From Brachycybe producta (Eukaryota; Arthropoda; Diplopoda; Playtdesmida; Andrognathidae), in NCBI GenBank assembly GCA_036925085.1, contig JAUPFP010000037.1:1446001-1510000 (forward strand): DNA of 64,000 bases, given 5' to 3'. A program made the position numbers and the translations under genes. The notes under the pieces are model-generated. The model searched no databases, was not told the DNA's origin, and worked only from the letters and a program-made list of their open reading frames with translations. Positions 1 to 64,000 of this stretch are shown here, one piece after another. Each line of letters opens with the position of its first letter. Position 1 is the first letter of the stretch.

Positions 1-162
1 CTTCCTAAATTAAAATTAATAATATTATTAAAATAATTATTTTTTAGACACTAGTATAATTGTTTTTTTTTTAATTATTATTTTTGTAATTTCCTGGCGG
101 AACCCTTACTATATGGCTTTGCAGAACCAAAGGGTTCCTCAGAACCACATTTGGTAAACAAT

Positions 163-359
163 GCCTTAGACACAGGCAATTAGAAAACGAGATGAACAGA
201 AGTTGGCTCCGTCCTTTTTATGACGAACGCAACTTCTAATTGGCTCCGAACTTTTCAACGTCGAACCACACAACAAATCAATTAGAAGTTGCCGTTCGTC
301 ATAAAAAGGGCGGAGCCAACTAATGTTCATCCCGTTTTCTAATTGCCTGTGCCTTAGAC
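163..359. mobile_element. MITE-4 copy 1, inverted-repeat element with 9-bp target duplication
   Basis: The element runs from 172 to 350 (179 bp). Its two arms of about 75 bp are inverted copies that start ACAGGCAATTAG and end CTAATTGCCTGT. It is flanked on both sides by GCCTTAGAC (163-171 and 351-359), a perfect 9-bp target-site duplication. It has no coding capacity, so it is a non-autonomous DNA element. A diverged second copy lies at 20070-20274. Confidence 0.85.
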
Positions 360-1923
360 TACCAGCATATTACAACCTCATTAGTCATTAGACTCATTAC
401 TTAGAAGCATTACAAGCCTCCACCTCCAACCTACATCACAGTTTGAGATGGGGAACACACCTCTTCTAGCAGGCCTTGTAATAATTCATTTGCTCTTCTA
501 GTTTGTTAAAAAATTTCAATTTCTTCTTGAAACTCAGATTAAGTAACTTTTTTTTTACTGCACGAAATAAATTGTTTCCATTCAAACAACGAACCAACAC
601 AATGTCAACCATTTTGGTTTATGTAAAAATGTTGGCCTGATGATCCGGTCCAACATTGTTGTGTTCGACCATTGGTCTCACTATTGGCTGTACTTTCTGT
701 CCCAACAATAGCTGAACCTGTCATATCAATGACTTGAGTCTGATATTAATGATTTTTGGGCCAATAAAAATTGGATCATTGTTGGGTCACAATTAAGTGG
801 GCCGTTGTTGGGCCCAGTATTGAGTGGGTAATTGTTGGTTGACTCTTAATCAGATCATTGTTAGGCCAATATTAAGTTGGGAAATATGTATTTTTGCAAC
901 ATTGGGCCAAAATAAATTTGGTTAAATTGGTTGTTGCCATAGTTTTGTTAATATTCGCTAACATAAATTCGTGCATTGGGCTAATATGCTGTGCTACTTG
1001 GAATTGGTTTTACTGGTCATTGTGGTCAGTTTGATACAATCCCTAGTTTGACAAAATCTCTCTACTGATTGATTGCATCCGTAGTATTGTACGGAGCTAT
1101 TGCATACGTGCAATAGCTAAACCTAGCTCGTGTTACTGAAATTTTTATACTGAGTTTATATCAGGTTTTTCAGGTAAGTTTTTTTGTTCTGCTTGAACAG
1201 ATACTATTGTATATAGATAGATGCATATGAAAGTGCATTGTACTGTTACACATTTCTTTTCCAATAATAACCTAGAGACCTACCTGTAATCCTTGGAAGA
1301 AGGGCCTGAGGGCTGAGGGGGAGAAGAAAGGAGGAGAGGAAGAGAAAGTTGTGTGTGTGTGACGGTGATCCATTTCACTTTTTTTTGTTACTTATTTGTA
1401 AAATAAGTAACGGTTTTTAAGAATTGATGGGGGTTGGGTGAAAATAAGGAAAACAGGGAGGGAGGAGGCCTCAGGGGTTCAGGTGTTTACTCTCTCTCTC
1501 TCTCTTTCTCTCTCTGAGCTCACGCCCTTTACTTATGAGGACCTTTTTATATATATTTATTATTAGGGGGGAGAAAAAGAGAATTTGGTCTGCAGCTAGA
1601 AACTAGAGGGAAAAAAAAACACTTCCGCATTTTCTCTTTTAACCCAAATAATAAGTTACTTTTGTTTATTAATTTCGAACACGAAATGCAAAAGTTGTTT
1701 ATATTATTCAGAATTGATTTATATAAAAAGGAGACATATTTTAAGACAATTGGAGGGTGAGTGGGTGATGAAGGGGAGGGGAAGGAGGGGGGGGGTTCAG
1801 GTGAAAATAAGAGATGTTAATGTGTTGTTTCAGAAAAGACAATGAAATGGAAATTTAAAGATGAAGATTTTACATTTGAAATCTTAATTAAGTTCATTAA
1901 GAATTATAATAACAGGTAGAAAC
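360..1923. other. Intergenic, no gene seen; minisatellite and purine/pyrimidine tracts
   Basis: I see no open frame with coding character. The stretch holds a diverged minisatellite (754-880), a GA-rich tract near 1310-1350 and a CT dinucleotide run near 1490-1516. The rest is unique AT-rich sequence. Confidence 0.6.
754..880. repeat. Diverged minisatellite, about 26-bp units
   Basis: Four or more imperfect units of 25 to 27 bp follow one another, each with a core like ATTGTTGGGCC followed by ATTAAG or ATTGAG. Weaker matches to the TTGTTGG and CAACA core extend upstream to about 570. Confidence 0.6.
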
Positions 1924-2266
1924 AGCAGTGCCATCTTAATGGGGGGGAGGGGCAACTGGGCTCAGGGCCTCCGTCTAAACTAGGGCCTCAGTCAGTTAAT
2001 TGTCACTATTTTCTGTATTTTTAAATCTTTAATTTCAATTTATCCGACATAAAAACATTTTACTATTTTTAAAAATAGGCCTATTTTACTTCCTAAAAGT
2101 CCTGTTCCAATATATACGATGGAAATCATCATGGAATCATCAATACTTTTTATATATAGAACACTGGTTCCTTGGGGGAAAAATGAGTTTATTTGTAAGG
2201 CATGGTTGGGGGCCTCAAATAAATCGTGTGCCAGGGGCCACAAAAGACTTAAAGACGGCCCTGAGA
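1924..2266. mobile_element. MITE-5 copy 1 (GGGCC-rich ends)
   Basis: The left end, GTGCCATCTTAATGGGG followed by GGGCTCAGGGCC, is matched in inverse by the right end, GGGGCCAC followed by CTTAAAGACGGCC. The better preserved copy at 20953-21140 has the same ends. The right end abuts MITE-1 copy 1. Confidence 0.6.
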
Positions 2267-2270
2267 AACA

Positions 2271-2645
2271 GTTTAAGGCGGGGTTTAAAGTATAAACGCA
2301 GCTCAAGCTCTTGATTATTTATGTTATTCGAGGTACAAAATGAAGAAAAAAACTTGAATGTGATTTAGAAACTAGAAGAGTAGCTCATTCACTTCAGGGT
2401 ATTTTTGTGTTGATATTTTTCAAAATAAATTTTTTATGCGATCATATTGCAGATGATATTTTTTTTTGTCTAAAAAAAGTTTATTTTGAAAGATATCAAC
2501 ATGAAAATATTTTTTAAGTGATTGAGCTACCCTTCTAGTTTCTAAAACACTTTCTAGTTTCTCGTAATTTTGCTTCTGAAAGCCATTATAGCTAGAACTT
2601 TTTTAAAAAAACCAGCTATCTGTTCATAAACCATTTTAACAAGAA
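2271..2645. mobile_element. MITE-1 copy 1, foldback element
   Basis: This is a nearly complete copy of the commonest repeat here. Its arms, about 150 bp long, are inverted copies of each other. The inner part reads TTTAGAAACTAGAAG, then TAGCTCA, then AAAATAAA on the left, and the reverse complement on the right (CTTCTAGTTTCTAAAACAC near 2533-2551). It has no coding capacity. The ends resemble TTTAAGGTGG and CCACCTTAAA of other copies. Confidence 0.8.
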
Positions 2646-2649
2646 AAAC

Positions 2650-3690
2650 GGATTATACGAAATATAACATCGGTCCGATCCATTAGAATAGAAAAAAATC
2701 TTTTTTTCTTTTAACACAAATTTTATTTAAAACGAAAAAAAAAATATTCTGGTTTCTACGATTTCGTGATAAACGGTTTTCACTTTATATGGAAAATACT
2801 GAAATTAATATTATTTTTTTAGCTTGAATTTTTTTTTTATTAATTTTTGTTAAAATCTTAATTCAAAAGAAAGTTTTAGTTGGATTTGTAAGTCACGTCT
2901 TTGAGAAAAAATTGTGGTAATCCACATTTTTAAGTCTTGACAGATAATAATAATAATAATAAAGAACCATTTTGAAAAGTTTTTTTTTTTTTAAATAAAA
3001 AGCAAAACGGAAGTATTTGTGTGTTGGCTTCTTCTATCTTGGACAAAAAGTGACCTATATTAGGGTGACCATGGTCACCCTCTGGCCAAAAAATGTGTAA
3101 CAACAACAAACAAAATAAGTGATGGTGGCAATTTTTTTTCCTGTATCTTAATATGGTGAGAACAGAAAGAAAAAAACCAAATGCAAATTTACAAATAGGA
3201 AGAGAACAACTTTTTTTGTTTAGAAATAATTAAATAAAAAATATTTTATTAGTTTTTATAAATTATATAAATCAGTAAAGAAATTATTGAAGTAAGAAAA
3301 AGGGAGGATAAGGCACTTTGAAAAAAAAAATTAATAATGAAAGATCACTGACATTTTTTCTGGAAATTTACAAAAATAAAAACCATTCATCTAGGTAGAA
3401 AGAATTTTTTTTAAAAAAGGAGATTAAATGAGGACAAATTAAAAGTGTAATTTTAAATAATTTAGCCCTGCTCAAAAAGGTCGTTAGGGGCTTTCGTACA
3501 AGTTCTTGGTGTTCAGAATGAACAGTAGACATGTTGAAGCCCCTCATCAGTGTTATCGACATATCTAAAAATAAGACTTCACCAAATGATGGAGCCATTG
3601 GAGCCCTGTTTTTAGACATGTTCATAATACTGATGAGAAAGTAAGATCCAGGATGCCAGGGCCCTACAAACAGTCCATTGCCATTAGTCT
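2650..3690. other. Intergenic, no gene seen
   Basis: AT-rich sequence with long A and T runs. A piece at 2640-2810 resembles the TTCGTG/AAACGG repeat family that forms an array at 54.9-55.3 kb. The short open frames here look random. Confidence 0.55.
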
Positions 3691-3695
3691 AGGAG

Positions 3696-3850
3696 ACTGA
3701 TTAAGCGCCAAACTAAATAAACAAGCGCCAAATTGAACAAACGCCAAATATTCGAATAACTGCCAAATTTTTTGGCATCAGTTCGACGTTTGTTCATTTT
3801 GGCTCTTGTTTAGTTTTTGCGCCTTCAGCATTGCTCCTGGCGCCAGGCTT
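3696..3850. mobile_element. MITE-8 copy, inverted repeat with GCCAAA motifs
   Basis: The left arm carries three GCCAAA blocks separated by about 20 bp. The right arm carries their inverse (TTTTGGC, CTTGTTTAG, GCGCC). A related element lies at 28418-28530. There is no coding capacity. Confidence 0.55.
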
Positions 3851-5049
3851 CAAATGGACGCCTTCAAATCTTATTTTAATCATTAAAATTTTATTTCCAA
3901 GTTTCCAAGTTATTAACAAATTTTATATTAATTAGTCAGAAAAAAAAAATGCTCTTTTAAAAATACGTTTCAGTCTTAATAAGACTATGCTAGATGCTAG
4001 TTTCACCACTGAATTCTAGCCTCTAACCAGGTTCTGCAACTGAAGAAAACTTGTTGATTTACTTATGAGTATAGTTGGGGGGGCACACTCGAGATTTTTG
4101 CTTCTGGCGCCAAAAAATTGCTATGCCAGTACTGGAGCTTGTTCAGTCTGGCACTTGTTAAGTGTGGCGCTAAATCAGCTCGACCACATGAGGATTGAGT
4201 GGAATTTGTGCCATAAATTGGTCATCCACTTAAGTCTTATGTTTTCTTTTTCGCTTTGTGATCTCGGGGGCTTATTATTACCCGACAACACCCATTTTTT
4301 TTAGACATAATTAGAAAACAAACATTAAAATTTCATGTTTTTTTTTGTTCTTCTCTAATACTTTTTATTTTTGTTTTCTAAAGTGAAAAATGTTTCAAAT
4401 GTGTTTTAAGATTTTTTTGAACTATTTAATTATACCGTATTTTTTACTTTTAATGAGGTGAGAAAAAAATTATAAGGAAATATCGAAAATAAAGCTTTTT
4501 TTTACAGAAATTCACAATTAATTAATTAAAATTAACTGATATTAAAGCTACAATAATTAGATCATGGTTATTTAAATAGGATTTTAATTTTTATATTGAA
4601 ATCCTAAACATTTAAATCAATTCAGGTTCATTTTTTTTGTATCAAAACAAAACAAAACAATAAACAAATATAATGCAAGATAAAAACAAGATAAAATATT
4701 ATTTATTTAAATATTATTTGATATAATTGTATTGAAATTCAGTTTTTAATGCGGAAGTTAAGAGAAAAAGTGATTTTTACATCCGTATTAATGTAATCAT
4801 AGTAGAAGAAACAGGTAAAAAAAAAATGAAGTATAAAATGACCAGGATAATCTTTTAGGAATACTTTTGGCTCCCACTGGTTTTATTTAATAATTCAACT
4901 ATTATTGCATATCATAAGTATATATTTTATAATATTAGGAATCTCTGTCAAGTAAATACAGAGACACACCCCCAACTGCAATTGATATTCAAATTTTCCA
5001 ATATAACGAAATAGTTAACCCTGGGACACTCAAATTGACTACAAAATTA
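3851..5049. other. Intergenic, no gene seen
   Basis: A further GCGCCAAA-like stretch lies near 4100-4180. The rest is AT-rich sequence without open frames of coding character. Confidence 0.5.
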
Positions 5050-5640
5050 ACCCAGAAATAGGGAGGACGAGCCCATCGGGCCGATGCCCGATGGGCCGCA
5101 CAGTTTGAAGACCGGATTAGATGTTGCATTAGAGGACCGATTTCATGATGAACCGCAGTTTTGAAGAAGAAAAAAAAATTATACTTTTCATGCGAATTTT
5201 TTTCAGAAGAAATATTACAAAAATTATTAAAAAAAAGTGTTTTAGAAACTAGAAATAGGTGGTGCTAATGTTTAAAATTTGTTTTTTCATGAAGATATCT
5301 TTCAAAATAAACTTTTTTTATGACAGTTTCAAAAAGGTGAAAATAGTTTTTCATGAAATGTCAATGGAAAAACCTAAAAATGTTTTTTTCTTCCTTCTAG
5401 TTTTTATTCATTTTTTCACTCAAAATGTGTTATTTTACTATTTTTAGATTGATTTTCTATTTTTTTTAAAAAAAATAAGCTTTCTGATCACTATACGATT
5501 TTCTTAAATTTTTATCGAGTTTCACCATAAAATCTTCTCTAATTTTGAAAAAAAAACTGGCCCTCAAACTCAGCTGCCCATCGGGGAACCAGTTCTTTTC
5601 CGTGAGAAGTGATATATTTACAAGAAAATTGAAGGTGTTG
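5050..5640. mobile_element. TE-6 relic with a decayed MITE-1 copy inside
   Basis: GC-richer ends (CGGGCCGATGCCCGATGGGCC near 5080 and GGCCCTCAAA through GCCCATCGGGG near 5560-5585) match the ends of the family seen again at 40.7, 56.6 and 58.0 kb. Between them, 5235-5410 holds a diverged MITE-1 copy (TTTTAGAAACTAGAA on the left, CTTCTAGTTTTT on the right). Confidence 0.5.
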
Positions 5641-5784
5641 TTTTAGAAACTAGAAGATTAATTTCTTGTCTATGATAGTGATTTCATTGATAAAGACCTT
5701 CCTGATTAATGTAAAATTTGAAAAAAATCCGAGAGGACGTGATCCCGAAATGACTGTCTTGTCAATTCGGCATAAATGACACAC

Positions 5785-6060
5785 ATAAAGGTGGGTCCAG
5801 ACGAGACTAGAACAGAACACCGAACAAACCATGTTCGCATAATGGATGTTTGGGGGGGGGGGAATGTTCGCCGAGACGTCCAAACTCTACTCCTGGCTCG
5901 AACACTGAACATCCTTTGTTGTGACGAGCAAAAACTGACAACTGGTGGACTCCAGGCCCGAACAAAAATGTCTTAACTTCTTACAGAGTTCAGAAAACTA
6001 TCTATACATTATTCGCGAACAGTGATTGATTTTTCTTTTCTAGTCTGTACCCACCTTAAA
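5785..6060. mobile_element. MITE-6, inverted-repeat element with a G tract
   Basis: The left end TAAAGGTGGGTCCAGACGAG is matched in inverse by the right end CTAGTCTGTACCCACCTTAA. A run of 11 G lies at 5852-5862. Open frames on both strands in this stretch are a by-product of its higher GC. Confidence 0.65.
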
Positions 6061-6960
6061 ACGATTTTCATGTTTGATACCTTTTTGCAATATACTTTTT
6101 TAAATGGTTTTATGGGCAATTATCAAATTTTAAGTTTTTAAGTTTTATCAAACGAGAACAATCAAAAAACTAGAATTTGTCATCAAAATATTTACATTTT
6201 TTTTTTAAAAAAATCAACATTAATAAAATGAATATTAAATTCATTTACAAAATATGACCAACAAGAGTTTTTATTTCACTACTTTGACTTCATTTGCATA
6301 TTTTACAATGGGATATTTAAAATAATCTAAAAAGGTGGTTGTTCTTTACAATAAAATATTAACAACTTTTTTTTTTTTGATAATGAGTTGTAAGAAATAA
6401 AATATTCAAAACTCGATTTTTACATGAACATAGTTTTGTTTAACTTTGATATAAAAAACATTTTAATATAACTAATAATTTTTGTCAAGTTCTAAAGAAA
6501 CATAAAAAATAAATCACTGGTTATTATGTAATGGAACGCCTAGTTAAGAGAACAACAAAAAATAGGGAATTTATTCATCTGGTTGAAGAGAAAGTGTTAT
6601 TTTGGGTGTGGATTTTATATATAATAATATGAGAAACATGTTTCATTTTAAAATGTTTGTGATTTTTTTATTTTGGAGGGGGTAGAAGGAGAGATAGTTT
6701 TGCAACAAATAAGAACAATTATTTAGTTATTTCATGTAATCGGAAGTAATTCTCGATTCGATGGTTCACCTACAAACGTCATACATTTTGATATTATTTT
6801 ACACCCATTCTGGATGCTTTGCTGATGGTGGTTGTTCATCATGATGATGATGATACACTTGGACCGGCCGCTCTCATTTTCGAAAAAAACATAAAAATCA
6901 AGACCCACCAGCATCACATGACCAATCTGAGCATGCGCAATTCAATGCTCCCAATGTCCA
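6061..6960. other. Upstream region of gene A
   Basis: AT-rich intergenic DNA. The last 200 bp (6740-6960) are less AT-rich and hold an ATGATG run, so this part may include proximal control sequence for gene A. I can support no named site. Confidence 0.4.
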
Positions 6961-6970
6961 TTCCAATTCC

Positions 6971-7010
6971 TATAAAAGCCAAAGAAAGTGCAACAGAAAA
7001 GTCAGATTGA
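6971..7010 (+). promoter_or_regulatory. Core promoter of gene A
   Basis: A good TATA box, TATAAAAG, starts at 6971. About 31 nt downstream, TCAGATT at 7002 fits an arthropod initiator. This would give a 5' leader of about 115 nt before the start codon at 7119. Confidence 0.65.
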
Positions 7011-7118
7011 AAAGTGGAAGAAATCCAAATAAGTCGGTTTCTTGGTTGGTTCTTCTTTTATATTTATTATATATTTTTTCTCAGTGGACCAAAAAAACAA
7101 AACAAAATTAGCTTCAAT

Positions 7119-9287
7119 ATGAATCCTCTTTTGGCAGTAAGTATATTGTGTATTTAAGTTTCTAGCTTTTTTTAAAAAAAAAAAGCTTAAAAGGTGGATT
7201 TATTTAAATTTGCTGCTGCTGAAGCAGTGGCTGAACATGGACTTATTTTCAGCCACCTTGTGGCACCCATAATAACCCTCCAACTATATGGACTTTTATG
7301 TCCCTCTGCCATAGGCCTATTTGGCTGCTAGCAGAGTACTAATTGTAATTGTAATTGTAAAGAGTTTCAGCTTCAGCTCAGGTTATGCAGAGAATGCTTG
7401 CAGAAGATGGCAGCACATTTCTGCTTCAGCTTGCTTAATATGCAGAGAGTGCAAGCCGAACCTCACAGCACATTTCTGATTTAACTTTTTACATATCCTC
7501 ATCTTCAGCTCATGAGTAAAATCCACCTTAATTACTAATTAATGTGCAGCAGTGCCACCTATTGACCTGAGTACATGTAATATAGAATTACATCTAATTC
7601 ATGGTTATAAAATTTTAATAATTAGCAACTGTTTAAAAAGATGCTAAATGTTTATAAAGTGGTTTGAAAAGCCACGCAATAAACATTTTTAAAACAAAAT
7701 TTTGAGTTTTTGAAAAACTTAACAATTGTTTAAAGATATGTTAAATTGCGTGTGTGGCTTTTTTTCGATCTTCCCACATAATTTTAAAACTATAACTTAA
7801 TTTTTTTTCATAAAAAATTTCTTGTTTTTCACCGGAAGTTAAGATTCGCATCAGAAATTACCATAAAATCTAGTTTTTTGTTTTCTATCTCTCTTCATTC
7901 TGGTTTTTATTTTCTTGTGGTCTTTTATAATAATTATTTCCCTATTTGATGACCTGGTTTCTTCCTGAGAAACAACTAACTAAAAACAAGGAGCTTTCCC
8001 ATATTGCTTTTGGACATAATGAAAGTAATCTTAATTCTTGTTTCATGTCTGGTAATTTTGTTTGATGCAACTGACATTTTTTTGTTGGTCGAGAGTGAAA
8101 TTTTTTAAAGATGACTACTTCACAAAAAAAATATTATAACCATGTCTAGATTGAGTAGTTGTTGTTTTAGGCATTCTACACATCGCCTAAAACAAGCATC
8201 TGTTCCGATTTGATTGTCAAAGTGGTGGCTGCTTTGCATATTGCCTAGTAATTGTTTAATATAACCAGTGATTGGTTCAGGTGTTAATTGTGAAGTAACA
8301 ATCACGTTTAGATCAACTAATAATTATGGGGTTTTTAAATCAAAAACACTGGTTAGAGGCTAGAACTCTAGTTGATAATTGATAGTAACTAGCCTCTAAA
8401 CAGCTTTTTTTGATTAGAAAAAGCATAATGCAGTTGTTCTAATGATGATCATTATAATTAATTAACAACTGGCACTTGGGCCATAAATTGAGAAACATTT
8501 GCTTGATATTGCATAAAAATCCTAGCCCCCCATGTTTAGGTTTCATTAGTTATTTGACGTTTTATCTTTTTTAAAAACAAATCTGAAGGCTTCCTTGGTA
8601 GCTGGATGTCTACTAAGTTGTGTATTCGCATTCCCATCTGGTGGTACAAATGGAGTTGAAGAATACCAGTTGACCGAAGACAGACCTACCATTGTTGCTA
8701 GTGGTGGCAACAACTTTGGATATGGAATTGGAATGGGAATTGGAGCTGTCAATGGAATTGTCAAATCGATCCTTTCAGCCGATAAGAGGGCTGAGAATTA
8801 CGCCATGTCTCGAAGTGGTGGAGGTGGCGGATACGGAGGCGGTGGTGGTGGATACGGAGGTGGTGGTAGTAGCGGCGGCAGCTCCATGGGTGGTGGACTC
8901 GTCTCTACTTTGATCAACGCCATTTCAAAACTTGCATCGAAAGGATTAGGAGTTAAACTAGGAGTTAACCTTCAGAATGAATTATACAGGGTTAAGAGTT
9001 CTGGAGATGATGATTATGGTCAGGGTGGTTATGGTGGTGGTGGAGCTAGTTATGGTGGTGGTGGAGCTAGTTATGGTGGTGGTGGAGCTAGTTATGGTGG
9101 TGGTGGAGCTAGTTATGGTGGTGGTGGAGCTAGTTATGGTGGTGGTGGAGCTAGTTATGGTGGTCAGGGAGGATATGGAGGAGGTGGTCAAGCAAGTTAT
9201 GGTGGTCAGGGTGGTTATGGAGGAGGTGGTCAAGCTAGTTATGGTGGTCAGGGAGGGTATGGAGGAGGTAGTCAAGGAGGATACTAA
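7119..9287 (+). CDS. Gene A: secreted glycine-rich structural protein, 2 exons
   Basis: Exon 1 is 7119-7136 (MNPLLA), followed by a perfect donor GTAAGTAT. Exon 2 is 8589-9287, after the acceptor TTTTTTAAAAACAAATCTGAAG. The joined protein has 238 residues. It starts with a signal peptide that probably ends at CVFA before FPSGG, so it is exported. Next come a small hydrophobic module (GYGIGMGIGAVNGIVKSIL, about residues 48-66), a dibasic KR near residue 72, a Gly-rich tract, a second hydrophobic module (LVSTLINAISKLASKGLGVK, about 105-124), and a long C-terminal repeat. The repeat has six GGGGASY units and then GGQGGYGGGGQASY units. No enzyme motif or Rebers-Riddiford domain is seen. A cuticle, silk or extracellular matrix role is inferred from composition and gene layout. 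The product family is not recognised. Confidence 0.85.
8270..8513. mobile_element. MITE-3 copy in the intron of gene A
   Basis: Read on the minus strand, it starts TGCAATATCAAGCAAATGTT and runs collinear with the element at 50798-51010. It includes a perfect 11-bp hairpin arm pair, TTAGAGGCTAG (8353-8363) and CTAGCCTCTAA (8389-8399). It ends only 75 bp before the splice acceptor of gene A. Confidence 0.65.
9028..9275 (+). repeat. Coding tandem repeats of gene A, 21-bp and 42-bp units
   Basis: Six nearly identical 21-bp units encode GGGGASY. They are followed by 42-bp units encoding GGQGGYGGGGQASY. Synonymous positions are almost unchanged between units, which points to recent expansion or conversion. 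Confidence 0.85.
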
Positions 9288-9451
9288 GAATTTAAATAAT
9301 AATAGATTTCACTGGAAAACAATAATTGAAGCTGCTTTTAATTAGTAACATTTATTACTAAAAGTGGGAAGTTTCATCAATTCTTTTTTTGATATTATTA
9401 TCAAATCTTTTCATAAATATTTCTGATTTTGACAAGTTTAATTTAAATTAA

Positions 9452-9457
9452 AATAAA
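9452..9457 (+). terminator. Poly(A) signal of gene A
   Basis: AATAAA lies 165 nt after the stop codon. No earlier canonical hexamer follows the stop. Confidence 0.55.
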
Positions 9458-9984
9458 ATTCATCAGCTGGTCAATTTGGGGGTAAAAATAGTTAATTACA
9501 TAATCACATCTCTTTGGGGGAAAAATGTATTTATTTATACAAACACTTGATTTTGGTATTCAGTCATTCACTTAAAATGTGTCTTAGGGAAGGTAAAAAG
9601 TAGATTGATATTTTTTTTTTGTATATTCTCATCAAAAGTATTCATTTTCATTATATTTAAATATGAGAATATTTAAATTTATATAAAAAAGTAATATTTC
9701 TTGTACATTATTTTTTTTTGTTTAGTCATTTCATATTTTTTTTGTTAAATATTTGACTTTTCTGTGTCCATTTTTTCTTATTTTTTAATATTGCTATTTT
9801 TTTCATTGTTTTAACATCTTCTGTGTTCTTGTTTTGTGCTCACTCTGTCTCTCTCTCTCTCTCTGTACTTTTTCTAGTTTCTATCTTTTCCATTCTTTGA
9901 AAAAAGTGCGAAAAATAAAATGTGAAAACTAATTTTTTTGTGTTTTTTCTGATATATTTAATTATAGTGGTTAATTTACAATTA

Positions 9985-10372
9985 AGTCGTGGTTTATGAA
10001 CAGCTCATTTTCGAACTAATCATTATTCTGTCTTTTATTAGCAAGAGAAACTAGAAGGGTAGCTAGCTTAATCACTTATGGGTATTTTCTTGTTGAGATC
10101 TTTTCAAAATAAAACTTTTTATAAACAAAAATTATTAAAAAAAAATATCGTTTTTATAATGTTCGGTCAATTTCAAACTGACAAAAATTTGATAAACTGA
10201 TAAAGTTTGAAAAAAACTGATAAACAGTTTATTTTGAAATAGATTAGCATGAAAATACCCTTAAGTAATTGTGCTAATCTTCTAATCTTCTAGTATCTAT
10301 AACACATTCAAGTTTTCCTTTATTTTGCGCCTGAAAGACACATTTTAAAAAGTTAAAACCACTTAAAAACTG
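9985..10372. mobile_element. MITE-1 copy 2
   Basis: Full-length inverted-repeat copy. The left inner arm GAAACTAGAAGGGTAGCTAG is mirrored on the right by TCTTCTAGTATCTATAACAC. Outer ends contain TGGTTTATG on the left and AAAACCACTTAAA on the right. Confidence 0.75.
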
Positions 10373-10985
10373 AATTTTTTTTGCGGGTCACTTACTAGTT
10401 CACAATAAACCCACCAGAAGGTGCTATTACACTTTTCAGCAGCCTTGTGAGAACAATTTATACCAAGATAAATATATAAAGGTAAAGCAACTCCACATTT
10501 GAAAAAACACGCCAAATGTGAGTGAAAAATTGTCTGTATTTTGAAGCTAGAAGGAAGTCATTTTGCACTAAGTACAGTTTGCGCCATCTATTGGCCACAC
10601 TCAGCCGTGGCATGAACTGTGTTTCCATATGAAGTGCGTTTAGTTGAGTTACCTGTTTTACATTATTTTACATATTAACTTAAACTTGTTTTCTTCTGCC
10701 ATCTGTTGGTGAACATTTTCTTTATGCGTTTTTGCACGTGACTTTTTCATTTTAAAATTATGCAAAACACTTTTCTAAATATGCAAATTTGCAAAACACT
10801 TTTCTAAATATGCAAATTTACAAAACACTTTTCTACATTATTCAAAACACTTAAAAAATTTTATGCTAAACACTTTTCTAAAGTGACAAAGAGGGTTTTA
10901 GTTGGAGGCTATCAATTTTCTTAGAGGTTATTAATTTGGTTCCCAGTCACTGCGAAGCATCGGTCGGTATACTTGGGTACTCTTT
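10373..10985. other. Intergenic with a 29-bp tandem repeat
   Basis: Between 10761 and 10885 about four units of GCAAAACACTTTTCTAAATA followed by TGCAAATTT occur, the last ones decayed. Upstream, TTTGCGCCATCTATTGG near 10568 is a phrase common in transposon debris. No gene is seen. Confidence 0.55.
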
Positions 10986-11900
10986 TAATGTAATCCCTTA
11001 ATAGGTAGCCTCCACCTTGTGACACCCTGTATTCACAGAGTTGTGGAACACCCTGTCAAAATTCCTTTCTGACAGTATGGCACCCCTTGGTGCACGGATG
11101 TCCAGACTTGGGTGGCCCAAATTTCTGTGTGAATTTGTGGCACCCAGTCAGACCGTGAAAATTGGGAAAAGAGTCCCAAAAATACTTTTCCTTTTAAGGT
11201 AGTGTTCTCAGCCTGGGGCAATGATTGGCCCTGTTGGTCAATCATTAAGCCCTGAGGTGACAGTTGCCCCTCCCAGGAGACCGAACAAGAGTGCCATGTG
11301 GCCTATGTGTGAGGACAGTTCATCAATGATTTCAAGAGTGTTCAGACCAAAACAGTCCTGGCTAAAGTAAGAGTTTTAAATAATGTAAAACAGTGTAGAC
11401 AGAATAATGTAAAGTATATCGGAGTAAAGATTATTTTATTTTACCTAAACTTGTGTAAGTGTTGTGTGTACACTAGGAGTTTCTGATGCCAATAAATCCA
11501 GGGACTACTGACAAGGGTGCTCAGACACTGTCTCAGTCCCTCTGCTTGGAGCCTCCAAGGAACCGAAAAAGGACGATAGTAGTGCCACCGGTTTTGTCAC
11601 GCCCTATACCGAAGATTCCCGAGAAGAGAAAGTCTTTTTGTGGACTTGAGAGTAGATGAACCCACTCGTGAGAGGACTCTAAAGTTCGAAATGTCGCGAG
11701 CGGTAAAAACATCCCTGGCATGCCCGCCAACAGAGTTGGCGGCACCACCGGTTCAGACTCGAAACGGGCCAAAGGGCCAGCCACGTCACAACCTTGAACG
11801 CTCGTTGTCCTACGAGATGGAATTGTTTGAAGTGGATGCAATCTTCTACCACACAAGTTTTATTAAATATTATTTACCCAGAGGTATTTCTTAGCGATTA
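10986..11900. mobile_element. GC-richer island, probable relic of a larger transposon
   Basis: This stretch is clearly richer in G and C than its surroundings. It carries frames open for about 70 (11033-11245, minus) and 107 codons (11533-11856, minus), and on the plus strand a reading that needs one frame change near 11648. No reverse transcriptase, integrase or transposase motif is recognisable. AATAAA at about 11492, followed by a segment like the end of a terminal repeat, makes a broken retroelement plausible, but I cannot assign a class. A lost host exon is the alternative. Confidence 0.35.
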
Positions 11901-11962
11901 TTTTTTACTCACTTTTATTTAACTTCATAATTTGTGAAATATTTGAAAATAACTGACACTGC

Positions 11963-12012
11963 AAGGGATTGAACTATGGGCTGAGACACTATCCACTACA
12001 CCAACAAGACAA
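11963..12012 (-). pseudogene. tRNA-like fragment (Pol III box A and B)
   Basis: On the minus strand, TGGTGTAGTGG matches the tRNA box A and AGTTCAATCCC is a good box B. The gap between them is only 17 nt, too short for an intact tRNA, and no acceptor stem pairs. It is therefore a deleted tRNA pseudogene or the head of a tRNA-derived SINE. Confidence 0.45.
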
Positions 12013-12039
12013 GAGGGGGGATTGTATTTAGTTTTGTTT

Positions 12040-12960
12040 TTACTTTTTTTTTGGGGCTTATAAAAGCGAGTATCACAAATTTTTTTAATTTAATTTTAGT
12101 TTAATTTTCTTGTTTGAAAATAAATCATTATAACGATTATTTTTAATCAAATCCTATAATCAAATCCATGAGATTGATTAATTATTTTATAATGGTTTCA
12201 GGTGTAAATACATAATTTATATTTTAACTTGCTTTCTTTTTTTTAAAAAAAAAAAGTAAAATCAGGATAAAAATAACTTAATTAAAAATAATTTGCATTA
12301 TCCAGGAAAAGAAGTTTTTTTTATCTTCTTCCGTTATCTGTTTTTTTTTTGTTTTTGTTGTTTTTACTCTTATAATAATGGAAGTAAAAACTTGATTAAC
12401 TACAAAAGAAAACATCTTAAATAGTTTTCTTCATCATCATAATATAATATAATATACATGTATATATTAACCTAAAGTAGGTCTTTGTTTTTTGGTAAGC
12501 AACTTTGATTGGTTCTTTGACAAATATATCAAGTCGTAAACGATTGTTTTAATTGTTGCTTTATTTGTTGGTTTATCTATTGTCTTGTGTTGTTACTTTA
12601 GTGTTTATGTTTATGCGGATGTGATCGTTACAGTACACCCTTAAATAGCTACGGTGTAACACTTCATTTTAAAAAAAGTAACCGAGAAAAATCTGTGTCA
12701 CATTTGCATTATTATTATTATTATATCAAGTGTTATTTTAAAGTGTGGCCGGCCAACAATTTCTCCTTCTTCTTAATGTAATTTGTTTTATAGCCAAACA
12801 ACACTTGGGATTAAATTAAAAATTATTTCAAGTACTCTTTGTGTCCATCTTTAGTGGTAGTGACGTCACTTACGGGTCATTTTATTTGGTGCACATTTCT
12901 TATTTGCACTTTTTTTGTTGTTTGAAAAGTATTTTTTTTACTTGTATAATATATAGTATA
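12040..12960. other. Upstream region of gene B
   Basis: AT-rich DNA with ATT trinucleotide and TA runs. TGACGTCA at about 12862 is a perfect CRE/ATF-type palindrome about 100 bp ahead of the TATA box. Whether it is used is unknown. No gene is seen. Confidence 0.45.
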
Positions 12961-12967
12961 TATATAG

Positions 12968-13002
12968 TATAAAAATATAGTTCGTTCGGCTTGTTACAGA
13001 TT
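12968..13002 (+). promoter_or_regulatory. Core promoter of gene B
   Basis: TATAAAAATA starts at 12968. About 30 nt downstream lies ACAGATTTT (12996-13004), similar to the TCAGATT start of gene A. The 5' leader to 13173 would be about 175 nt. Confidence 0.55.
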
Positions 13003-13172
13003 TTGTCTCATTCTGTTCAAGTCAGTCTACTGGGTCAGACCTACTACACCTTCACCTCTTTCTCTTTATTTTTTTTTGTGTGTGTAATTTGGTTTCAAAT
13101 GATTTAATTCGGAACAGAATTGAATTTACTAGAAGTTAGCTCTCAAGATTGCAAGGAGGAATTTGCATCAGA

Positions 13173-16100
13173 ATGTTTGTCACGGTGAGTTTCTAATCAT
13201 ATTTGATGGAATTTGCATAAAGGTCTTTGATTGAACAGTCACAATTATGAATATTTATTGATAGTTATATTCAAAAATTGATTTTTCTGGATGCAAATTA
13301 GGTTACTTAAAGGCCAACTATGTGATTATCATAACTACAGTATATATATTGTTTGGCGTGGGCTAAACTTTGAAGGCACTGCTGGTCAGAAAATTATTGA
13401 AAGTAAAATTTAAGTTTTTGGCTTCGAGGTTTTTGATTTTTTTTTTGTGAATTAACTGTTTGTCCTATTTTCGAATTTATTAGGTACAAATTAGGAATTT
13501 TTCAGGTTTTAAAAAAAGTAGTCTGTAACACATTTGGCTTTTTAACGACCTGACAAATGGTTAATTCTTATTAAATAAGACTTGAATTTAAAAGTCAATT
13601 TCAATATTTGTGACTGAGTCAAAATTTGTTGCATTGCATATAAATTTTAAAATTTAGCTCTGTTCAAACTAAAATTTAATAGAATTGTTTAATTTCAACA
13701 ATTTCAAGTATATTGCACAAAGCGAACGGTTCAACATTTTGGTGTTATTTTATATTATGTTCAGGAAAACATAAATAAAAATAATACACTTTATTTTTTA
13801 GGGAGTATTATTGTTGAAATTAAACAAATTCTATTAATTTTTTTCAATTCCAGTCAACTATTATTCTTTCTGGAAGTTTTCAATATTTGTAACTGAATAA
13901 ATCAGAAGCTTTGTTATTTTTTGCATTGCTTAAATTTTAAAATTTAGCAGCAAAACTAAAATTTCTAAAATAGAAAATAATTACTAGAATTGTTTAATTT
14001 CAACGATTTTAAGTATTGCACAAATAGTAAGATCAATACAATAATGTGCAATATGGTTTAACTTTTCGATGTTATTTTGCATCATCTTTAGAAAACTATA
14101 AAAATATAGTAATTTTAGGAACAATGATCGTAGAAATTCAACAATCGTATAATTTTTTATGTGAATTCCAGTCAACTATTATTTCTTAAATAAAATTTGG
14201 AACTTTGTTTGATTTCAGGCGGTGATTGTAACCTGTTTGTCGTTATATTCGTGTATTTTTGCCAACGGATATGCGCCGAAATCATACAGTTACAACAGTG
14301 GAGGCAGATACTACAATGATCCATATCGAAGACTGGACACTTTTCGTTCATTGGATGGTAAATTTGGTTATAGATATCAATATGGTGATCGGAACAGTAA
14401 CGTCCAAGTCAGCTTCACTTCGACACCGACATACCCCCAACGGAAGCAGAAAAATGGCTACGATCAAAATATCGCCTCATCCAACAATCAACAATACACT
14501 TCAAAACCAGCAGGTTATGTGACAACAACTACGAGCCAATTGACATCGAAAGCAATTCCGGTATACATTCCAAGCACTACAAACGTTCCGTACGTTGATT
14601 CGGTACCGGCATATTCAAATGCAGCTTCTTCGCCAGTCGTTCCTTTCGAAAAGGCTAAACAATACAGTGTAGGTGGCCATAAGCATAGTACTGGTACTTA
14701 TAAGGTGCCGGCATATCCAGTACTCGATACTAAGTATTTGAAGTATGAAAATCCCAATGACGAAACCTCGTCGTTTCGACATTTGTACGATTATCATCCC
14801 GATACTTATCGTTACGCACATCCCGAGAAAATTGTACCCTTGAATGTTTTTGGACTGCCGCCGAAACACCGATTCCAACATCCCATTGGTAATGTCGAGA
14901 GTTCGCCACCTGTTGTTGTTCATACGAATGCTTATTTGCCAGGACCTGTCGTTGACAGTGGTGTCACGAAAGGTAGCGGACATCACGAAGATGGCAATAA
15001 ATTTCATCGTCTTTACGAATATCATCCAGGTACTCGTCAATTAGTAAATCCAGAGAGAAACACTCCATTGAATGTGTTCGGATTACCACCGAGGTATCGT
15101 TATCAGAGCCCTTATGGTAACGTCAACGGCTTTCGTCCTCAGGAAGTAGCTTCCAATGCAAATTTGCCAGGACCTGTTGTGGATGTTACTCTTCGAAGGC
15201 CTAATTTAAGTTCTTCATTTTCGGGACGTGTTCCAACTACGGGTGGTAGGTCAACTGTCGGAGGCGATTATGGCTCGCAGTCACAAGTTAATATACAACA
15301 AACAGCACTTCGTAATGATTATAATGATAAGAAACCAATAGAAGGTTATGTCGTCAAGGGAAATGACCAAACTTATGGACACTCGATGACTGCACCATCA
15401 CAAAAAAGCCAGTATTATTCATATACCAACTCAAATGACTACGGAAATACTCCAAATAAATATAATGGTCAGCAACAACAACAGCAGGTAGCTTACCGTG
15501 GTCAACAACAACAGCCATATAATAATGAACAAAAACAACAATATAATAACAAACAGCAATCTCATTATGGTGGTCAGCAACAACCAACTTATGGTCAACA
15601 ACAACAACCCTCCTATGGCCAACAACAACTCTTACATAGTGGTCAACAACAACCCTCATATGATCGACAACAAGTCTCTTATAGGGTTCAACATCGACCC
15701 TCATATATTGGTCAGCAACAGCTCTCGTATAATGGTCAACAACAACCGTCATCTGGTCGGCAACAAATGTCATACAGTGGTCAACACCGACCCTCGTATA
15801 ATAGCCAGCAACAACCCTCATATGGTGGTCAGCAACAGCCCTCATATGGTGGTCAGCAACAATCTTTGTATAATGGTCAACAACGGCCCTCATATGGTGG
15901 TCAGCAACAGCCCTCATATGGTGGTCAGCAACAACCCTCATATGGTGGTCAGCAACAACCCTCATATGGTGGTCAACAACAGCCTTCGTATAGTCTTCAA
16001 CGACAGCCTTCGTATAGCGGTCAGCAGCAGCCCTCGTATAATGGTCAGCAAAAAACTACTTATGTCAACAAGCAGCATACTGCATATAATAATCAACAGC

Positions 16101-17905
16101 TTAACGGTGGACAACAGCCCTCCTATTCTGGTCAGCCGGGGTCCACAAATAGTGGTCAGCAGCATTCTTACGGTGACCAGAAGCAGCCAGTTAAGATTAC
16201 TCCAGTTTCGAGTGATTACACATCTTCGATCAAACCTGCTTATGGTGGTCAGCAAAGCTTCACATATGGTGGTCAGCAAGCCTCCACATATGGTGGTCAA
16301 CAGCAGTCGGCATACAATAATCAACAGCAGTTGCTTTACAGTAGTCAGCAGCAACAAATCGTTAAATCTCAGCAGTCGAGTGATTACGCATCTTCCATCA
16401 GACAAAGCGTTTCTCAAAGGCCTTATGCAAAATACTCGCAAGGACCAATAAGATATGGAAATTCGAATGGACCTCATAAAAACACATATCCTTTGCAATC
16501 AATTTCTACCAAAGACCAATATTACGGCCACTCTACAATAAATTCTCACTATAGGAATATTGCGAGCCATTACAACCCACCCCAGTATAGTGAATTTCAA
16601 CAGAATTATAATAAACATACCAGCTATAGCTATGACAAACCTGATGAACAATACAAGACTGTCGTTGGAGTCCAACGACCATCTACGAACAAGTATAGTC
16701 TCGATGGTTATTACGACAGCGTTTACGGACAAGAGAATCCAAGATATAATAGCTACAGTTATTATAAACCTGCCGAACAATACAAAACTGTCAATGTTCA
16801 ACAACTTTCTAACAATAACTATCAACCGGAATATGTTCGTAGTCATCAGTATTTCAGTCGTGCTGGTCAATATAACGAAATGCCGACTGTAAATAATTAC
16901 AACAATGCTGAATATCAACAAAGGCTGCATGGTCCACAGCATGGTTTCGCAAGCATTTCTTCTCCAATGAGTGGCGTCCAAAGAGGTTACGACTCTTTAG
17001 TTGGATATCCACCTAAACCAGTGGACAATTATGAAAATTATGAGGCTCTTAATCAACGTATTTCAGGACCATTGTTTAGCTTAAGAAGTGAACAGCAACG
17101 AGAGTTTGGTGGTAACGGTGCAGGTATGCTGACGAATAAGCTTATTTATCAACGTCCTCCGTTAGATTACAGCATGATTTCTTCATCACCGTTGAAGGAA
17201 TCGAGACGATACGATCGAAGTCTGGACGAGTTGTTCGGAAAGGAGAATAGTAGAATTAAATATGACACTATAAGCAGGCAAGATAATTTTACAAATGTAA
17301 AACTTGCAACTAAACCAACTAGTTTAACTAGCAAACTCAATGATACAACAGCAACAACAACAACAACTGCAAAAACAGCATCATTACCATCAACAGCAAC
17401 AACTAAGAAAGTTGCTCCACTAACTAACACAACAGCAACAGTAACAACAGCAGTTGATCCAGTTTTACTTACAAACCTCCAGTCTAATCCTGACTCATTT
17501 CTGTTCTATAATCCTGGTTCCAATGACCAATTGTATCTTCCATCTGTAACACAATCATCATATTATGACGTTTTATCCAGAATAAACAATAGACGTTATG
17601 GTTATAATAGAGGTTATGGTAATCGAGGCAACCGTGGTTATAGGAATAGTTATTATAGTAATCGTGATTATGGTAATTATAATCGAGGTTATGGCTATGA
17701 TGATTATGATAAGCCAAGGCCGAGTTTGCTGAGCTTGCTTTTTCCGAAAGTAGTTAAAATTGGTTTAGGTCTTGGTTTAACCAAGGAGTTTGAACTAGTT
17801 AAAGAACATGGAAGAGGTGGTTATTACAGTTATAACGAGCCCCAGAACGGTTTTCAATTAAAACTTGGTATGGGTCCGTTTTTTGAGAAAAAGGTGTTAT
17901 TTTAA
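13173..17905 (+). CDS. Gene B: modular 1232-residue secreted Gln/Tyr/Gly-rich protein
   Basis: Exon 1 is 13173-13184 (MFVT, donor GTGAGT). Exon 2 is 14219-17905, after the acceptor TTTGATTTCAG. The signal peptide probably ends at SCIFA before NGYAPK. Then, in order: a short stretch with DGKFGYRYQYGD (about residues 50-61) that loosely recalls a chitin-binding Rebers-Riddiford core; two copies of a 65-70 residue module (about 184-250 and 260-327) sharing YHP, NVFGLPP and LPGPVVD; a Gln/Tyr array of GGQQQPSY type (about 420-715); a duplicated SYSYxKPxEQYKTV motif (about 804-870); a Thr-rich tract that could be O-glycosylated; an RGYG-rich tract; and a C-terminal hydrophobic module (SLLSLLFPKVVKIGLGLGL, then FELVKEH). 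No enzyme motif is seen. An extracellular, cross-linkable structural protein of cuticle, adhesive or silk is inferred. The family is not recognised. Confidence 0.85.
15466..16350 (+). repeat. QQQPSYGG coding repeat array in gene B
   Basis: About 30 units of 24 nt, mostly CAACAACCCTCATATGGTGG-like, encode QQQPSYGG and variants (QHRPSYxx, QQLSYxG). The central units (about 15820-15975) are nearly identical and the edges have drifted, as in an array that grows from the middle. The frame is kept throughout. Confidence 0.85.
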
Positions 17906-17938
17906 CATTGGATTTGTAACATGTGTTAAATGAAAGTA

Positions 17939-17944
17939 AATAAA
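17939..17944 (+). terminator. Poly(A) signal of gene B
   Basis: AATAAA lies 34 nt after the stop codon and just ahead of a MITE-2 insertion that starts at about 17963. The mature 3' UTR is therefore probably very short. Confidence 0.6.
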
Positions 17945-17962
17945 TATCTTGCTCGCACCTTA

Positions 17963-18433
17963 ATACCTTGTACACACATGAGTTAAATGAATTCAAATTA
18001 AATGTGTTTAGGTGAATTATACGGAATCCAGTTAATGACATGAACCAAAAAAAATTAACTTTAATTATTAATATTTTAAATTTAAAATACTAAATCAGTA
18101 TGTTGTCAATAGTTTATATATTATATTTAAGTATTAACTCAATATCAAAATCAGGTGTGTACTAGGTATAACTATAGTTAAATGCATTTAAATGTTAAAA
18201 CATGTTCTACAGAGACAAACAAACAATTTGTCGAATTCAATTTATTTAGTTATAATATCTCAATATATTGAGTTAATATTTAAATAATAATAAATTTGTA
18301 TTTCAATATATAATGGGATTAGTTTAACGAAATATTGATTTAGTGACGTCAATTTTATCTTGTTCAATGGTTCATGTTCTTAACTAAACACATTTAACTT
18401 GAATGCATTTAGCTGAAGTGGTAGACAAGGTAT
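17963..18433. mobile_element. MITE-2 copy 1, directly downstream of gene B
   Basis: The left end ATACCTTGTACACACATGAG is mirrored by the right end, which closes with AGACAAGGTAT. Inner arms hold AAATGTGTTTAG and its inverse CTAAACACATTT. An internal junction at about 18150-18170 (GGTGTGTACTAGGTATA) looks like a second element end, so this may be two copies, one inside or beside the other. Confidence 0.75.
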
Positions 18434-19064
18434 AAGTTTATAATTTTCTTATTGAATGATTTAATTCCATTTATTTCATTTTATGGGTATTTTTTTTTTC
18501 TCTTTCTGATTCTAGGTTTGAATCTGAATTTGTTTCTGAATATTATTGTTATTGTTAACTCGTGTTATTGTATACGTGGCCTATTTTTGTAAGTTTAATA
18601 TTAAATTTATTATAATAACACTTTGGTTTTTTTTTTCTGTTGTGGAAATATGTTTTTTTTTGTATGTTTCAATGTATAATAAATATTTTTTTTGTATTAT
18701 TTGTTTATATTTACAGTTTGTGAAGATGTTTTTTTATATATATATTTGATACAATAATGTTTTAAATGTATTTTAGTTTGGTTCTTTGTTATATACATTA
18801 CTTTTACTACTATTATTACAAAAATAAACACAGCATTTAATTTAAAGAGTAAATTTTTGCTTGTTTATAGAATAATAAAAAGAGATTTATAATTTGCTTC
18901 TTTTTTTTTTTACTAAACTATTATAAAAGTGGCTCATTTGCGTGACTTTATTCGTAATATTATGTTACAACCAAGTAAAGTTAACTGTTTTTTGTTAGTT
19001 GCTCATCCTGTTTTTGGCTTTGAAAGAAATACTTAAAACTGATTTTCGAGCAACTTTAAGGAGT
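18434..19064. other. Intergenic, no gene seen
   Basis: T-rich and AT-rich sequence. Open frames here are products of T runs (Phe/Ile/Leu only) and lack coding character. Confidence 0.6.
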
Positions 19065-19312
19065 TATTGACAGTTTGTTAGAAACTAGAAATGTAACTGA
19101 GTTACTTAATTGGTATTTTCATGTTATTATTTTTTAAAATAAATATTTTATAGACAAAATTAATAAATGTCGTCTCTTTTAAAGTTAGATCATTTTCAAA
19201 CTGATATAAAAAGCTTATTTAAGAAAATATCAACATGAAAATATCATTCAACTATCCTTTCTAGAAAGATAAAATGAATAGTTCAAGGGGCGTTTTCATT
19301 TTAAAACCACCT
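19065..19312. mobile_element. MITE-1 copy 3
   Basis: GTTAGAAACTAGAAATGTAAC on the left and TCCTTTCTAGAAAGATAAAA on the right are drifted arms. The outer right end reads AAAACCACCTTAAAA. Confidence 0.65.
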
Positions 19313-20069
19313 TAAAATCAAAACCAATTAATATTTATAATTTCATAATTTGTATAATTTAACAAGATGAACGTTCAAATTGTATCGAAATAATAATTTC
19401 CAGAACACTTTCGTGGGAACTTCCATGTTTTTTTTTATTATTATTTATTAAATTGAGCCCGAATATAAATTTTATTTGTTGACGACCTGATTAAATTGAC
19501 AAAAAAAAAATAAGGAAGTACGAGGCGTAATTTATTTAGTTGAAGATAACAAAATTTGCATATTATTAAGACATTTTCTTATGTTTCCTGACAATCCTGT
19601 TCACTGTATTTTTTTTTTTTTGTTACTTGAGAAAAATTCTCATTTTTTTCCCCCTTTGGAATTCTGAATTTCGAGTAATTTTTTTTAAGTTCTACTTATA
19701 ACTGGTCGGTTCAATTTAATTATATAATTTTAAAAATATTTGATATATTAATTATTAGATTGATAACAAAAATGACATTTAATGATGTATGAGAATGAGG
19801 ACTGACATTTTTAATAATAAATCAACTTGCAAAAAGAGATAGAAAAAAAGAAGAAAAGGTTAATGTAAAACATTAAATTTTAAAATTCAGAATTTGACAT
19901 TGTCAGTCTGTCATAGACCTTCTTTTTGTTGATTTTATTTTTAAATGTGGGTTTTCATATTTTAGAAAACATTGGCTGAGAATATTTTACTGAAATATTT
20001 TAAAATTTATAAGTTGCACAACTTATAAATTTCAAATTGAAAAAAAAAAAATGTAGGTTATATCCAAGG
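19313..20069. other. Intergenic, no gene seen
   Basis: AT-rich unique sequence with long T and A runs. No repeat or gene could be recognised. Confidence 0.55.
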
Positions 20070-20274
20070 ACAGGAAGTTAGAAATCGTGGAGAACGTCAG
20101 TTGGCTCCACCCTTGTTATGATGACCGGCAACTTCTAATTGGTTGGTTGTGTGGTTCGACGTTGAAAAGGGCGGAGCATGTGACGTCAGACAACATAACC
20201 AACCAATTCGAAGTCGCGTTCGTCATAACAAGGGCGGAGCCAACTGAAGTTCTCCCCGATTGCTAACTGCCTGT
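20070..20274. mobile_element. MITE-4 copy 2
   Basis: 205 bp, starting ACAGGAAGTTAG and ending CTAACTGCCTGT, with the conserved inner GTTGGCTCC and GGAGCCAAC arms. Flanks ATATCCAAGG and ATAGCCAAGG are a 10-bp near-duplication with one mismatch. Confidence 0.8.
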
Positions 20275-20624
20275 ATAGCCAAGGAGGTTAGAATAAGCTG
20301 AGACAACATCACGTGACCTTAGTGAATTCAAAAATTTGTGTGGGAGGGAAATAGTCGCCATCTTGTTCAGACCCAGCACTACGTCTGTGATTACTTTAAA
20401 TTTACTTAAAATTACTTTAAATTACTGTGAATACTTTAAATACAAATGTATTGGAATGTATTGCACCCAAAATTTCCGTTCTCGCTCTTCTGGTTCACAT
20501 GCAACGAATTTTCGAAGTTATAATTCCATGAGCAAGCATTGACGCGAGCGTGCAGTGCACGCTGAAATTGAAAACATCCACTTCTTTGGGAATGCATCGA
20601 TTCTAAGAGTTCCATTCCGGCTCG

Positions 20625-20895
20625 TATGGTATCTGAATCACTTAATAGTATTTTCATGTTGGATATCTTTCAAAATGAACTTTTTGTGGACATAATTTGA
20701 AATATATTATCTGCTTAAAGTTTGATCATTTTCAAAGTGGACAATAAAAAGCTTATTTTGGAAAATATCAACATGAAAATATTATTAAATGATTGAGCTA
20801 CACTTGAACACTTTTCAAAATTCTCTTAATTTTGTATTTTTAAGACATAATAAACAAGGGTTTGGAGGTTCGTTTACATTTACACTTTAAAATCA
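20625..20895. mobile_element. MITE-1 copy 4
   Basis: The inner arms TTTTCATGTTGGATATCTTTC and ATCAACATGAAAATATTATT are inverted copies. The left outer end is missing. The right outer part (CTCTTAATTTTG, then ACACTTTAAAA) is present. Confidence 0.65.
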
Positions 20896-20952
20896 GCTTC
20901 ATCAGTTGATACACAATTATTTAATTATGAAAGAAACTTTCTTACGAGTCTA

Positions 20953-21140
20953 CAGTGCCGTCTTAAGAATTATTGGGGCCCTGGGCTAAGTGAAACATGG
21001 GGGCCCACTGGCCCATCCACAGATGTTACATTTAAACATAGATACAGCATGTTAAGTTAAAGTTAAGGGAAGGTCCCTTTAAAACTAATGCGGGCCCTGG
21101 GCTACAGCCCTGCGAATCCGTGCCTTAAGATGGCACTGTT
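20953..21140. mobile_element. MITE-5 copy 2 (GGGCCCTGGGC ends)
   Basis: CAGTGCCGTCTTAAGAATTA, then GGGGCCCTGGGCTAA on the left, is matched on the right by GGGCCCTGGGCTA, then GCCTTAAGATGGCACTG. The terminal CAGTGCC and GGCACTG are inverse of each other. Confidence 0.7.
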
Positions 21141-21710
21141 ACGAGAGACTTCCGAAAGACTAACTCAAAAAATATCTGTGGAACTTTTTTTGTGGAAAAC
21201 CCTTTCTGACACTTAACCAACTTACAACAAGTGTCAGATGTAAACCTACCATATTACTGTATATCTAAATAGTAATAGAATTCTAAATAACGGTATAACA
21301 ACTGATAAAAGAGAGCAAAAGTAAAATTATATTTAATTAAAGTGAAATGAATTAGGACCTAGTAATAATTATATATTTAATTATTACTGAAAATGAATGG
21401 AAAAAATAAGCAAGTAAAGATTTAATTGTTGTCTTTTTTGTTTGCATTGCTTTCACTGACATTCCAATGATTTCATGTGAAATTAAAATATCCATTGCGT
21501 GTGTGTTTAATGAATAATGATGATGATGATCTCTGGGTATTTAAATTTGAGTGATGATAAAGTGGGCTTTATTTTGAGTGTGTGTGTGATCCATTCAGGG
21601 TTTCAAGCCTCTTCTCGGGTTGGTTAACTTAAAATCATCACGTGACAATAAATCACTTTTCCTAAATTCCTCAATTTCTCTTTTTTTGGGTGGTTTTCAT
21701 CCTCATCGCT
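21141..21710. other. Upstream region of gene C
   Basis: AT-rich intergenic sequence with a short ATG trinucleotide run at about 21518-21531. No gene is seen. Confidence 0.5.
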
Positions 21711-21715
21711 CTCTC

Positions 21716-21750
21716 TATATAAGCTTCACGTTTTTCGAGAAATCTTTCAA
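21716..21750 (+). promoter_or_regulatory. Core promoter of gene C
   Basis: TATATAAG at 21716-21723 is followed after about 30 nt by TTTCAAAAT (21745-21753). A start there gives a short leader of about 57 nt to the ATG at 21804. Confidence 0.55.
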
Positions 21751-21803
21751 AATATACATTTTGTTTTTTAATACAAAGAAGACATTGCAGGGATTATTCA
21801 ACA

Positions 21804-23142
21804 ATGAAGTTTCGAGTGAGTAGATTATTTTATTGTTGTTTTCAAGATGGTTTATAAATAGGTGATTTTCGAATTCTGCACAAAATTAAGAGAAATTAAG
21901 AAAGTGTTTTAGAAACTAGAAGGGTAGCTCAATTACTTAATGATATTTTCATATTTTGATGTCGTTCAAAATAAATATAAATAAATTTTCTCGAAACTGC
22001 TGTTACGGGAAGAGACCTCCTATAGAACATAAATGGCCACTGCAGTGGCATCATCTGGAGGGGTGAAAACAAAAAAAAATATTTCTCTTCAGTCACCTTA
22101 ATTGTTTGAGCTACCCTTCTAGTCTCTAAAACACATTCATGTTTCTCTTCATTTTGCACCTGTAAAACGGAATATATTCAAAATTCGAGAGAAGTTTGCA
22201 TTTAAAAACCACCTTAAAGCATATGTATACCTACATACCTACATATTTTATTATTTATTAACTGAGGCGGTGATTGTTTTTGCTGGATTGGTCGTTTCAA
22301 TGCAAATCTTCTTTGGAGATGCCACGTTATCAATGCTAATGGATCTTGGTAGAAGCAGATCAGGAATCATTTCCAGTAGGAGTTACAACAGTAAAGGAAG
22401 TTACAGTTCAAAGACAGATTACGGTGGAGGGGGTTACTATGTCGCACCTATTACAACAACTACCCAGGCACCAACGCTAGGATCTGCTATTGGAAAAACT
22501 ATTGATGGTGTTAAGGCACTTAAGGGTATGATTGTGAAACCGGTATTAGCTTTAATTGGTGGTCTGTTAAGCAAACTAGCTGCACCTCCACCAGCACCTC
22601 CACCTCCTCCACCACCAAGTTATTCACCACCTCCACCACCCAGCTATTCACCACCTTCACCACCACCACCACCACCACCAACTTATCTACCACCATCACC
22701 AAGTTATCCACCGATTTATTCATCAGATTATGAACCGAGTTATGCTCCAGCTGCAGTAACTTACAATGAACCACGGATGTATAGTAATGGTGACACTGGT
22801 TATTACACCAATGGAATGAGCTATGCAAAAACAAGTTATGACAATGCAGCAGCTAGCAGTAGACTTATTAGTAGTAGTAGCAGTAGACCTACATTTTCTG
22901 CTGCGACTACTACTACTAGTAGTAGCAGTAGTAGTATTCCTGTTAACTATTATAGTTCGAGCACATACACTAGTAATATCAACAAAATTGACAACAATTT
23001 ACATGGTGATATTGGTGACAATTATGACATGGGTCTTCCAATATACAATTCTCACCCTGATAAAGTTATCCTAAATGGTATTGGTTTGAATAAGAATGTT
23101 GAAATACGGTGGCCTTCTAAAAAGACAGTTTCTTATTATTGA
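21804..23142 (+). CDS. Gene C: secreted Pro/Ser/Tyr-rich protein, 295 residues
   Basis: Exon 1 is 21804-21815 (MKFR, donor GTGAGTAG). Exon 2 is 22267-23142, after the acceptor TTATTTATTAACTGAG. The joined N-terminus MKFRAVIVFAGLVV... is a signal peptide, probably cleaved after about residue 23 (FFGDA). A Gly/Ser/Tyr linker follows, then a hydrophobic module (LGSAIGKTIDGVKALKGMIV, then LALIGGLLSKLA, about residues 72-108). Next come a Pro-rich tract with PPPPSYSPP motifs (109-155), a Ser/Thr-rich tract (about 195-232) and a C-terminus with ILNGIGLNKNVEIRW. The hydrophobic block and the GIGL/EI ending recall genes A and B. No catalytic motif is seen. An extracellular structural role is inferred. 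ATTAAA at 23145 or AATAAA near 23639 could serve for 3'-end formation. Confidence 0.8.
21860..22217. mobile_element. MITE-1 copy 5, filling the intron of gene C
   Basis: Well-preserved arms: GTGTTTTAGAAACTAGAAGG (about 21905) and GCTACCCTTCTAGTCTCTAA (about 22112). The outer right end is TTTAAAAACCACCTTAAA. The element covers about 358 of the 451 intron bases. A different piece lies in its loop (about 21985-22070). Confidence 0.8.
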
Positions 23143-23150
23143 AATTAAAT

Positions 23151-24619
23151 CATGTTTGTTATTTTTTTAATTTGAATAATTTCTCTGCAAGTAGTACAGA
23201 TGGCCTATAGCAAAAGGACTAGTTCAAAAGCAGTATACAAAATGTTGCATTGTCAAAATAACCTTTTATTAAATACTGTAACAATTCTTTTCATATAAAT
23301 GTAAAATATAGTTGAAAAGCAGCATTAGTGTTATCCTACAATGCCTATCCTCTTGCAGGGCTGTAACAAAAATAAGCCACTCCCTGGTCCAAAGTATTCG
23401 GCAGGGCCCCCACCCTTTTGGCTAAAAAGGGAGTACATTACTAGCCTCTCTATGCAAAAGCATTTTAAAATCTTGTAATAATATATTTTTACTGTTAAGA
23501 TTAATAAATTAGTATTGGAGTTTTTTTGTAAAAAAACCCTCAATAAGTCTATATTTTGGCCAAATCTATTTTATTGCAGTTTTGTAAACAGTTTTCAGAG
23601 CTGAATCGATAGCTGTAATTTTTTGTTTCCAAAGTAGAAATAAACCCAAAGTAAAGCCAACTCCTAATTCAGGTTTTCTTCAATATCTCTTTTTACGTGT
23701 TTATATTCGTTTTTTTTTTTTGCATATTCTTAACAATTTGAATACCTGGAATTCTTGAGTTTTGAAAAAAAAAAAGCTTCTCAAGATTTGTACGTGGTTG
23801 TTTGTGACACGCTTAAACAAAGGCACTGGTCTGGAGGACCAGTAAAATTCACTGTAGTTACGGTCTTTATCCTCTGCCATGGGCCCTCTGGGCCGCTTGC
23901 GTAGTAATTAGGCAAATTTGCTTTGTTCCTGAAATTTTTCATTTTCACCGGTAACATTTTTGTTTCCGACCTGTAGAAATACCTTGTTTGTTTAATTTAT
24001 TCTTAAAGAGTTTGTGTTTAAATTTCGTGCAAATATAATCTTGTTTTTGTTTGTAATTTTCTTTTTAATTTGTAATTTTTTACTAATTTTTCTTTAATAA
24101 ACGCATTTTATGCTTTGTTTTATATAATTAATGTAATTTATTATACTTTGTTGGGGTTTTTGTTTTGTTTTGTTATCAAATATATGTTTAAATGGAATCT
24201 CGATGGGCGTTTCTTATTAAATAATTTACAAACTAATGACATTAATAACAGCTAAAAAGATACTTTGGTAAGTAAAATCTAAAAAGTAGTGAATTAACAA
24301 GATTTAAATGTTTACTGTAATTTGCATATATTTAGATTTCGTCATTTGTATTTATGGTTTAGTGACCTTTTTGTGTGTATGAATATATATATTAAGGTTG
24401 ATTGTTAAGTTTTAATAAAATTTGAAATTCATTGTTTGTTACCGGGAAAATAACAAAATGGAAGAAATGAGAATATTTCTTCGTGTTAACCGAATAAAAA
24501 AATGTATTTAATAATGTATTTTGGTACTAGATTTTGATACTAGAAATAATACAATTTTTTTTATTAAAAGTTACATTTTGAGTCTTGTCTATTTTTTATT
24601 ATAAAACTATTCTAACGTA
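23151..24619. other. Intergenic downstream of gene C, no gene seen
   Basis: AT-rich, with two GC-richer scraps (23340-23430 and 23820-23905) that resemble transposon ends (CAGGGCTGT, GGGCCCTCTGGGCC). No open frame with coding character is present. Confidence 0.5.
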
Positions 24620-25682
24620 GTTTCTATCAGGGTGGCTAATTTTTTTGATTTTTTTTTAAAAATCAAATAAATCAATTTTTTTGATTTAAATCAGATTTTT
24701 TGATTTTTTTTTCATTTATGCTAAATATTAAATTTTTTTTATGACGATGTTTGCAAAAATGAGTAATAACAACATTTTTACTGTCGAAAAAGCGTCTACC
24801 GATCCCGGTCGGTTAGGACCCAGCAGAGTGGTGGGCAACCCCGGGCCCACTTTTGACCTACCGTGGACTCAACTGGGATGACCGCGGTCAAAAGTGACTA
24901 CGGGAGCCATACGTTGAGAACGGTAAAAAGAGTTACGCCTCGGGGGGGGGGGGGGAGTAAACCCCTGACAAAATTATGACTTTGTTAATTGTTAAGTTGT
25001 TAGTAAAATAATTGCAAAATAAGAAAAAAAAATGTTAAGAAACATTCAAATTTGAAAATAATAATTTTCAAGCACTTTTAATTTAACATTCTGAACATAT
25101 AAACACCAGCTTTGCAGTCTTTTCAGTTCCCAAAGCAAATCAGTGCCTCAAGAGGTAAACTGGGTTAAGTCACTTTTTTTTAAAAAAAAAACACGATTTT
25201 TACATGTTCATAAGATGTAAACTTCGTGTTTTTCTATCAGCAGTTAACAGTGTTAAGTCCACGGTTTTAGACATCGGCCGCTAGATGGTGGTATACCATG
25301 TTAAGTCCTATTCCATCAATGAAGAGAAAAACTTTCAAACAACTCCACTGTAAAGTTTAGGTTTGGTGACTTAAAACAGTTTACCTCTGAGGCTGTTAAA
25401 CAGATTACTACTACTATTTATATGTATGTATCCATTCAATGATTTTTCCACCAGTCAATTGGGGATACTTCCTCAAGTATATCTTCCAAAAAAATAATGC
25501 ATTAATGAAAGGACTATAGAAAACATATAGAAAAATGTCGGGAACTGTTTTATTTTTATTGTAGAATTTAAATGTTGAAATAAATGTGAATATTTTTTTT
25601 AAAAATAGCATTTGATTTTTTTTTAAAAAAATCATTTGATTTAAATCAATGTGATTTAAATCACTGCCACCCTGGTTTCTAT
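24620..25682. mobile_element. Non-autonomous hAT-type element with perfect 8-bp target duplication
   Basis: The element runs 24628-25674 (1047 bp). Its ends CAGGGTGGC and GCCACCCTG are perfect inverses, and subterminal arms rich in TTTGATTTAAATC continue them. It is flanked by GTTTCTAT on both sides (24620-24627 and 25675-25682), the 8-bp duplication typical of hAT elements. No transposase frame remains. It sits in the right arm of an older MITE-1 copy. It also carries a GC-rich insert (about 24785-24955, ending in 14 G) and a further inverted repeat (about 25147-25393, GAGGTAAACTGG through CAGTTTACCTCTGAGGC). Confidence 0.85.
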
Positions 25683-25770
25683 AAGACATTCAAGTTTCTC
25701 TTCATTTTGTACCTGAAAGACAGAATAATCAAAGTTCGAGATTCGTTTGCACTTTAAAACCACCTTAAAT
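25683..25770. mobile_element. MITE-1 copy 6, right end split by the hAT element
   Basis: AAGACATTCAAGTTTCTCTT through AAAACCACCTTAAA is the standard right end of MITE-1. The sequence just left of the hAT insertion (CTAACGTAGTTTCTAT) supplies the preceding part. Confidence 0.7.
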
Positions 25771-26550
25771 TAATTTAAATATATAGAAAACCTATCCTAA
25801 GAAATGGGACCAACAGTATATTTCGTGTTATCCAATTTTTTTATTAGCTTTTTCTTGTTAAACAATTTCCACTGTACTTTTTTTTCGTCTTCTTTTGTGA
25901 TAATTGCGAAATTATCACGCAGTTATTTATTTATTTTTTTTCTTATTATACTCGTAAATTATCTAATTTTTATCCTCATCGTTGTTGTCTTTGTGAAAAT
26001 TGCTATATACGATTGTGGCCTCACTTGGATTTCAACTTTCATTTTTTTTGTACCGGTTTATTTTAATTTCGATGGAATGATGTTAACGGGAATGAGATTA
26101 ATTACACCTTATTTTTAAATCCAGTTTAAAACTAAATATATCTGCTAAGGAGTTGTCTGAGATTTTAATTCAAGGAAGTTGTCACTGAATTTTAAAAACT
26201 GTCTTTGTGAAAAGGAAATTGCAGTATTTTATCTCTTAATTTGGAATTTCAGCATAAATTTTGGTTTAAATAAGGCGAAAAGTTCGTTTTTGATGGCTAA
26301 TTGACAACAAAACATTTTTTTAAAAATTGCCAAAAAATGACAAAACTGTCATTGTTTATTTTGAAAGAAAGATTTTCATATAACTGTCAAAAATACATAT
26401 TTTGTATGTTTTTTTAATAAATGCTTCTAAAAAAAACTTGGCAGACCTACGCCTATCGGTGGCGCCCGCACGATTTTTTCATAGGAAACTGGAGTGAGTG
26501 ACAAATTTGAAAATTCTCCTAAAGTCCTACATTCTACAGAAAATAGCGTC
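25771..26550. other. Intergenic, no gene seen
   Basis: 25795-25865 is one unit of the TTCGTGTTATCC repeat family found in tandem at 54.9-55.3 kb. A 104-codon frame at 25804-26118 starts in this repeat and is almost all Phe/Ile/Leu/Val, so I do not treat it as a gene. Confidence 0.5.
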
Positions 26551-26559
26551 AAATGTACC

Positions 26560-26705
26560 CGTGCTTGGCCACAGGCAAGTGTGCTCGGCACAATACAATC
26601 GTTTGCCCTGCTCTTTTATGAGGAACGGAAACTTCTAATTGGTTTGTTAGTTTTTCTGACGACATCACATGCCCCGCCCTCGTGTTGCGATTGCAACACT
26701 CCATG
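26560..26705. mobile_element. Decayed MITE-4 copy 3
   Basis: CACAGGCAAGTGTGC and the inner GAACGGAAACTTCTAATTGG match the left arm of MITE-4. The right arm is reduced to GCCCCGCCCTCGTGTTGCG. It is diverged and incomplete. Confidence 0.5.
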
Positions 26706-26855
26706 CTATGTATGGGAGCAAAGTTCAAAAATAATGTAATCACCTTGACGATCACTTTGGTGACTGAAGATAAAAAACTTTTTAATTAGTTTGATTATAA
26801 AATTTATTAAATGGAAAGCCTGAGCCATAATATGTTTCTTTTATTTTATTTGCAG

Positions 26856-28401
26856 ATTTCGAACAAAAGATGATTGGTGAAATTGAAAGCAAACTTGGAG
26901 GAATGTTGATGATGATTCTGTACAAAAATGAAGGCGGTATTATAGGTAATATTTGATGCATGGTTCTGAATCATATTTTAGAAAAAAAAGTTGCATCCAA
27001 AAGGGGTGAATGAACGCAATGGGGAAAATTTGACTGTACTGGAGACCTAAATTGAAATGGAGTGAAATGAGGGAGAGATAAGGTCCACGACCTCAAATTT
27101 TAAAACCCCTTTCACTTCCTTAAGAAGAACTGTGTTTCTCTTGAATCTCTTCTGGTGGGCCACAAATAGTTACTCTTGTTAATCCAACACAACACTGAAA
27201 AATAACAAAAACAAAACATTTTTTTTTTGCTCCATGTTTTATAAACCCGTTTGAAAGTAATAAGCCTGTTTTGTTAAAAAGCATTTCAGACGCTTTGTTT
27301 GCCATCCAGTCTTGTTCTATTTATATGATGGTTCTATAGACACAGCCCACACTAGCACAGACACAGCACCATTCTAAACACAACTTTTGTTTTTCATTTT
27401 TGCTCAACCCAAACTATATACCATTTGTCAATTTAATTTTACTGGTTGTTATTTAAATCAGCCACCCTTTTCTGTCAAGTAGGCGTGTTTGACGTTTAAT
27501 TTCAACAGGTGTTTATAACAATGAAACTTCAAAAACGTATATTGCAAGTGAACCGGAAAAGCGTCAACGGAGAGTTTTTGCTACAATCAGTTCTCTGTGA
27601 AGTTAACAAAGTCAGAAATGTCTTCATTTCCGTTGCGCAGTGCCAGATTCGAGAGTTACGATCACGCTAATGCAATGTGTGAGTCGTGTTTTGGGTTTTC
27701 AACAATTGCATGCAACAATGCTACTAAAAAAATTTGTTATATGTGAACCGGAAGAGTGTCAGTGGAGAACTTGGGTGCAAAACGTTCTCAGTAAAGTTTT
27801 CAAGACAGCAATGTTTTAATTTCCTATGAGAGTTTTCCGATTCGGAAGTTATGCTAGTAAAAGCTAGGTGTTTTCGTAAGATCGTAACTTGTAGTTTCAC
27901 ACTTCGATCTTGTCAATGAATTTATGTTTTCGTTTTTATGTTTCTTCTAGATCTCAGTATGGGTATTTTGTTGATCCAACTTTCTGTATCAATGTGACGC
28001 ATTGCAAGCAAAGACGCGGAGGTAAGTATGGAATTTTGCAAATATATGGCTTTAGGGCAAATTTCCCTTTAGGGCAAGTGTCTTTAGGGCAAATGTCTCA
28101 CACCCATTTGTATTTTTAATGAATGATATAGGATTCTTATATGAAGGATTCGAGAAATTCGTGAGATTCGAGGGATTCGAGAACCTTTTAGGATTCGGAT
28201 TCGAGAAAAAAAAAGTTTTATTGTACAGGTGGTTTTATTTATGCAATGGATGGTTGCGAGAGTCTTAGCATGAATTGTGACTTGGTCGAGCATTACAACA
28301 AACACGAGAATCTATGGACAAAAATTACACCTGCAGGAATGCTGAAAAAAGCTGCCAATGCGGTAGCACTCGATGGTAAAGCTCGATTCGAGCCTCATTA
28401 A
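26856..28401 (+). pseudogene. Kelch-repeat protein fragment, three exon-like blocks
   Basis: Three blocks have good splice borders: 26856-26945 (acceptor TTTATTTGCAG, donor GTAATA), 27951-28021 (acceptor TTTCTTCTAG, donor GTAAGTATG) and 28229 onward (acceptor TTTATTGTACAG), open to a stop at 28399-28401. Blocks 2 and 3 join in phase and read ...QRRGGGFIYAMDG..., then NCDLVEHYNKHENLWTKI, then GMLKKAANAVALDGK. This follows the Kelch pattern (G-hIYAhGG, S-VE-Y, N-W, AhhhLDGK). Block 1 is open (DFEQKMIGEIESKLGGML) but does not join block 2 in phase. I see no BTB or BACK part and no other blades, and one expected GG is DG. It is most likely a broken copy of a Kelch-like gene, or possibly a small diverged gene. 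Confidence 0.5.
27514..27865. repeat. Diverged tandem duplication of about 190 bp
   Basis: 27514-27670 and 27702-27865 align along their length. Shared blocks include GTGAACCGGAA, then GAG or AAG, then GTCA, and CAGTTCTCTGTGAAG against CGTTCTCAGTAAAG. The origin is unknown. It lies in the gap between two Kelch-fragment blocks. Confidence 0.55.
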
Positions 28402-28417
28402 CAGTTAGTATGGTGGC

Positions 28418-28530
28418 ACTGAATAAGCACCTCATTGAACAAACGCCAAAGTGAATAAAAGCGAAAAATTTGGTGGTAGTTCAGTTTGGCTTTTGTTCAA
28501 TTTGGCATTTATTCAGTCCCTCACTATGAT
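28418..28530. mobile_element. MITE-8 copy 2 (GCCAAA motifs)
   Basis: CACTGAATAA and TGAACAAACGCCAAA on the left are mirrored by TTTGGCTTTTGTTCAATTTGG and TTATTCAGTCCC on the right. It is related to 3696-3850. Confidence 0.6.
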
Positions 28531-28788
28531 AATGACATATTTTTGAGAATAAGGCTTAAAAGCATTTATAAGAAATTTCTTTTACAAATTTTTAAATGCT
28601 ACGCTCACTGAAAATAATTTTATTAGCCATTTGCACAACATTTGAAAACTTTAATGGATAAAAACATCTATTTCAAAGTTGGTAGTGTGTGCACGCCATA
28701 TAACACTCAAAACACCACTACATATGAATGACCTGTGGCGCCACAGTTAAGGTGGCTTTATAAATATTTATTTTGCTTTTGGAACCAA

Positions 28789-28790
28789 CC

Positions 28791-28821
<31 letters not shown>

Positions 28822-28828
28822 ACACACA
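28789..28828. repeat. C19 homopolymer followed by (AC)n
   Basis: A run of 19 C (28789-28807) is followed directly by about ten AC repeats up to 28828. Confidence 0.9.
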
Positions 28829-28849
28829 ATTGTAGTTGACTCTTTATTT

Positions 28850-29090
28850 GAAAGTTCTTTTCTCATGGTCAGTTGTCACTCATCTAAGGGAAGCTAACGA
28901 CAATTTTACGTTCAGGAAGAACAGTCGAACACGTAGGTGAATAGCGAGAGCGAGAGAGACAGTGATGAAGTCACTGTAGGAAGAAAAATACGTTATTTAA
29001 ATTCGTTATTATTTCCCAGCTTCATTTTTGTAAGTGTTTCGAGTTCAGCTGCAAAATAATAATCTACTGTATAAATTGAGGTAATTGTTT
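28850..29090. other. Intergenic, no gene seen
   Basis: Moderately AT-rich sequence with a GAGA stretch near 28945-28965. On the minus strand a possible acceptor (TTTCTTCCTACAG near 28977) exists, but I could not build an exon from it. Confidence 0.4.
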
Positions 29091-29093
29091 AGT

Positions 29094-29393
29094 TTAGTTT
29101 GTGTTCGAACTTAGGATGCAAACGAAAGGATGAAATATATGCCGCACTTTTCGTAACAAATTGAGTCTCTCAATGGGTGAAAGGACGATATCGTGGATGT
29201 TTTGTAAAGGATCGTAAGCGATGGCAGCTGGATTAGCTGAATAAGCAATGACGTACGTAACAGCCGCCAGTCGACCGCATTGAGGAATCACGAATGCAGG
29301 AATAGAGAATGCGAGACGCAGGAATGGAGCTATCAGGACAAACCACAAGAATCTTTTGATCGAGCGATGAAAAATACAGGTAATAAAGTTCGT
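29094..29393 (-). pseudogene. Membrane-protein-like terminal exon, family uncertain
   Basis: The frame is open from 29393 down to a stop at 29094-29096, about 99 codons, with balanced codon use unlike the AT-rich noise around it. It has no in-frame ATG at its head, so it would be an internal or last exon; AAAAG before 29352 is a possible acceptor. The product is hydrophobic at first (FLWFVLIAPFLRLAFSIPAF), then has CGRLAAVTYVIAY, then SANPAAIAYDPLQN, and ends in a basic stretch (RLNLLRKVRHIFHPF). The order P, GR, a hydrophobic helix, then a small-residue/P/N motif is reminiscent of the N-terminal membrane region of DC-STAMP/sneaky-type proteins, but the match is only suggestive. A partner-like, broken copy lies near 30346-30500. 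I treat it as a gene fragment. Confidence 0.35.
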
Positions 29394-29846
29394 TCATCAA
29401 AAGATCAGTTAAACAGAAATTGTACGTTTAAGGAATGTTGTGTGGATTGATTGAAAGCAGGTGTAAGGTTTTGAAATCCTTTAGCTTTGTAGAAACAACT
29501 TTGAAAAGAAATTCAAAGTTCGAATTTGAAACTAGGAAAGTACAGAAATTTCAGAATGGTATTTTAGGTTTTTGATTTGTAATTGGTCTACTTAAAAGGA
29601 AGAAACAAAAATTGTCTTTTTAAAAACTTCAGTAAAATATTCTTAGAATACGAGTGAATATATTTCGATTCGAAAATACCAATATTATTTTATATTGTTT
29701 ACTATTATAGTTTCGAATAAATTTTATTTCCTTTTTTTTAGAATTGTCACGCAATGTGCGCAAAGTATTCTTCTTCTAACACTATCCTCTGCACTTTTCT
29801 TGACAAATCAAGTTTCCCAACAGCCTAGACACTCCAGAGTTTGACG

Positions 29847-29974
29847 TACCATGAGACGTGGTCGACTTTCCGTATCATGAGTCGTGGTCGACTTTCTGTA
29901 CCATGAGACGTGCTTGACTTTGCCGTTTCAAAGTTGCTGAAGCTGCTGTAGCAACCAACCTACACTTTGAAACG
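29847..29974. repeat. Three 26-bp tandem units next to an 11-bp-arm hairpin
   Basis: Units start at 29847, 29873 and 29899 (TACCATGAGACGTGGTCGAC, then TTTCCG, with small changes). Immediately after, CGTTTCAAAGT (29924-29934) is mirrored by ACTTTGAAACG (29964-29974) around a 29-nt loop. An inner GTTGCT/AGCAAC pair lengthens the stem. Confidence 0.8.
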
Positions 29975-30345
29975 TCATGAAATTACCTTAATACCCGAAG
30001 AACATGTTGCTGAATGGACATAATTTTTCTTAAAGCTCAAAGATCGTTCAGAAGAACTTACAGGTGTTCGGAAAAATGGCCCTTTTTATGGTCAATGGCC
30101 TTTAACGTGGGCCAAACAAATTAGCATAATTCAAAAAGGCGTCAATTTAAAACCCCTTTGAATATTATAATAAATAAAGCTGAATACCTGGCCACAAAAT
30201 TCAAGAAGGGATTGAAAATTCGTTTATTTTTCAAAAACTCAGAGAAAAAGATCGAGAGTCGAGGCCATGTTTTTGTTCACGTCCAATTTCACTTAACATT
30301 GCGTCTATGGAGACACAAAGTACGTATCGGCTGGAGTGTCTAGGC

Positions 30346-30520
30346 TTTTAACGATGGCTCGTGAGATGCAAATGTATTGGCCGAAGAGTTGGCTGATGTA
30401 GCAGTCGTCACGAAACACATCCAGTAGCGGCAATGATCAAAATAGGAAATGACGTTTGCTCATTATAAGATCAAGCGGACAGATTACGAAGAATGTTGTT
30501 GAACTGATGAGCTTATTGTA
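30346..30520 (-). pseudogene. Probable decayed duplicate of the 29.1-29.4 kb exon
   Basis: On the minus strand one frame reads VTTATSANSSANTFASHEPS before a stop, similar in order to YVIAYSANPAAIA in the better preserved exon. The flank also recurs: AGATCA, then ACAGA, then GAATGTTGT, is found near 29401-29440 and 30466-30500. Drift is heavy, and similarity by chance is possible. Confidence 0.3.
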
Positions 30521-32424
30521 GAATTAAGAAAAGTGCGTTATATCTATTAACTCATTTATTTTTTTTTCCATAAAATTTAGCCGTTTCTATGGAGTGCAGA
30601 ATTGTGATTGGATTTGCCATTATCTGTTGGAAGGACAGGGTTAAAAAGAAAAGCGAATTTGGTCATAACGTCGTTAAAAGGAAGTATTGACGCCGAGAAC
30701 TTGCTTGGAGCTTGCTCAAAAAAGGTGAACAAATCCTGGTATAAATTTTAAAATACTAAATTCCGTGTCGTCTTCTTCTTCTTCTTGATTCGTAATTAGT
30801 GTCTTGACTGCCGTAATGACTCGTTTCCCTATATGATGAAAATACCTACAAATATTCCTCTTGAGTCGTTAATAAAATCACTATCAGTCTTTCTGTATGA
30901 AAAGAATTTTTTTTGGGCAATTGACGTCAACAATAACATTAATAAATTAAGAAAGTCCAATATTACATTGTAGATCTTTGGGAGCCGGGAGAATGAGACA
31001 CGGTATTGCTTTGGACAGTGTATGACACTCTTCTCTTAACTTTAAAACTCATTTTCTCAAAAAAGTGTTTTTTTGAGTTGTGCCATTCTTCTAGCCGAGG
31101 TGTGATATATGTTATAGCAAAAATTAAAATACAATTTGCAAAGCTACATTGGTTACACTTCTGGCTCAGAATTTAGATGTTCCGGTTTGTTCCGGTTTGG
31201 TTGGAGTTCTTGTTTATTTATTTTATCAATTTGTGTTTGAGCAGTTAGATTAAGGATGGGGATCTGTTATATAATCTCAAATTGTCAAATCCATTGAAGG
31301 ATCTTAGTTACCCTCGTTACCCTAGTTACTCCTTGTTACAAATAATTTTAAACTTGTGCACAATTGTTGGAAAAAATACTTAAAACATTTTGTGCTGTAT
31401 GTAGAACGTTAACGTTTTGCATGCATGCAGTAAAAAGAAAAAAATACAATATGTAAATGGGGCGTTGACAATGGGTTCTAATGCTAGTTAGCAATTGTTA
31501 ATGTGAACTGGTCCTTTGTAATGATTTGGCACAGTGCAGGATTTTCTTCACAATGCTAAGCTTGTTTCAGCAAATAAATTAAACCATTGTTGAAAGAAAA
31601 TAGTTTTAATTGAGGAAATTCTTTGTATTCTATATAATGGACGTTTAATATTGTATATCCTTGTCAAGTTAAGACACTGCAGAATTAGTTCATTCTGTCG
31701 AATATATTCAATGGCGGATTGCTGAGTTTGTTTGTTGCAACTATGAGAATGGTGGGAGTGTAATGAAAGGCTTTCAGAGTACGGTTGGGACAGTTTACTT
31801 GCAAAGCAGTCAAGTTTTAGTCTTTAACATTTTAAGCAGACGATTGCAGGCTCTTGTCCTAAACCAACTTATTTAGGAATGATCACTGTGGTAATATTTA
31901 GAGATTTAAATATAAATTTCAAAATCTTAAATTTCGTAAATTTTAATTTAAATTCAGAGAGATTTTTGCACCACCAGGTTTTTATTACTAGTCATTTGTT
32001 CATAATGTTGTTCGATACTTATGCAACTCACTTGAAAGAGGATTTTGCGCATGAAAATCATATTGTTTTATGTAGCTCCTAATTTCCTGACAATGCATTA
32101 TTTCAGCTGCACCATAACACATTGCAATGGTTGTTGGATTTTGAGTTTTGGTAATGCAGTTAGCATGCTACGATTAGGCTCTTGTTCCTTTGTCATAGGT
32201 CTTCTTGACTTTGACTGTTTGCGTAATAATTTTCCATATTTAAATTCAAGTTAGTTTTCTAATATACGACGTGTCTTGAAAATATTATTTTTTTTTTCTT
32301 ATTGGAGTCATATATTTTGTGGAGACTGTTTTTCGATCTCGGTGATTTAAATTGGCTGTTGTGTATTTGTAGTTTTTTCTTGAAGTTGAATATATGTAAT
32401 AAGAAACAATTTGGACACAAGAGG
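30521..32424. other. Intergenic, no gene seen
   Basis: AT-rich sequence with a TTC trinucleotide run at about 30771-30786. Short open frames lack signal peptides, splice context or coding character. Confidence 0.55.
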
Positions 32425-32613
32425 CTACTGTATAACATAAACAATTTATTTTTATTGAACACTTGTGAATTTTATTATAAATATACATATAAATAATGAA
32501 TGATTTAAAAATAATGACATTAATTATCATAGATGATGTGACAAAAGATACCATAATGTCCTCGAACCCACTACTGTAGTTTGGTTTATCCAATTCTGGT
32601 CTTCTAGTCTATG
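32425..32613 (-). other. Inferred 3'UTR exon of gene D with poly(A) signals
   Basis: On the minus strand an excellent acceptor, GTTTTGTGTTCTGTTTTAG, ends at 32614. Two AATAAA hexamers follow at 32456-32451 and 32450-32445. Paired with the donor GTGAGTA just after the stop codon of gene D, this makes a 3'UTR intron of 474 nt (32614-33087). The stop would lie only 7 nt before the junction, so nonsense-mediated decay would not be expected. Confidence 0.55.
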
Positions 32614-32670
32614 CTAAAACAGAACACAAAACAATAGAAATTTTAATTTTACATTAACGTAGTTATATGC

Positions 32671-33063
32671 AAGGCCAAAACTTTTAAGCAAATAAAAAAA
32701 TTTTAAAAGAAATTTTACGTTTTATACAAATAGGCAATTTTTTTAAAACCTTGACTGTCAAATATGCAAAAAAAAAATTGTTCATTTTATGCAAATAAAT
32801 AATGCATATAATTTAGCAAAACCATAAGTAACTGAAGAAATTTATAACCATGATTATTATTATATGTAATAATAGAAAAATGCAAAGTAAAACAATTAGG
32901 TCTAAGAAACCCTTTGTAGATTTTTTTTGAAGGATTAATTGAAATTATGCGACTTTATGCAAATTTAAAAAAAAATATTTTTAAATTTATGTATTTTTTC
33001 GTTAAACATTACACAAAGGGGTTACAAACTATCATTATGGCATTGTGCAAATTTTTGGCCTTA
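32671..33063. mobile_element. MITE-7 inside the inferred 3'UTR intron of gene D
   Basis: The ends AAGGCCAAAACTTTTAAGCA and TTGTGCAAATTTTTGGCCTT are inverse of each other. The body is rich in ATGCAAAT-like words. GTTAT occurs close to both ends. It fills about 393 of the 474 intron bases. Confidence 0.6.
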
Positions 33064-33094
33064 GTTATTTGAAATTTGTTTACTCACAAAATAT

Positions 33095-33435
33095 TTAATA
33101 ATATCCTCCTCCATATCCACCACCACCACCTCCCATTCCGTAACCGCCTCCGTATCCACCTCCGTAGCCACCTCCATATCCGCCACCACCACCATATCCT
33201 CCTCCATAAGATGGATAATATTGTGGAATGGAAATAACTATAATTCGGTTCTTCTTTTTCGTTGGATCAGGATCTGGCATTGGAAAGGCTAAAGATGATA
33301 CAACAAATAGAACTACCAAAAGAGCAACCAACATCTAATGCAAAAAAAAAAATATATATATATAAAAAATTTGTTAGAATGAAACAAAATGAAACATTGA
33401 TTATTGTCACTTACTGTCATTGTTTTGTTTGCCAT
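33095..33435 (-). CDS. Gene D: small secreted Gly/Tyr-rich protein, 86 residues
   Basis: Exon 1 is 33435-33415 (MANKTMT, donor GTAAGTG). Exon 2 is 33334-33095, after an acceptor in a T-run (TTTTGCATTAG). The intron is only 80 nt. The joined protein has a strong signal peptide (MLVALLVVLFVVSSLA, cleavage probably before FPMP), a charged linker (DPDPTKKKNR), a short hydrophobic strand (IIVISIPQYYPS), then GGGYGG-type repeats ending GGGYY. Short Gly/Tyr-rich secreted proteins of this kind occur in arthropod cuticle and also as antimicrobial peptides. I favour a structural role from the tandem GYGG repeats and its similarity in layout to genes A to C, but it shares no long motif with them. The first ATG was chosen for its better context (ACACAATGG). 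Confidence 0.85.
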
Positions 33436-33519
33436 TGTGTTATTGTCCACTTGGAAGAAATACAATGAAGAAATATCTTGTGTATTGTTGTCTTGTTTAA
33501 CTGTTAAAACAGTATTTGA

Positions 33520-33556
33520 ATTGTATTGAGTAGTGAAAATTGTGGGGTTTATATAT
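33520..33556 (-). promoter_or_regulatory. Core promoter of gene D
   Basis: On the minus strand TATATAAA runs 33555-33548. About 30 nt downstream CTCAATAC (near 33531-33524) is a possible start, giving a leader of about 90 nt. Confidence 0.55.
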
Positions 33557-33609
33557 GAGCTGTTAGAATGCTTTTTTTGATATTCATGGCCTAGTTTTTG
33601 GTACTTCAC

Positions 33610-36600
33610 GTGACCCTCCCCATTGGTTTATAGTGGCTGACCACGGTGTAATGAGAAGTGTCCCTTGGCCAAATCATCATTACATCAACCAAAGAAAGTG
33701 ATTGTTGTTTAGGGGCGGATTTTTTTTTTGTTTGGTGTTACATGAGGTTCAGGGCGCAAGACCTTATTTTTTTATTTTCGAAGAAATTTTCACTTTGTTT
33801 GGGAGGGGTTAATTTTTTTTTTTTTGAAGAATAAAATAAGGAAGTACTATGACTTTAAAACTGTTGAAGAGTTTCAGCCATGAAAAAAATCTGAACATTT
33901 TTTAGGTTACATTTTTTACTTCTTTATGTCCTATTCACTTTCATGAAGCTTTTTTTTCTTATTATTATTGAGGATCTTCTCTCAACAAACACGGTCGTTT
34001 TTCGTTCATAAAAAAAAGCAAAAACACCCCCTGTTTTAGTCTTATATCTTGATAAGTTTTAACTTGCACAAAAGAAGAGTGAAATGGACAATGACAACTC
34101 GCTTTTTTTTACTTTGAAAAGTGATAATTTTATAATTGGATAAGATTTTACTTTTTATTTGAAATGTTTGAATGACATGTGAAAAAGTCTCCTTTATTAT
34201 GTTAAGGAGGCTATAGAAAAACAAGAAAATTAAATACCAATGGTTTTATTATTATGGTGTTCATTGCTCAATATCGACCAAGAAAGTCAGGGAAATGCAA
34301 TTAAATTAGGAAAAATTAGTTTTTTTATAGAAAAAATCAAACAAATATTAATTTTTAAAAAATTTAATACAACTGTTGCAAAAGCGACCTAAATTACATA
34401 CAATTTTGAAATCATTTTAATGCTCATCAACTTCATCAAATTTGTTAAAAAAAAGTTTTGGCTCACTTTGCTTTTTCGAAGTTCAAAGTCTTAAATATCC
34501 TTTGTATATCACACCAGTAATGCTAACTTTGCATATTTAGAGCGGTTCACACATCACTAACTTTAAAGTTTTAAACAAGCAAATATCTTTTACGAAGTTA
34601 TGTAAAACAAATCTTTAATAATTGGTCAGGGAAATGAATCAAGAATGGTCATAGAAAGTTAGGGAAATGTTTGGTTTTGTGTGATCTATGTTTCAAATTT
34701 CACTCAAAACCAAAAGCACTCCATATAAACGCATTTAAAATTATAAACGAACTTTATCAACTTATTATATGGGAATACCGATAATTTATGTTAAATGTGT
34801 TCATTTATTGAATTTCAGGAAATTGGTTTCTTTTGTGTTTTTTAGTATGGGGAAATAATTTCGATGTGTCTACTGCCTTAATTTTTTTTTGTAAAAGAAT
34901 AGTAAAATCTTCCTGCATTTTTTGAAGAAAAAAATGTAAGAATTTTTACGATGCTATACGCGTATACAATGTATATTTGTGTATTGTAGATGACAATGGG
35001 TGGAAGCTATTGTTTTCGGAACTTTTTAATGCAAAAAACACTTTCATGTGTTGAATTTTGAGTTGAATTAACTTTCTTTCCAAATGTATTTACATGTATA
35101 TTTAGGCTACAGAATTCTCTTCCAGCATATAGTTCTGTTTAGTTCAATTTGACGTTAATGTCTAAACTTTTGTCTAAGGACAGTCATTTATTGGGAATTA
35201 TTCCCCACCCTCCCCCTATCAATTGACTATTGAGCTGATTGCAGGTGTACTGAGTTGAATCGAATTGAATTTTATATTTCTTGTATGATGTCTTATATGA
35301 CTGAGTCCGGAAACTGGAAATTTCAAAGAATTTGAAATTTGGGTATGATACTCAGGAATTTACCTTAAAAACAAAAACGAATTTCTGAAAAATTTTTTAA
35401 AGCAGTGTGTAAAATTATTAAGTTTATTTTTCACAATATTCTACCGAAGAAGAAAAAACGATTAAAACATTTACAGCTACTGCAAATGAGGTGGGGTGAT
35501 TTTATTGTTACTAAGGAAAGCAACAGTAGATTTTAAAAATATTTGATACCCGCTGTGCTTGTAGAATAAATAGGAAGTGGATTTCACTGTGCAATAATTT
35601 TGTTGAATTTCAGTTTATTTTCACTCTGAATAAATATGACTAAATTACTCTGGAAAACCAAAAAAGTTAGAAGAAAATGTAAAAAAATTGATATTTGATA
35701 GGAACATTGAAATGGGCCATCTCTGTATCACACATTGTGCGTGAGTCCAGTTTTTTAAATTTAATTTTCCCTATGGTTTTTTTCTTTCCCTTCTCATCTT
35801 ATTATTCACGCATCTTAGTTTGCGAATGATAGAATATTCCTGAATGGTACAAATTATTCTTGAATGGTACACATTGATAATTTCCTTGTTTCTTATGTGA
35901 GAGAAGCTTAACATTTGTTTTAAAAAACGAAAAGGGAATAACTTAGCATATTTAATAAGTTCACAAGACATTGTGTTATGTCTGGACCTCTTTTATTTTA
36001 CAAAAAATTAGTTATAACCCGTTTTTAAATGAGTTAATTAATATAATTAAAAAAAATTAGTGACTTACATAAACCTAAAAATAGAACCCTGTCAATACAT
36101 ATATAATGCAGATTTTTTTTTATTAAAACGAAAAAGATTACCTGTATTATGTAAAAGAGATAGTATTAATTTACCTGAATGTTGTTTTGAATAAGTTATG
36201 CATTTTTTTCAGCTAATTTTAGAAATATTTTGGCAGTATTTTTTTATTTTTTAAACTTATTTTGCAATGTAGGCTATAGTAATATTTTTTTAATACTTTT
36301 TTCTTATTGCAGTTTGCTTGCTAAATTTAGCATAAAATATATTCAATGCTATAATAGACTTAGTGGTCATTGAAGCTTAGTTTTTTTCGATCCACTTTTT
36401 TTTTGTTCAAAAAAAGATTTCCAGGTGAACACACCCTTTTGAAATGACCACAAGGAAAGATTATAAATTTAGAAAGAGAAAGTTTAGGTCAAGATAACCG
36501 TGTTTTAAAACGTGTAATGAAAATTAATCCTTTCGTTAAAATGAGGTTTAAAGTTTTGTAACTTCATTGTAGTTAACCTTCATCTGAAGTATTATACGGT

Positions 36601-36949
36601 ATAAGTATATTTGCGTTGATTAATTTTATATGCACAATAAGCATATTATTTATTAAGTATTGGGTTAAATAGCAGTTTCTATAAATATTTTATTTCATCA
36701 TCATAAATAATATTAATGACAATATTAAATTTTGACATTTTCATCTTCACTAAACAACGCATTTTCAGTTTTTATGTTAAGAAATTGCCCAAATGACCAT
36801 TTAGCATGCTTTGTGACGTTAATAACATTTTTTAAATTTAATTAGTTTTAATTACAAATTCAAAATAAAAGATAATTTACTTCAAAATGGACCTTTTTAA
36901 AAAATGCTACCATAATGCGCGCTTAGATTTAAATTATAAATTATTGTTA
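33610..36949. other. Intergenic, no gene seen
   Basis: Long AT-rich stretch. 34255-34690 contains repeated phrases like AAAGTCAGGGAAATG that recall the CAGGG hAT-like relic at 41.9-42.5 kb. No coding frame or RNA gene could be supported. Confidence 0.5.
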
Positions 36950-37310
36950 CACATTAGAATTTCGATTATCCGGATCGCGGTAATCCGGACCAGTTTTTAG
37001 AGAATTAAAGTTTAAAAAAAAGACGATTTTCTATATTATCCAGACTTTCTGTAATTTGGACTAGGTCAGGTCCTATTTAGTATGGATAAAACTGCTAATT
37101 TAGGTACTATTGTAAATAAGCTTTACATTAATTAGTAGATTTTCATGTCATTATATGGTTAAGCATATTTATGTAAAACTTAGGCTGCCCAATTAACTAC
37201 TGATGACGTAATTGACATTCTAAGATCCAGTTCATGTAAAAAAACATTAGGCATTTTTAAGCTTAAACCTGCTCTCTGCACTTCAACAATGGCACCTAAA
37301 GGGTGGTGTG
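36950..37310 (+). mobile_element. 5' end of a pogo/Tigger-like element, decayed
   Basis: TTTCGATTATCCGGATCGCG, then GTAATCCGGACC, is typical of the ends of pogo/Tigger DNA transposons, and more ATTATCCAGACT-like subterminal copies follow. At 37294 ATGGCACCTAAAG recalls the usual MAPK start of their transposases, but the frame is lost at once. The class call rests on the terminal words. Confidence 0.45.
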
Positions 37311-37599
37311 TGTATTCTTGTTTTTTCATGTTTGCACTGAATTAAGAATTATCATTAACATACAAGTTCAGGTTCTTGTATAATTAGGCCATTTTGTGGC
37401 AAAACTACTTTAATACAACTTTTTTTAAAACTATAAACCTCAATGTCTATTCTATATTTTTAAATTAAAATGACTTTTTTCAATGCTTTTGTAATGAACC
37501 CATAAGTTCGATGAATATGAAATTAAGATAAATAAATTATTATTGTTTATATTAGAAATTTTAAAGTTTATACAGTAAATTTATTAGGCAGTTTTAAGA

Positions 37600-37830
37600 A
37601 AAACTGAACGGGGTTTTAGAAACTAGAAGGGTAGATCAATAACTTAAAGCTCTAATTTTGGGTTGTTATTTTTTTAAAGTAAACTTTTTATGTTAGTTTG
37701 AAAGATATATACATGAAATTACTACATTCTAGTTTTTAACACACTTTTCAGTTTCTTTTTATGATTGCTTTTGAAACGTGCAATAATCAGTTTGAAGATC
37801 AGCTGTTCATATAACAATTTAAAGCCATTG
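37600..37830. mobile_element. MITE-1 copy 7
   Basis: GTTTTAGAAACTAGAAGGGT on the left and CATTCTAGTTTTTAACACAC on the right. The loop is shorter than in other copies. Confidence 0.7.
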
Positions 37831-40640
37831 TTGAAATTTCACTACAAAACATAAAAATTACATAATGAAAACATTGATAAAACTCTCAATGTTGCATTTT
37901 ATGCTGGTCATCTTAAGTCCAGACTACAATATAGGCCAAGGTTTCAATATTACACCATTTGAAATATTTATATCAAAAAAGTCCATTTTAAATAATAAAG
38001 ATGGTTTATTTGCATATGCATTTTTGTGGTTTAATAAGAAATGAAATTAAGTTTTCTTGTATAAAAGATCTTATTTTTGTGCGCTCTGATTTCTAAACTG
38101 GTTTAATAAATAATAAGAGTAGCTCAATTGGTAGTTTTAAAACTATTATTATTTATAAATATCAGTTTTCAAAATTGTAAATTGTGCATCTAGGTCCACT
38201 TATCTTATTTTAATTTAATATTTATTTTTTGCACGTATTCACTATAAAAAGGCCGGGTTACTTTAAGAAATTTATTCAACATTCAAATAATGTAATGTGT
38301 ACAATTGTACATGTACATTATATATTTTCCGGGTCTGTATAAAAAGTGAACACCCTGTATATATAATAAATATTTTGTTAAAATTAATGGCACATGTAAA
38401 TGTAACAATAAATAGAATATGTGACAACTGCAACCTCCCCCTCCCCTACATGATGTCCATTTAGTGAGGCCAACACAAAGTTGTCATAAAATATTGTTCA
38501 AAATTAAAATTTAACTAATATTCTTTTACCTATTACTTTGTAAAAAGTATAAATAGAATCAGGAAGTTTAATGCCCTACAGCTTATTATGGAAAATTGAT
38601 TCTTAATTTTCTTTCTTTATACAACTTAATTAGGAACAGTTTTGTTTTCAGTAATATAAGTTATTAAAATACTACTAACGATAGATTTATGTACATTTTA
38701 GTCTCTATTTTTCTATTTTTATAGTTATAATTATTTTAAATTAATATGTTATATATGCAGTCATATTAAATAATAATTATTTTATTATTTAAGAAAATAT
38801 TTAATTTATGTTTATTTAATATAAAAAGGAAAAAGCAATTCTTTGTGCACATTTTGTAAAATTAAATTTTAAAATGCAAGCTTTTTTGAAGTTATTTGGA
38901 AATACGTGCAAATTAAAATTGTTGAAATTTAATTATTTTCGTTTTTCATTGTTATCTGGAAATTAAGATCATGGCGAATCTCATTAGTTCTTTATTTGGT
39001 GGATTGTTTTTGTCTTTTCAAAGAAAATTCACCCGTAAATAAGTATTTTCATTCCAATTTCAAATTTAAATATAATTTAAGAAATAATCAGCAAAATGGT
39101 AAAGAAAGATTTTTTTATAATTTTAAGAATTTATTACTTTTTTTGTTTTTATTATTTAAGGATGTTGAGCATAACAAAAGTAAAAACTGCAAAAAATTGA
39201 AAGTAAAATAATTTTTCAAATTAATATTCATTAAAATGACATAATTTTATATTAATTTTTTGCTGTTTTTTTTTGTAGAATTATGGTCACGATTTTCTTC
39301 CACTTTGAACTGGAATGTTGTCATTTAACAAAATGATGTGCGATATGTCAAATTTATTATATTATAATATTGATACTCAGAAGTCCAATTTAATAAAAAA
39401 TAAAGTTAAATCATATGAAAATGTCTTTATGTAAAGTAATAATTTCAAAGATAACAATCTTGGAATCAAATGCCAAAATTATTTTAATACGTTTTGAATA
39501 ATAATTTTGCATTTTGATTCCTTTATTGTTATATGTGTACAATGTATTTGAGAATTGTGACGTTTTTATATGATTTGACAATAATTCTTAATGGTATCAT
39601 AGAATCGAGTACTTTGAATTTTAATTCCTTTAAAAAGATTTCTTTTAATTGAAGTTTTTCTATGGGAAAACATATATGCAAAATATGACATTATTATTCG
39701 GTGATACAATTGATGCATTTTTACTTTGATAAAAATAAGAAAGTGATTTGGGTTTGTGTGGTTAGCGTGTTTACTTGTATATTTCTTTCCAGGATGTCGT
39801 ATTGTGGGCTTATGGCTGAGTAACCCCAATTTTTTTTAAAAAAAGAAAAATATATTATGATAACAGAAGGCTAACAATTTTTTTTTTAAAAAATCGGACA
39901 CTTTAGAAAGAAAAGAAAGTGGAAAGGTATTTAACATTTTGCAAACTCCTTCAGAAGGAGGTCAACAGGTGGATTGGAGGAGAAAAAAAGATCAGATTTT
40001 TCTTTCTCTTTCTCCCTTTTGCAACCACTCCAGTTTATTCTCTTTATTCAAATATAAAAGTCATTTTTATTATCATTTATAAATATTCAATTTCATAGAT
40101 TTCATCCAAAAAAAAAACTATATTAGCAAATATTTATCTTATATTATATGCAAATTACGTTGAAACAAGTGAACGTTTACTATGCAAAATAATTTGAATC
40201 TATATACAGTATATCAACAAAGTAGTACTGTAGAAAACAAAAAAGTAGAAATTGCATAATTTGCAAAATGCAAAAATTCATTGCATTTTTTATATACAAC
40301 ATATTAGGGATTTAGTTCACTCTCACAAAAACTTTACATTTTCACAACTACTTGTAATTTTTTTGTTAGTTTTTATGTGAGAGAAAAATGATGTTGAGTT
40401 TTTATACAACAACTTTAGACTGTACAACCATAAATAATCACCCACATACCAACCTTAACTACAAGTTTGGTATTTTTGTTACTGAAAAAGTCGTTGTAAA
40501 ATGAAAATTGTAGCTTGTAAAATATTTTTTTTTTTCAGTTTATAATTTAATTAAGTTTTGTCGCTATTGACACATTCTGTTAATTGACAATCTTTTTATT
40601 GTACTCAATTATCTTGTCTGAGGCGCTGGTTGGAATTGGA
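37831..40640. other. Intergenic, no gene seen
   Basis: Very AT-rich. 38330-38370 ends in CACCCTGTATATA, a phrase common at ends of mariner-like elements. TATAAAAAG at about 38252 is an isolated TATA-like word with no gene behind it. Confidence 0.5.
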
Positions 40641-40649
40641 GGCTAGAGG

Positions 40650-41095
40650 AGAGTAGCAGCATGTCGGCATTTTGCACTGGAGACCCAAATTAACAACACA
40701 GGCGGACTGAGAGAAAAAACGGCTGAGAGGGGGGGGGGGGGGGAAATATTTACAGGTCCTAAGAAGTAAGAAACTCCAAAAAATGCTTAGAACTCCACAG
40801 AAAATTTTACCTGATTCTATTCTCATTTTTGCCTACTAGTCAATTTTTTTGTTGCTATTTTACATAAACTTTTAGCGAGCAAATGTTTTTTTTAAACACT
40901 TTCCACCCTTTTTTCACAAAAAAATTGTCATTTTACTTTCTTTGGATTTTCTATTATTAAAAACATCATGCAGCTTTCTGTTTTTTATTTTCTTCTTCTG
41001 AGATTTATTAATTTTAATCGAGTTTAAAATCTGCCATCAAAGTAAGTGGCCGATTCGGAAAATGCCCGATTACTCCGCCCCTGATTACTTCAGTT
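40650..41095. mobile_element. TE-6 copy with a G15 tract
   Basis: GGCGGACTGAGAGAAAAAAC, then a run of 15 G (40729-40743), then GTAAGAAACTCCAAAAAAT. The far end reads GAAAATGCCCGATTACTCCG. Copies at 56.6 and 58.0 kb share both ends and the inner words. Confidence 0.6.
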
Positions 41096-41920
41096 AACTA
41101 AACAAATGGCTTTTTTCTTCCAAAGGCTTGAAACGTGCCAATTAACAGAAAAGTGTTAAATTGACAGAAAAACATGTCAACTGGAAAAATAATTATTGAA
41201 TAAAGTGTCCTATACTGTATGTAACGAACTTAGAGTGGTACAAGTTACTTAAAGCAATTATATGAAATATTATTTTGTAGGGAAAAAAATAGTAGGACCT
41301 ATTTAGTCGCATAACATTTTAAGTGTAAATTTGACATCCATAAGTGAAATTCAAACAAAAGATGAATTTACATATCCTGTTCACTTACTTTTGAAGTGTA
41401 GGTCATTTTATGTATGTGTAGGTTTATAAAATATCGTTAGTTTTGTATTAAAACATTTTTTTGTCTTGTTAATATAAAAGCTGTTCAACGAGAAAAGTAT
41501 ACAGTAACTCATATATCTAATTAACATTCAGAAAACATTTTCTTTGTACAATGAACTTCATTTAGTAAATCGACTTTGAGGTACAAAAAAAATGCTTTCA
41601 TTTCACAATAGGCCTATATATGAAGTACTTTTGATTCATTTGCAAACTAATTGTTATAAGTTATTATAAATACCATGCAAACACACTTAAGGTTTTTTTT
41701 TAAAAGTCGTATTCATGGTTGATTGTACTGTTAGAAGCATTTTTTTCTCTCGTTATAATTCAACATTAATAATCTGAATGTTGCGGTCCGAATATTTTGA
41801 TACGTTTTCAGGGCTTACAAAATTATTTCCTGGATTATACGATTTCTAGTAATTGGCACTTTAAAAAGTAAAAGTATGTTTACATTTTTTTTTGTGTGCA
41901 AATTGTTTTTATTGCATATT
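41096..41920. other. Intergenic, no gene seen
   Basis: AT-rich unique sequence without recognisable features. Confidence 0.5.
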
Positions 41921-41924
41921 ATAC

Positions 41925-42480
41925 AGGGTAGCCACGAAGTTCGTATTGTATGCGAATTTACGCTCAGTTTTATACATGGTTGCTAACCAACCTGGAAATT
42001 TTAGGGAATTAAAAGTTTATCAAGAAAGTCAGGGTAAAGTGTGGAAATTTAGCAAAAAAAAATATGTAAAATCTGAAAAATTTTTGCTGAAATTTCAATT
42101 CTAGTGATTTAAAAAAGGCCAAAATTTGAAAAAAAAATTAAATACTTTAAAAAGCACTAAAAAGGGCTCAGGAGGGTTAAATGGTGCCCATAAATCTCAT
42201 AAGCTCATAAGCCTAAAATAGGACAAAGGTTAAAAAAAATTTAAAATTTGAAAATTTTTGGAAAAACAAGGTTGCCACTCAATCTGGAAAACCTGGAAAT
42301 GTCAGGGAATTAGAATATTTTCCAAACATTCTGTGACTACTAGCTACTAGTAGAGACAAATAGATACATAGGCCTCTGTATCACAGTTATATCCATTATT
42401 ATGACAGTGTACATAAGTTGTATTTGAAAAACCTATAAAAGTCAGAGAATTTCAGAAATGAAAATCGGTAGCAACCCTGT
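41925..42480. mobile_element. hAT-like relic with CAGGG / CCCTG ends
   Basis: It starts TACAGGGTAGCCACGAAG and ends ATCGGTAGCAACCCTGTTA. The body repeats AACCTGGAAAT and AGTCAGGGAATT on both sides. It is a family type common in animals. The target duplication is not clear. Confidence 0.5.
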
Positions 42481-44280
42481 TATCACATAATGACAAATTC
42501 CATGGAAGATTTGTGGTGTCTTCAAAAGTTCAGTCAGTCTTAAGTCACTTAACATGCGACAATTCGCTTTTGGGCAATATGAAAGAGAAAATTTCTCAAC
42601 GTTTTGCATAACAATTACCTAAAAACAGATATGAGGGACTGCTCCAACCGTCAACATTTAAGAAAATATCCAATAAAAACATTTGAGAAAAATGAAACTG
42701 TGTGGGTGGACTGGAGGCAAGCATACTTTCATACCCATACCATGGCCATACCCACCTTCTAATTAGTATGTATTTTGACTTCGAAGCCACTCTGTTATAC
42801 GGTATATTTATATAAAAGTATAAAAATTAAGTAATTGTTGGGAAATTTAGTAGTTTTAATTGGGTTTTAATTAGTTTAATTAGTACTGTTATGAAGTATA
42901 TGGGTTCTTGTTTTGTTTTCTCGCCAGACAATTCAAGCTAGGGTTCAAGTTAAGGGAAAGTATTTTATTGTGACCTTTTTGGTATACTTTAGTATATTTT
43001 AGACTATAGTAATCATTATCCCTCGATAATACTTTGTGCCACTTTGATATGAATACAATATACAGTTTGATTATTTCTGACGAAATTAAAACTATTAATA
43101 TTAAATAATGTGATTTAAATTGCAATTTCTTTACAGTTGGGTGTTTATATTTATACTGTATATGAAGTCAACAATCTTGTACATTTACAATGTGTTTCAA
43201 AAGTCGTTACCTCACTTGTTTTGCTTTATAACTTTTGAAAACATACAAAGACACAATCTGTAAACTACAGCAAAGCATTTATTTCTTTTTATTTTGTAAA
43301 TTTATGGTTCTGATATATGCGCTGACAATTGTTTAGCTTTTTCATGGTATTTTTCTTGATTCCACTTACAGATTGAGTATTTTTTGTATAAAGTTTGCTT
43401 TCTGCTCTGCAGCTCTGCTGTCCTATTGGTTTCCTGACTTGTTGATTTAAATGTTTTTTTTTCTTCAGATACCACACTTCAGAGTTACCACATTTTGGAA
43501 ACACCCTTCTCAAATGGAGCATTGTTTTTAGCAGTGTGTGTCTCCTAATCTAAAATTGTTGAGGAGTTGCTCTTTTACAATATGCTTGTAAGAAATATCC
43601 GATTAAAGCAAATAACTAAAAAGTTAGAGCTATAGTACTTCACATTTAGTGATGAATTTTGGAGCATAGTCTATATGTACTTGGTAGGTGAATATAATAT
43701 CATCACATCACTTTTAACTAGTTTTTCTGTTTTAAATTTATAATTTAGTGTGTTTAATCTAGATTAGATTTAGTCAGAATTTTCTGAGTTTATATTCCAT
43801 TTTATACTTATGTCGACATGTAGTTACGAGGTTCAGGTTAAATTTCTTATAACTGTCTTTTACTGATTAATTTAGTTAAAATGTAATTTCAATGTTATCA
43901 TTGTTTTTACTTTTGTAACTCACCACAAAATCTTTTTATTGTTTAATATGGGTTAGTTGCTGTATGAATAATAGTATAATTATGAATTAAATTAACATGT
44001 ATAACACATTTGGTGCAGGTCATTGACATATACAGTATATTCAAAACACCATATATAAATACATATAAAGTGGCGATGACAATAGCTTTATTAAGAATTT
44101 TTATATTATACATGTATATATTTATTTATTTATTCCTGCAATACATTGTTATTGATAGTGTGGTAATTTTCTTGCAAGACTTCCGAGAGATTCTTCCGCA
44201 CCAACTTGCAGAAAATACTTATCTTTGTTTTTTTTGCAAGACATTCTGCAAGAAATTATCTGCACTAAGTTTTGCTTTAT
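42481..44280. other. Intergenic with weak transposon debris
   Basis: 43193-43560 begins TGTGTTTCAAAAGTCG, similar to ends of mariner-like elements. The minus frame open there (43289-43522, 77 codons) has no recognisable transposase motif. The rest shows nothing. Confidence 0.4.
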
Positions 44281-44291
44281 TTTTTTTACAG

Positions 44292-44379
44292 TATGATGGC
44301 CTGCCTACCTCTGACCGATGGTGGAGAGTAGCTGTCCAGTCCTCACTTTCGAGAATGAAATGGACGATCTTAATGAGCA
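44292..44379 (+). other. Exon-like block with good splice borders
   Basis: The acceptor TTTTTTTTACAG ends at 44291 and GCAGTGAGG gives a possible donor at 44380. One frame reads ...SDRWWRVAVQSSLSRMK...; another reads MVESSCPVLTFENEMDDLNEQ-like text before a stop in a shifted frame. I cannot tell which, if any, is coded. It may be an upstream exon of the candidate at 44833-45364. Confidence 0.25.
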
Positions 44380-44832
44380 GTGAGGAAAATTTAAAAAAAA
44401 ACATCTGAAACCACTGTTCATGAAAAGCATTAATAATCTCAATTGTATTTAATAGTGTAAATAGGTTTGGCCATCGAGTTTGAATGGAACAAGTTATTTT
44501 ACGAACTCGGATGATGATAACTTCGATATTGTTTTAGAGTTACACTACACTTTGAAGTCCTTTTTTGGAAAGATCTGGAAAAACAGGGTTCAATATGTTC
44601 GTATTTTTTCACTAATTTTTTTCTTTTAAAATGAATGTTGAAGTGGATCTTTCCGAAAAACATCATGATCTGCATGATGCAATGCATATCACATAATCTT
44701 CAATCTAATCTATTTTTGATCTAAATATAAAATTAGAAAATCATTATTTGAAATTTTTCTCTTTTTTTAAGAAACTTAACATTCAAGAACCGTGATCTTC
44801 AACAACATTTGTGATTTGTAGTTTCTAGAACG

Positions 44833-45364
44833 ATGCAGGTTATCGTGCAAACGGGAACGACAGAACAGGACATTGTTTTTTCAACTTCAGAGGTAATAAG
44901 ACACATTTTCTTTGTTTTATAAGATATGCACTGGACTTAAAGTAATTATAAGCAATATAAAAGTGTTCAATGAATAATTAAAATTATGTCTTAGATGTGA
45001 ATTACAAAGTGTAACCACTACTCTAAAAAAATATGCAACCATGAAAGAGGCAGGAATACAATCGAGACAAAGGGCAATTGAGAAGACCATTCATTGAAGA
45101 ACTTCTATGGATTAAAGTCATTGATGGTTTTTTACGAATAAGGTCTTATCACCACAGCTACAACTCATTATCCAGAATGGCAGTGTGTTTGATGCTGAGT
45201 CAGGTGAACTGTTAGACAGAGGAATTCAGAACAGTACTTATCAACCTGCTGCAGATATTAAAACAGCAAAGATGCTCCTGCTCACCTCTGTTAGAAAAAC
45301 TCGCATTAGTTCACCAAGTGGAATGGAAAAAAAACATAACCATGATGACATTTCTGAACAGTGA
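44833..45364 (+). CDS. Candidate two-exon gene, 93 residues, unknown
   Basis: Exon 1 is 44833-44892 (MQVIVQTGTTEQ... to FSTSE, donor GTAATAAG). Exon 2 is 45143-45364 (acceptor ACGAATAAG, weak pyrimidine tract), joined in phase 0. The second exon is a 73-codon frame with balanced codons reading VLSPQLQLIIQNGSVF, then DAESGELLDRGIQNSTYQP, then a basic tail. AATAAA at 45499-45504 is a fitting poly(A) signal. There is no signal peptide or membrane segment. The text has the look of a nuclear factor or a BEN-like domain edge, but I do not recognise it and make no functional claim. An acceptor-like TTTCTAG just before exon 1 suggests that the 5' part of the gene may lie further upstream. It could also be a decayed gene copy. 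Confidence 0.35.
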
Positions 45365-45504
45365 AAATTGGCACAATTCGAGACACGAGCATGTTATCAG
45401 GGATAGACACTTCATTGTTTATCATCACATTTTAACGGCAGCACTATATAAGGTCACAGAAATAGAATGCACAAATCATGTGTTTACGTATGTATCAAAA
45501 TAAA

Positions 45505-46055
45505 GCACATGCTTCGCGTTAAAGGTATAGTATTTTAACGATACTACAATGATAATATACATAATTACACATTGTTTACATTTTTAAACAACAATTCTTT
45601 GTCTAACTCATCTCGCCTTTTCTTATTATTAATGTTTCCTGTTAAAGTTCATCCACCACAGTTGATAAAGTTTGTGGTTCTGTTGGAGGCTGTATTAAAT
45701 CACCTTTTTGAAGAGACAAGAGTTTGTTGCAAACATTATTACCAAACCCCTTGTGTACAGTATCTATTAAATGTCAATTTCACCATGTTTATTCGTCAAC
45801 GTGTTTTTCTTCAAGGTGTCAGGGAAGCTCTTAAACCTTCATGCCACCAACATCAGCAGTGTGAAGATGATCTTCTTGGCAGGACGGTCATCACAAGCCT
45901 CTAGCATTTAAACAAAAAAAATGTACTCAACGGAGTAAGAGTATGGCTGCAGCAGTTTCTAATGATGTTAATAATTTCCAACAACATTTTGGGAACATAG
46001 CTAAAAATCACATTTTCAAGTAACAACAATTTGTGTTTAATTAATTGATATTTAA
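45505..46055. other. No supported gene
   Basis: A 110-codon frame (45572-45904) is open but has no promoter, splice or family support. It could be the remains of the same locus as 44.8-45.4 kb. Confidence 0.3.
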
Positions 46056-46059
46056 CGTT

Positions 46060-46600
46060 CTTTTATAGAAAAGTCTAGAAATGGAATGTTGGAGGCGAAA
46101 TTAACAATCTGCAACACAGTCACAATCCTCTCACTGCAGTATAAACACCGGCCATCACAACCGAAGCCATGTTGCATCTTATTATGACTTAAAGACATTG
46201 AAAATTTGATATTGTAAGAAATTTTATGTAGTTTTCTATAATTTTGAACTCAACTGAGATTGTCAATTTGACAGTATTATCAAGGCAATTTATTTTTTAA
46301 CATCAATTGCCTAAACAAGTATCACATGTTCACGTCACAACAATTATATTATCTTTCATTAATCAATGTTGTTAGTTTTTAGAAGAATGTCAAGAAACCT
46401 GGTTAGTGGAAGGTGATGAATCTAAATTAATTATCTGCAACATAGTTTCTATGAAACAATCTACTATGTTCATCAGCATATAACAGCACCACATTGTGTC
46501 ACCAATGTTTTAATATTTAAACAGGAAGACTAAGAAACCAGGTTGTAGAATTACTGGATTAGATGCAATCACTAATTTGCGACAGTGATGTTACAGTAAA
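46060..46600. repeat. Three diverged copies of a segment of about 70 bp
   Basis: Blocks near 46072, 46381 and 46525 share the order AAGAAAC or TAGAAAT, then GG, then AAATTAA, then ATCTGCAACA and AGT. They are drifted and irregularly spaced, so they may be old transposon pieces or duplicated exons. Confidence 0.35.
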
Positions 46601-46618
46601 TCGACTTACACGGTTTCG

Positions 46619-46669
46619 TAGATACGTGGTTGCGGAACTACCCCTTACATTAGCAGCTCCACGTATCTA
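46619..46669. other. Perfect 11-bp hairpin with 29-nt loop
   Basis: TAGATACGTGG (46619-46629) is mirrored by CCACGTATCTA (46659-46669). The surroundings are less AT-rich than average. It could be a structured RNA element or a small foldback repeat. Confidence 0.5.
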
Positions 46670-47222
46670 TTGGCTCTGTAAACGCAATTAAAATACACGC
46701 GGCTTAATGGGATTCAACGTATGCAGAAACCTTTGGAACAAATTAACCATGCAAGTTGAGGACTTACTGTACTAAAACTTAAAACAACATCAGTTTCAAA
46801 ATGTTCGTATATTGATTATATAATAAATAATTATTTTGAAAGATTGTCATCCAGGTAATGTTGTGTTTAGCATCAATTGCTAACAAGAAACGTGTTTAAT
46901 CAAAATAATTCAAAACAAAGTTTTCTTTCAAAATGTGACGGTTAAGGCTAGCATCGAAGGATTCATCAAGGAAGCAAAGTTGAACTTGCCCTGAGGATTA
47001 AGTGAGATTCAGATAAAATCCATGGTATCCACAATGCAGAATATGTAATGTATTTATATATAAGATCAGCCTGCTAGAAAGGGTGTTATGATGCTGTTGG
47101 CATGCTTTACAGCATACGTAAATCCAAAACTTTTGGTAAAACTTTTGGTTTTACTTTAATGAAAGTTGTTTTGTGATATTTAACACTTTTAAATTGATCA
47201 TTTCTTAAGTTTTTGTTTTCAG

Positions 47223-47400
47223 ACTGATGATCATAGCTGTTAATTTTGCTGATCCAAAATCAGAAGCCGAGACAGAGATGTAAGTTTGAAGCAAACGGCT
47301 ACCTTGTGCAAGGAAGATGAACAATACCACTGTAACCTGAGCAGGTTGATATAAAATTTAATTTAATTTAATTTAACAGACATGAACACCAGAAGAGGAG
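47223..47400 (+). ncRNA. Possible spliced transcript, mostly noncoding
   Basis: 47223-47279 is bounded by a strong acceptor (TTTTTGTTTTCAG) and a perfect donor (GTAAGTTTG). 100 nt later another good acceptor (TTTAATTTAATTTAACAG) ends at 47379. One frame of the first block is open (MIIAVNFADPKSEAE) but does not continue far. A long noncoding RNA, or exons of a gene extending outside what I can recognise, are both possible. Confidence 0.3.
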
Positions 47401-47419
47401 AGTATCTTTTTCTTGTAAA

Positions 47420-48060
47420 ATCCTTGTGCAGGAACTTTAAAGATGATACGAGTCATTAATTCTGTTGTAAGATCTTCGCCGGACTTGAGGTATCTATAAG
47501 AAACATTAAAATTGCAAAGAATAATGATAATTTGATGTTATTAGATCTGAATTGCAAATTGTAACTATTTTTTTAATAGTGTAATGCATAAAGTTACTAA
47601 ACATTTAAAACCACAAAACTTAGTGTAACCATAAAGCACAAAAATATTATGGCCTACAAAAATATAAAAGTGTCTGTATGAAAGTTTATTTCAAAGGTGG
47701 TCAAAATAAAGGTAATGTATAATGTGTTCAATTTGTTTTATCCAATAATTTACATGACATGGAGAAGGTAAAATCAATGAATTGCTTCTAATCTCGTCCA
47801 CAATTACACATACAGCAGCATGTTTCACTTTTATGACTTTTTATGAAATTGGCGTTTTGACTAAATTCAGGATCGGTTCGAAGGCATAGGCGCACTTTGG
47901 TTGCCAGAGTTTATAAATTAAGTAGCAAATGGAAGAAATTTTAGAAAATGTTTTTGGTTGACTGCACTCATACTTCTGGAAAAATGAGACAAAATTTTCT
48001 GGGCGAGTAAAAATTGATATTTTGTGTAAATTTCTAATTGATTCAATGGTAAAAGCGCCT
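47420..48060. other. Intergenic, no gene seen
   Basis: AT-rich sequence with no recognisable features. Confidence 0.45.
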
Positions 48061-48064
48061 GTTG

Positions 48065-48185
48065 AAGACAATTTAAAGTGTTTTAGAAACTAGAAGAGTA
48101 TAACTAAATCAGATTTGGTGGTTTTGATGTGGGTAACTTTTGAAATAAACTTGTATGGCAACTAGAAAGTGTTGAATGTATATAT
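48065..48185. mobile_element. MITE-1 copy 8, left half only
   Basis: AAAGTGTTTTAGAAACTAGA, then GAGTA and TTTTGAAATAAACTT, match the left arm. The right arm is missing. Confidence 0.6.
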
Positions 48186-50797
48186 GTAGATGCTTTTGTG
48201 CAAATTAGAGAAAATTACATGTAAGTACAGTATTTGTATAGTTTTATTTTTCTGTTCAAGATGGCAAAATTACATGTTGCCTACAAATGAGAAATCTCTT
48301 GAACAAACACTGATTCAACTGAATTGCAAGTAGCACCTGGTTTGTATACTCCAGGTGTGTTATGATGACACCTATTGTTCAAATTAATTTCATTATAATT
48401 ATTGTGATTATTATTACATTGGACTAAAAATGTTACTGCTGGCTTTTATTGTTATTCTAGACAGATGGCGCCTCATGTTTTATTATGTTCATATTTTTAT
48501 TTTTAAAGTTTTGAAAACTTTTCTGACTTTATTTGATAGAACATTTTGGGTGGGGCAATTTCGTGACATCATGACATCAATTTCCATGACAATGTTCAAA
48601 TAAAAGAAGTTTGTCTGCCAGTAGCATTAGCTGTACATGATATTTATAATGTGAATTATTCTAAAATGTACATCTGACCACTTGTTTCAGTTAACTTTCT
48701 TTTTTTGTTATTTTTGTGTTTCTATTTTATACAAAGTTACTTATGATAATAACGACCATGTGCATATTCCATTATTCAGCAGTTTATCCACTAGTATGAT
48801 GTCATGTCCATATATACTGTATATTAATAGACGTGATACCACACTTCTGATTAAATCGATGATTAATGCAATGTATGGTGTAATATTTATCGAATTATCT
48901 GTTGATCTTCTGTAAATGTTACATAATAAGTTTGGACGTGGGCTTTAAAAGTGAGGTAGAGGAAGGCCCAAACAAGCCTGGGACATGGTGGTAAAACGGC
49001 ATATGGGGGCATGAGGGGTTTCTGTGAGTTTGGTACAAAATCGAAAGGAGTGGAGAAATAGAACCTGTAAAGAAGCTCCTGTGAATTTGCAAGAAAGGTG
49101 CAGAAAATGATGATTATGATGATTAAATGTTGCACAAAATTGTGACATGTTAACTTTTATGTATAATTTATTTTGTAATTATTATTAGGCTATAAAATAA
49201 AAAGAAAGTAAATAACAAAATAAGTTTATTTTTTTTTTATAAAATATAGTGAAAACGTTTGACTTAATGATTTGTTAACCTCTTCAGCTTAAGCATTTAA
49301 AAAGAAATTAAGTTTATTGACAATGCAACTAGAGACCTACATAAAGCCCATGTGCCGGTGGGCTTTTGCAAAAGGCCAGCCGAGTCTGCCACTTGAGTCT
49401 GCATTTTTATGTCAAAGGCCCATGGGCTTGGTGGGCCTAGTTTTTTGCACACCATGGATAACATTTAGCTAAAGTTTTAATTGTATAGCATTTTTTAATT
49501 CTTTCTGGACTATAAATTTAAAAAAAAATGAAATATAAGTAATGAACGTGTATGCCTTTTACATAGATATAATACCGAAGGTTGACTTTTAATTGGTTTG
49601 TTTTTCGAATTATTAAGCCACTTATAGTCATATTATACAGTGTCTATAACATCTCATAGTGGAAGTTAGTTCTGTAAGATAGGTTCCTTTTCTAGTTTTT
49701 ATTTAATTTTAAAAACACCCTGGTATTCATTCATATGCAGAATTTTTCAAACTAGGCTTATAGCCTAGTTTACCAAATTAGAAAATAATTGGTTGAGAAA
49801 GTTTGTCATTTTTTGTACAAACTATGTTTCCGGGTAGTGGTATTACTTGTGAAGCGCAGCCATTTTTTTTTTCATAGTTTTTATATTGGTTCTAATTTCA
49901 AATATTTACTGTGGTAAAGAAATTGAATATTGTGATGTACTAATGTTTATTGACTTCAAAAAAAGGTTCTAAGCCATTTTTTAGTAGAAATTAATAGTTA
50001 TGTAGCCTAGTTTTTGTATTGCTATACTCTAATTTGGGCATAAAATCTTTTTCTATTATATAATGTGACAAAATGTCACTTTAATGGTGGAGTTCAATGC
50101 TTTATTTTACTTATTAAATAGAAAAATAGTTTCAAAGGATGTTTTAAAATGTATTGACTGGTTATCAGCATTTAATTATGTTTGAAAACCATTTATTTTT
50201 TTAGGATGAAAAGGAAAAAGAATTCTTTTTCAATTTTTTGTATTGATAATACGAGTATTTATTGGTACAAAAAAGTAAGGAAGAAGAAATAATATGTACA
50301 TGTGTTTGACAATTATTTATGTTGATTTAAATATTATGAATTCGTTATTCATTATTAGAGACTCCACCCTTTATTATTTTCACTCAGTTTTCTATTTGAA
50401 ATTATTCAAAAATCTAATTGGAAAAAAAGTTATTATAGAATCATTTTTTAATCAAAGACAAATGTTTGTCATTTTGAATTTGTTTTATTTGTTTATTTGA
50501 ATCAATAATAACATTCTGAATTATCGATTATGATTTAAGATTTATTCTTATTCTTAAAATGTCTAATAAATTTTTATAGTGCACCATTTAATTTATGTTA
50601 ACTTATCTCTTTCAAGTAACAATTACTAGTTAAGTTCATTGTTTTCAATTGGTAGCTAATAGCTTTACTAGTCAATAAATAACCATTGATATTTAGGTAA
50701 TAAATTATTCACAGGGCTTTTGAACTAGTTAAACAAATTTTAAATGAAATTAACATTGTTATCAACTTATCTGTACTGATTAGGATACGGATTTGTA
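48186..50797. other. Intergenic, no gene seen
   Basis: AT-rich. 49330-49450 holds GC-richer phrases with GCCCATG and TGGGCCTAG in inverse order, probably one more small transposon. Paired frames at 48887-49148 are random openings. Confidence 0.45.
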
Positions 50798-51373
50798 TGC
50801 AATATTAAGCAAATGTTTCCCAATTTGTGGCTCAAGTACCAATTGGGAAGTAATCATTATCATCATTAGAGCAACTGCAATTTTCCTTTTTTGTAAATGA
50901 AAACGGCTGGTTTGAGGCTAGATGTCTTGTTACTTTTAGTTGTAAATTAGAGTTCTAGACTCCAAGTAATCGGTAATCTAGACGATATTGTTACTTCACA
51001 ATTGGCCCGTATACCTAGTACACACCTGATAATTTAAATGCATTTAAATAATGAACGTGTTCGACAGAGCCCTGTGAAGGGCAAACGAACAATATGTCGT
51101 CGAATTCAATTTATTCAGTTAATAATCTGAAAATATTGAGTTGATACTTAAATATAATATATAAACTATTGACAAAATATTGAGTATATTAGAATATTTA
51201 GTATTTCAATTTAAAATATTAATAATAAAGTCAATTTTTATTTGATGTTCATGTCCTTAACTAGATTCCGTATAATTCACCTAAACACATTTAATTTGAA
51301 TTCATTTAATTCATGTGTGTACAGTGTACACTGTATTAGGCTATAGATTGAGAAACATTTGCTTTATATTGCA
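50798..51373. mobile_element. MITE-3 copy 2, interrupted by MITE-2 copy 2
   Basis: MITE-3 starts TGCAATATTAAGCAAATGTT and ends AACATTTGCTTTATATTGCA, inverse of each other. Inside it, about 51011-51337 is MITE-2 (ATACCTAGTACACACCTG on the left, CATGTGTGTACAGTGTAC, then TGTATTA on the right, with the inner CTAAACACATTTAATTTGAA). Confidence 0.7.
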
Positions 51374-53049
51374 TAACATGATTAAATTTTACTAATGAAA
51401 GTTGTACTTTTAATTCGTATTAAAATAACTGGCATTTAAAAATAGTGTTTTAATAAATTATATCAGCTCTACGTCATAAGAGAGACATAAGAAATTTAGT
51501 TGTTGATAAAAAAAAATGAAATATGAAAACTATTGTTTCATTCCTTTTGTCTATATTGATTCACTGTTTATATTAAAGTCACGCTTTTGTTCCATATCGG
51601 TTATATAATATTTTTTTTATTTCAAATTTTTGATAAAGATAATTACATTTGTTTAAGATGTAACTTAAACACCTGTTATGTGCTTCGTTTATTTGTCTTA
51701 TTTAAAAAAAATGAAAAATAACTACAATTTCAAGTTTGAATCTATCCAATGTCAAGACCTATTTTCTAAAACAATGATTTTTTGTTTTTCTTTAAAAAAA
51801 ATTAAATACAATTGCTGTTAAAATAATACATTTAAAGTGAACTTCAAAAACAGTGAAAATAGTTTTTTAGAAGAAAAGAAGAATGGGAAATTAAGGTTTT
51901 TATGTTTGGGTGTTACTTATTTTCTTTTATTTATTTGTTTTATAAACAAAAAGTATTCGTTTTAATTGTATTTGACAAAGAATTGATTTTTTTAAAAAAG
52001 TAATTTTATTTGAACACATAAATAGGCCAAGAAGATATCTAATTAGTAATTATGCGATCTAATTGTCATATGTATTGAAAGTTTATGGTTTATTAGGTTA
52101 GAATATTTTCACTATGTACTTGATGAGAAAAATGAAAAGGAAAATAAGAGTTTTTTTTTACAAACTGTATGTATGCCAGGGGTCTGGCACGCGAGCCACA
52201 TTCACTTTAATCATAGATTTAATGTGGCTCACTGGCTGATTTTTTTCTTAATAATTTTCTAAAATATAGTTTGGTATTTTATTTTCAATAAGTTTTTTAA
52301 TTACTGTATTGATCTTTTTTTTACATTTTGAGTAAAGGTAATCGAAATATTGCATAATATTAACCCTACTTACTATTCAGTGGATTGATTGATTTGCATT
52401 GTTCATATGACATAATAATTATTTAAGTTAGTTTTAAAGTGTAAACGCCTATAGAACTCTGATATTCAGTGTTTTGAATGTCTGCACAATGTAGCATGTA
52501 TGGTTATAATAATTATTCGGAAATTTATATTTCAATTTTATCTATGGTCTTCAAGTAAAATGAGTTTAGGGGCCCTCAAATGGCATGCAATTATTTATTG
52601 ATATTCAATTGAAGGTGTTTCTAAAAGTTTAATTTTTAAAACTATGTTAGCTTATCAGGTGTTTAAATGTTGTTTTTCAATTTTATTTTAGTGGGTAGTA
52701 AAAAGTACTCATACATTAGAATAGTTTTACATAACATAAACACCTATGTGTGTTTTATGTGTTTCTTATGTTGATTAGTTTGAAAAATGTATTGAACCGT
52801 TAAAAATTATATCCATCTTTTGAAGGCATGTTAGTAATATGCATTAATTAATCTGACATATTGTATTTTGAATTGATAATAATGAAATGAATCTTGTTAA
52901 ACTAGTTTTTTTATAAATATAATTAGCTTTAATATATGCATGATACTTGGCTATATTAAGAATGAATTTTAGGTTAATAAGCAGGTATTGCAGATTATGC
53001 AAATGAATGGAGGAACAATTGAATTAGACTATTATTCTTTATTTCAGCT
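51374..53049. other. Intergenic, no gene seen
   Basis: AT-rich. A scrap at 52170-52240 (GGGGTCTGGCACGCGAGCCAC, then AATGTGGCTCACTGG) is the end of some further transposon. No gene is recognisable. Confidence 0.45.
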
Positions 53050-53700
53050 GTAACATTAAGAAGAAATTGATTGTGTTAGAAACTGGAAGAGTAAGTGAAT
53101 CACTTAAGAATATTTTCATGATTAATATCTTTAAAAATAAACCTTTTTATGGCAATTGCAAATTCATTTTTTTTTTGTTTTTTTCCCTTCGAATTAAGCC
53201 AAAATGAAAAAATAAATTATTTCAAAAAATTTAAATTTGTTCATTTTTATACTGTCATGAAATGCTTTTAAAAGATTTCAATGTTAAAGTAATCTTTTGT
53301 GATTTAGTGATACCATGTGTTCAGTTGAATTATACGGATTTCAGTTAAGAACATAATATAAAATCAACTTTATTACTATTTTCTGAACAAATTGAAACAC
53401 TAAATCAATATTTTATTACACTAACCCATTATATTGAAATACAAATTTAATATATTTCAATATTAACTCAATATATAGATATATTAAACGAATAAATTGG
53501 ATTCGACATATTGTTTGTTTGTCCTTAACAGGGTTCTGTAGAACGTGTTTAAGTTTTAAATACATTTCACTTTTTAGGTATAGATAAGGTATTACTGTTC
53601 TAGTTTCTAAAACACTTTCAAGTTTTTTTTGTTATTGTTGTTTCTAAAATGGAGAATAATCAAGAGTTCTAGGGACGATTTTTGCTTAAACGTGATTGTT
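53050..53700. mobile_element. MITE-1 copy 9, interrupted by MITE-2 copy 3
   Basis: The left arm (GTGTTAGAAACTGGAAGAGT, about 53071) and right arm (TTCTAGTTTCTAAAACACTT, about 53596) are separated by about 53312-53592. This insert has the MITE-2 words TTGAATTATACGGATTTCAG and GATTCGACATATTGTTTG and ends GATAAGGTAT. Confidence 0.7.
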
Positions 53701-54860
53701 TTTTTAAAATGAGATTTAGTATGTGATGATTTAAAAATTGATGTTTTATTATCTTTTAAACTATGTAGGAAGATTATTTAAATATTTATTTGAAGCTAAT
53801 TTAATAATTGATTTGGTTCATATTAAAGAGCTAAAATGAAGTTCTGATTTTTTTCTTCTTAATCTTGTCTCTCATTAAATTTATTAATGGAGTCGAATTA
53901 TTTTGCATAATAAGTGACTTCATAACATAAAATCTGGGTTATAGTACTGGTAATAAATCTATTTTATTACAGTAGCTAATTATTTTTTTGTAGGAAAATT
54001 TGAGCTAGCAAAATGAACTAACTACACCTTGTTATATATATTTTTTTTAAATAAGCTTTTATCTAAATGTTTTATGAATATTCATTTTAGACTTGAATGT
54101 TTTTTTTTTTTAGAAATTGATCTATTTCTTCTTTTTCTATGTTAGAGATAATTGATCAAGTTTTTATTAATGATTGGCTTATTCGCTTTTCTCGCCAATA
54201 ACTGTTAACTTAACAGATTATTGTCAATATGACAAGTGCCCAGTTAAATTTATAATTTATTATTTTCAGTTTTTATGAAAATTTTTATTTTCTTTGTAAA
54301 ATACAATTTTTTTACTGATTAGTAAATCATTAAGTAGTAATAGTTTTATTTTATTCTGACAATAAACTTCTAAATAACTTCTAAATTTATAAGTTTTCTC
54401 TGCAAAATTCTAGATGTTATTTTTTTTTAAATTTTCAATGAAAACTGTTTAAGACGAAATGGAAGGGACCAGAATATTTTACACATGTTAAATGAAAAAA
54501 TTTTTAAAACATATGTTGTAATGTATTTTTATGGCACTAGAATATTGAGATTATGGTGAAAATGGCAAGAAAGACACAGAACATAAATAATGCAAACATT
54601 TAAAATTTAAAACTTTCATTTTGACTTCGCCTATTTTTTTTTTTTTATAATTGTTCAGAAATTAAGCGAATTCTGGAAATTCAGCCTTTGATTTGTGTTT
54701 TTTTCTTGTATGAAAAGTTTTACAAAAATACTATTTGCCTCAAAGCGAATTTCAAAAACCAGGAACTTCTATTTTGCGTTGAAAAAAACGGATTTTAGCT
54801 AGCTTTGTATTTTTGAGACCAAAAAAAAAATTGTTCTTGTTGATCAAGATATTATTCATT
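53701..54860. other. Intergenic, no gene seen
   Basis: AT-rich. 54430-54485 (ACTGTTTAAGACGAAATGG) is related to the repeat array that follows. Confidence 0.45.
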
Positions 54861-54924
54861 TCGTCTTAAACGAATTTAAATATAAGGAAAAAATGTCTTA
54901 AGGAACCAAACTGAAAATATGTAT

Positions 54925-55325
54925 TTCGTGTCATCCGATTTTTCGTGTTATTCGTTTTCATGTTAAACGGTTTCCACTATATCTGGAAAAAAACTATCCT
55001 AAAGGAATCAGACTGATAAATTATAATATATTTCCTGTTATCCGATTTTTCGTGTTATCTGTTTTTGTGTTAAACGATTTCCACTGTATATGGAAAAGCC
55101 TAATCTAAAGGATAAGACATAATATATTTCGTGTTATCCATTTTCATATTAAACTGTTTCCACTATATATCTATATGGGAAAAGCTATCCTATGAATTGG
55201 GCCGATACTATATTTCGTGTTATCCGATTTTTCTTGTTATCCACTGTATATGGAAAACTGATAATAGATCTATATTTCGTGTTATATCTGATTTTTCGTG
55301 TTAAACGGTTTTCATTATATGTTTT
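54925..55325. repeat. Tandem array of about 105-bp units (TTCGTGTTATCC family)
   Basis: About five units follow each other. Each has TATTTCGTGTTATCCGATTT, then a second CGTGTTATC, then GTTAAACGGTTTCCACTATA and ATGGAAAA. Later units are shortened. Single units appear at 2640-2810 and 25795-25865. The words resemble the ends of pogo-like DNA transposons. Confidence 0.7.
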
Positions 55326-56585
55326 AAGTATTCGTAATTTATTTGTCAAAGACCAGTTTTACTTTATATTTATAGAAGTTACTTATTCAAATTCTATTCA
55401 GCTATTCATAATTATCTCGTAATCGAGAAACATTCCTTAATGTAGAAATTACAGTAGCCTTGTTTTTTTTTGTTTTGTTTTTTAAAACTGTGTTCAATAT
55501 TTTTAACCAACTAAACATTTTAACCATGGTGGGAATATTATTTTTCTGTTATTTAATGTTGATAGCCTTTCTATGTTGTGGTTTTTTATTTGTGCATTGA
55601 ATAAAAAAAAATGAAAAGAAAACTGGTCTTTAGATGAAAAACATCCAACTTAGGATTTCCCATATTAGGATTGAATTATCAAATTTAATTTAGTTCAAAA
55701 ATACTGTACCCCACCTTTATTGAACAATTTTTTTTTGTTCATGCTTTAAAGCAATAAAATAACAGAAAAAAAGTTTTGAAAGAAAAAGAAGCTAAACTAG
55801 TTCAACACATGTTTACATATTTATGTAAATTAGAAAAAAAGACACAAAAATATTACTTATAATGATAATTGATCTGTATGAATTTCAGTTACAAAAATAA
55901 ACATTTTATAGTTTCTGTTTTGAAAATCAGGAAATAGTTATGTTTTTTAAAAAAAAATATTTTTGTTCATCTTACGTCTAGTTAAAAATCTTAGTTAAAA
56001 CTATTAGTTATAAATAGACCAATACAATGTACTTTAAAAGTTAACCATAAACTAGCTAAATTCGCAATGAAAGTTGGTTGAAGTTTTAGGTGAAAATTAC
56101 AATTAGAGCTCTCTATCTTTCAACTGGGCGTTGCCCCCTTTTTTTTCTTCTTTATGGCCATGATAATGACTTGCATATCCAGACTGACCAGTGACCACCA
56201 TGCACATACATAACACACTGGTCAGTAGGCCTAATGAACATAACTGCAAGTGTATAGGTAACAATGGTCAATAATGATAAGTATCTTTATAGAGGAACAA
56301 CAAAGTTAGACCAGTGTTCAGGTGAACGTGAAGTTAGATTGCAATCAATTTGCAATAAATTGTTTAAATTGTGTGTATCTAGGATAAAGAGAAAGTAACT
56401 TTTATTATTCTTCTTTTGAAAAAAAAAACACCTGAGTGTTTTTAAAATGTGTTAAACGTTTTTTAATGTTTTTTGTTATTAAAAATTTTGTTCATATCAC
56501 ATTATGTGTCCAACAACAGTTGATAATCTTTTTATGTTTCCTTTTTGTTGAACTGGGATTAGAATATAATTTTATATAAAAACAA
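55326..56585. other. Intergenic, no gene seen
   Basis: AT-rich, with a small GC-richer scrap at 56120-56260 (GACCAGTGACCACCATGC, then ACACTGGTCAG: partly inverse words), likely transposon debris. Confidence 0.45.
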
Positions 56586-56589
56586 CCTA

Positions 56590-57010
56590 CCAGGAATGGA
56601 CTGGGACAAAAAAACGACCCGGGGGTGGGGGGGGGGGAAAGATTTGCCCGTCCCTCAGGTGTAAGAAACTCCAAAAATAAATGGAACTCTCACCTTTTTT
56701 TTAAATGTCAGTGTATTTTTTAATCAAAATTACACATAGTTTTATTTTCATTTTTGCTTGCATTAAAGGTGTCATTTTTTACTATTTTGCACAAAATTGT
56801 AATTAAAAATGTCTTGAAACCAGCAAAGTTATACAAATGTATCATTTTTTTTAGGATTTTCTGTTATTAAAAAACTTCAGCTTTCTAATATTTTTCTTGT
56901 GCGATTTTTAAACTTTTATCAAGTTTCATCATAAAATCGGCCCTCAAATGGAAAAAAAGTGGCCCATCAGTAAAAATGCCCGCATGCCTGGTAAGCCAGT
57001 CCGCCCCTTT
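56590..57010. mobile_element. TE-6 copy
   Basis: GGAATGGACTGGGACAAAAA, then CCGGGGGT and a G run, then GTAAGAAACTCCAAAAATAA. The far end is GCCCGCATGCCTGGTAAGCC, then AGTCCGCCCC. TGGACTGG and CCAGTCC are inverse ends. Confidence 0.65.
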
Positions 57011-58020
57011 TGAATGAGAATATAATTTAATAAAAGGACCACCTACTGATGACAAGCTTTTTTGTTCTCGAATATAACTATTAAATAACTTCATAAATAT
57101 AAGTAATTTTGTATTATAATCACGCACTTGTTTAAAAGTGAAAAAACAACTATTTACACCAGTGATGAATTTGATATTAATTTCTTTTCTCGTGTTATTC
57201 CTTTTAATTTTATAAACAAAATTACATTTGAAGTATATATTTCAATCACATGTAATTGATCTTTTTTTTTAAAAAAATAATTTCTTGTCGTTTCTGGGCC
57301 AATTTTTTTTATTTCTTTTCCTAATTAGATTTATAAAAAATAAAGAGAAAAACTGTTTGTGGTCAACATTGCAAGTTTTTTTTCTGGACACTTGAGTGTA
57401 ATATTAGCCTACAATACTAACCTACTACACGAATTATGTAGCCTCAATGGAAAGTGATGATAAAGAGGCATATTCTTTGCTTTCTATATTTTTTTTAATA
57501 TTTTAGGCGTATTTTATATAATCCATTTTAATGGACCAATTTCCCACATTTTCTAAACAATGTGGCCATAATATAGGATAATCTGATATTGAGTTTTAAT
57601 TTTTTTTTAAATGTAATTTGCTAATTTACCTATAAACGTAGAAAGTAATTTTACTCGAGAAATTGTTTTGCACTTTTTGTGAAAAATAAAGAAAAATAGA
57701 AAAATGAATACCTATAGTAAAAATCTCAATTACATACATATAATAGGTCTATATTACCAACAAAATGTAAATCAATCTTTCTGCAAATTAACTATTCGGT
57801 TTGCATAACTATCATTCATGGGCGCCCACACATATTGTCAAGTTGGGCACTCGCGCTAGCCTCTATTCTACATGATATTAGAAAATATTGTAAATTTTAT
57901 TTGTATGTAAATTTTATTAAAAAAAATGTATTGCTCGAAAAAAGTTGATCATATTTTAAAGCTTCAATTTGATTTTGTACTACTCTGTATACATAATAAT
58001 ATTACGTGTATGAATGGGTG
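57011..58020. other. Intergenic, no gene seen
   Basis: AT-rich sequence with no recognisable features except a short GC-richer scrap at about 57825-57860. Confidence 0.45.
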
Positions 58021-58024
58021 ACAC

Positions 58025-58285
58025 GGGTGTACTCACTGGACTGGGAGAAAAAAAAACAGCCCGGGAAAATTCTTTGATAAGCCCTATATTGAATTAGTAA
58101 CTCCGAAATTTCACTTTGTTCTATTTTTATTTTTGTCTACAATAATCTTGTCAATTTCTTGTGCTGTTTATCAGTTTTCTGTTCTTTTTGTTTTGCGATT
58201 TTTAATTTTCTTCTGTGAGTTTCATCATAAAATAGTTCCTCAAATGACCGAAAATGCCCTATGGGCCAATCCGAACATGATTTGT
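58025..58285. mobile_element. TE-6 copy, shortened
   Basis: CACTGGACTGGGAGAAAAAA, then CAGCCCGGGAAAA at the left, and CATCATAAAATAGTTCCTCA, then AAAATGCCCTATGGGCCAAT at the right. The order is the same as in 56590-57010. Confidence 0.6.
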
Positions 58286-58361
58286 GAAGATGTTTGGGTG
58301 TATTTGAGGCTATTTTCTGCCCAATGTAGTTATTTTAAAATTTAGCTTTTGTCAATCCCGC

Positions 58362-58376
58362 GGGGGGGGGGGGGGG
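58362..58376. repeat. G15 homopolymer
   Basis: An uninterrupted run of 15 G lies between TCCCGC and ATCTGC. Confidence 0.85.
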
Positions 58377-61300
58377 ATCTGCTACCATCTCTGTAGTAAA
58401 CATATAAATTGACTAAAATTTTAGGTCATAATTTTGTAGATTGGCTAGTTGTTTTAGGCATTCTATTCATTGTCTAAAATGCTAATTGTTGTGTTTGTAT
58501 TTTAGAACTTAAAATATTCTAAGTCCTAAAAAGTTGCAAGATAAAAAAGACACACTTTGTTTTTGCACAGTAGTTAGACTTTGTGTTTATTTTCAGTAAG
58601 TAAGAGATTACATAAGATTTACATTGGTTTTTATGCATTGGTAGAGTAATAATGGAAATCCTCAATGAGGAAGGCCTTAGGGTTTGTGGATCCTTTTTGA
58701 GGACCCAGATCTTTACTTGTTAAATGTGTCATATCCCTAAACAATGGGATTGGGTCATTGTATTGGGTGTGGTTGGACCTTTAGTGGGTTAGTGTTAAAT
58801 AGGTCACTTATATTCAGTGGATATTATTTAGCAGAAATATAGAAAATATATATTTGTGAAAATACGATAGAACATAACACTAATAATTTTGCAAGTTCAC
58901 TTAAGAGTGACTTTGGAGAATAACTGATTGTATTCTCAAGAATATTAATTTTGATTAATTTTTGAATATTATTTTTTCATTTTTATTTTATTTTTTTATT
59001 TTGGTTAGTTATTGATTATTATTTTTATATTTATGATATGTAATAAATATTATAGTTAATATGATTAATAGAAAGAATTTAACTATGTGACGCTTTGTTT
59101 TTTGTGTTAGAAATGAATTTCACTTGTTATTTAACTAGTGGCATGTGTTTAACTAATTAAACTGCAGACAAATGTTACAGGAAATCAAAATTTTATTATG
59201 ATGGTGTTGGTCATTTTAGAAATTGTTTTTTTTTTTCTGTGTAAAAACAACAAAAAAACATGGAAATATATCATGCGGTTGAAATTTCAATTATGGAATT
59301 AACTGCATTGTTACGTATAACCTACTGTAACTAAACGTATTAATATATTCTAAGTCTTTACTCAACCACAGTCTCTAATCAGTAATCAGCATTATTTATA
59401 TTCTGAATGTTTTGTTCCAGTTGAATTCGTTTTAACTTTTAGATTATTATTAAACACGTTTAATCTTGTTTCATCATTGCAAATAACTTCTGTTTATAAG
59501 TTACTAATGTGTTCAATTAGAATATTTTAAACTCGTTTATTGCAGGATATTTAAATTTAATTTTTTTTTTTATCAATTTCTTCAGGAATTTTTTTTTTAA
59601 ATGTCCCTTAATTTGAATAACTGTTTTTTTTTTCCTTTACTATTTTTTGATAAATATTGTAATATGTGTTGCTGTGGTTTTATGGGATAGACAACACAAG
59701 TTATCGTTGAGGTTATTATAAATTATAATTAATAATAATTATGCTATATTATGTTTAAAATGGGTTTATGCAAAGTTAATTGTTTGGTTTTGAAAATGTA
59801 ATGTAAAATCGTTATTTGCATATTGTGCATATAATAAATTATCAACTGAAATACATGTGTATTAAAATGAAAAGAAAACTGTTTAACACGAAATGGAAGG
59901 GAAGAGAATATTTTTTCGTGTTAAAGGGATTTTACTGTAGGTATGTCCGCTATATATTCCATTGTTATATATAGTAATTACCCATAGCTTGTTAGGTTAG
60001 GTTAGATTAGTTAGTTGAGGGTTTTATCAAACATCCAAAATGACTTTTGACTAGGAAAAAAAAAACTAGTTTTAACTAGGAAAAAAGACTAGTTTGAATT
60101 ATTAAAAAATTTTTTTACTAATTTTGAAAATGTACTGTAAAATGCACACAGTATATATAAGCTTTATATGCTGTAATGGAAATTCTGTAATTTGATAGAG
60201 CTACATGCAGCAAATATTTTTTTTGTCATATTTCTCCTATTTCCTATTTTGAAACGACTTTTGAGTTGATATAATAAAAAAATACATAGAGGAATTATGT
60301 CATGTTTTTTGTCTTTTTCACAGTAAAATAGTAGTTTGACTGACAGCCATTTGCAATGATTGTTGGTATGTTTTTTTTAAAAAAATCTTTGGCCTAAAAG
60401 ATGAAAAAAGTGATAAAGCAAAGCTGTTTTGCAGTGAAATATTACGCCAATCAGAAAATAATTAAATTAAATAGTCCACATTTTCAAAAAGAAAATAATA
60501 AAATAATATGCTTAAAGAAGAAAAAGATAAATAAAATAGAAATTTGTGCAAATTTTTCACAATTGCTATTTTTCCTGAAGATTGATTTTAGTTGTTTCAT
60601 CCTTAGTTACATTTTTAAGCAAACGTGAATTCTATATACATATGTATATGCCCATGTTGAGTGTGGTTTTTTAACCACAAAGTAAGATTTACTTAAGTAA
60701 ATCCAGTCGTCGGTAGAATTTAAAACCATAAAAAAACAAAAGCAAAAGTTTTCTTATTGTTATTTTTAATTTATTATAAACGTCAGCCACCTTGTTACTA
60801 TGTTACATAATAATTTGTGTCTGAATTTTGTACTAGTTTAATTCATAAGTGTTTTGATTTCTTTATATACAAAATATTCAGTTTATTTTATTATTTTAAA
60901 AAAAAAAGAAAAGCTTAAACCATGATGACAACAGACAAAATCCTTTATAGTGATTCTATGGAGAGTTAAGTTTTACTTTGTTGAAGCTTAGCTTTTGTCT
61001 TTAAGCAACGATTTTAGAATAAGGCCAATAGTTATGGTATGTTAATTAATAATTAAACTCACAATTGTTTTTTTTATATATATAAATCATGCGTTTAAAA
61101 AATACAGAGGACAGTTTGACGAATTTCCAAGCTTATTATTTTAATTAGATTAGCTTAGAACTGTTAATAAATAATATTTGGCATAATCTGGAAATATGAA
61201 ACTGGTCTACATTTATTTAAAATAGGTTTATGGATATTTAAATTTTTTATGTAAAAAATGAAAACTATGGATGTTTTTTATAAATATTTACAACAAATAA

Positions 61301-61400
61301 CTTTTATAAAGCTAACAGGTTTATTTTTTACTAAAAAAAACATTTCAAGACATTTTTGGCTTGATCTTTATTTGCATTTTTTTAACTGTTCTAAAAGAAA
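58377..61400. other. Intergenic, no gene seen
   Basis: Mostly AT-rich noise. 58440-58490 matches 8155-8200 (GTTGTTTTAGGCATTCTA, then TCTAAAA). 58660-58810 has TGGGTCATTGT-like words akin to the minisatellite at 754-880. 59868-59943 is a short foldback with TTTAACACGAAA and TTCGTGTTAAAG ends, like a minimal pogo-type element. Confidence 0.45.
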
Positions 61401-61404
61401 ATAT

Positions 61405-61960
61405 TCATTAAGCAGGTTTTAAAGTATAAAACACCTCTCGAACTCTGGTTATTGTCTTTCAGGAGAAAAATTAATAAAAAAAACTTGAAAATGTTTTAGA
61501 AATTAGAAGGGTAGCTCGATTACTTAAAAGCATTTCCACATTGATATATAATTTAAAATAAGCTTTTTTGTCATTTTGAAAATAACCCAACTTTAAGCTG
61601 GTGATATTTTTTTAAAAAAAATTTAAATAAAAAGTTTATTTTGAAATATATATCCACGTGAAAAACACTGTACTTTTTATTAAAAAGGTTTAAAGTTTTA
61701 AGAGCAACACCAAGAAGAAGTTGATAGTGTTGATAGTATTAAAAACTAGAACAATAGCTCATGTTGATATATAATGTATTTTAAAATAAACGTTTTATAT
61801 ACAAAGATTTAAAAAAAAAAATATTGTCTGCTTAAAGTTGGGTCATTTTAAAATATATCAACATGAAAAATACTAAATTAAGTGATTCAGCTACCCAATC
61901 TAGTTTCTAACACACTTTCAATTTCCTCTTAGTGTTGCCCTAAATCTCAGAAAAATCATG
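61405..61960. mobile_element. Two adjoining MITE-1 copies (10 and 11)
   Basis: Copy 10 starts with TTTTAAAGTATAAAACACC and has TTTTAGAAATTAGAAGGGTA. Its right arm is reduced. Copy 11 (from about 61715) has AAAAACTAGAACAATAGCTC on the left and CAGCTACCCAATCTAGTTTC on the right. Confidence 0.65.
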
Positions 61961-63154
61961 GGTCTCATTACAGAAAAAGTCATAAAATTGTGATAGTCAT
62001 ACATTATAATGTGACTTGTTTTGCTCTCTTATTTTATGCTGTACACTAGTCATTGGCAGGAATATAACAATAATTGTTATACTACTTTTTGTGACGTGTT
62101 ACAAGGGTATGAGGTAGATATGACAATTTATTGTCACATGACAGTCTTATTTTTATTTTCTGTAATGAGGCGTCAGAGTTCGAAAATTAACTTTTCATAA
62201 AACAACAGACTTTTCACTGTATTTATTTCATTTTCACGTTTTATATAAAAATGAATCAAGTTACACCTAATGTTTTTATCTTTTATTATTCAAGTTTATT
62301 AAAGATAAGAAATTGAGATACATGTGTTTCTTATGCATCCACCCCCTAAAAATAATAATGAATAATAAATTATCTGTTATTTCTTTTAACAATAAATAGG
62401 TTTATTAATGGTTATATCACATTTCACGACTATGAACTAATTGATACAATCAAGCTCAAAGAATATGACTAGATTAATTAGCAGTTTAAAACTAAATTAT
62501 TTTTATCATATAAAAAATTGTTTTTTTCTATATATGGAACAACACAAAAGAATAAGTTGTAGTTCTATTTTTCATTTTCTCCTTCCTAATTGGAAATGCA
62601 TTTGTATTTTTGACAATTATCTCGAGGGCAACCCTTTTTAGTGTGTGGGCCATATAATAATTTTTTTTAAAAAAACGTTCTTAGCTAATTGTGGCCCCTG
62701 GTTTGAGCAATCCTAATTTAATAGGGGGTGTTTGATAAATTGCTTGCTTAAAAATGTAAATGGAAAAAAGGCGTTTGAGTTATGATAAATACATATTTGT
62801 CATCGGGGGGGGGGGGGGGGGGGGGGTTTCACGTACCTTTTAAGAAAGTACATTAAGAATAATTTTGATTCAAAATCTTCACTCATTAAAAATTCTTATT
62901 AAAATATTAAACTTATTCAATCTGTGAGACAGGTCTAAATTCACATTAATGATTAAATATGGTAGTAGACACATTAACGTTTTTTTTGTCGTCATTAGGC
63001 TTATCAATTAAATGGGTTAATCTCTATAATTTTTTTATATTCCTTATTGAGGAATTTTTTCTTTAAACTTTTATATCAATGCTAATATTAAAATGTAAAT
63101 TGGTTATAACTATTTAAAATTTATAAAAAAAAATGTTAAATGTCTAGGTGTTTG
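61961..63154. other. Intergenic with a G22 homopolymer
   Basis: 62805-62826 is a run of 22 G, the longest homopolymer in the window. No gene is seen. Confidence 0.55.
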
Positions 63155-63525
63155 AAGCTTAAGTTGTGTCATGAACAAGCTATTTTTTCGAACTCTTGAA
63201 AGTGTGTTAGAAACTAGAAGGGTAGGTTTATCCTTTCAGGATATTTTCATGTTGATAATAATTAATTTTAAAAATAAAATTTTTATAGACAATCTTTTAA
63301 AATAAGCTTTTTATGTGTGTAAATGGAAGACGCTTAGCTGCTGATATTTTTTAAATTTTTGTCTATAAGAATTTTATTTTGAAAGATATTAACATGAAAA
63401 CATCCGTAAATAATCGAGCGATTCTTCTAGTTTCTAAACACTTTCAAGCTTCTCTTGATTTACACCTAAAAGACAGAATAATTAATAGTTTGAGTAGCAT
63501 TTACACTTTAAAACCATATTATGTT
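63155..63525. mobile_element. MITE-1 copy 12
   Basis: Full-length copy: GTGTGTTAGAAACTAGAAGG on the left and TTCTTCTAGTTTCTAAACAC on the right, with ACACTTTAAAACCAT near the right end. The open frame at 63379-63561 is only its right arm. Confidence 0.75.
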
Positions 63526-64000
63526 CTTTGTGGTCAGTTTTTTTTTTTCTTAATGCAATGAAATGCTAAACTAAAAAAACTTGAATGACGTGTTTGTGAT
63601 GTTTGGGGTTATTATTATTTATTTTGCGTTTTTTATAGAAAAACAAAATTGATGGAGAAAGTAAAAGGTTATATCTACTATTTTTTATAATTAAAAAAAA
63701 AAGGATTCCACAGGCACACACTCAGAATACAAAATAGGGTTATCCAATTTTAATTTAAATAATGTAAGAAAGTATTACTGGTTTAACAACTAGAACACAA
63801 TAAAAAATCAACAATGATTTTTTTCTCTCTCTTTCTCTCTGAGGAGGTAATAATAATTCGGACTATGGGCAGTTTGAATTGTTGTATTTGTTACAGCCAA
63901 TCAGTGGTTATTTTACCTAATACACCAATTTACCTTATAGGCCCACTTACTTAGTAAATTACTTTTTTTTTATGAAGGAAGAATATTTTTCAGATTTTGT
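63526..64000. other. Intergenic, no gene seen
   Basis: AT-rich sequence with a CT run at about 63824-63840. Nothing else is recognisable up to the window edge. Confidence 0.5.

Follow-up and report, generated by a model that had tools for sequence, protein, structure and literature searches.

The four genes A to D of the window (the whole stretch of 64,000 nucleotides that was analysed) probably code for secreted structural proteins of low complexity that belong to the cuticle, or to a closely related extracellular matrix. The genes form part of a cluster of 16 candidates covering about 195 kb. Their products are best read as unclassified low-complexity cuticular or extracellular-matrix proteins, with tissue and function inferred.

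Gene models in the window

Models of genes A to D were rebuilt from the DNA sequence, so that the splice junctions are predicted ones, and the signal peptides were judged by eye together with a hydropathy score, without a dedicated predictor. The rebuilt models agree with the four genes described in the earlier note: first exons of 6, 4, 4 and 7 codons in A, B, C and D respectively, a phase-0 intron within the signal peptide, and then a single large low-complexity exon. In window coordinates the features are as follows.

6971..6977, + strand: TATA box of gene A (CTATAAAAG), 148 bases 5' of the ATG
7119..7136, + strand: gene A exon 1 (coding), MNPLLA, ATG at 7119, donor GTAAGT
8589..9287, + strand: gene A exon 2, stop codon included; rich in Gly (37%), Ser and Tyr, with GGGGASY repeats; protein of 238 aa
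8734..8755, + strand: MGIGAVNG block of gene A, resembling the GLGLGAxKG blocks of two upstream cluster genes
9028..9164, + strand: 21-base tandem repeat, the GGGGASY units of gene A, 6.5 copies with 100% matches
12968..12974, + strand: TATA box of gene B (GTATAAAAA), 205 bases 5' of the ATG
13173..13184, + strand: gene B exon 1 (coding), MFVT, ATG at 13173, donor GTGAGT
14219..17905, + strand: gene B exon 2, rich in Gln, Ser and Tyr, with 1228 codons and a stop codon; protein of 1232 aa
14762..15187, + strand: part of gene B that contains a duplicated non-repetitive domain (FRHLYDYHPDT... / FHRLYEYHPGT...)
about 15561-16051, + strand: QQQPSYGG repeats of gene B, within exon 2
21716..21722, + strand: TATA box of gene C (CTATATAAG), 88 bases 5' of the ATG
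21804..21815, + strand: gene C exon 1 (coding), MKFR, ATG at 21804, donor GTGAGT
22267..23142, + strand: gene C exon 2, Ser/Pro/Tyr-rich, a hydrophobic block followed by PPPPSYSPP repeats; protein of 295 aa
33095..33334, - strand: gene D exon 2, 79 aa, PMPDPDP followed by GGGYGG repeats; protein of 86 aa
33415..33435, - strand: gene D exon 1 (coding), MANKTMT, ATG at 33435, donor GTAAGT
33549..33555, - strand: TATA-like element, matching the loose consensus only, 120 bases 5' of the gene D ATG

All four genes had been credited with a TATA promoter, and three of them have a strict TATA element. In A, B and C a match to the strict consensus ([CG]TATA[AT]A[AT][AG]) lies no more than 260 bases before the ATG; its background is 256 in 5078 plus-strand ATGs of the region (5.0%, 30-260 bases upstream). 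Gene D has the loose consensus only (TATA[AT]A), which precedes 1870 of 5078 ATGs (37%). Strict elements were found at 8 of the 12 ATGs checked, one of the eight (contig position 1422313) standing only 21 bases before its ATG; the TATA elements of genes other than A to D provide no independent evidence, since exon-1 candidates there were listed only with a TATA upstream.

A cluster of 16 candidates

A detector for 'AG + signal peptide + low-complexity tail' was run over 264 kb of the contig that holds the window (C37:1346001-1610000) and returned 16 candidate ORFs, A to D included, over a span of about 195 kb. The reversed sequence yielded a single candidate, and local dinucleotide shuffles yielded none in 19 of 20 runs and one in the remaining run. 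Because the thresholds were set with A to D in view, it is the other 12 candidates that are independent finds. Genes A to D look real but make up only part of a wider group of comparable gene candidates. The view of them as secreted, low-complexity, clustered and alike in architecture is upheld, and the view of the four as a unit is unsupported. Transglutaminase domains adjoin the cluster on its left side. At least four further secreted-looking ORFs were noticed by eye outside the 16, at C37:1360329(-), 1369161(+), 1442604(+) and 1520494(-).

Among A to D, protein-level constraint was computed for gene B. Between 18 of its repeat units, collected with a regular expression, the uncorrected difference per site is 0.60 (synonymous) and 0.19 (nonsynonymous), and between the two copies of its duplicated domain it is 0.77 and 0.24 respectively over 41 codons. 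The gene B repeats are constrained at the protein level. For the duplicate pair 1525513/1529480 of the cluster the values are 0.12 synonymous and 0.07 nonsynonymous per site over 44 codons, with no strong constraint.

These measurements bear on whether some models are not genes but repetitive DNA that is open by chance and flanked by chance splice sites, which we regard as most improbable. Gene D is short, and the acceptor of gene A is weak and pyrimidine-poor (py 0.29), with a rival in-frame AG just 5' of 8550 where the signal peptide looks poorer by eye. Furthermore, a chance exon 1 (an ATG exon of 3-10 codons with a GTRAG donor within 2 kb) precedes 115 of 500 random AGs, so exon 1 taken alone is weak evidence, and the 1525513/1529480 pair counts on the same side. 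Against this stand the excess of 16 candidates over the reversed and shuffled controls, the reading frame of B, open over 1230 codons with a synonymous bias in its repeat divergence, and the strict TATA elements that precede A, B and C.

Relationships among the cluster genes

The non-repeat parts of A to D, compared pairwise, gave only weak scores. In three pairs no more than 10 of 200 shuffles scored as high, namely the middle of A with the C-terminus of B (2/200), the C-terminus of B with the N-terminus of C (3/200) and the N-terminus of B with the C-terminus of C (4/200), the last two by composition. With pairwise scores this weak, A to D as one gene family is unsupported, and the four probably do not form one. 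Comparison of all 16 candidates after masking gave 5 of 120 pairs with none of 100 shuffles as high, in a set where the GLGLG block of A is itself masked; among the five, E-F and E-C match in hydrophobic blocks and E-B is a Thr-rich match.

Gene A has a GLGLGAxKG block in common with the upstream genes E and F. This kinship rests on a pattern search and on an alignment of four hand-chosen segments. The pattern matched six times in 295 Mb, three of them in the cluster (E, F and A), against one match for the backward control; since these three genes served to define the pattern, their matches are there by design, and what informs is that only three more turned up, at C1:490-510 kb and C32:1090 kb. 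A genome-wide protein search with the gene E block found gene E only, with a second place within gene E at E 0.2, and missed genes A and F as well as the sites on C1. A genome search with gene A matched A itself only, and one with the duplicated domain of gene B found its own location only.

Gene D, on weak evidence, resembles the short GYG genes downstream of it in length, layout and the MPDPDP stretch. These D-type genes are clustered and have an exon 2 of 74-123 codons, a signal peptide and a GYG tail, and most of them also a stretch that contains Asp and Pro. Genes of the nematode NLP/caenacin antimicrobial peptides are likewise clustered and GYG-rich. It is conceivable, but in our view very unlikely, that D and its downstream neighbours are antimicrobial or wound-response peptides of this sort and A to C matrix proteins: their shortness, clustering, signal peptide and tail would all suit such a role, whereas the intron architecture is that of cuticle genes, and GGY repeats are described for cuticle CPG proteins too (PMC12426002). 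PMC2453101 deals with how antimicrobial peptides have diversified in C. elegans.

Domain searches

Gene D alone among A to D was recognised by a Pfam model, the generic glycine-rich protein model GRP (PF07172), with 41.3 bits against a cut-off of 30. Of the D-like genes, C37:1558808 reaches only 14.2 bits and 1529480 is unmatched, and the match of D may rest on composition. The R&R domain (PF00379) was absent from A, B (exon 2), C and D at E <= 1, and Pfam matched them to no other cuticle domain either. With the first 327 aa of gene B as query, PDB gave nothing at E <= 1, and an Rfam scan of the window gave no match. Kelch identity for ORF pieces at 26.8-28.4 kb found no support, as they had no Pfam match.

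Architecture shared with cuticle-protein genes

The earlier note knew of no named family with this combined set of features. The layout is in fact a known one, documented for insect cuticle genes, in which the first exon is short and the phase-0 intron after it splits the signal peptide (PMC1626468, PMC2259329). The intron position recurs in the genome under study: among the loci of the best 12 of 33 R&R matches, whose acceptors were scored, eight have a phase-0 acceptor within a signal peptide and four do not. In two of the eight (L033 and L040) a nearby phase-2 acceptor is a possible alternative. In the CPR gene survey, 86% of the genes with introns have their signal peptide split by one, first exons measure 3-36 nt with a median and mode of 12 nt, and TATAAA is found in 126 of 153 (PMC2259329).

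The genome holds at least 33 R&R matches, among them none on C37, which places the A-D cluster apart from the R&R clusters. The R&R protein L035, in the manner of gene A, carries GGSYGG tails. A pattern coding for GYGGYGG matched 37 times in 295 Mb (backward control, 1): 19 matches are on C37, all in three genes of the A-D cluster, and elsewhere the pattern occurs at seven places on other contigs. The pattern is thus scarce outside the cluster. One of the outside sites, C73:122921-123132, is 22 kb away from an R&R match.

Low-complexity composition is common also to silks, glues and some antimicrobial peptides, and the GGY, QQQPSY and PPPPSY chemistry seen in A to D is of a kind known in silks and cements. 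The genes might supply silk, adhesive or cement, a secretion that a dedicated gland would spin or apply as glue, each repeat type having a different mechanical role, and the strongly diverged clustered repeats would fit, as would the identical 21-base units of A, which may mean recent repeat expansion. We consider such a secretion possible but unlikely. Pfam includes silk-domain models, and no silk domain appeared among the matches of A to D; proteins of 86-1232 aa are small for fibroins; and both the intron position and the GGSYGG tails recur at R&R loci of the same genome. The suggestion that the genes contribute to one extracellular material is plausible, with cuticle among the options, whereas its silk or adhesive form found no specific support.

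A proposed model for the cluster products

The reading of A to D as cuticular or related matrix proteins suggests the following sequence of events. Epidermal cells would transcribe each gene from its own promoter, which in A, B and C at least is of the TATA type, possibly in co-regulation with the rest of the cluster, and the single phase-0 intron in the signal peptide would be spliced out. A mostly disordered chain, rich in Gly/Tyr, Gln/Tyr or Pro/Tyr, would then be secreted, mix with chitin-bound R&R proteins and become cross-linked via its tyrosines; the Gln-rich B might in addition be cross-linked by transglutaminase. The differing repeat chemistries could in this way set local stiffness, hydration and adhesion.

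The cuticle families of the cited literature are insect-based and named by conserved regions. The host of A to D is an arthropod that probably belongs neither to the insects nor to the crustaceans, and a dense cluster whose genes are domain-free and repeat-only would there be overlooked by domain searches. A search by architecture (a signal-peptide intron with a low-complexity last exon) could find such a cluster, as it did here. Should the adjoining transglutaminases act on the cluster products, the locus would offer a direct test of exoskeleton assembly from one genomic block.

Comparison with known systems

The epidermal differentiation complex of vertebrates consists of clustered genes with two exons each, whose products are barrier proteins rich in Gly/Tyr, in Gln or in Pro that become cross-linked by transglutaminases. 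A convergent arthropod analogue of it would be a co-regulated locus of about 200 kb with at least 16 fast-diverging signal-peptide-intron genes, whose secreted barrier proteins are Gly/Tyr-, Gln- and Pro-rich. It would have a GLGLGAxKG assembly block rare elsewhere in the genome and, adjoining it, transglutaminase genes of its own for cross-linking; we hold this fuller interpretation to be decidedly unlikely. The likeness lies in the clustered low-complexity genes, here with transglutaminase domains beside them. The cornified-envelope proteins of vertebrates are, however, made intracellularly, whereas those of the A-D cluster carry predicted signal peptides, and no homology is claimed.

Tick glycine-rich proteins are defined by a glycine content of at least 20%, which A (37.0%) and D (31.4%) exceed and B (8.8%) and C (7.8%) do not reach (PMC11772090). 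The low-complexity cuticular proteins of insects (the CPLC groups, CPG and 'unclassified low-complexity') are likewise low-complexity and Gly- or Pro-rich. CPG repeats are GXGX or GGXG, and A and D have such repeats after the signal peptide, whereas the main repeats of B and C differ (PMC12426002). These groups are described for insects, CPLCG as exclusive to Diptera and CPG for Lepidoptera (PMC12426002), and A to D are likened to them by description. The host of A to D is probably not a pancrustacean; its mitochondrial gene order differs from that of Strigamia maritima (PMC4368715) and from that of Nymphon gracile (PMC1636051). The CPR family differs in its R&R chitin-binding domain, which A to D lack, and resembles them in the short first exon, the phase-0 intron in the signal peptide, the TATA promoter and the arrangement in tandem clusters (PMC2259329, PMC1626468).

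Four predicted secreted low-complexity protein genes

The assembly comprises 295.3 Mb in 442 contigs, and the window covers 64,000 bases of contig JAUPFP010000037.1 (C37; positions 1446001-1510000) with a G+C content of 30.4%. All four gene models were reconstructed from the sequence, at the places and with the short first exon, phase-0 signal-peptide intron and large exon described in the earlier note.

Predicted genes (window coordinates)
Gene A: exon 1 ATG 7119; exon 2 8589-9287; plus strand; 238 aa
Gene B: exon 1 ATG 13173; exon 2 14219-17905; plus strand; 1232 aa
Gene C: exon 1 ATG 21804; exon 2 22267-23142; plus strand; 295 aa
Gene D: exon 1 ATG 33435; exon 2 33334-33095; minus strand; 86 aa

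The predicted first exons of A, B, C and D have 6, 4, 4 and 7 codons, each with a GTRAGT donor, and the predicted junctions split the signal peptide by a phase-0 intron in all four alike. Repeat chemistry differs from gene to gene, as had been noted: A contains 37% Gly, B 12% Gln, 11% Ser and 10% Tyr, C 16% Ser and 14% Pro, and D 31% Gly and 13% Tyr. The TATA promoter claimed for all four was found as a strict box upstream of A, B and C, but only as a loose consensus at D. AATAAA follows the stop codon by 165, 34, 361 and 619 bases, respectively, which is weak evidence because the DNA is AT-rich.

In gene A the 21-base unit encoding GGGGASY (window 9028-9164) is present in 6.5 copies with 100% matches, reflecting either recent expansion or an assembly effect. 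The repeat units of gene B (18 units, picked by regular expression) show 0.60 synonymous versus 0.19 nonsynonymous differences per site, and its duplicated domain 0.77 versus 0.24. This mostly synonymous divergence makes it very likely that B codes for a protein and is under constraint.

Short open pieces at window 26856-28400 (plus strand), one of which reads GGFIYAMDGCESLSMNCDLVEHYNKHENLWTKI, resemble remnants of a Kelch-type gene; a Pfam scan of two of them gave no match. Among ORFs of at least 60 aa at 33600-64000, the right-hand half of the window, inspection by eye revealed no convincing gene, although short-exon genes could escape such a survey.

A larger cluster

We examined the window with 100 kb on either side (C37:1346001-1610000) using a detector that combines an AG acceptor, a phase-0 signal-peptide remainder and a Gly/Tyr/Pro/Gln-rich tail, with thresholds chosen knowing A-D. 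The cluster had been reported as four genes; the detector returned 16 candidate exons, A-D among them, compared with one in the reversed sequence and one in total in 20 local dinucleotide shuffles.

Detector exons (C37 positions)
Minus strand: 1363547, 1372493, 1479334 (D), 1516373, 1522805, 1525513, 1529480, 1556319, 1558808
Plus strand: 1404896, 1422313 (E), 1435924 (F), 1454589 (A), 1460219 (B), 1468267 (C), 1510886

A-D, whose models look real, belong to a cluster larger than first reported. Four further secreted-looking ORFs in the region, chosen by eye, are not among the detector's finds.

By eye, the cluster divides into two kinds, leaving out 1363547, 1372493, 1510886, 1516373 and 1522805. 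The first comprises long plus-strand genes, from 1404896 through C, in which hydrophobic blocks separate or flank the repeats; the blocks of E, F and A align as GLGLGAxKG, and a weaker piece is common to C and E. The second comprises the short minus-strand genes D, 1525513, 1529480, 1556319 and 1558808, in which the signal peptide is followed by a stretch with Asp and Pro and then a GYG tail. Two of these, 1525513 and 1529480, stem from a recent duplication: their first exon is identical (MVCKVL), and they show 4 synonymous and 7 nonsynonymous differences over 44 codons. Gene D fits better with the second kind than with A-C; 4 of 100 shuffles scored as high as its direct match to 1558808 (MPDPDP).

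A pattern coding for GYGGYGG is scarce genome-wide: it is matched 37 times in the 295 Mb (backward control, 1), with 19 of the matches on C37, in three genes of the cluster; C37 makes up 0.76% of the assembly. Merged within 1 kb, the matches form ten places, three in the cluster. At C73:122921-123132 (minus strand), GYGGYGG units recur regularly every 24 bases, 22 kb from matches to R&R, the chitin-binding domain (PF00379) of CPR cuticular proteins, on the same contig.

The pattern hG-hG-A-h-(K/N)-G, derived from E, F and A themselves, has six genome matches (backward control, 1): three in the cluster, and C1:495597, C1:506402 and C32:1090759, all on the plus strand. The C1 pair, 10.8 kb apart on one strand, is perhaps a second small cluster. 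A protein search of the genome with the E block reached neither A nor F, so that kinship of E, F and A through this block is suggestive, not proven.

Neighboring and other loci

Transglutaminase domains on C37 (Pfam)
1350666-1350998 and 1357620-1357937: plus strand, N and C domains (PF00868, PF00927)
1301246-1301569: minus strand, core (PF01841)

Every C37 transglutaminase domain found lies left of the cluster. An ORF between the N and C domains, read as the core, had no Pfam match; the two PF01841 matches found in the genome are on C37 and C8. In Drosophila, cuticle proteins are cross-linked by transglutaminase (PMC2956697, whose introduction also reports cross-linked caraxin in a horseshoe crab), and for silkworm CPG1 cuticle cross-linking of secreted GGY proteins has been proposed (PMC12426002). 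This neighborhood was noticed post hoc and proves nothing on function.

Some 62 kb beyond the right end of the window begin two tandem groups of Dscam-like Ig exons (e.g. PPKIVPFSFQ...) and FnIII-like exons, at C37:1571638-1609911 (plus strand; L028-L031). The Dscam-like Ig exons lie at 1571-1607 kb, and Pfam confirms an Ig domain in one of them. Chelicerate sDscam genes are described with tandemly arrayed 5′ cassettes (PMC4835542, PMC5775551).

C442 is a mitochondrial contig (15,359 bases, 18.8% G+C); its long reading frames use the invertebrate code and, like the R&R genes, mark an arthropod. It has a rearranged order: nad4L-nad4-nad5 share the cox1 strand, and similar ORFs in opposite orientation lie near 4.8 and 10.8 kb. 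Cox2 directly follows cox1 without an intervening trnL2; according to PMC1636051, trnL2 in that place is the state derived in hexapods and crustaceans, though trnL2 can move. Taken alone, this order and the tandem Ig exons might suggest a chelicerate. Long cox1-like stretches at C1:12697416 and C17:4027703-4029047 are probably nuclear copies.

Comparison with known cuticle genes

The earlier note knew no family with the combined layout; a short first exon set off by a phase-0 signal-peptide intron is on record for insect cuticle genes (PMC1626468, PMC2259329). In Anopheles, according to PMC2259329, the signal peptide is interrupted in 86% of intron-bearing CPR genes, first exons are 3-36 nt long, 12 nt being both median and mode, and TATAAA is present in 126 of 153 genes. 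Our PF00379 profile search of the genome gave at least 33 R&R matches, none of those found being on C37. Looking at the acceptor of the R&R exon alone, in the loci of the 12 best matches, we found a phase-0 acceptor inside the signal peptide in eight (L032, L033, L034, L036, L038, L039, L040 and L042); it was not seen in L035, L037, L041 and L043. The protein of L035 terminates in GGSYGG repeats. Thus A-D have a layout known from cuticle genes, in this genome as in insects.

Across the genome, the non-repeat part of A and the B domain matched only themselves. Pfam assigned no family to A, B or C, whereas D scored above the threshold for the generic GRP family, perhaps through its composition. 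The scan found no R&R domain in A-D. Under the usage of ‘glycine-rich protein’ in PMC11772090, the Gly content of A and D fits but that of B and C does not. The cluster is of a known kind, with moderate interest coming from its size, sub-kinds and transglutaminase neighbors. Low-complexity cuticular groups are known from insects (PMC12426002), and the best label for A-D, set beside those insect groups by description only, is unclassified low-complexity cuticle-type proteins.
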